Shown piece by piece: positions 1 to 26,585 of a stretch of DNA of 26,585 nucleotides. Positions within the stretch are counted from its first letter, which is position 1. Every line of letters starts with the position of its first letter. Position numbers and translations under genes: made by a program. The notes below the pieces were generated by a model. The model was given only the letters and a program-made list of their open reading frames with translations. It had not been told where the DNA came from and searched no databases. Source of the DNA: a virus; the IMG/VR virus record IMGVR_UViG_3300021090_000096, positions 1-26,585 of that record. The stretch is one strand, 5' to 3'.

Positions 1-2282
1 TGCCAGCGCGCGGCCGCGGTGTTGATCACCTCGCTGGTCAGCATGCGCTCCAGCAGCGGGCCCGACGCGCGCACGGTGTTGCACCGCGGGGTCCCCGGCA
101 GGTAGAACTCCTGCACCACGCCCGAGGAGGCTAGGTCCAGCCCCTCCTTGTAGACGATCTCATGGCCCGTCGGGCCATAGTAAAAGTGGGACTGGGCCTG
201 GAGTGCCAGCTGCTGCTCCACCTCGGCCCAGCTGGACACAGGATTCTGAAGCACGAAATTCCAGCGCACGTCCGCGGCCTTGAACAGCTCGTGGGCAATG
301 CGATACACGCCGCTGTTCACCATCCCGGACGCGCCTTCGAACACGCCCAGGAAATAGGACTGGATCGCGAGCATGGCGGACGTGGGATAGGGGATCACCC
401 CCGACACGCCCGAGACGGCTTCAAGTTCACGGAACGGGGCGACGGCCCCGCCCACCACTACGCTGCCGCCACCGTCCAGAAGGACCGAGCCCGCGAACCC
501 GTTGCTGTTGTTCGGCACACGGAACACCAGGTCCGCGTATTGGAGCACTTCACCCACCACGCCCGACGCGGCGCTATTGATCACCACGTCCGCGGTGCGC
601 GTGCTGGATTTGGTGGTGACCAGGTCATGCTCCCACCAGGCCTCAAACAGCACGCCACCCGAGCCGCCCTGGCCCACGAACCGCATCGTTTCATTGAAGT
701 CCCGGGGCGACGCCTGCACGAACCGCAGCTGGCGCTGGAGCGCGCCGCCCGTGGAGATGGTGGCGAACGTGGTGGTGCCGTTCCCGTTCGTCACCAGAAT
801 GTCACCGTATGCGATCACGTGCAGCGTGCTCGCGGTGGTGTCGCCGTCCGCGAAGTCCCCGCTGCTCTCGCTGTTGAACGTCAGCGTGATCACGGTGGAC
901 ACGGGGAGCGACACGCCCGTGTCATCATTTCCGTCCCGCGCGTTCGCGTTGTTCGTGCCCGTGCCGCCGCTGGGATAGTTCGGCTTCGCGTCCAGCCGCA
1001 GCTCCTGGTCAAACGCGGGCTGTTGCGTCACCGTGGCCTTCCCGCTCAGCGGGTCGAAATAGCAGGGCACCACCGGATTGGCCAGCGCGCCCGGGCCGAA
1101 CCCCACCAGTGAGAGGCCTCGCGGATTACCGAGCGGGCCCACCTCGTCAATCCCGGGGACCAGCGCCGTGGAGAGTGGCCATAGGCTCGGCTCCGCAATC
1201 CGGATGCTGCCGTCCGACAGCAGCCAGCCGAATGCCTCGGGGTACGCGCCGCTGCCGATTAGCGGGAGGCCCGGGCGATGGCCCGCCAACACCCACGCAT
1301 ATTGACGTTGCGTTGCGCCGACGCCGTCCAGCAGGTGCTCCTGGATGAACGCACCGCGCGGGACCGTGGCAGCGAGCCCGCTGTTGAGGGTCATTGTGAC
1401 GATGCCGGTTTCCTCGTTATAGTTGATCCCCGACGCCAGCAGCGCGTGGTAGGTGGGAGTCCGATAGTGGATCATGAACTCCGGGCCCGGGTTCCCCGTG
1501 ATCGTTCGACTTCCTGAAGCCTGGAGGCGGTCATATCCGTCCGTGATCACACGGAACTGGATTCGCCGGTCCCCCGCGTTGTAGCCGCTGACGGTGAACC
1601 CGCGCACGCCCGTCTGGATTGTGGGCAGCCTGTACCAGGTCGCCGGCTTCCCGATCACCAGCGGCAGCGGGATGCCCATGTCCTTCTGGTCGAACGCGAT
1701 GAACCGCGTGGGAGGGTAGGTGGCGCTGGCGCCGCGCGCCTCGGTCACGTCGGGCATCAGCGGCTGTTTGAAGGACTGCGCGCGGCGCACGCCGCGCATG
1801 TAGACCACCGCCGTGAACCCATCCATTTCCACGTTGTTCGGCGGACCGAACACGCCGCCGCTCACCAGGTAGGTGAAGTCCGCCGCGGCCAGGTCCTCGG
1901 CCTGCTGGCCCGGCTTCAGGAACCCGACCAGCAGGCTGGCCTCGCTGTTCTCCCAGCTATAGTTCCCGTCGTCGATCAGGGACAGCATGGACTCGCTGCC
2001 CGCAAACGGTAGGTTGCGCACCGGCACGTTGATGGCGGGGAACGTGGCGCCGCCGCCCGGGGCGTATTCGTGCGCACGCACCACGGTGTTCGGCTTCAGA
2101 ATGTAGGCGTCAAACTCCCCCAGCGCCCCGCTGAAGGACAGCGTGGCCCAGCGGAACTCCACGTCCGGCGTGGCGCCCATGCCCTTGAGTGTGCCGCTCA
2201 GCAGGTACACGCTGCCGTCCTGGTCCGCGCGTCGCGTGGCCAGCACCTGATCAGCGGACAGGGGCAGCTGACGGAGGGTCAC
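1..2282 (-). CDS. Large tail-tip/tail-hub candidate, C-terminus outside window
   Basis: This open frame runs from a GTG at 2282 off the left edge, giving at least 760 codons without a stop. The GTG overlaps the TGA of the preceding gene as GTGA, so translational coupling is likely and fixes the start; the first residues read VTLRQLPLSADQV. The visible part is rich in Gly, Ser, Thr and Val with aromatic residues, as expected for a beta-rich virion protein. No signal peptide or transmembrane segment is seen. Position is the main evidence: it is the second gene after the tape measure, where siphoviruses encode tail-tip and hub proteins. I do not recognise a specific family, and the missing C-terminus could carry the adsorption or hydrolase domain. 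The structural role is fairly sure; the exact part is inference. Confidence 0.72.
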   Translation of the reverse strand, partial: MTLRQLPLSADQVLATRRADQDGSVYLLSGTLKGMGATPDVEFRWATLSFSGALGEFDAYILKPNTVVRAHEYAPGGGATFPAINVPVRNLPFAGSESMLSLIDDGNYSWENSEASLLVGFLKPGQQAEDLAAADFTYLVSGGVFGPPNNVEMDGFTAVVYMRGVRRAQSFKQPLMPDVTEARGASATYPPTRFIAFDQKDMGIPLPLVIGKPATWYRLPTIQTGVRGFTVSGYNAGDRRIQFRVITDGYDRLQASGSRTITGNPGPEFMIHYRTPTYHALLASGINYNEETGIVTMTLNSGLAATVPRGAFIQEHLLDGVGATQRQYAWVLAGHRPGLPLIGSGAYPEAFGWLLSDGSIRIAEPSLWPLSTALVPGIDEVGPLGNPRGLSLVGFGPGALANPVVPCYFDPLSGKATVTQQPAFDQELRLDAKPNYPSGGTGTNNANARDGNDDTGVSLPVSTVITLTFNSESSGDFADGDTTASTLHVIAYGDILVTNGNGTTTFATISTGGALQRQLRFVQASPRDFNETMRFVGQGGSGGVLFEAWWEHDLVTTKSSTRTADVVINSAASGVVGEVLQYADLVFRVPNNSNGFAGSVLLDGGGSVVVGGAVAPFRELEAVSGVSGVIPYPTSAMLAIQSYFLGVFEGASGMVNSGVYRIAHELFKAADVRWNFVLQNPVSSWAEVEQQLALQAQSHFYYGPTGHEIVYKEGLDLASSGVVQEFYLPGTPRCNTVRASGPLLERMLTSEVINTAAARW

Positions 2283-3049
2283 CGCTCCTCGTCCTCCTGT
2301 CCGTTGATTCGAACCTCGCGCGCCGTGACGTCCACGGAGTAGACCCCCGCCTGGTCATCAAACGCAAAATCCTTGGCGAACACTTCGGCCCAGTAGGTCA
2401 GCTCGCGGTCATCGACGTGGAACACGCTGGCCCCGTCGTCGATCGCGTCCACGAACTCCTCCATGGCACCGATCTCGGTTCCCGACAGGGCAATATATTT
2501 GTACGTGTTCTGAAGGAGCACGGGGCCCAGCTGCTGGGTGAACGCCTGGCCGCCGGGGATTTCGATGCGGTTCATTTGACGGATGCGCATGCGCTGGACG
2601 CCCACCTGCGGCGGCCGCGCGAACGTGAACGCGTAGGCCAGCTGCATTTCATAGACGCGTGCCACGGCCATCCCGCTGACGCCCGACAGTGTCACGCGCC
2701 ACACCGCGCGCGCGGAGGAGCCGCTGATGGGGAACACGCCGTGGGTGATCGGGTCCAGCACCTCGTCAATCACCGTCACGTTATTGGCGCCGCCGACGTC
2801 TTCGGACTCCACGATCAGCCGATACCCGCTCACCTGCGAGACGCGCGCGAGCACGAACGCGTCCGGCAACGCGGCGCCGGACAGCGTCACCTGTGCAACG
2901 CCCACCGGCGGGTCGCCCGTGGTGAAGACGTACACCAGCCCAATGTCGCCGTCAGCGATTCGCGCCACCGGGTTGGTGGCGGTGTCCTGGTCGCCCGACA
3001 GCGTGCCGAGCGGCAGGATGCTGGAGTGGTAGAAGGTGGGCAGCGCCAT
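2279..3049 (-). CDS. Tail protein in distal-tail position (256 aa)
   Basis: A 256-residue protein starting MALPTFYHSS, whose ATG overlaps the tape measure stop by one base (TGATG). It lies between the tape measure and the large tail-tip gene, the place of distal-tail or minor tail proteins in siphoviruses. The sequence is beta-rich with alternating Val and Thr stretches. It has no signal peptide, membrane segment or catalytic motif. The acidic C-terminus (about residues 250-256) overlaps the start of the next gene. The family is not recognised; the role as a tail-tip structural component is inferred from gene order. Confidence 0.7.
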   Translation of the reverse strand: MALPTFYHSSILPLGTLSGDQDTATNPVARIADGDIGLVYVFTTGDPPVGVAQVTLSGAALPDAFVLARVSQVSGYRLIVESEDVGGANNVTVIDEVLDPITHGVFPISGSSARAVWRVTLSGVSGMAVARVYEMQLAYAFTFARPPQVGVQRMRIRQMNRIEIPGGQAFTQQLGPVLLQNTYKYIALSGTEIGAMEEFVDAIDDGASVFHVDDRELTYWAEVFAKDFAFDDQAGVYSVDVTAREVRINGQEDEER

Positions 3050-4893
3050 CAGGTGAAACTCCGGTGGGTGATCGCGGACACGGCGTTTTTCGGGGGCAGC
3101 ACACCCAGCCGCTGCGCCTCGTCCAGCCGCGCGCCCAGCAGGCGCTCGCGCTGCGCCGGGTCGAACACGCCCGCCGCGTTCAGCTCGCGGAGCACGTCGG
3201 ACGTGAAGTCAGAAAATGCACGGTTCACCTGGGCCTGCGCGATGGCCGCCACGCCGTTGATGATATTCTGCTGCCCGGCCTTCACGAACCCCGGCGCCAG
3301 CCCGGCACCCGGTAGCTGCATCTTCAGCTGCTCGGCCTGGAGCGTGGCCAGGGACTCCTCGGCGCTGCCCAGGCCCAGCGAGCGCGAGCCGCCCATGCCG
3401 GCCATGTTCCCGCCCTGCCCGCGCAGCGCGCCGCCTCCGCCGCCGTCACCGCCGCCTCCGCCGTTCACGGCGTCGGACAGGCTGCTGGCCGCGCCGTCGG
3501 CAGCCGCCTCCAGGTTCCCGGCCTCGCGCGCCGCGGCGGCCAGCTCCTCCTGGGCCTTCACCGCAGCATTCGCCAATTCGATGGTGGACTGGCTGGCCCC
3601 GACGGCGTGGGACGCGATGCCGTCGAAACTGAATTTGGATTTCACCGCCTCCTCGGTGACGGACTTCACCGCGTTGCGCGCGCGCTCCAGCGCGGGGGCG
3701 AGCACGGACTGCACGGCCTGGCCCTGCGCCACGATCTCCCGGCGGCCGTTGCCCACCTCGGTGGCATACTCCCGCCAGGTCTCGGCCAGCGCATCCGAGC
3801 GCGTGTTCAGCTCGTCCGCCTTGGCCACGATCTCCGCCAGGGTGGAGTCCGACACCTCCCCGATGAAGTTCAGCCCGCGCGCGAGCACCACCACGAAATC
3901 CTGCGCCGACGCCTCCAGCGTGGCGAATGCGCCGGCGGCCGCCGGCAGCACGGACTGAATGGTGGTCAACAGGTCATAGATCAGGAGGCGGGCGGACGTG
4001 AACCCATTGGCGAGGGACTGCACGCCGTCGATCATGGACAGCGCGAAGTTCCGCACCACCTCGGTCAGCGTGCCGGTGTTGCCTTCGATCAGGGACGTCA
4101 CGTCCTGGAGCGAAGCAATGGCCGCCTCGCGCAGCTTGTCCAGGAACGGATTGATGATCACCCCGGCCGTCTTCGCCAGGTCATTGGCCGCGTTGGTCAG
4201 GCGCGCCTGGATGCCGGCGGTGGTGTTCGCCACGCTCTCGGAATACCCGGCCAGCTGGCGGCCCGCCACTTCGAACGCCTGGCCAGACTTCAGCTGCTCC
4301 GCGGTCAGGCCCTTCAGCGCGGGGATGGCCTCGCCCAGGCGGCCAACGGTGCCGTCCAGGGTCATGCCGAATCGGCGCGCGGCCTCGGCCGCGTCCGTGC
4401 CGCTGGCGGACGCGTAGTCCAGCACGGCCTTGGTGTAGGACTGAAGGTCCTGCCGCCCGACACCAAACAGCGCCAGCTGCTGGGCCACCCGCAGGGTCAT
4501 GTCATCGGAATGCGCGGTGGTGTCCTGGATGGTCTGCGCGAAAATCTTCAGGTCTTCTACCAGGCCCGTGACGGAGCCGCCCAGCTTGAGCGACAGCGTC
4601 ACGCCCAGGTTCTGCACCACCTGCTCGAATTCGGAAGCCTGTTCGGTGGCCTCATTGAATCCGGCTTTCAGGAGGTTCATGCCGGCGTGAATGCCAGCGA
4701 ACCCGATCACGAACGCACCGACGGCAGCCGCGATCCCGGCCAGCGTGCGGCCGAAGTTTGCGAACCCCTTGTCAGCTTTCACCACTTCGGATTCGACGGA
4801 CGCCAGGCGCTTGTCAATCTTCCCCAGCTCGGCCAGGAACTTGGCCGCGTCCAGGTCAATGGTGCCTTTGACTGTGCCGGCGTCGAACGCCAT
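3049..4893 (-). CDS. Tail tape measure protein (614 aa)
   Basis: This protein sets tail length and occupies the tube lumen before ejection. Supporting features are its position directly after the tail chaperone pair, its size (the longest complete gene here after polA), a hydrophobic Ala/Gly/Ile stretch at about residues 52-75, and long Ala-rich helical segments with many Gln and Glu. A Gly-rich linker lies at about residues 470-500 (runs of G broken by D). The ATG overlaps the stop of the frameshifted chaperone as TGATG, and its own stop overlaps the next ATG the same way. At about 0.15 nm per residue, 614 residues would predict a tail near 90 nm; this is an estimate from the known family rule. 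No lysozyme or peptidase motif was noticed in it. Confidence 0.9.
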   Translation of the reverse strand: MAFDAGTVKGTIDLDAAKFLAELGKIDKRLASVESEVVKADKGFANFGRTLAGIAAAVGAFVIGFAGIHAGMNLLKAGFNEATEQASEFEQVVQNLGVTLSLKLGGSVTGLVEDLKIFAQTIQDTTAHSDDMTLRVAQQLALFGVGRQDLQSYTKAVLDYASASGTDAAEAARRFGMTLDGTVGRLGEAIPALKGLTAEQLKSGQAFEVAGRQLAGYSESVANTTAGIQARLTNAANDLAKTAGVIINPFLDKLREAAIASLQDVTSLIEGNTGTLTEVVRNFALSMIDGVQSLANGFTSARLLIYDLLTTIQSVLPAAAGAFATLEASAQDFVVVLARGLNFIGEVSDSTLAEIVAKADELNTRSDALAETWREYATEVGNGRREIVAQGQAVQSVLAPALERARNAVKSVTEEAVKSKFSFDGIASHAVGASQSTIELANAAVKAQEELAAAAREAGNLEAAADGAASSLSDAVNGGGGGDGGGGGALRGQGGNMAGMGGSRSLGLGSAEESLATLQAEQLKMQLPGAGLAPGFVKAGQQNIINGVAAIAQAQVNRAFSDFTSDVLRELNAAGVFDPAQRERLLGARLDEAQRLGVLPPKNAVSAITHRSFT

Positions 4894-5454
4894 CAGCGCC
4901 TCCCACGCCGCGAGCGCGGCGGGCCAGAAACGGATTTCAGCGCAGCGGCCTGCACCGCGCGCGTCACCTTCTCCTCGGCGGATTCGGTCAGCCCCGGGGA
5001 CGTGACGTCAAGCATGCCGGAGAACAGGAACAGGTATTCCGCCACCGGCATGGTGCGAAGATCGGTCAGCCGATACTGGGGGAAGAAGTGCAGGAACCGC
5101 GCGATGGACGCCGCGGCCCATGCCTTACCCTTCCGGGTGAAAGCGCACAGCGCCCAGACGCTTCACCACCTCCGTGAGCACCGGCAGGAACGCCATCTCC
5201 TCGCCGGCCTCCAGGTCGCGCGCGTCCATCTCCGCGGCCACCGTGCTGGAGAGCGCGCGCAGCATCGGCTTCACCATGCGCAGCGCAAACTTCAGGTCAG
5301 CCTCCCCTTCGATCCGGGGGCTGGCCATGTAGAGGGAAGTGGCTTCGATCAGGGACAGCGCCGTGGCGCCCAGCGTGTGCTCGGTCCCGCGGAACTTCAC
5401 GGCCACCGGCTTGAACGCGCCCGCGCGCGCATCGACGTCGAACAGGTCAGACAC
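4893..5454 (-). CDS. Frameshifted tail assembly chaperone fusion (G-T type)
   Basis: Tailed phages commonly make a short chaperone and a longer fusion by ribosomal frameshifting just before the tape measure gene. Here the frame at 5126-4893 is clearly coding (AWAAASIARFLHFF near its start, PVAEYLFLFSG in the middle) but has no SD-supported start: the first in-frame ATG is some 50 bases in, without an SD. It ends in TGA overlapping the tape measure ATG. Relative to the upstream 109-aa chaperone it is in the +1 (equivalently -2) frame. The frames can be joined only after an in-frame TGA in the 3' end of the upstream gene, between about 5163 and 5125. A +1 shift at GGG-TAA would give a 186-aa fusion. 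The coding call is firm; the exact slip site is inferred. Confidence 0.75.
5124..5133 (-). other. Candidate +1/-2 ribosomal frameshift site
   Basis: On the minus strand the codons read GAA GGG TAA G at the end of the short chaperone. Sliding the GGG-decoding tRNA forward one base to GGT, with a stop codon in the A site, would continue as AAG GCA TGG in the chaperone extension. A slip back by two bases gives nearly the same product. An alternative +1 site is TTT C a few codons upstream. No heptamer of the X-XXY-YYZ type used for -1 shifts could produce the required frame. Confidence 0.5.
5125..5454 (-). CDS. Tail assembly chaperone, short form (109 aa)
   Basis: A 109-residue soluble, mostly helical protein between tail tube and tape measure, the conserved place of the lambda G-type chaperone that binds the tape measure during tail assembly. 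The start is a GTG at 5454 with an SD GGAGG at 5460-5464 and a 5-base spacer; a longer in-frame extension up to 5520 lacks such a site and is Cys/Pro-rich, unlike the rest. The protein begins VSDLFDVDARAG and ends in RFHPEG before TAA. The downstream frame extends it by frameshift. Identification rests on position, size and the frameshift arrangement, not on a unique motif. Confidence 0.8.
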   Translation of the reverse strand: MSDLFDVDARAGAFKPVAVKFRGTEHTLGATALSLIEATSLYMASPRIEGEADLKFALRMVKPMLRALSSTVAAEMDARDLEAGEEMAFLPVLTEVVKRLGAVRFHPEG

Positions 5455-5547
5455 GAATGCCTCCAGACTTGGTCCCGGGGCGGGTCCGCATCCCGCACAT
5501 GGCTGGCATGCGGAGCCCACCCCGAGGACCGAATAACCGGGATCCGA

Positions 5548-6081
5548 TCAGAGGCCCGCGCCGCTGATCACGCTGCCGCTGATGATCTTGAACGGGGACT
5601 CCACGCCGCTGATGGTCTGGCGGAAACACGTGAAGGTCACCGGCTGCACCATCTGGTTCTCCTCGCTCATGACCAGGTCACCGATTTCGGTCACCACGGC
5701 CTTCGGGAAGATCCAGGTGGCGCTGCCGTCGCGGAGCACCAGGCGCAGCTCCTTGGTCTTCGACAGGTAATTGTCGCCGGGGCTGGCCTTCGGCAGCAAC
5801 ACCTCCACGCCCGAGACGCCCGAGACGCTGGTGGCGAACGCGTAGACGATGCCGGAAACCGTGGCCAGGCCCGTGGTGTCCGCCAGCGGCATGGTCACCG
5901 TGACCATTTCGCCGCGGCGCAGCACGGCCACCGGGTTGATATTCCCCTCGTCATTCGCAGTCAGGTCCAGCTTTTCGATGGCGACGGCCACCACCACGTC
6001 GCCGAACACTCGCACGGCGCCGCTGGACACGTAGACGTCCGCGGACAGTCCGTGGACGGTGTTGGTGTTGAAACTCGGCAT
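5548..6081 (-). CDS. Major tail tube protein (177 aa)
   Basis: A 177-residue beta-rich protein starting MPSFNTNTVHGLSADVYV, the expected size and place for the subunit that stacks as hexamers into the tail tube of siphoviruses. It sits after the tail terminator-type gene and before the chaperone pair. An AAGGAG ahead of the ATG (10-base spacer) overlaps the stop region of the upstream gene. The 93 bases between its stop and the chaperone GTG contain no clear terminator. There is no second tube- or sheath-sized gene nearby, which argues for a non-contractile tail. Family assignment is by size, composition and gene order. Confidence 0.82.
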   Translation of the reverse strand: MPSFNTNTVHGLSADVYVSSGAVRVFGDVVVAVAIEKLDLTANDEGNINPVAVLRRGEMVTVTMPLADTTGLATVSGIVYAFATSVSGVSGVEVLLPKASPGDNYLSKTKELRLVLRDGSATWIFPKAVVTEIGDLVMSEENQMVQPVTFTCFRQTISGVESPFKIISGSVISGAGL

Positions 6082-6088
6082 GGTGCTC

Positions 6089-6502
6089 TTACTCCTTCAC
6101 CACCAGCGCGTCGAAATTGACGCTGAACTGGAAACGCTCTTGCGATTGGTCCGGGCCCATCGGCACGGACTGCGGCGGGGCCACCGCCCGGATCCACAGG
6201 ATTTTGTGGCCGCCGCTGATCAGCGCGTCCACCGTCTCCTCCCAGAACTCGTAAACCTCGCGCGCCTTGGCGCGCGTCCCGCTCATGGTCGGGCCGTCGA
6301 TCAGCACCTGGATGGCCTGCTGCTCCTTCGCCTTATGGGGGAAGGACAGCCCGCCCGTCTGGCGCAGCACCAGGTGGATCACGTCGTGGCCCTCGTCCCG
6401 GCGGACGTTCACCTGCACGCTGGTGCCGGACGTGGAGAACCGGCCGGTGCCGATCCCGGCGCCCACCAGCTCGTCCGCCAGCCCGTCGATCACCTCGGCC
6501 AT
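6089..6502 (-). CDS. Tail terminator / tail completion protein candidate (137 aa)
   Basis: The ATG overlaps the stop of the gp10-like gene by one base (TGATG). The 137-residue product begins MAEVIDGLADELVGAGIGTG and is a mixed alpha/beta soluble protein with an N-terminal helix and alternating strands. In siphoviruses the gene between the gp10-like connector and the tube encodes the tail terminator that caps the tube and joins it to the head. The charged middle (PHKAKEQQAIQVLIDGP) and strand pattern are compatible with that fold, but no diagnostic motif was found. The role is therefore mainly contextual. Confidence 0.68.
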   Translation of the reverse strand: MAEVIDGLADELVGAGIGTGRFSTSGTSVQVNVRRDEGHDVIHLVLRQTGGLSFPHKAKEQQAIQVLIDGPTMSGTRAKAREVYEFWEETVDALISGGHKILWIRAVAPPQSVPMGPDQSQERFQFSVNFDALVVKE

Positions 6503-6906
6503 CAGGTCTCCCCGCCGAACACCACGCGCCGGACCAGGTCCGCGAGCACCGCCTGCATCCCGCGCAGCGGGCGCTCCAGGTACTTCGGTCCGGCCACCCC
6601 AAATTCATTGCCCGGCTTCATCCGGGTCTTCGGCCCGCGCGCCTGCTCGGGCATCTCGTGAACCTTCGCCGCGTAGCTGGCGCCGAAGGTTAGCGTGCCC
6701 ACCGTCCGGCCGCGTGTCTCGCGCACGCTGGTGGTGGTGGAAGCCTCAAGGTTCCCGGTGTCTACCGGGGCCAGCTGCACGGCCTTTGCCTCCAGGATGC
6801 TCAGCGCCCTGGTGACAGCGGGGCCGCGCCGCGACAGCACGCCCTTTCCGTAGTCCGCGGCGATGGCTTTCAATCGCCGCACGTCTACTATACCCGGGCC
6901 AGCCAT
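6502..6906 (-). CDS. HK97 gp10-like head-tail connector (134 aa)
   Basis: The sequence carries the hallmark of HK97 gp10-like proteins: a long N-terminal helix, then LAPVDTGNLEAS at about residues 45-56 and a later YAAKVHE segment at about residues 78-84, followed by a basic C-terminal part (GPKYLERPLR). These proteins act at the head-tail junction or in tail completion. The ATG overlaps the TAA of the head-closure gene (TAATG), and its own TGA overlaps the next ATG. A TATAGT hexamer at 6887-6892 lies inside its first codons and is treated as chance. Confidence 0.85.
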   Translation of the reverse strand: MAGPGIVDVRRLKAIAADYGKGVLSRRGPAVTRALSILEAKAVQLAPVDTGNLEASTTTSVRETRGRTVGTLTFGASYAAKVHEMPEQARGPKTRMKPGNEFGVAGPKYLERPLRGMQAVLADLVRRVVFGGET

Positions 6907-7223
6907 TACAGGCCCACCAGCTCCACGCCAATGTGGTCCAGCACGCCCCGGTCATCCCGGCCGCTCACCGTGGTCACCACGTCAAACGTGCGCCCCTGCG
7001 AGGAGATGCGGTCCCGCACCTGCACGTCCGTGCCGGACGGCAGGAACCCGATGGCGGTCACCGTCAGCAGCTCACCCTGGCCACCCAGCACGTCCTTGCG
7101 CCGGCGGTCCCAGAAGGAGAACCGGGCGCCGCTAACCACGTTGGCGTAGACCCGATCCCCGCGGGAATCGAACGTGGGGCGGTCAATGTCCGCGGTGGTG
7201 AAGTAGCGCAGGCCCGTGGTCAT
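6906..7223 (-). CDS. Head closure / head-tail adaptor protein (105 aa)
   Basis: A small beta-rich protein starting MTTGLRYFTTADIDR. The ATG at 7223 overlaps the upstream stop as ATGA and has GAGGGAG five bases before it; a GTG two codons earlier overlaps that SD and is less likely. Size, the central DRRRKDV stretch and a run of short strands (LTVTAIGFLPSGTDVQV) fit SPP1 gp16-like head-tail joining proteins, which close the portal channel. It precedes the gp10-like gene, the usual order. The family call is moderate; the structural role is more secure. Confidence 0.7.
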   Translation of the reverse strand: MTTGLRYFTTADIDRPTFDSRGDRVYANVVSGARFSFWDRRRKDVLGGQGELLTVTAIGFLPSGTDVQVRDRISSQGRTFDVVTTVSGRDDRGVLDHIGVELVGL

Positions 7224-8200
7224 GGGCACTCCCTCGGATCAAACCAGCCGCCCGTGCTCGCGTTGAACCATTCACCTGTGCTCGCGTTGAACCATTCACC
7301 CGCGGCAGCTTCGAACCAGACACACCCGCCCAGTGTCGCCACGGCGTACAGGATGTTAACGACACATTCGACTGTAGGGGCAGTCACTGAAAACGTGATA
7401 GACGAATCCGCGCTGGGAATGGTCACCACGCATGTGATCCCGCTGGTCAGGGCACTCCACACGATGGTCGGCACTTCCACCCAGCTGGCCCCCCAGATAT
7501 AGGCGCCTGCGGAGGCGGTGCCAGATTTGAATGTGGAATCAAATGACGAGGCAGACCATGCGATGCCGCGGCTGGTATCGGTAGGACTCGCGAAGAAATC
7601 AAGGATGGTAGCGGTGAACCCAGCTAGTTTCAACGTGTAAATGTCCACGTCAACGCTGGAAATAATCGTAACCAAAAAATTGGTTCCATCGGTTTCGCTG
7701 CCATCGCAAGCAAGCACGCCGCCGACGTTGAACGTCGATAGCAGCGTGCCGGTGAATCCAGAGTAAAGGCGAAACTGTTGCAGCGCATTTCCGGTGGACA
7801 GCTGGGTATTTCCTGCTCCAGCTATTTGGTTCGCGGATTTGGGGTGCTCGTCATCAAACATCGCCAGGACCGTGGCAGTTATGCCGGAATACTTAATACA
7901 CTTTCCTGTGATGCCGTCATTGATAGCACCGGCCTGAAGGTTCGTGCCGTCCCAGTAAATGTCTCGCTGAAGCGGCCAGGCGTTGGCGAAGCTGGACGCA
8001 ATGGTTGCGGTCCATCCGGCCGCATGCTTATAGGTGTTCGTGTCGTCGCAATGAATCAGGGTAGAACCGCTAACAGCAATGCCAAAGGTCCCGTCACCCA
8101 ACCCCGGCGTCAATGCCAGCGTTCCGTACACCGAGGCGGAAAATCCAGCATGGGCATAGACTCGGCTCGCGGCCTGATCAATAGTGAACATGATCGCCAT
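7220..8200 (-). CDS. Beta-propeller-like repeat protein, putative virion surface protein (326 aa)
   Basis: The protein is built from about five repeats of 40-46 residues, each with a G-[FIW]-[ST]-[AG]-[ST]-[IVL] core (for example AGWTATIASSF, SGITATVLAMF, SGFTGTLLSTF, AGFTATILDFF), and several carry a DGTN turn. Such a pattern suggests a beta-propeller or related surface beta-repeat fold. The C-terminal 70 residues are different and end in tandem EWFNASTG units, encoded by a 24-bp DNA duplication. No signal peptide or enzyme motif is seen. The start at 8200 has an AAGG about eight bases upstream; ATG at 8191 is an alternative. Its base composition is clearly less GC-rich than neighbouring morphogenesis genes, and it separates connector genes that are usually adjacent, suggesting acquisition. 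A head fibre, tail side-fibre or decoration role is inference. Confidence 0.75.
   Translation of the reverse strand: MAIMFTIDQAASRVYAHAGFSASVYGTLALTPGLGDGTFGIAVSGSTLIHCDDTNTYKHAAGWTATIASSFANAWPLQRDIYWDGTNLQAGAINDGITGKCIKYSGITATVLAMFDDEHPKSANQIAGAGNTQLSTGNALQQFRLYSGFTGTLLSTFNVGGVLACDGSETDGTNFLVTIISSVDVDIYTLKLAGFTATILDFFASPTDTSRGIAWSASSFDSTFKSGTASAGAYIWGASWVEVPTIVWSALTSGITCVVTIPSADSSITFSVTAPTVECVVNILYAVATLGGCVWFEAAAGEWFNASTGEWFNASTGGWFDPRECP
7254..7301 (-). repeat. Tandem 24-bp repeat in the 3' end of the repeat-protein gene
   Basis: Two adjacent 24-base units, starting at 7254 and 7278, differ only at their last base. They encode two EWFNASTG units. A degenerate third unit (WFEAAAGE) and a partial one (WFDP) flank them. 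The array stays in frame, so copy-number change would lengthen or shorten the protein without breaking it. Confidence 0.9.
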
Positions 8201-8203
8201 GCG

Positions 8204-8746
8204 TTATACCTTGGCGTCGGGATCCATCTTGATTTCGGCTTCTACGATTGCGCTGACCAAATCGGCCTGGAAGACTTGCGCCAGCTCCTTCTTCGGCCGC
8301 TCCACGCCGAGTTCCGCGTGGTCGGGGTCCAGCGCATTCTTGTCATCCAATGCGATCTCCACTCCCTGCGCCTCGGCCATCTTGGTCAAAGTCCTGGCCA
8401 TGACCAGAAGCAATTTATTTGCTCCGGCATCCGACACCATTTCAGACGGCTGTGCCTGGATGCGCCGATTGTTCGCCATCCATGTTTCGGCCTCCGCCGA
8501 AGTCAGCGCGCGGAATCCATCGGGATCTGTTTTCACCCAGCTGTCCACCAGCTCGTCAGGCAGACACAGCAGTAGTTCCTCGGTCTCACCATGGAACATC
8601 ATGATTCCGCCATCATAGACGTGCGGTCCACGGACACAAACGTGGACTTGCATGGCGTCATAAGAATCCGGATAGCGGTACTGGGCCCCGGCCAGGATCT
8701 TCTCGGGGCGGGTCTCGCGCACGATCTTCACGACTACGAATTTCAC
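8204..8746 (-). CDS. Unknown protein in the lower-GC insert (180 aa)
   Basis: The start is a GTG at 8746 with a strong SD AGGAGG and a 5-base spacer (protein begins MKFVVVKIVRETRPEK). The N-terminal 50 residues look like short strands; the rest is helical and charged, with an acidic/basic C-terminus (EAEIKMDPDAKV). No transmembrane segment, signal peptide or catalytic motif was recognised. It lies between the fibre-like paralogue and the repeat protein and shares their lower GC, so it probably entered with them. It could be a chaperone or accessory subunit for those virion proteins, which is speculation. Confidence 0.75.
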   Translation of the reverse strand: MKFVVVKIVRETRPEKILAGAQYRYPDSYDAMQVHVCVRGPHVYDGGIMMFHGETEELLLCLPDELVDSWVKTDPDGFRALTSAEAETWMANNRRIQAQPSEMVSDAGANKLLLVMARTLTKMAEAQGVEIALDDKNALDPDHAELGVERPKKELAQVFQADLVSAIVEAEIKMDPDAKV

Positions 8747-8755
8747 CGCAGCCTC

Positions 8756-9163
8756 CTAAGCAAACTGGATTAGAACTTCCAAGAACCCGCCGCGGATCCG
8801 CAGCAGCTGATTCGCCACAATCACGGTCCCGGCAGTAAAGCCGCCGAAGATCAAAAGATTGCCGCCACTCGCTGCATCGTGGATTCCGTAGTGGGTAACG
8901 GTTCCCCATGCTGCGGTGGATGGCCCGAACTGAATTTGTGCCGCCGCGTACCACCCCAGGAATAGCCCGCTGTAGCCCCAGGTTGCCGGAGGTGTTAGCA
9001 CTCGCGAATAGCCGACGCCGCTGCCGATCTCGGGACCAGTCCCGGCAGCTGTAGGGTTGCCAGTCCACAGCGACATATACACAGAAGGCGGTGACGTATA
9101 TGCCGTGTTCAGCAGCACATGGCGTGCCAGCTTGTCCTTCAAATAGTTACTGGCGTTCGGCAT
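8756..9163 (-). CDS. Fibre-like virion protein, paralogue 1 (135 aa)
   Basis: A 135-residue protein closely related to its upstream neighbour. Shared features include the N-terminal NYLKDKLARHVL / DYLEDKLAQHVL, TSP-x-x-VY, GTVTHYGIHDA / GTITHFGLRDA and SGGNLLI followed by a hydrophobic C-terminus ending in QFA. The arrangement (an N-terminal helix, then strands and a G-x-[IV]-TH-x-[AG] motif) resembles small proteins often annotated as phage tail fibre in phage structural operons. The ATG has AAGGA six bases upstream, just after the neighbour's stop. It is less GC-rich than paralogue 2, so it is either a divergent duplicate or an independently acquired homologue. It is probably a virion surface protein; the attachment site is unknown. 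Confidence 0.75.
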   Translation of the reverse strand: MPNASNYLKDKLARHVLLNTAYTSPPSVYMSLWTGNPTAAGTGPEIGSGVGYSRVLTPPATWGYSGLFLGWYAAAQIQFGPSTAAWGTVTHYGIHDAASGGNLLIFGGFTAGTVIVANQLLRIRGGFLEVLIQFA

Positions 9164-9172
9164 CCCGCGTCC

Positions 9173-9580
9173 TTATGCGAACTGCACCACCAAGGAGGCG
9201 CCGGCCAGGAAGGAGAAAAGCTGCCCCGTGGTCACGGCGGTGGGGGTAGTCAATGCGCCCCAAATCAGAAGATTGCCGCCGCTGGATGCGTCGCGCAGCC
9301 CGAAGTGGGTAATGGTTCCCCAGGATCCCGTAGCAGGTCCGAATTCAATCGTGGAAGCCAGCTGCCACCATTCGAAGACGACACCCACGTAGGTCCATGT
9401 CGCGGGAGATACCAGCTTGCGCGTGTAGCCGACGCTGCCCACCACCTCGGTGCCCGTGTCCGCATCCGTCGGGGACGCGGTGTAGAGCGCCAGGTACACG
9501 TTCGCGGGCGACGTGTAGGACACGTTTTTCAGGACGTGCTGGGCCAGCTTGTCCTCCAGGTAGTCACTCATTTGCGACAC
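9173..9580 (-). CDS. Fibre-like virion protein, paralogue 2 (135 aa)
   Basis: Same family and same length as the following gene, with the family's GTITHFGLRDASSGGNLL motif at about residues 88-105 and an N-terminal SDYLEDKLAQHVLKN helix. The start chosen is GTG at 9580, ten bases after AAGGAGG; an ATG three codons later would leave a 19-base spacer. GC content matches the surrounding head genes, so this looks like the resident copy. It follows the 239-aa connector gene. Pairs of such genes may give two alternative or mixed fibres, which is inference. Confidence 0.78.
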   Translation of the reverse strand: MSQMSDYLEDKLAQHVLKNVSYTSPANVYLALYTASPTDADTGTEVVGSVGYTRKLVSPATWTYVGVVFEWWQLASTIEFGPATGSWGTITHFGLRDASSGGNLLIWGALTTPTAVTTGQLFSFLAGASLVVQFA

Positions 9581-9595
9581 GGTACGGTGTCCTCC

Positions 9596-10315
9596 TTAGA
9601 GATAGCCGGCGGTGTTCAGCAGCTTGCCCGCCAGCATGATGGCACGCGCGCGCGGGGCGACGAACACCGCCAGCCCGTTGCGCCGGTTTGCGTCACGGCT
9701 TTCGCTGTAGCCCGAGCCGTAGGTGCGGCTGGTCACGCCGCCCTCCGCGTCCGTCACCAGGGACGAGGAGCCCAGCCCGAAATCCTCGCTGCCGGCCATG
9801 ATCCCGAACTCCACCTGGGCCGCCACGGCGCGGTCCAGCAGGAACGGCAGCACGGGGCTGCCGAACGGGTCCTGGTCCCACTCGCGGGGGAAAGCGGAAT
9901 TCTGCTCCAGCACAAACTCCGTCCCCGCCGGCGCGTCCGCGGAGAACCCGCTGGCCAGTGTGACACCCTCGCTGGAATCGCTCGCGATGATCAGGCGCTG
10001 CTGGCCGATGATGCTGGACTCGGTGCTGTCCGACACGCGGACGTAGAGCCCGCCCACCGCCCAGTAATTCGGACGCCGCGTTCCGAAGACGCTGGCGGAA
10101 ATGCCCGAGGCCCCACTGGCCACGAGCGCCGCAAAATGCCCCGCAATACCCGGCGCGTAGAATCGCGGCGCCGGCCCGGCCAGCGCGTCGATCATGGCTT
10201 CCGCGTCGGAAATGAATCGCGCGGCCAGCACGTCATTCGTGACGGTGGCCATGCTCGGGATCAGCCCCGGCAGCTCCGCCGGGGTCACGTAATTGAACAT
10301 GGATCGGGCTGCCAC
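9596..10315 (-). CDS. Putative head-tail connector / head completion protein (239 aa)
   Basis: A 239-residue soluble protein directly after the major capsid gene. It has an early helical section with AARFISDAEAMIDALAG at about residues 31-47, a Thr/Ser/Gly-rich beta section, and a C-terminal helix (PRARAIMLAGKLLN). A connector fits this place, but no family motif was recognised. The GTG at 10315 has a weak G-rich SD; an ATG five codons downstream (10300) lacks one. Translation is not coupled to the capsid gene, because an 84-base gap with a strong hairpin separates them, so this and later genes may be transcribed at a lower level. An accessory capsid protein is an alternative. Confidence 0.6.
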   Translation of the reverse strand: MAARSMFNYVTPAELPGLIPSMATVTNDVLAARFISDAEAMIDALAGPAPRFYAPGIAGHFAALVASGASGISASVFGTRRPNYWAVGGLYVRVSDSTESSIIGQQRLIIASDSSEGVTLASGFSADAPAGTEFVLEQNSAFPREWDQDPFGSPVLPFLLDRAVAAQVEFGIMAGSEDFGLGSSSLVTDAEGGVTSRTYGSGYSESRDANRRNGLAVFVAPRARAIMLAGKLLNTAGYL

Positions 10316-10338
10316 GATGATGCCCCCTGGAACGCGAA

Positions 10339-10368
10339 GGGCCCGCCCACCTCACGGCGGGCGGGCCC
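10339..10368 (-). terminator. Hairpin terminator after the major capsid gene
   Basis: Perfect 10-bp inverted repeat (GGGCCCGCCC and GGGCGGGCCC) with a 10-base loop, 31 bases after the capsid stop codon. On the minus strand it is followed by TTCGCGTTCC, so the U tract is poor and termination is probably partial. Its likely job is to lower transcription of the connector and tail genes relative to capsid. Confidence 0.7.
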
Positions 10369-10399
10369 CGTTACTTGCTTCCGGTGGATCGGTCCGCGA

Positions 10400-11203
10400 T
10401 TACGCGCGGTCGATCGGCACCACCAGGTCGGCGTCGATCAGCGTGCAGCCCCACGTGGCGCGGCCCGTGTAGCCCACCGCGAAGTGGCGCGGCTGATCGA
10501 ACACTCGAATGTCGATCGTGCGCAGCATGGCCATGGCGATGGCCACCCGGTGCATGACGAGCGCATCCCCGACGGTGCTCGGAATGTTGTTCGACAGGTA
10601 GACGTCCAGACCGAGGACGCTGCCCACGAGGCCCGTGCGGTTGACCGTCGAACCAGCGACGGCGTCCGCGCGCACGAACTCGTTTTCGTTCAGCAGGTCG
10701 CTGTACGCGTCCGGGTTCACGACCAGCACGCGGTCGGACTGCGGGGCGTTGTTCTCGTTCAGCAGCTCGATGGCCGAGACCAGCCGAACCTTGATCACCG
10801 TGCCGGTGAGTGTGACCGTGGCGCCGCTGGCGCACGCGAACACGTTCTGGTCCACGATGGCCGCGAGCCCGGCGGTGCGCTGCATCAGGATGCTTTCACC
10901 CAGCTGCACGTTCGCCTTGTCCTGCTCGGTGTAGCGGATCTCGAAATGGAACCCCTTCTCCTTGTCCAGGTTCAGGAGGAGCGTGGCCTCCGTCGCGTTG
11001 TCCGGGGCGTCGATCAGGTTCGCCACGTCGTCGATCTGCGACGTGGAATAGCTGAACTTCGGAATGCGGACGGACTCGCTGGGGCCACCCGGATCCACCC
11101 ACGTGGTGTTGACCACCTGGGGCGCGATGGCGGCCGCGGCGAACTCGAAGTAGGCCTGGTCCGACCACAGCGTGGGATAGAAGTTGGTGAACGTGTTCGC
11201 CAC
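10400..11203 (-). CDS. Major capsid protein (267 aa)
   Basis: It follows the scaffold gene and precedes a strong hairpin, the standard place for the coat subunit. The protein begins (GTG read as Met) MANTFTNFYPTLWSDQAYFEF and contains VRIPKFSYS, LNLDKEKGFHFEI, an ILMQRTAGLAAIVDQNVF helix and late segments such as RVLVVNPDAYSDLL and LGLDVYLSNNIP. This layout, with an N-terminal arm, a long spine-type helix and a late VxNPxxYxxL segment, is typical of short HK97-fold coat proteins, although 267 residues is small. The GTG start at 11203 has GAGGAG nine bases upstream. The promoter serving it is probably the one before the scaffold. No protease gene is seen, fitting a coat without HK97-type maturation cleavage. 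Confidence 0.85.
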   Translation of the reverse strand: MANTFTNFYPTLWSDQAYFEFAAAAIAPQVVNTTWVDPGGPSESVRIPKFSYSTSQIDDVANLIDAPDNATEATLLLNLDKEKGFHFEIRYTEQDKANVQLGESILMQRTAGLAAIVDQNVFACASGATVTLTGTVIKVRLVSAIELLNENNAPQSDRVLVVNPDAYSDLLNENEFVRADAVAGSTVNRTGLVGSVLGLDVYLSNNIPSTVGDALVMHRVAIAMAMLRTIDIRVFDQPRHFAVGYTGRATWGCTLIDADLVVPIDRA

Positions 11204-11257
11204 GGAATGTCACTCCTCGGTGTTGGCCCTTGCAGGGCGGTGCAGTTAGCGCCGCCC

Positions 11258-11276
11258 GGCAGGGTTCATCCCTGCC
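11258..11276 (-). other. Hairpin across the scaffold stop codon
   Basis: A 7-bp inverted repeat (GGCAGGG and CCCTGCC) with a 5-base loop spans the scaffold stop codon, about 55-70 bases before the capsid GTG. There is no U tract, so it is more likely to shape RNA stability or scaffold/capsid translation ratio than to terminate. The function is inferred. Confidence 0.4.
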
Positions 11277-12039
11277 CGACGGCAAACGAATCCGCGGGAA
11301 CCTTGGTCGGCCAGTAGGGGCGCGACTTCCGGACCCGCTCGCGGAACTCCAGCCCATGCCGAACGGCGTGGGGCGTGGTGGAATACTCCTCGGGGCTGAC
11401 GTAGTCCGCCGGCAGCCCGCTGCGCTTCGCGTCCGGCGGAGCCGCGGGGCCCATCGGGCGCCGTGCCGGCTTCGCCGCGGGCGGCCGCGCGCCCGGGGTC
11501 ACAGCCGCCGGTGCATCGCCATCCGCCGCGGGCAACGCGAACAGGTCGGGGAACTGGGCCACGGTGGCGTCCACCGCTGCCGAGACGCTGTCCGCGTCCG
11601 GCATCTCGGCGCCATCACCCATCAGCCCGTCCAGGTCCACCAGCTTCATCAGGCCCGTGGCCCGGCTGCCGCTGTAGCCCAGCGCCGAAATCTGATCCCG
11701 CACCGCGTCGCGCACGTCGCGCATGACCAGCTGGCGCTCCAGCCGATTGGTCCGCTCGCGCTCCTGCGCCAGGGCTGAATCGAACTCCCCGGCCTCGCGC
11801 GCAGCCTTCAGCCGCTCCGCGTCCTGCCGCTCGCGCTCCGCCTTCTCGCGCTTCGCGTTCGCGCGCGTGGCGGCCTGGAGCCGGTTGTGCTCGGCCTGGG
11901 TCAGGACCACCATTCCCGGCGGAACTGCCGGCGCGCCCGGCGGCGCCCCTGCGATGGGTTCGCCCGTCTCGCCGTCCAGGACGTCGTCCTGGCTGGAATC
12001 GGGCGGGGTGCTGGGGTCGGCGCCGATCTTCTTGGACAC
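11266..12039 (-). CDS. Capsid scaffolding protein (257 aa)
   Basis: A highly charged protein with an acidic, Pro-rich N-terminus, a central coiled coil at about residues 55-110 (RANAKREKAERERQDAER followed by Glu/Arg-rich heptads), then Ala/Pro-rich and basic tails. This, with its location just before the coat gene, is typical of phage scaffolds that guide procapsid assembly and leave. The start chosen is GTG at 12039 (VSKKIGADPS) with GAGGAG and a 6-base spacer. An in-frame upstream ATG at 12093 has no SD and would add a stretch read from leader DNA. It is the first gene of a unit whose promoter-like element lies at 12159-12188. Confidence 0.82.
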   Translation of the reverse strand: MSKKIGADPSTPPDSSQDDVLDGETGEPIAGAPPGAPAVPPGMVVLTQAEHNRLQAATRANAKREKAERERQDAERLKAAREAGEFDSALAQERERTNRLERQLVMRDVRDAVRDQISALGYSGSRATGLMKLVDLDGLMGDGAEMPDADSVSAAVDATVAQFPDLFALPAADGDAPAAVTPGARPPAAKPARRPMGPAAPPDAKRSGLPADYVSPEEYSTTPHAVRHGLEFRERVRKSRPYWPTKVPADSFAVGQG

Positions 12040-12125
12040 GGAATGCTCCTCGGTTCCCCTGGGGGAACTCTGCGATGGGAAGGTGTGGGCCACGGTGCAG
12101 CGAATCGCGAGACGCTGCGGCCCCT

Positions 12126-12196
12126 CCCCGCGGGTGTATGCGGGGGCGTTCGATGGATACTATACCCCGCGGGGCAGAAACGCGTCACCCGCGGGG
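12126..12196 (-). promoter_or_regulatory. Promoter with palindrome cluster for the scaffold/capsid unit
   Basis: On the minus strand a -35-like GTGACG (12183-12188) and a -10-like TATAGT (12159-12164) are 18 bases apart. The spacer ends in the perfect palindrome CCCCGCGGGG (12165-12174), which touches the -10. Near copies lie at 12188-12196 (upstream, overlapping the end of the previous gene) and at 12126-12134 (in the leader). The 19-base string CCCCGCGGGGTATAGTATC recurs exactly at 18568-18586. The leader would be about 110 bases before the scaffold GTG. The palindrome probably binds a phage or host regulator, which is inference. Confidence 0.65.
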
Positions 12197-13087
12197 ACTG
12201 GGGGTCCTCGGCTCCATGCCGGCGGTGCGCGGCGCGCCCAGGCTGGACGCCTCGGGCACGTTCGCCGGCGGCGCGCGGCCCAGGATCGGCAGCGCCGGCG
12301 CCGGCTCCTCGGGGATGATCAGCTGCTCGGGCACCGCGGGCAGGGACTCCACGTCCACTATGTAGCGGTGCCGGCAGTTCGGGTGAAACAGCCCCTCGGC
12401 CCGGGCGTCCTCCACGGTGGGCAGGCCCGGCGTGGCGCCGGTCAGGCTCAGGCGCTCACCCTCCCAGCGCGCGCAGACGTCGTGCGTGGTGCCGTTGGCC
12501 ACCACCACCACCACGTCCACGCCGTTCTGGAGATACCGCTGGCCGAACGCCGTGCGCCGGCTGTCCGCCACCGCCGTGCGCCCGAGCATGCGCGCATAGG
12601 CCTCGGGATCCCAGAACTGCCCCGACGGGGTGGCCACCTTCAGCGCGCCGCCCTGGATGCGGACCAGCGCGCCGTCCGTCTCCAGGGCCTTCACGATGGC
12701 GGCCGTGGCGGTCCGCGGGTCGCCCAGCGCCAGGCCCTTGGTCAGCGCCTCGCGCGTGGCACCGAGGCTATCCGCCACACGCTCCTGGAGATGGCGCACG
12801 GCAGCCCGGTCAAACCTGGTGAACGCGGTCTGGAGCACCGCGGCGCCTGCGGTCGCCAGGGACTCCGCCGCGAGCGCGCCCGCCGCGCGGTACTCCGCGG
12901 GCAGCGCGCTGCCGATGAACTCGGCCTCCGCGGACTGCACGTCCCGGAGCGCAGCCTGCGCCGCGCGCAGCTGCGCGGCGACGTGCGCCGGGTTGCGGCC
13001 GCCCACCTCGGCCACCCGCACCATGCCCTCCAGGTCCTTGATCAGGGCCCGGTAGGCGAGCACCAGCTGGGACTCGGGCCCGGCCAC
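12185..13087 (-). CDS. Minor capsid protein, Phage_min_cap2-like (300 aa)
   Basis: It directly follows the portal gene, where MuF or minor-capsid proteins are encoded; these enter the procapsid with the portal. The N-terminal two thirds are Ala-rich helices. The region at about residues 165-240 has the family signature: a GRTAVADSRRTAFGQRY helix, a VVVVVANGTTHDVCARWEGE segment and GLFHPNCRHRY. His202, Asp203, Cys205, His235, Cys238 and His240 form a Cys/His set that may bind metal. The Pro-rich last 50 residues lie over the regulatory region for the scaffold unit. The GTG start at 13087 is three bases after the portal stop, with only a weak SD, so re-initiation is likely. Confidence 0.8.
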   Translation of the reverse strand: MAGPESQLVLAYRALIKDLEGMVRVAEVGGRNPAHVAAQLRAAQAALRDVQSAEAEFIGSALPAEYRAAGALAAESLATAGAAVLQTAFTRFDRAAVRHLQERVADSLGATREALTKGLALGDPRTATAAIVKALETDGALVRIQGGALKVATPSGQFWDPEAYARMLGRTAVADSRRTAFGQRYLQNGVDVVVVVANGTTHDVCARWEGERLSLTGATPGLPTVEDARAEGLFHPNCRHRYIVDVESLPAVPEQLIIPEEPAPALPILGRAPPANVPEASSLGAPRTAGMEPRTPSPRG

Positions 13088-13090
13088 GTG

Positions 13091-14785
13091 TTACACCACC
13101 GCCGCGGTTCCACCGGCCGGCTCGCCCGGCGGGGCGCCACCCTCGGGCGGAGCGCCTTCCGGCGGAGCACCGGGTGCCGCGGGCGGTCCGCCCAGGTCAG
13201 GGGCGCCGCCGGCGCCGAACGGCGCGGGCGTGCGCGGGGCCGCCTGCACCTGCGCGGCGGCCTCGTCCACCTGGTCCTGGAGGATTTCCTGCACCTCGTC
13301 CTGGGCCTCCTCCTCGGTCAGGTCATCCAGGTCCGCCACCGCGCGCACGCGCGAGACCAGCCCGGCACCCTTCCGGGACACGTAATTCTGCACCTCCGCA
13401 TCCGAGTCTTCGATGATCGGATCCGGCCAGGTGATCACCACCGGCCCGCGCTTGTAGGTCTCGGCGCCGTCCGCCGTGAGCGCGGCCAGCTCCATCTTCT
13501 GCGCGATGCGGAACAGGTTGCGGATGCCGCGCGCGAACGCGGTGCGCCGATCGTTCACCTTGTTCACCGTGCGGTGCGCCTTGAACCGCAGCGCCCGCGC
13601 GGACTCCACCTGGGAACCATCCCGCTCCAGCCCAAAGCTGGCGGGGCTGGTCTCGGTGGTCATGAACAGGTACTCCTCCAGCTTCTCAATCTCGTGTTCG
13701 ATGGCCTGCACCTGAAAGTCCCAGGTGAGATATTCCGGCTTGATCGCCTTCTCCAGGATGCTGGGTTCAATTTCGATCACGTCGAAATCGGCGAGGTTCG
13801 AACGCGCATCCGGGTTCAGGATGCCCGGCCCCACGATCAGCTTCGGGCGAGCGTGCTTCTCCAGCACCTCGTCCTCCTGGGACAGCCGGTTCTCCAGCGC
13901 GAGCACGATGCGCTCCACGCGCTGGAATTCGCTGCGGCCCCAGAACTCCGCCGCCGGGACGTTGACGCCCACGTGAACGATGGGGATTTCATCAATGCCG
14001 GTCTCGCCGTCCTCCAGCTCGGGGAACATGGCGGACACGTTCAGCTCGGCCTTCGCCGCCGAACCGTCCCAGCTGAACAGCTTGTAGCTGACGGTGCCCG
14101 AGCCGCCGCGCTCCAGCGCCGGCTCGTTCCGCTCCAGGAGCACCACGTGGGACTCGCTGATGGAATGCTGGGTCCGGAACGCATCGTCCACCGGAAAGGT
14201 GAACGCGAGCGTGACGGCCTTCACGCGCCGGTGGTCCAGCGGGTCCACCTCGGGGAAGTAGTGGCAGGGATGCACCGCGCGAATGGTCGCGACGGGGCGC
14301 ACCACTTCCGGGTCCTCCTCGTCCTCCAGGTCCTCCACGTCCACGCGGAACACGGCGTCACCGCACGCGGTGCTGGACTCGGCGGCCTGCGCCATCATCT
14401 CGTGAAAATCGTTCGCCGTGAAGATGCGCGCCACGGCGTCCGTGTTGGCGGCGCCACGCTTGCCCGCCACCTTGAAGTCCAGCCCGAACACGTAGTGGCG
14501 CATCAGGCGCGCCAGCATGCCGAAGAAGTCCACCGGGATCCAGGAAGATTTCGAAGGGGGCGAGACGTCCGGGCCCAGCTCGGCGAACCGCTGGTAGTGG
14601 GTGTCCACGTCCATCAGGGACTCGTTCCGCATGTAGCCCTTGATCCGCGCGCGGTCATCCGCATCCCGGAAATAGGACGTCATGCCGCCGGCCGCGGCCG
14701 CGCGGTCCAGCTCCTTCTCCCCCTGGCCCGGCGTGCGCCCGGCCCACGCGGAAAGCGGGTCCTTGTATCCGTAGGTGGTGGCCAT
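13091..14785 (-). CDS. Portal protein (564 aa)
   Basis: The dodecameric portal forms the DNA channel at the capsid vertex. Evidence is the place directly after terL, the 564-residue size, and typical portal content: an N-terminal segment with WIPVDFFGMLARLMRHYVFG at about residues 83-102, a wing region with HPCHYFPEVDPLDHRRVKAV, and a stem/crown region with ENRLSQEDEVLEKHARPKL, then EIEKLEEYLFMTTETSPASFG. The ATG at 14785 overlaps the terL stop as TGATG and has GGAGGGG seven bases upstream. The last 60 residues are Pro/Gly/Ala-rich and probably disordered. An SPP1 gp6-like family is likely, though I cannot verify it. Confidence 0.88.
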   Translation of the reverse strand: MATTYGYKDPLSAWAGRTPGQGEKELDRAAAAGGMTSYFRDADDRARIKGYMRNESLMDVDTHYQRFAELGPDVSPPSKSSWIPVDFFGMLARLMRHYVFGLDFKVAGKRGAANTDAVARIFTANDFHEMMAQAAESSTACGDAVFRVDVEDLEDEEDPEVVRPVATIRAVHPCHYFPEVDPLDHRRVKAVTLAFTFPVDDAFRTQHSISESHVVLLERNEPALERGGSGTVSYKLFSWDGSAAKAELNVSAMFPELEDGETGIDEIPIVHVGVNVPAAEFWGRSEFQRVERIVLALENRLSQEDEVLEKHARPKLIVGPGILNPDARSNLADFDVIEIEPSILEKAIKPEYLTWDFQVQAIEHEIEKLEEYLFMTTETSPASFGLERDGSQVESARALRFKAHRTVNKVNDRRTAFARGIRNLFRIAQKMELAALTADGAETYKRGPVVITWPDPIIEDSDAEVQNYVSRKGAGLVSRVRAVADLDDLTEEEAQDEVQEILQDQVDEAAAQVQAAPRTPAPFGAGGAPDLGGPPAAPGAPPEGAPPEGGAPPGEPAGGTAAVV

Positions 14786-16332
14786 CAGAATCCCCTCCGG
14801 TTCGGGAGTGTGTAGGTGCGGGACGCGGGCCGCACCAGCAGCAGCAGCGCCCACACCATCGCGTCCACGGTATCGTCCATCCCCGGCACGTCACTGGAAT
14901 CCGGGAATGCCAGCATTTCTTCGATCAGCCGGCCCACGCCGTTGGCGGACGTCGGCTCCGGGAAGAACACGCGGCCCTGTTGGAACAGGGTGCGCACGTG
15001 ATCCGCGCGGCCCACCTTGTCCTTCCCCTTGAACTGTTGCGGCCGCAGCTCGCGCACGTGCATGCCCGGGACGCGGCGCAGCTCCTGACACAGCCACTCC
15101 TGGCCCTGCACCACTTCCACCCCGATCACGAACGGCTTGTAATCCCGGTTCATGTTCGTGGTCTGCTGGATGATCTCCAGCTGGGTCCAGGCGCCGCGCA
15201 GCACCTTGCGCACGTAGAAGTAGGGGGCGACGTAGGATAGCACCACAATGGCGGTGCGGTCGCGGCGCGGGCCCCCGCCGATAGCCGGGTCAATGGCCAG
15301 CATGGTGCGTGCCTTCGCGCGGTCCGGCGCCGGCAGCGAATCGAAGTCCTGGCGGCGCTCGCACCACTCATGCAGGAAGAACTCGCCCAGCATGGTGCTG
15401 GTCTCGTTCTGGTACTGGGTGGCGAATGCGATCGGCCCGATTTGCTCCTTGATCTCCAGCAGCTTTTCGACGGAGTAGACGGCGGGCCAGTAGGACACCA
15501 GCTTGTCCCCGTCCTCGGTCAGGGCCTGGGTGCGGCGCACCTTCTTGAACAGCCCTTTCAGCTGCCACTCCTTGATTTCGTGATACCAGTCATGGGGGTG
15601 ATAGCGCGTCCCCGCCACGATCATGCGCGCCCACGGCTCGCGCGTGGGGGACACGGTGAAATTAAAATAGTCCTTCATCCGGCTGCGCTGCAATTCGGTG
15701 CGCGCCGTCTCCTCGGTCACACAGTCATCCGGCGCCACCACGTCATAGTGGCCGCCGGTTGCTTTGCTGCCGATGCCCAGGGACGTGAACGTGTGATCAC
15801 GGGCGGAAATGCCGCCGGTCTGACGCAACGCCGTGTCACTGGCCACGTCCTTCCAGCGCGAGCCCTGGAGGTTGCCGAACAGCAGCGCCATCTTCGGCGA
15901 CGTCAGCGTGGCCTTGATTTGCCACTGGAGCGCCACCGCCTTGTTCGCCTCGTTCGAAATGATCGCGATGCGAACATTATGTGGGCCGATCACGTTCGGC
16001 GCACCCGGGAACAGGTACTCCACCCCGGCCTTGGTGTAGACGTCGGGATCCGCAATGGCCATCCAGGCGGGCAGGTACATGCACAGGGACGTGGATTTCC
16101 CCGAGCCGCGGGGCGCCAGCCACAGGAAGGAGTCCAGGGCCAGCGCGTCTTCCAGGGCGGCCGCGTGGAAGTCCTCCACGTTCGCGCCCATGTAGGCCAT
16201 CAGGTTCTTCGGGTGCTCCTGCACCCACTCCTTGATCAGCCACGGCTCGCGCGCGGCGATGCGGTCCAGCTCCGCGGCCAGCGCCTTCGGGTTGCGCCCC
16301 AGGTCCGTCAGGTCATCCGAGACGGCGGACAC
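14785..16332 (-). CDS. terL: Terminase large subunit (515 aa)
   Basis: The packaging motor with ATPase and nuclease halves. Walker A is LAPRGSGKST (residues 72-81), and Walker B is VVAPDD (198-203), with DD in place of the more usual DE. The coupling motif AGTR lies at 240-243. The nuclease half has AIDPAIGG (Asp348), a second strand RTAIVVLSYV, GVEVVQGQEW (Glu406) and MDDTVDAMVWAL (Asp486, Asp487, Asp490), the RNase H-like acidic set. The start is GTG at 16332 with GAGG six bases upstream, two bases after the preceding stop. Length is normal. No certain small subunit was found; the 113-aa gene upstream is the nearest candidate by place only. Confidence 0.96.
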   Translation of the reverse strand: MSAVSDDLTDLGRNPKALAAELDRIAAREPWLIKEWVQEHPKNLMAYMGANVEDFHAAALEDALALDSFLWLAPRGSGKSTSLCMYLPAWMAIADPDVYTKAGVEYLFPGAPNVIGPHNVRIAIISNEANKAVALQWQIKATLTSPKMALLFGNLQGSRWKDVASDTALRQTGGISARDHTFTSLGIGSKATGGHYDVVAPDDCVTEETARTELQRSRMKDYFNFTVSPTREPWARMIVAGTRYHPHDWYHEIKEWQLKGLFKKVRRTQALTEDGDKLVSYWPAVYSVEKLLEIKEQIGPIAFATQYQNETSTMLGEFFLHEWCERRQDFDSLPAPDRAKARTMLAIDPAIGGGPRRDRTAIVVLSYVAPYFYVRKVLRGAWTQLEIIQQTTNMNRDYKPFVIGVEVVQGQEWLCQELRRVPGMHVRELRPQQFKGKDKVGRADHVRTLFQQGRVFFPEPTSANGVGRLIEEMLAFPDSSDVPGMDDTVDAMVWALLLLVRPASRTYTLPNRRGF

Positions 16333-16333
16333 G

Positions 16334-16759
16334 TCAGGCCTCGTCCGGCGGGGACTCCGGGGCCATCAGCCACGGGAGCACGGGAAGGTTGTGGCGGCAC
16401 ACCGCGCCGCGCGCGGGGCCGCAGCTGTTCCACGCCTCCACCCCGCCGTAGCGGTACACCGCGAATTCATAGACGAACCGCAGCCAGCGCCAGCGCCACG
16501 GCAGCGACGCGCGAATGTTCGCGGCCAGCTCCTCGTCCGCGAAGTGGCGCCCGTCCTGGGTCATCGCCATCGGCGGGTGCGCGCGCGAACAATAGCGCCA
16601 GTCATGGATGCGGCAGGCCCAGCGGAAATTGAAACGGAACCAGCGGTCCGGTGAATTGGAGCACCCATCATCCTGGAACTCGGCGGGGATTCGTGCGAGC
16701 ACGCGCTGCGCCTGGTCCGGGATGGGCAGCTGGGACGCGCGCTGGGGCTGCGCGGTCAC
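16334..16759 (-). CDS. Phospholipase A2-like small protein (141 aa)
   Basis: The core motif is CRIHDWRYC (Cys49, His52, Asp53, Tyr56, Cys57), preceded by DDGCS (30-34) and followed by FADEELAANI (Asp75). This matches the PLA2 pattern: a catalytic His-Asp pair in a C-x-x-HD-x-x-Y helix, a Ca2+-loop-like DGC segment and a second conserved Asp in the next helix. The rest is Trp/Arg/Tyr-rich helix (WRWRWLRFVYEFAVYRYGG). No signal peptide is present. The start is GTG at 16759, overlapping the upstream stop as GTGA; the longer frame above it reads the other gene out of frame. It is in the packaging operon directly before terL. Whether it acts on lipid is untested; family members can have lost Ca2+-loop residues. 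Confidence 0.68.
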   Translation of the reverse strand: MTAQPQRASQLPIPDQAQRVLARIPAEFQDDGCSNSPDRWFRFNFRWACRIHDWRYCSRAHPPMAMTQDGRHFADEELAANIRASLPWRWRWLRFVYEFAVYRYGGVEAWNSCGPARGAVCRHNLPVLPWLMAPESPPDEA

Positions 16760-17097
16760 GGTTCGACCTTGGAACCCCCGAAGACGCTGCCGGCGTCCAC
16801 GGTGCGCTCCTGAACCACCTGGCCCTCGCCGGTGGGAAGCGGGCCGAGCGCGACGCGCGCGGCCGCGCGATTCTCGGGCCACTGGCTGCGGGAATACTGG
16901 ATCCGCGCCGCGTTCTCCGGGCGCTCGGCCACGTCCTGCGGCATGCTGCGCGCCTCGTCCGCGGTCAGGTAGCTGGGGTCCCACTTCTTGCGCGCGGCCT
17001 CCTCGGCCTTGGCGCGCGCCAGCTGCTCGCCCCGCAGCGGATTTGTGACCGTGCGGGGATAGATGGTGCGTTCGCTGCGCGGGGGCGGACGGTTCAT
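16756..17097 (-). CDS. Unknown protein before the PLA2-like gene (113 aa)
   Basis: The ATG at 17097 has AGGAG five bases upstream, and the stop overlaps the following GTG as GTGA. The protein starts MNRPPPRSERTIYPR, is basic in its first half with a helical ARAKAEEAARKKW stretch at about residues 27-39, and has no hydrophobic segment. It opens the packaging operon after the terminator at 17119-17146, and its leader is that terminator's downstream flank, so either read-through or an unseen promoter must serve it. By place it might be a small terminase subunit, but I see no helix-turn-helix or other support. Confidence 0.7.
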   Translation of the reverse strand: MNRPPPRSERTIYPRTVTNPLRGEQLARAKAEEAARKKWDPSYLTADEARSMPQDVAERPENAARIQYSRSQWPENRAAARVALGPLPTGEGQVVQERTVDAGSVFGGSKVEP

Positions 17098-17118
17098 GCG
17101 TGCTCCTGAACGTGAGAA

Positions 17119-17146
17119 CCCGGGCGAGCCTTGCGGCCCGCCCGGG
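17119..17146 (-). terminator. Strong hairpin terminator after the 117-aa gene
   Basis: A 12-bp stem (arms 17119-17130 and 17135-17146) is closed by a GCAA tetraloop, a stable GNRA loop, in minus-strand RNA. One pair is G-U on the minus strand but would be an A-C mismatch on the plus strand, which supports function in minus-strand RNA. It is followed by TTCTCACGTT, a weak U tract. It lies 45-72 bases after the stop of the 117-aa gene. Confidence 0.75.
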
Positions 17147-17190
17147 GAATGATCACGACGCGATCCGGTGGGCCTGGGAGGCCCCGCGGA

Positions 17191-17544
17191 TTACGCGCCG
17201 AATGCCACCTCGCCCGAAACCGCGAGCGCGGCCTGCGCGACGGCCAGGCGCTTGGCATCGGACGTGCCGCCGTCCAGGTCGCCGATGCGCATGCACAGCT
17301 CGCGCTGGAGCGCGCGCACGCCCGAGATGGCGCCCGACGCGACGAACTGCTGGGCACCCGACAGCGTGCCGCTCACCTGCGCCAGCGCGTTGGCAGCGCG
17401 CTGGAAGAACGCCTGCAAGGTCTCGCTGGCGTGCGTGCCGTTGGCCAGGCCCACCGTGGTGCCGGTGACCGTGACCACCGCGGCCGTGTTCGGGCCCGCG
17501 GCCGTGGAATAATCGAAGAACGGAATGGCGCCGGAAATGCTCAT
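17191..17544 (-). CDS. Unknown Ala-rich protein in its own transcription unit (117 aa)
   Basis: The ATG at 17544 has GAGGAG six bases upstream. The product begins MSISGAIPFFDYSTAAGP, has a Thr/Val-rich strand section (residues 22-34) and then long Ala-rich helices with few charges (40-110). No signal peptide or membrane segment is convincing. It has its own promoter-like element (17582-17597) and a strong terminator (17119-17146), so it seems regulated as a single gene between accessory and packaging operons. Such isolation suggests a product needed at a special time or level, such as a decoration protein or a regulator of late genes. No family was recognised. Confidence 0.75.
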   Translation of the reverse strand: MSISGAIPFFDYSTAAGPNTAAVVTVTGTTVGLANGTHASETLQAFFQRAANALAQVSGTLSGAQQFVASGAISGVRALQRELCMRIGDLDGGTSDAKRLAVAQAALAVSGEVAFGA

Positions 17545-17581
17545 GGGTTTCTCCTCGTGAAGGGTTGAACCGGGGTCAGTT

Positions 17582-17597
17582 ACTGTACCCCGCGGAG
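17582..17597 (-). promoter_or_regulatory. Promoter element with palindrome variant
   Basis: Minus-strand CTCCGCGGGG (one mismatch to the CCCCGCGGGG palindrome) abuts a -10-like TACAGT at 17582-17587. No -35 consensus is visible. The leader to the ATG at 17544 would be about 30 bases and contains the SD. Same architecture as at 12159-12174 and 18571-18586. Confidence 0.55.
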
Positions 17598-17601
17598 TGA
17601 A

Positions 17602-17766
17602 TCAGGCCCGAATGTCGCCCAGCTCCAGGCGCCGCAGCCGGTCCTCATGATCTTCTGACAGCCGCTCCAGGCTTTTCAGCATGGCGTGAACTTGCCCGCC
17701 CCAGTAGCCGAACGCGCCGGCCATGGCGAACATGCCCACCACCTGCGCCAGGTCTGCCCAGTTCAT
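17602..17766 (-). CDS. Small single-TM protein (54 aa)
   Basis: A short gene whose ATG at 17766 overlaps the stop of the Gly/Ser/Ala-rich gene (ATGA), with GAGGAG eight bases upstream. The protein begins MNWADLAQVVGMFAM; residues about 5-28 form a likely transmembrane helix with small residues, and residues 29-52 a charged amphipathic helix (LKSLERLSEDHEDRLRRLE) that could form a coiled coil. A membrane segment plus a charged tail is seen in small phage membrane proteins, including some holin-like or accessory lysis proteins, but also in others. Its promoter-proximal partners are the 104-aa secreted protein and the 160-aa protein. Confidence 0.72.
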   Translation of the reverse strand: MNWADLAQVVGMFAMAGAFGYWGGQVHAMLKSLERLSEDHEDRLRRLELGDIRA

Positions 17767-18245
17767 GCTTCCGGCTCCTCGGCCCCCGGCGGCCGCCCGT
17801 CGGGGCGCGCGCCCATGAACCCGCGCCGGTTCGCCATCTCCTGCGGGGACGTCGAATCAGTCGGGCGCGAGGACTCGCTGCCGCGGCTGTTCTGGTCCGA
17901 CGGCGCCCCGCCCACCGGCGTCAGCCGGCGCGCGCTCACGGGCGCCGCCGCTGCCCCTGGCGAGCCGCGGCCCAAACTGGAGGCGGCCACGCTTTTGACG
18001 CCGCCGCCGGCGCCGGGCGAGCCGCCCGTGGTGCTGTCCACGCCCTGCGCGGCGCTGCGCGCGACGCGCGAGCCGCCCGGATACGCCGCATTCGGCGCGC
18101 CGCCGCGGGCGCCTTTGACGCCGCCGGTGCTGCCGAACGAATTGGGGGCCTGGCCATAGCTGGCGCCCTTGCCGCGCGAGCCGGCCGTGGTGTCCTTGCC
18201 GACGCCCTTGACGCCCGGTCCGCTGCCCTGGTCCATGCTGCCCAT
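17763..18245 (-). CDS. Low-complexity Gly/Ser/Ala-rich protein (160 aa)
   Basis: The ATG at 18245 has AAGGAG six bases upstream, and the stop is coupled to the 54-aa gene (ATGA), which supports it as real. The protein begins MGSMDQGSGPGVKGVGKD and is almost entirely Gly, Ser, Ala, Pro, Arg and Lys. A GVK motif recurs (GPGVKGVG, GGVKGARGG, GGGVKSVAAS), pointing to internal repeats. It is basic and probably disordered, with no hydrophobic segment or enzyme motif. Possible roles include nucleic-acid binding or a flexible virion or linker protein, but none is supported. A plus-strand frame over the same bases has no SD or coupling and is rejected. Confidence 0.68.
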   Translation of the reverse strand: MGSMDQGSGPGVKGVGKDTTAGSRGKGASYGQAPNSFGSTGGVKGARGGAPNAAYPGGSRVARSAAQGVDSTTGGSPGAGGGVKSVAASSLGRGSPGAAAAPVSARRLTPVGGAPSDQNSRGSESSRPTDSTSPQEMANRRGFMGARPDGRPPGAEEPEA

Positions 18246-18246
18246 G

Positions 18247-18561
18247 CTAGGCTCCTTCGCCTTCCATGTGCTCCAGAAAGGAGCACTCTAGGGGGTTGTA
18301 GGTCGGCAGCCCGAACCGGCTGCCCTGAATCACCACCACGTCAATCTCGCCCGCGTGGCACATGGCCATGCACGCCTCCAGCGCCGGCGGCCCATCGGCC
18401 AGGCACCAGCGCACCGTCCCCCGCCCGGCCACGTGCTGGTGGCCAGTTCGGGGAGGCTCCACCGCCGGGGCGTCGGGCACCGGGGTGGCGGATGCGGCGG
18501 AGACTGCGGCCGCCACGGCCAGGACGGCCATGGCGGGCCGCAGCCCGATGCGGGGTTTCAT
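18247..18561 (-). CDS. Secreted or periplasmic Cys-containing protein (104 aa)
   Basis: The N-terminus is a signal peptide: basic MKPR, a hydrophobic core at about residues 11-23 and a SAASA-type cleavage region near residue 25. The mature part has four Cys (53, 64, 68, 93), enough for two disulphides, and a GxSRFGLPTYNPLEC segment. The start ATG at 18561 lies only nine bases after the -10 TATAGT, so the mRNA would be almost leaderless and lacks an SD; in this operon only the first gene does so. No family was recognised. Export suggests action at the host envelope, for example superinfection exclusion or lysis support, which is speculation. Confidence 0.75.
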   Translation of the reverse strand: MKPRIGLRPAMAVLAVAAAVSAASATPVPDAPAVEPPRTGHQHVAGRGTVRWCLADGPPALEACMAMCHAGEIDVVVIQGSRFGLPTYNPLECSFLEHMEGEGA

Positions 18562-18567
18562 TCAGCT

Positions 18568-18586
18568 GATACTATACCCCGCGGGG
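18568..18586 (-). promoter_or_regulatory. Palindrome plus -10 element before the secreted 104-aa gene
   Basis: The minus strand carries CCCCGCGGGGTATAGTATC, identical over 19 bases to the scaffold promoter element. The palindrome is at 18577-18586 and the TATAGT at 18571-18576. The start codon follows the -10 after nine bases, so transcription would begin two or three bases before the ATG. No good -35 is present, which hints at dependence on an activator or on the palindrome-binding factor. Confidence 0.65.
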
Positions 18587-18602
18587 ACGGGGCGGGCGCA
18601 GG

Positions 18603-19103
18603 CTAGGGGCAGGCGGGCGCCGGCGTCGGGCGGAGCACCGGCAGCGGCCCAGGGCGGCCGAACGCGGCCGCGGCACATGCCACGTCCCGGCCCGTGTAGC
18701 GGGTCCCGAACCCGGCCGCGATCCGCGACACCTCGCCCAGCTTCACCAGCCCGTCCCCGTTCAGGTCCGGGGACAGCTGGAACTCGGGCGTGGGATCGGA
18801 CAGCCAGGTGCCGTTCGGCCCGGTGCTCCACACCACCACCCGGAACGGCAGGCACAGGGGCGGGGTCAGCACGATCCGGTAGACGGACTGCCCACCCGGG
18901 AGCCTGGGCAAGCATGCCCGCTCGAAATGGTCGAAATGGTCCAGGGACTCCCAGCACACCTCATGCTCGGTCGCGCGCGGGTCCGCGCAGAACGTGAACA
19001 CCGGCGCCTGGGCGGTCAGGTAGAAGTCCGCGCCGCGGGCGGCCGCGCCCAGGTGGAGCACCACCAGGATCAGGACCACGGCCCAGGTTTCCAGGTGCTT
19101 CAT
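18603..19103 (-). CDS. Secreted protein with EF-hand/dockerin-like Ca2+ loop (166 aa)
   Basis: The start MKHLETWAVVLILVVLHLGA is a clear signal peptide with likely cleavage near residue 24. The mature protein has Cys at 39, 50, 64, 84, 143 and 165. Near its C-terminal end, DLNGDGLVKLGE (113-124) matches the Dx[DN]xDGxxxxxE calcium-binding loop of EF-hands and dockerins, present once. The ATG at 19103 overlaps the upstream stop (ATGA) and has GGAG eight bases upstream; the longer frame above it is a shadow of the previous genes. With the following 104-aa gene it forms a pair of exported proteins. The fold before the loop is beta-rich and unrecognised. A cell-surface or envelope role is inferred. 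Confidence 0.75.
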   Translation of the reverse strand: MKHLETWAVVLILVVLHLGAAARGADFYLTAQAPVFTFCADPRATEHEVCWESLDHFDHFERACLPRLPGGQSVYRIVLTPPLCLPFRVVVWSTGPNGTWLSDPTPEFQLSPDLNGDGLVKLGEVSRIAAGFGTRYTGRDVACAAAAFGRPGPLPVLRPTPAPACP

Positions 19104-19303
19104 AGCGGGAACTCCACGTGGACGCCCAGGGGCGCGCCCGGTTCGGCCGGCTCCAGCAGCTTCACCACCAGCCCGTGTGACACGGCCTTGCGCACCAGGC
19201 GGTCCAGCTCCACCACCGCCTGGCGGATGGCTTCGCGCCGGACGTCCACCGCCTCGGGGTGGAGCCGGCGCCGCGTGCTGTGTCCCAGCTTGCTGGCGGG
19301 CAT
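19100..19303 (-). CDS. Small basic helical protein (67 aa)
   Basis: The ATG overlaps the stop of the 555-aa gene (TGATG), and the stop overlaps the next ATG (ATGA), so it is embedded in a coupled operon. The protein begins MPASKLGHSTRRRLHPE; residues 18-45 form a charged helix (REAIRQAVVELDRLVRKAV), followed by a short beta-like tail (LVVKLLEP, GVHVEFPL). There is no membrane segment. No family was recognised. Confidence 0.68.
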   Translation of the reverse strand: MPASKLGHSTRRRLHPEAVDVRREAIRQAVVELDRLVRKAVSHGLVVKLLEPAEPGAPLGVHVEFPL

Positions 19304-20970
19304 CAGCGCCCCGCCACGTCGCGCAGCTCGTCCACCAGGTCGATGATGGCATCGGCCACCGGCGCGTGCGCGGGGTAGAACGTGTCCACCATGCTGTCCA
19401 GGTCATTCGCGATCCGGTGCAGCGTGCCCCGATTGTCGGGCTGGTTCTCCAGCTCGCGCACGATCTTCTCCAGTGCCTGGCACCCGGGCCCGCTCAGGAA
19501 CCGCAGCGCGTTCCCGAGGTTTTCCGCGAGCCGGCGCGCGCCGAGCGGTACGGCGCCGGGGCTGGTCTGCGCCTTGATGGCCTCCACGTTCCCCGCGATG
19601 CTGTCCAGCTTCACCGCCAGGTCCTGGGGCGTAGGGCGCACGGATTCGACGGACAGCAGCGGGAACCTGTCCAGGGCCATGTCGCGCAGCGCGCGCTCCA
19701 CCCGCGCCTCCTTGCCCGCGTCCGTGTAGAGCCCGGCGCCCATGATGCTGCCCACCGGCTTCAGGTGGCGCAGCCGGGCCGTCCGCTCCAGCTCGTTCTC
19801 CGCGATCGTATGCGCGACGCGCGCCTGGTCCCGCTCGCGGCGCAGCTCGTCCCGCTCCGTCATGGCCTGGCTGCGGCCCTCGGCCATCTCGCGCAGCTCC
19901 TTGCGGTAGTGGTCCCGGGCCGCCACGGCGTGGTCCCGCGCCTGCTCCAGCTCCTTGATCCGGGAGCTTTCCCCGGCCTGGTAGTCCCGGATGGACTCGG
20001 CCTGGGTCTTCAGCTGCCCGGCCATGCGATGGATTTCCACCGCCGCGAGCATGCCCCAGCCGCCATCCCTGAAACCAGCGCGCTGGTTCAGGAACTGGGG
20101 CCGCACCTTGGACAGCGCCGCCAGCACCGCCTGCCACCAGACGGCGCAGGTGATCGCCGCGTCCGCGTGTTCCGGCTTGCTGTAGTAGGCCCGGGGATTC
20201 GTGCGTGCTTCTTCGGCGCCCATCATGGTGTGATCCTTTGCGGTGTAGGGTTTGAGGTTGCAGCCGTATCGCTCGGCAAACGTCGCGGCCTTCCACGCGT
20301 CGCGCCGTCCGGCATCGTCCATGATCTTCTTGGCGTGCAGGATCTTCTCCACGGTCAGCACGCCCGCGCTGCTCCCGCGCATGACCACGCCGCAGCTGTG
20401 ATCCCCATTCGGGGATGCGGGATCCACCGCCATCACGCGGCGCTCCACCTCGGCCAGGTCCGTGGTCACCTGGAACGTCCACTCCATCGTCGCCGGCGCC
20501 GGCGCCGGCGGCCCGTGGTGCTTCCGGTGCTCGGCCAGGATCGGCTTGAAGAACTCGGGCCCGTGCCCCGCGAGGCTGGCGCCGCGCTCGGCCTGCCGGT
20601 AGAAGTCTTCGCCCAGGCCCTTGCTGTGGCCGCTGGCCACCGTCACGGTGCAGCCCGGGACGCCTTGCGGGCAGGGCCACGGCTCGCGGCCCAGCTCCAC
20701 GGATCGGCGCCCCGCAGCCTCCAGCGCGCTCTCCCCCGGCAGCTGGTTCAGGGGGATGCCGGCGGCCAGGAAATCCGCGTAGGCCTTGCATTGGTACTCG
20801 CGCAGCAGCTTCAGGAACTCGGGCGGAGGGTTGCCATGCCCGCGGCGCACGGTGCAGTCCGCCGGGATGAACGATGCGAGCCGGCGCAGCTCCTGATGGA
20901 ACTCACGCCCGCGCGTGAACGCCGCGCGAATGAACGGCCAGGCGAGCCGCAGCTGTGTCCACCACGTCAT
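19303..20970 (-). CDS. Unknown 555-aa protein with coiled coil and possible RNase H-like core
   Basis: The ATG at 20970 overlaps the stop of the two-TM gene (ATGA); a longer frame to 21075 reads out-of-frame codons of that gene. An N-terminal amphipathic Trp/Arg segment (1-30) could lie on a membrane. A Cys-bearing middle (PCPQGVPGC, 99-107) is followed by a strand-rich region MAVDPASPNGDHSCGVVMRG (180-199) and GVLTVEKIL, and then PEHADAAITCAVWW (266-279). This spacing of Asp183 and Asp270 is loosely like RNase H/RuvC-fold nucleases, but no middle acidic residue is certain. Residues about 318-400 are a long coiled coil, and the C-terminus is helical. No function is assigned; it is the largest accessory gene in the window. 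Confidence 0.75.
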   Translation of the reverse strand: MTWWTQLRLAWPFIRAAFTRGREFHQELRRLASFIPADCTVRRGHGNPPPEFLKLLREYQCKAYADFLAAGIPLNQLPGESALEAAGRRSVELGREPWPCPQGVPGCTVTVASGHSKGLGEDFYRQAERGASLAGHGPEFFKPILAEHRKHHGPPAPAPATMEWTFQVTTDLAEVERRVMAVDPASPNGDHSCGVVMRGSSAGVLTVEKILHAKKIMDDAGRRDAWKAATFAERYGCNLKPYTAKDHTMMGAEEARTNPRAYYSKPEHADAAITCAVWWQAVLAALSKVRPQFLNQRAGFRDGGWGMLAAVEIHRMAGQLKTQAESIRDYQAGESSRIKELEQARDHAVAARDHYRKELREMAEGRSQAMTERDELRRERDQARVAHTIAENELERTARLRHLKPVGSIMGAGLYTDAGKEARVERALRDMALDRFPLLSVESVRPTPQDLAVKLDSIAGNVEAIKAQTSPGAVPLGARRLAENLGNALRFLSGPGCQALEKIVRELENQPDNRGTLHRIANDLDSMVDTFYPAHAPVADAIIDLVDELRDVAGR

Positions 20971-21218
20971 TTCAGGAGCACCGCGCGGCGGATCAGCCGG
21001 CCCAGGCGGAACGCGGACCAGCCGATACACAGCACCACGCCATAGACCAGCGCGAGCGGCACCAGCACCGGCCACAGCAGGCTGAACCCGCCCAGGAACC
21101 CCACGTCCTTTTCATCCGGGTCCGCGTCCACGTCGTCCAGGGCCGCGGCGAAAGCCGCCGTCAGGATTGCCCCAAGGAGGTAGACCAGGAGGTAGGCCAG
21201 CACGGTGGGCCAGGTCAT
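20967..21218 (-). CDS. Two-TM small membrane protein, holin-like shape (83 aa)
   Basis: The ATG at 21218 overlaps the upstream stop (TGATG), with GAGGAG five bases before it. The product begins MTWPTVLAYLLVYLLGAILT. TM1 covers about residues 4-26, an acidic loop follows (DDVDADPDEKD), TM2 covers about 44-66, and the tail is basic (FRLGRLIRR). Two membrane helices in about 80 residues with a basic C-terminus fit class II holins, but no endolysin is nearby, so this is only one option. Other small phage membrane proteins look alike. Confidence 0.72.
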   Translation of the reverse strand: MTWPTVLAYLLVYLLGAILTAAFAAALDDVDADPDEKDVGFLGGFSLLWPVLVPLALVYGVVLCIGWSAFRLGRLIRRAVLLK

Positions 21219-21532
21219 CAGAACTCCTCGGGCCAGCACGCAGCCATGCCAGCGCGCGGCATCTTCGGCATGGTGAAGAACTCCAGGTGTTTCCCCGGCG
21301 CATCCGCGAAGGAGTGGGGGCACACCGCCGCGAACACCTTGCGCTCCTCATACACCACGGGGTGACGCTTCAGGAACCATGCCGGCGCCCAGCGCGCTTT
21401 GACGGCCTCGCGCCAGTCCGCCGGATAGCGCACCGTTTGCTCGCCCAGGGTGAGCACGTAGCGGCGGAGCTTCACCGCCCAGGCGCGCGCCAGGTGATCA
21501 TAGTAGCCGTCCACCTCCGCGCCGCGCAGCAC
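21218..21532 (-). CDS. Unknown protein, probably the 3' part of a split gene (104 aa from GTG)
   Basis: The frame codes plausible protein from EVDGYYDHLARAWAVKLRRY to GMAACWPEEF; the part above the GTG at 21532 is an Arg/Ser/Trp-rich shadow. That GTG has no well-spaced SD (GAGGAG is 13 bases away). Directly at the junction with the upstream gene lies a 10-bp tandem duplication (21524-21543). Removing one copy fuses both frames into one protein of about 160 residues. It may therefore be the distal half of a frameshifted gene, or be translated after slippage. The protein is soluble and Trp/Arg/Tyr-rich; no family was recognised. Its stop is coupled to the two-TM gene. Confidence 0.6.
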   Translation of the reverse strand: MLRGAEVDGYYDHLARAWAVKLRRYVLTLGEQTVRYPADWREAVKARWAPAWFLKRHPVVYEERKVFAAVCPHSFADAPGKHLEFFTMPKMPRAGMAACWPEEF

Positions 21533-21671
21533 CGCGCAGCACCGGCTCCTCGCTGACCAGGGACGCGATGGCCACCTGGAGCTTCGACAGCACGGTGTGC
21601 TCCACGGCCACCCGTTGCGTGGTGCCCATCTGGTCACCCAGGTCCATCATCTCGCGGGGCATTCGTTTCAT
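21498..21671 (-). CDS. Unknown protein, probably the 5' part of a split gene (57 aa)
   Basis: The ATG at 21671 (MKRMPREMMDLGDQMGTTQR) lies eight bases after the -10 of a promoter-like TTGACA/TAGGAT, so the mRNA would be nearly leaderless. Residues 20-45 form a helix (VAVEHTVLSKLQVAIASLVSE). After EEPVLRG the frame degrades to a low-complexity ARRGGGRLL tail before TGA, exactly past the 10-bp duplication at 21524-21543. That abrupt change supports a frameshift in the gene. It could also be a genuine short protein, or a programmed slip could join the two frames. Confidence 0.6.
   Translation of the reverse strand: MKRMPREMMDLGDQMGTTQRVAVEHTVLSKLQVAIASLVSEEPVLRGAARRGGGRLL
21524..21543 (-). repeat. 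10-bp tandem duplication at a frame junction
   Basis: Two exact adjacent copies of GGTGCTGCGC (minus strand), at 21524-21533 and 21534-21543. Ten bases shift the frame by one, and deleting one copy fuses the 57-aa and 104-aa frames through the shared VLRGA codons. Confidence 0.9.
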
Positions 21672-21679
21672 GGGGGCGC

Positions 21680-21709
21680 ATCCTATCGCGGGCACCGGCT
21701 CGCTGTCAA
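21680..21709 (-). promoter_or_regulatory. Consensus-like promoter for the 57/104-aa genes
   Basis: Minus-strand TTGACA (21704-21709) is a perfect -35 hexamer, 18 bases from TAGGAT (21680-21685), a four-of-six -10. The start codon follows eight bases later, so the transcript would start one or two bases before the ATG. It lies downstream of the terminator at 21747-21780, so it begins a new unit. Unlike the other elements it lacks the CCCCGCGGGG palindrome. Confidence 0.6.
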
Positions 21710-21746
21710 GTAGGTGGCCGCGGGTTCGGGGTGGGTGACGGGGAAC

Positions 21747-21780
21747 CTGCGGCCAGGCCTGGACGGCGGCCTGGCCGCAG
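21747..21780 (-). terminator. Strong hairpin terminator after the 66-aa gene
   Basis: A perfect 13-bp stem (21747-21759 and 21768-21780) with an 8-base loop, 12 bases after the 66-aa stop codon. It is followed on the minus strand by GTTCCCCGTC, without a clear U run. It separates the leader-repeat genes from the next promoter. Confidence 0.75.
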
Positions 21781-21792
21781 AGCCCGCGGGGG

Positions 21793-21993
21793 TTACAGCT
21801 TGGCCAGGGCCCGCAGCTCAATGCGCTCGGCCTGTTCCCGGATCAGGCGCAGCGCGCGCTGGTTCGGGCCCTCGGTGGTCTCGGGCGCCGCGAGGCGGGC
21901 CATGCGGATGGCGCACTCCCAGGAGGCGCCGCGCTCGCGAGCCGCGCGGAACGTGGCCAGGCGCTTGGCGTAGACGGTGGTTTCGGTCTTCAT
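21793..21993 (-). CDS. Unknown helical protein (66 aa)
   Basis: The ATG at 21993 has AAGGAG six bases upstream; an ATG six codons earlier (22011) is possible and would add MAKEST. The product begins MKTETTVYAKRLATFRAARE and is an all-helical, basic protein ending EQAERIELRALAKL; short helices such as ASWECAIRMARLAA could form a helix-turn-helix-like unit, which is unproved. The leader carries the 18-base repeat and the GCGAAGGAG-type SD region that also precede the 92-aa gene, so both genes may be co-regulated. A terminator follows. Confidence 0.7.
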   Translation of the reverse strand: MKTETTVYAKRLATFRAARERGASWECAIRMARLAAPETTEGPNQRALRLIREQAERIELRALAKL

Positions 21994-22038
21994 CGTGGAC
22001 TCCTTCGCCATTGTTCTAGCTTCTTCCGCCAGTCCTCG

Positions 22039-22056
22039 CCAGAACTTTAGCCCTTT
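22039..22056 (-). repeat. 18-bp direct repeat, copy 1 (before the 66-aa gene)
   Basis: Minus-strand AAAGGGCTAAAGTTCTGG, 45 bases upstream of the ATG at 21993. Its first base overlaps the stop codon of the preceding gene. Exact copy at 22381-22398. It includes TAAAGT, a possible -10, but no -35 is shared by both copies. Confidence 0.85.
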
Positions 22057-22334
22057 CAGACCAGCCGGGGGTCCGTCATCCAGCCATGAACCACCGCGGG
22101 GCCCATGCCCTCCGCCTCCAGGAACTCCACCCGGCAGCGGATGCCGAACGTGCCCAGGCGCGACGTGCGGCGCAGCTTGCCCGTCAGCGTCACGCTGGCG
22201 ACGGGGTAGCGCGCGAGCCGCCCCACCATGACCAGGCCCAGGCCCAGGCCCAGGTCCGCGTCCTGCTCCAGCAGCCCGCCGATCTCCCAGCTGTCCGGGA
22301 TCACATAGCCCGTCGTCACCGTCTCCTTCGCCAT
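22056..22334 (-). CDS. Unknown protein (92 aa)
   Basis: The ATG at 22334 has AAGGAG six bases upstream (an ATG at 22355 is a weaker alternative). The product begins MAKETVTTGYVIPDSWEIGG, has a Leu/Gly run DLGLGLGLV at about residues 28-36 encoded by a GGCCTG-type short repeat, then a strand-rich remainder with charged segments (TGKLRRTSRLGTFGIRCRVEFLE). No signal peptide, membrane helix or catalytic motif is evident. It is the first gene after the large regulatory region, so it is likely to be controlled by it. Confidence 0.72.
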   Translation of the reverse strand: MAKETVTTGYVIPDSWEIGGLLEQDADLGLGLGLVMVGRLARYPVASVTLTGKLRRTSRLGTFGIRCRVEFLEAEGMGPAVVHGWMTDPRLV

Positions 22335-22380
22335 CGTGGTCTCCTTCGCGTCCATGCCCAGACGTATCGGGTGGGCCGTT

Positions 22381-22398
22381 CCAGAACTTTAGCCCTTT
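22381..22398 (-). repeat. 18-bp direct repeat, copy 2 (before the 92-aa gene)
   Basis: Exact copy of the minus-strand 18-mer at 22039-22056, 46 bases upstream of the ATG at 22334. Matching spacing to each start codon suggests a shared leader or promoter element rather than random repetition. Confidence 0.85.
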
Positions 22399-22432
22399 GC
22401 CGCACCTGGAAAGGGGCTGGATTCGACCGGAT

Positions 22433-22591
22433 CCCCGCGGGGAAGGGGACCGGGCCGGTGCTATTCCCCGCGGGGATGGGCGCTCCCGGTGTCCGATTTT
22501 TCTATGGGGTGGGGGTCCAGGGCGGGGCGGATCCGGGTTTAGGTGCGGGCGCCCTGCCGCTGGAGCGGCCTGGGCGTGAGTCCCCGCGGGG
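22433..22591. promoter_or_regulatory. Cluster of three CCCCGCGGGG palindromes
   Basis: Perfect copies at 22433-22442, 22466-22475 and 22582-22591. The second is followed on the minus strand by AATAGC, a poor match to the TATAGT seen elsewhere; near the third, GATAGT lies on the other side of the palindrome. The spacing suggests an operator array bound by the same factor as the promoter copies. Confidence 0.55.
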
Positions 22592-22610
22592 ATCTCTACT
22601 ATCGCGAAGT

Positions 22611-22640
22611 GTTCCGAATGGAACAGTTCCGAATGGAACA
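22611..22640. repeat. Tandem operator-like repeat GTTCCGAATGGAACA x2
   Basis: Two exact 15-base units. Each contains GTTCC and GGAAC arms with a 4-base centre, the shape of a dimeric helix-turn-helix regulator site. They sit 20 bases from the third CCCCGCGGGG palindrome, with GATAGT (minus strand) between them. Confidence 0.75.
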
Positions 22641-22931
22641 CGTGAGCGCGTTTCACTTAGCGAGCGCATCGAATGCGAGGGGGGATCCGGCGCCCGATTT
22701 AGGGTCTCCCCGGGGGTCGCGTGTGCCTTGAATCCTGCACGAATACTGCAAAAGCCTTTGGATTACAATGGCATTGCAACGCTGCACCCCTTGGCCTCGG
22801 GTTCCTAGCCTTAGGCCAAACGATACCACGCAAGGGGATAGCTATGACACCTGCGCATATGCCCTGAAGTAGGGTCAGAACCGTGCCCAGGTACAGCTCC
22901 ATGGTACGAAATCGTGCCTAGTAATTGGGCA

Positions 22932-23034
22932 GGTGCAGCCTAATATGGCAGCCCCCGGGGGAGGGGGTAGGTGTCGCCCGACAGGGGAAGCCAGGCCCAT
23001 GGTGCAGCCCTTGGATGCAGGGGTGCAGCCTAAT
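22932..23034. repeat. Direct repeats GGTGCAGCCTAAT
   Basis: Exact 13-base copies at 22932-22944 and 23022-23034, with a partial copy (GGTGCAGCC) at 23001-23009. They lie in the leader-distal region just after the end of the replication genes. Iteron or regulator-site function is possible. Confidence 0.7.
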
Positions 23035-23041
23035 GATGCAC

Positions 23042-23473
23042 CTAGCTGTAGACCATGTCCCAGTCCAGCAGCCCCTCCTTCAGCCCCCACATGACGCCCC
23101 TGCGAATGGTCCCGAACGTCAGGTCAAAGCTCGGGTCATGGTGGTCCTCGCGGTTCAGCTCCACGCTGCCCACCCTAGCGTCCAAGGCATGCGCCCACTC
23201 ATGCTCCAGGGTGTCCGCGGCGAGCGCCACGGTGGTGTTCCTGGCGGACAGCTGGATGCGGAACTGGCGCGCTTCATTGTGGCAAATGCCGAAGCACCCG
23301 CGGAGCCGCTGCTCCTCGGTCATGCGCAGCTCCTTGGCCTCCTCCTTGGTGAACGGCAGGCACTTCACCCAGCGCACGGTCACAGGCTTGCCCAGGGGGA
23401 ACTGTTCCCGCAGGAACAGCTCCAGCTTCTTGGTCCCCCGACGGATCCGCACCCAGTCCACGTCCACCTTCAC
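23042..23473 (-). CDS. HExxH metallopeptidase-like protein (143 aa)
   Basis: The motif LEHEWAHALD (His91, Glu92, His95) is the zinc-protease HExxH signature, and HHDPSF (His111/112) downstream resembles the third ligand and the H-x-x-x-F stretch of SprT/WLM-like peptidases. The N-terminal part has a CxxxC pair (Cys60, Cys64). The start is GTG at 23473, overlapping the nuclease stop (GTGA); the upward extension is a frame shadow. It is third in the replication operon, after polymerase and nuclease, so it could act on DNA-protein complexes or on a host protein, which is speculative. No signal peptide is present, so it acts in the cytoplasm. Confidence 0.72.
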   Translation of the reverse strand: MKVDVDWVRIRRGTKKLELFLREQFPLGKPVTVRWVKCLPFTKEEAKELRMTEEQRLRGCFGICHNEARQFRIQLSARNTTVALAADTLEHEWAHALDARVGSVELNREDHHDPSFDLTFGTIRRGVMWGLKEGLLDWDMVYS

Positions 23474-23826
23474 ACGTAGGGCCTCCGGTGTCGGATGAAA
23501 TGGGCCATGCGCAGCGGGCCCTTCATGGCGCGGCCCGCGGGCAGCTGCATCCAGCCACCCACGGACAGCAGCAGCACGCCCCCGGTGTCGGGAGCGTAGC
23601 GCGCGAGCATGCGCTGGAAAAACCGCTGGGATGCGCGCAGCTGGTTCGGGGTGTAGGCCCATTCGCCCGCCTCCAGGGCCAGCTTCGCCTCCCACAGCTC
23701 CGCCCCGCCGTGGAGCACCAGCCAGTCCGGGATGCCCGACGTGGTGGACGCGGGCAGCTTGCACACCCAGGCGCCCTCAGCCGTGCGCGTCTCCACCCAC
23801 CGATCGCCCAGGCTCCGTTCGCTCAT
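23470..23826 (-). CDS. PD-(D/E)xK nuclease, VRR-NUC-like (118 aa)
   Basis: The catalytic pattern is GIPDWLVL (Asp34) and LWEAKLAL (Glu46, Lys48), followed by TPNQLRASQRFF, a Q-containing helix. This order (G-x-PD, E-x-K, then Q helix) is characteristic of VRR-NUC and Holliday-resolvase-like small nucleases. The ATG overlaps the polymerase stop (ATGA), so it is co-translated with polA. It probably processes replication or recombination intermediates. Confidence 0.82.
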   Translation of the reverse strand: MSERSLGDRWVETRTAEGAWVCKLPASTTSGIPDWLVLHGGAELWEAKLALEAGEWAYTPNQLRASQRFFQRMLARYAPDTGGVLLLSVGGWMQLPAGRAMKGPLRMAHFIRHRRPYV

Positions 23827-26039
23827 GCGGGGCGCTCCGCGTCCGTGATCCCGTTGAACCCCCAGGACGTGGGCAGCTCGGATTTCTCACCCCAGGAAAC
23901 CTCGGCCCGCTTGGCGTCCACGATCATGGGCACGGAGCACGCGGCGCCGGCCTCCACCATGGTGCGCGCGATGGATCGCACCTGGTGCTGGTCGATGCTG
24001 TCCCGGGGAGCTTCGATGATCAGCTCGTCATGGACGGGCAGCACGATCCGGTAGGGCAGCTTCCGGTTCCGGATCAGCTGGTCCACGCCCAGGATGCTGC
24101 CCAGCAGGATCTCCCGGCATGAACGCTGCACCAGATAGTTCAGCCCATAGTAGCCCGTGTCCAGGTGAATGCGGCCGCCGTGGAGCGTGCGCAGGAATTC
24201 CTGGTGACTCCACGGCATCTCGGGCCCATGGTGGCGCAGGCGCTCGTCCACAAACACCTTCACCCGGCCCAGCTCGGGGTAGGCCACGTCCCAGAAAATC
24301 TTGAACAGGCGCGCGGCGAACTCCTCGGAAATGTCCAGGGTCTCAGACAGCTTTTTGTAGCCCGCCCCGTAGAGCAACGCGAAATTGCCGTTTTTGGCGG
24401 TGTCGCGCGTGACGTCCAGGAACCCCTGCGCGTGGCAGGCCTCCATCATGATGCGGTGCGGGTCGAACGCGCGATCCCCGACCAGGAACCCATCGAACAG
24501 GGCCAGCCGCTCCGGGCGCCGGCTCCAGTTCGACCGATAGCCCACGTGTATGCAGCCATCCCCGTGCGGCGCCTTGCCCTTGCAGTCCCCGCGGCGCTTG
24601 AGGGTACACCGCCAGGTGAAACGGTATTCGAACGCGTCGGGGATGGCGTTGCTGTAGTGGGCCGCCACGCGCAGCTCCTGCTGGCTGAAGTCAAACAGCA
24701 GGAAGTCACAGCCCGGTGTCGGCTTGAAATAGCGCCGCACCTCGCCCTTCTTCGGGAGGTTCTGGACGTTCGGGGCGCTGGAACTGTAGCGGGTGGTTTT
24801 CGCCTCCAGGGGTCGCAGAATTGTGTGGACGCGACCATCCGCGCCGAACTGGGCCAGCGGCTTGTAGAAACTGCCCAGCTCCTTGTCCGCGCGCCGGTAG
24901 TCCATGATCGAATCCAGGAGCCTGATGCCGTCCTCGGCCGCGAGTCCCCCGGCCAGTGTGGCGCCCGGGTCGCGGGTCAGCTTCATGCGCACCTGTTTCA
25001 GCGTGGCCTTTCGCGTGTCCCGGCTGTCCCGATACTGCGGCAGCCCCAGGCGGCCGTAGAGCGTGTCCGCCAGCTCCTTGCCATTGTTCAGGGGCAGCAC
25101 GATGCCGGCCAGCTTCTCCGCCTGGCGCCGATGATCAGCCGCGCGCGCCTCGGCCTCCAGGGCCGCAGCCTCGGCCCCGACGGTGTCCACGTGAATGCCC
25201 ACGCGCTCCATCTCCAGGGCCAGGCGCAGCTCCAGGTGGTGCTTCCGGATCAGCTCGCGCACGCGCTCGTCCTGATACGCGGGGCGCTTCAGCTCATGCT
25301 CCCGCAGCCCGAGCACCAGCCGCGTGTCCTGCGCACCGTAGGGTGCCAGGATGGTCCGCAGGGGCAGCATCGCGAAGTCATCGCATTGGAGCACCTCCCG
25401 GGCCAGGTCCACCAGGTCCTTCTCCGCCGCGGCGCGCCCCAGCCAGGTCTCGCCCAGCTGTTTCAGCCCGTGGCCCGTGTGGTAGTAGGCGTTGGCGGCC
25501 TCGTCATAGCGGTCCAGGGGGCGCGGGTCCGTGAACACGGACACCAGCTTGGTGTCGAACAGGCCCGCCCAGGGCGGTTCAACGTCTTCGGCCTGGAGCA
25601 TGGACGCGTCAAATCGCCACTCGTGAGCGGCCCAGGTCACGCCCGCGGCGGCCAGCGCCCGGGCCAGGAGCGCGAACGCCTGCGCGGGGTCCAGGTTCGG
25701 GTCCCATCCCGGCATCCAGCCGTCCGGGCCCACGCCCTCCTCCTCCTTCAGCCGGCGCACCCAGGCGCCGCCGTCCACCTTGGCCAGCAGGTCCTCGCGC
25801 CGGCGCCAGTCATAGGGGCGGTGCCGCACGGGGGCGTACAGGTCCAGGGGCCCGGTCTCGGGGTGATCGTAGGAGACGGAGAACCCGGCAATGCGCGTCT
25901 GGGTCCCCCACGGCGTGAACCGGCCATCCTGCACCAGGTTGGTCTCGGTGTCGAACGCGGCCAGGTCCAGGTCGCCGCGCACGATGGGGGCCAGCAGCTG
26001 CTCCAGCTGCTCCAGGGTCTTCACCAGATGGTAGGTCAT
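23823..26039 (-). CDS. polA: Family A DNA polymerase with 3'-5' exonuclease (738 aa)
   Basis: Replicative phage polymerase. The exonuclease half has FDTET (Asp30, Glu32), WAAHEWRFDAS (about 136-146) and YGAQDTRL (Asp238). The polymerase half has TRYSSSAPNVQNLP (416-429), motif A DFSQQELR (Asp450), motif B R545-x3-K549-x3-F553-x3-Y557-G, and motif C VHDE (Asp671, Glu672). No 5'-3' exonuclease domain is present, as in other phage PolA proteins. Between motifs A and B is a Cys/His-rich stretch: Cys478, Cys486, His492, Cys496 and His498. Phe553 aligns with E. coli Phe762. The ATG at 26039 was preferred over one five codons upstream because a promoter-like -10 (26050-26055) would lie inside that longer frame; no SD is visible. 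Confidence 0.95.
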   Translation of the reverse strand: MTYHLVKTLEQLEQLLAPIVRGDLDLAAFDTETNLVQDGRFTPWGTQTRIAGFSVSYDHPETGPLDLYAPVRHRPYDWRRREDLLAKVDGGAWVRRLKEEEGVGPDGWMPGWDPNLDPAQAFALLARALAAAGVTWAAHEWRFDASMLQAEDVEPPWAGLFDTKLVSVFTDPRPLDRYDEAANAYYHTGHGLKQLGETWLGRAAAEKDLVDLAREVLQCDDFAMLPLRTILAPYGAQDTRLVLGLREHELKRPAYQDERVRELIRKHHLELRLALEMERVGIHVDTVGAEAAALEAEARAADHRRQAEKLAGIVLPLNNGKELADTLYGRLGLPQYRDSRDTRKATLKQVRMKLTRDPGATLAGGLAAEDGIRLLDSIMDYRRADKELGSFYKPLAQFGADGRVHTILRPLEAKTTRYSSSAPNVQNLPKKGEVRRYFKPTPGCDFLLFDFSQQELRVAAHYSNAIPDAFEYRFTWRCTLKRRGDCKGKAPHGDGCIHVGYRSNWSRRPERLALFDGFLVGDRAFDPHRIMMEACHAQGFLDVTRDTAKNGNFALLYGAGYKKLSETLDISEEFAARLFKIFWDVAYPELGRVKVFVDERLRHHGPEMPWSHQEFLRTLHGGRIHLDTGYYGLNYLVQRSCREILLGSILGVDQLIRNRKLPYRIVLPVHDELIIEAPRDSIDQHQVRSIARTMVEAGAACSVPMIVDAKRAEVSWGEKSELPTSWGFNGITDAERPA

Positions 26040-26049
26040 GGTGCATCGT

Positions 26050-26067
26050 ACCATACCCTGCTGGGGG
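26050..26067 (-). promoter_or_regulatory. Promoter-like element before polA
   Basis: Minus-strand CCCCCAGCAGGG abuts TATGGT (26050-26055), an imperfect version of the palindrome plus TATAGT arrangement seen at 12159-12174 and 18571-18586. The ATG at 26039 follows ten bases after the -10. This would give a very short leader without an SD. No -35 was found. Confidence 0.45.
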
Positions 26068-26366
26068 AGCGCGCGCCACCCGCCAAGCTACACAGGAATG
26101 TGTGTGTAAGCACCCTGCACACCGTGTTGGACACATGCACGGAAGAAGACGGGCGCAACCCCCCGGAATTGCAGGGGTTGAAATTGAATGTGCAGAAAGT
26201 CACCCATTTGGCCCACCCGACACCACCCCCCCACCCCCCGGGACCAGGGCACCCCCCGGAAGGCAAGGGAGTGCATCCTATGTTCTATTTATAGGGGTAT
26301 AGGTTTAGGTATCCAAACCCCTGCACATTCTGCACAGCCGCCTTGCGGCCTTGCATCCGCGCACAC
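26068..26366. other. Intergenic region upstream of polA: repeat and AT-rich patch
   Basis: No supported gene. It holds CTGCAC sites at 26115, 26321 and 26330 with an inverted one at 26190 (more follow at 26396 and 26407), C-runs at 26226-26257 that make G-runs on the minus strand, and an AT-rich patch (26275-26318) containing a TATAAA (minus strand, 26288-26293) and a GGTTT/AAACC hairpin. Origin or promoter function is inferred from composition. Confidence 0.6.
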
Positions 26367-26412
26367 TTACACCCACCGCCTGCCGTGCAACAGTCCTGCA
26401 CAGGTCCTGCAC
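26115..26412. repeat. CTGCAC repeat cluster
   Basis: Six copies: 26115-26120, 26321-26326, 26330-26335, 26396-26401 and 26407-26412 on the plus strand and 26190-26195 inverted. Pairs at 26321/26330 and 26396/26407 are 9 and 11 bases apart, near one helical turn. Related sites lie at 22782, 22933, 23002 and 23023 on the other side of the replication genes. Confidence 0.5.
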
Positions 26413-26585
26413 GCCCTACACAGTTTCCCCCGCTTGACACCTTCCCCCGCTTCAGGGATACTCACCAGGTAATGGAAAACACGCCCACCGGCATCAGTCC
26501 CGCTAACCACCCGGACGTCCGGATCTATCTGGCCAGCCGCCATTACCCGCGAAATGCAGGGTATTTGCCCGGCCGCCACGCCCTG
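26367..26585 (-). CDS. Possible C-terminal part of an unknown protein, open at the window edge
   Basis: A minus-strand frame open from the right edge to a stop at 26367. From the ATG at 26543 it would give a 58-aa protein beginning MAAGQIDPDVRVVSG, with a GGRVFHYLVSIPEAGEG segment; a GTG at 26579 would repeat MAAGQI. Neither start has a clear SD, and the CTGCAC sites at 26396-26412 lie in its 3' end. It may be a real gene entering from outside or chance. Confidence 0.3.
   Translation of the reverse strand, partial: QGVAAGQIPCISRVMAAGQIDPDVRVVSGTDAGGRVFHYLVSIPEAGEGVKRGKLCRACRTCAGLLHGRRWV

Follow-up and report, generated by a model that had tools for sequence, protein, structure and literature searches.

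A palindrome joined to a -10 element recurs in an uncultivated phage as a putative promoter class with an operator-like dyad

Regulators of the MerR family act at promoters from sites that are centred within 19-20-bp spacers. Cluster K mycobacteriophages offer a parallel: they reportedly carry short conserved elements (SAS/ESAS) and inverted repeats, scattered ahead of genes within that one phage group. Promoters of the SigB type follow the consensus GTTTAA-N12-14-GGGTAT, in which the three G and the fifth-position A are nearly invariant, and the -35 regions listed for them include GTGAAA, GTGATG and GTGTAG (PMC8346170). CsoR operators have the form ATATACCCCTNAGGGGTATAT, in which a TAC-X9-GTA inverted repeat is required (PMC3902906). 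Here we analyse a palindrome, CCCCGCGGGG, that abuts a -10 element at several places in a viral record, and which shares some features with each of the last two systems and with MerR-family promoters. Judged from sequence, we consider that these sites form a true class of promoters, with a dyad that resembles an operator.

The window is the whole of virus record IMGVR_UViG_3300021090_000096 (26,585 bases), which is nevertheless a fragment of a phage. It encodes a family A DNA polymerase, an SprT-like protein, terminase, portal, minor head protein, scaffold, major capsid protein and tail genes. Its credible genes lie without exception on the minus strand, 8.2% of the record is outside genes, and a search of the record against Rfam gave no matches. 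Among annotated phages we found no close relatives at the DNA level. Relatives were reached via the capsid protein, which is 58-82% identical to that of the record: L005, L006/L007, L008, G001 (a 58-kb record), L010 and L011. L008 and G001 are the same phage type, and G001 looks complete because it has end repeats of about 176 bp. A host search of 84,980 bacterial and archaeal genomes found no capsid or terminase relatives.

The palindrome and its -10 element in the record

The first-pass annotation described CCCCGCGGGG fused to TATAGT before the scaffold unit and before the gene of a secreted protein, and both copies are confirmed. The corresponding 16-mer, CCCCGCGGGGTATAGT, occurs exactly at these two places, on the minus strand (Table 1). 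The copy ahead of the 117-aa gene was said to carry one mismatch; it reads CTCCGCGGGGTACAGT and differs from the 16-mer at two positions, of which one falls in the palindrome and the other in the -10. A weak copy had been placed before polA and is indeed present there as CCCAGCAGGGTATGGT, with three mismatches. Each of the four copies precedes a gene start, as had been stated. They also share one orientation, but that says little when every credible gene is encoded on the minus strand.

Table 1. Positions in the window of the sites and genes discussed
Feature	Position	Strand	Remarks
Fifth GGGTATAGTA site	6886..6895	-	Within 134-aa gene start; good dyad absent (2/5 pairs by eye)
Scaffold gene	11266..12039	-	GTG start likely near 12039; PHROG 172, E 0.0011; homologues in all close relatives
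GC hairpin CCCCGC-N8-GCGGGG	12126..12145	-	Near predicted 5' end of scaffold mRNA
CCCCGCGGGG + TATAGT	12159..12174	-	Putative promoter of scaffold/capsid unit; orthologous promoter in L005, L006, L011
Possible -35 of scaffold promoter, GTGACG	12183..12188	-	Spacer 18 bp
Imperfect palindrome	12187..12196	-	3' end of minor-head gene, coding SPRG-stop
117-aa gene	17191..17544	-	Conserved in G001 (42%)
CTCCGCGGGG + TACAGT	17582..17597	-	Putative promoter of 117-aa gene
104-aa protein gene	18247..18561	-	Signal-peptide-like N-terminus, probably exported; no family match
CCCCGCGGGG + TATAGT	18571..18586	-	9 nt ahead of 104-aa gene ATG; message would be near-leaderless
686-bp intergenic region	22356..23041		Holds palindromes, direct repeats of GTTCCATTCGGAAC, and GGCTGCACC repeats, the latter shared with G001
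Bare palindrome, pair member 1	22433..22442		Partner 33 bp away
Bare palindrome, pair member 2	22466..22475		Followed by AATAGC, a poor -10
Bare palindrome	22582..22591		6 bp downstream of GATAGT (22598-22603); near start site if GATAGT is a -10
Family A DNA polymerase (polA)	23823..26039	-	PF00476 E 3.5e-42; phrog_17 E 1.4e-80
CCCAGCAGGG + TATGGT	26050..26065	-	Putative polA promoter; -10 to likely ATG 10 nt, message would be leaderless

The recurrence of the palindrome with a -10 is thus confirmed, and its frequency can be set against expectation, with the proviso that several of the tests were framed only after inspection of the sequences. Exact CCCCGCGGGG occurs five times in the record against 0.17-0.6 expected (Markov orders 2-5). 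Matches to the 16-mer with at most three mismatches also number five, against 0.39 expected, and at least five were seen in none of 100 shuffles; the combination of palindrome and -10 was absent from 600 simulated sequences. Rather than being equally common inside genes, all five exact palindromes are intergenic (P about 4e-6 under uniform placement). When one mismatch is allowed there is no clear enrichment of the palindrome (15 against 8.8 expected, the exact ones making up five of the 15), and another GC palindrome, CCGGCGCCGG, likewise occurs five times in the record. The shorter motif GGTAYRGTA has five matches, on the minus strand only, comprising the four promoter sites and one at the start of the 134-aa gene. 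In four of these five the 10 bp flush with the -10 form a dyad with at least four of five complementary pairs, whereas 4.7% of the GGG-ending 10-mers in the record do so.

Searching 2.9 million viral contigs for the exact 16-mer returned two matches, L012 and L013; in the stretches compared, neither had a protein match to the record at E 1e-4.

The -10 elements of the record copies (TATAGT, TATAGT, TACAGT, TATGGT) and of the L006 and L005 copies (TACAGT and TATGGT) all fit TANNNT. Candidate -35 elements are GTGACG-N18 for scaffold, GTGGCG-N18 for polA, GTGCAT-N16 in L006 and GTGCAC-N17 in L005; the copies ending at 18586 and 17597, two of the four in the record, have no recognisable -35. Other than the palindrome and the -10 we found no upstream element common to all copies. 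The record also contains a canonical TTGACA-N18-TAGGAT promoter at 21680-21709, 8 nt ahead of an ATG.

The sites in relatives and in unrelated phages

At the same spot upstream of the scaffold gene the two closest relatives carry GGGTACAGTA or GGGTATGGTA. With the junction marked, the record reads CCCCGCGGGG-TATAGTA, L006 CTCGCGGGGG-TACAGTA and L005 CACCTTAGGG-TATGGTA. GGGTAYRGTA occurs once each in L005 and L006/L007, exactly ahead of the scaffold gene, and neither it nor GGTAYRGTA was found in G001, L008, L010 or L011. In the more distant L011 the corresponding place is taken by TTGACA-N17-GATACT, with CCTCCGCGG within the spacer. The full palindrome decays to three of five pairs in L006 and two of five in L005. 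The 10-mer is kept at the scaffold position while the full dyad fades, so the conserved core is a G-tract joined directly to the -10 (GGGTAYRGTA), and a poor dyad beside a stable G-tract in the nearest relatives indicates that the palindrome may be dispensable. A recurrent promoter class, as first proposed, is therefore borne out by the orthologous sites in L005 and L006/L007, but the term phage-wide is too broad for four sites and about 34 genes. The palindrome as the defining part of the class fits the record, where the dyad is present, and not the relatives, which keep the G-tract and the -10.

G001 has a promoter-like 14-mer of its own, TCGTTAATGTAATG, found in its 58 kb only at 41563 and 34388. 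One copy precedes the scaffold gene, the other lies in the intergenic region at the boundary, and the palindrome is absent from this word. Each sub-lineage would thus seem to reuse a promoter word of its own at the position of the scaffold gene and at that of the late operon, which supports these words being real promoters and also means that the palindrome is not universal. As TCGTTAATGTAATG lacks the palindrome, a regulator, if shared, would act differently on the G001 late promoters.

A scan of all fetched loci for GGGTAYRGTA also led to a group of unrelated phages (L062, L072, L077, L078 and others; terminase about 23% identical). These genomes contain dispersed cassettes of the form TTGAC/TTGCA-CCCC...GGGGG-TAYAGT-ACGkGTGT followed by two hairpins, CAGGAGA and ATG, and they also hold TTGCAC-CCCC...GGGGG-TATAAT promoters with spacers of 17 bp. 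Across the group the pattern is TTGCAC/TTGACC-CCCC...GGGGG-TAYAGT/TATAAT, with the entire spacer being a C-run/G-run inverted repeat. Across the loci scanned we counted 47 sites with a C-run, short centre, G-run and -10, whereas two swapped controls gave 1 and 5, a count taken on loci from other searches that includes repeated and overlapping records and is dominated by one phage group. An RNA model of the cassette matched neither the record nor G001. C-run/G-run inverted repeats against a -10 therefore recur in unrelated high-GC phages, but the arm spacing is unlike that of the record, making it unlikely that one protein binds both.

Bare palindromes and the scaffold leader

The first-pass annotation also listed palindromes that stand without a promoter. 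The cluster at 22433, 22466 and 22582 is there, but the copies said to flank 12165 are imperfect: the one at 12187-12196 is coding sequence at the 3' end of the minor-head gene, and that at 12126-12135 forms the 3' arm of the GC-rich hairpin of the scaffold leader. G001, the sole relative that includes the boundary intergenic region, has three palindrome copies against 0.05-0.14 expected in a genome of 55% GC. Two of these are separated by 31 bp and lie in the intergenic region corresponding to that of the 33-bp pair of the record, with GGCTGCACC words also common to the two regions; a pair spacing of 31-33 bp is about three helical turns. The bare pairs without a -10 in two phages support a separate, putative binding site. 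An RNA stem could covary freely, so the conservation of the palindrome word across diverged genomes suggests sequence-specific DNA binding. Of palindrome pairs in 15 viral contigs, those outside G001 were set aside, as they look like unrelated arrays (L121 and L125, for example, have tandem repeats of 34 bp) with no TATAGT junction at the listed pairs.

Family and fold searches yielded no candidate for a protein that binds the palindrome. The two small genes downstream of the palindromes have no family match; the model of the 72-aa protein (pLDDT 77) had no fold match at E 0.001, and the structure model of the 99-aa protein was poor.

The scaffold leader hairpin recurs at an equal offset in the other five scaffold leaders, with 4-5 bp in each, and in all six it starts 16-22 nt past the first base of the -10. 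This offset was picked after inspection, so that the agreement in hairpin position is no more than suggestive. Taken singly, the leader hairpins are no stabler than shuffles, which makes a stem that protects the 5' end a tentative idea.

Possible readers of the promoters and comparison with known systems

We infer that host RNA polymerase carrying a sigma70-type factor is the likely reader, given the canonical promoter of L011 and the failure to find a phage RNA polymerase in G001. A promoter for a single-subunit phage RNA polymerase is argued against indirectly: neither such a polymerase nor a sigma factor was found among the 30 Pfam-scanned ORFs of G001, the record itself being a fragment. 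In the explanation we favour, which taken whole we regard as probable with moderate confidence, this polymerase would read a -10 preceded by a G-tract (GGGTAYRGTA) as the essential part, with a weak -35 (nTGnnn) assisting some copies. The promoters would drive the scaffold/capsid unit, genes upstream of terminase, and polA, with nearly leaderless messages for the exported protein and polA. The C-tract that mirrors the G-tract would make CCCCGCGGGG most likely a symmetric site for a small dimeric regulator. Sitting on the spacer against the -10, and perhaps on the start site at 22582, the regulator would block polymerase and keep the genes silent during lysogeny or until their proper time. The original proposal was of an activator or repressor that contacts RNA polymerase. 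A protein on the palindrome is plausible, the best support being the bare pairs in the record and G001, and a repressor is likelier than an activator because the sites overlap the polymerase footprint, the sign of the effect being read from position.

More tentatively, a small dimeric phage or host regulator that recognises CCCCGCGGGG might coordinate the early/late boundary by binding the phased 31-33 bp pair in the boundary region of related phages, the site having been copied into the late-promoter and polA spacers of this phage. If true, dyad-filled spacers would be a wider, undescribed route to one switch over phage sigma70 promoters. If a regulator binds, mutation of the C-arm only at each promoter would separate regulation from polymerase recognition. 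In either case a testable promoter vocabulary is now defined for an uncultivated phage lineage.

The main rival dispenses with a dedicated protein: polymerase would prefer a G-tract at the -10, and the C-tract would be either fortuitous or a structural property of the spacer. None of the six GGGTAY copies departs from the G-tract, whereas the mirror arm decays in L005 and L006, and in the cassettes the runs fill a 16-17-bp spacer with a variable centre, the distance between arms being about 7-8 bp compared with 2 bp in the record, unlike one fixed operator. The frequency of the dyad among the core matches, set against its 4.7% null, and the palindrome pairs that stand without a -10 in corresponding regions of two phages, themselves diverged, speak for the dyad as a site in its own right, and we hold the G-tract-only reading to be possible but doubtful.

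Use of the sites as promoters by an alternative host sigma factor of the SigB/SigF kind, with GGGTAY as its -10, is unlikely. All six copies do read GGGTAT or GGGTAC, and in four of the six GTGACG, GTGGCG, GTGCAT or GTGCAC lies 13-15 nt upstream, a spacing like that of SigB/SigF promoters. However, GTTT is found at the required spacing in none of the six, and the T in the sixth position of the hexamer and the A that follows are extra and invariant after GGGTAYRG; SigB does not require them, whereas the sigma70 TANNNT needs the T. The promoter of L011 at the same place and the TTGCAC/TTGACC-TATAAT promoters of the cassettes also argue against this reading.

We consider it similarly improbable that the palindrome is a spacer site for an activator of the MerR type that offsets a weak -35. 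The inverted repeat does sit between the -35 and -10, the -35 is weak or absent in the record copies, and no other shared upstream element was found. The dyad is short and flush with the -10, its centre being about 5 bp upstream of it, which is not MerR-like; the scanned ORFs of the record contain no MerR-like protein, and the cassette promoters combine canonical elements and normal spacing with a dyad spacer, so that an activator is unnecessary there. Chance, by which a GC-rich genome would yield GC-rich palindromes beside coincidental -10s, has next to no standing and is already contradicted, since despite the unclear enrichment of one-mismatch palindromes and the equal count of CCGGCGCCGG, exact palindromes (five against 0.2-0.6) are all intergenic, none of the 600 simulations joined one to a -10, and the core lies at an orthologous position in relatives.

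Sigma70-read GGGTAYRGTA promoters with a C-arm that makes a putative repressor-type dimer site thus remain our preferred explanation. The sites are like CsoR operators in being a C-run/G-run pseudopalindrome that ends in GGGGTAT, but a CsoR operator was rejected: the left TAC is missing (the flank is GTCCCC or TGCCCC) and the scanned ORFs of the record gave no CsoR match. They differ from sigma70 extended -10 promoters in that three to five G abut the -10 and are mirrored by a C-run, and in that some copies have no -35. They resemble them in the TANNNT hexamer with T at position 6 and G directly upstream, in start codons or leaders at the right distance and, for some copies, in a possible nTG-like -35.

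Further regulatory candidates in the window

Immediately upstream of GATAGT and the bare palindrome at 22582 lie two copies of TGTTCCATTCGGAAC in direct orientation, with the internal inverted repeat GTTCC-N4-GGAAC, and the pair is operator-like. A different sequence, AAAGGGCTAAAGTTCTGG, occurs twice, each time ahead of a small gene, and includes TAAAGT, a core resembling a -10; it is possible that these repeats represent a second promoter class. We also observed a canonical promoter, TTGACA-N18-TAGGAT, with an ATG 8 nt downstream, and the gene behind it is probably leaderless.

Promoter word and boundary region of the relative

Within the 58 kb of G001, a relative of the window phage, TCGTTAATGTAATG is found exactly twice, ahead of the scaffold gene and within the boundary intergenic region, which matches the palindrome-pair region of the window. 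It is probably a promoter word belonging to G001 itself. The boundary region carries two types of repeat, a 15-bp tandem repeat with the unit GCAGGCCCACCAGTA and iteron-like GCAACATGAGGCTGCA repeats, making it a candidate origin or control region.

Positions of the features described
Feature	Record	Position	Strand
TGTTCCATTCGGAAC pair	Window	22611-22640	
AAAGGGCTAAAGTTCTGG repeats	Window	22381-22398; 22039-22056	
Canonical promoter	Window	21680-21709	
Phospholipase A2-like ORF	Window	~16334-16760	
TCGTTAATGTAATG	G001	41563 (in L026); 34388 (in L025)	-
Boundary repeats	L026 (G001)	2225-2313; 1620-1740	
GGDEF protein	L024 (G001)	476-1045	-
Promoter cassettes (others exist)	L078; L072; L077	4069-4129; 3312-3372; 6127-6188	
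CCCCGCGGGG arrays	L121; L125	4432-4566; 6450-6618	

Cassettes and arrays in unrelated phages

Dispersed promoter cassettes were observed in an unrelated phage group, in the order promoter, two covarying hairpins, CAGGAGA and ATG. In a covariation test the hairpins had both-side changes in 10 cells vs 2.7 in shuffles (0/500). An Rfam search with the cassettes returned no match; a covariance model search located the cassette 4-7 times in each record, and some of these copies lack the promoter. In an unrelated phage group CCCCGCGGGG forms 34-bp tandem arrays of five (L121) and six (L125) copies.

Protein-coding observations

In the window, an ORF resembling Phospholipase A2 (PF09056, E 5.3e-6, narrowly missing the curated cut-off) has the 113-aa gene on one side and the terminase on the other; it has a weak match in G001. 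Among the G001 gene products is one with a GGDEF domain (diguanylate cyclase; PF00990, E 5.1e-39), an unusual protein for a phage genome to encode.
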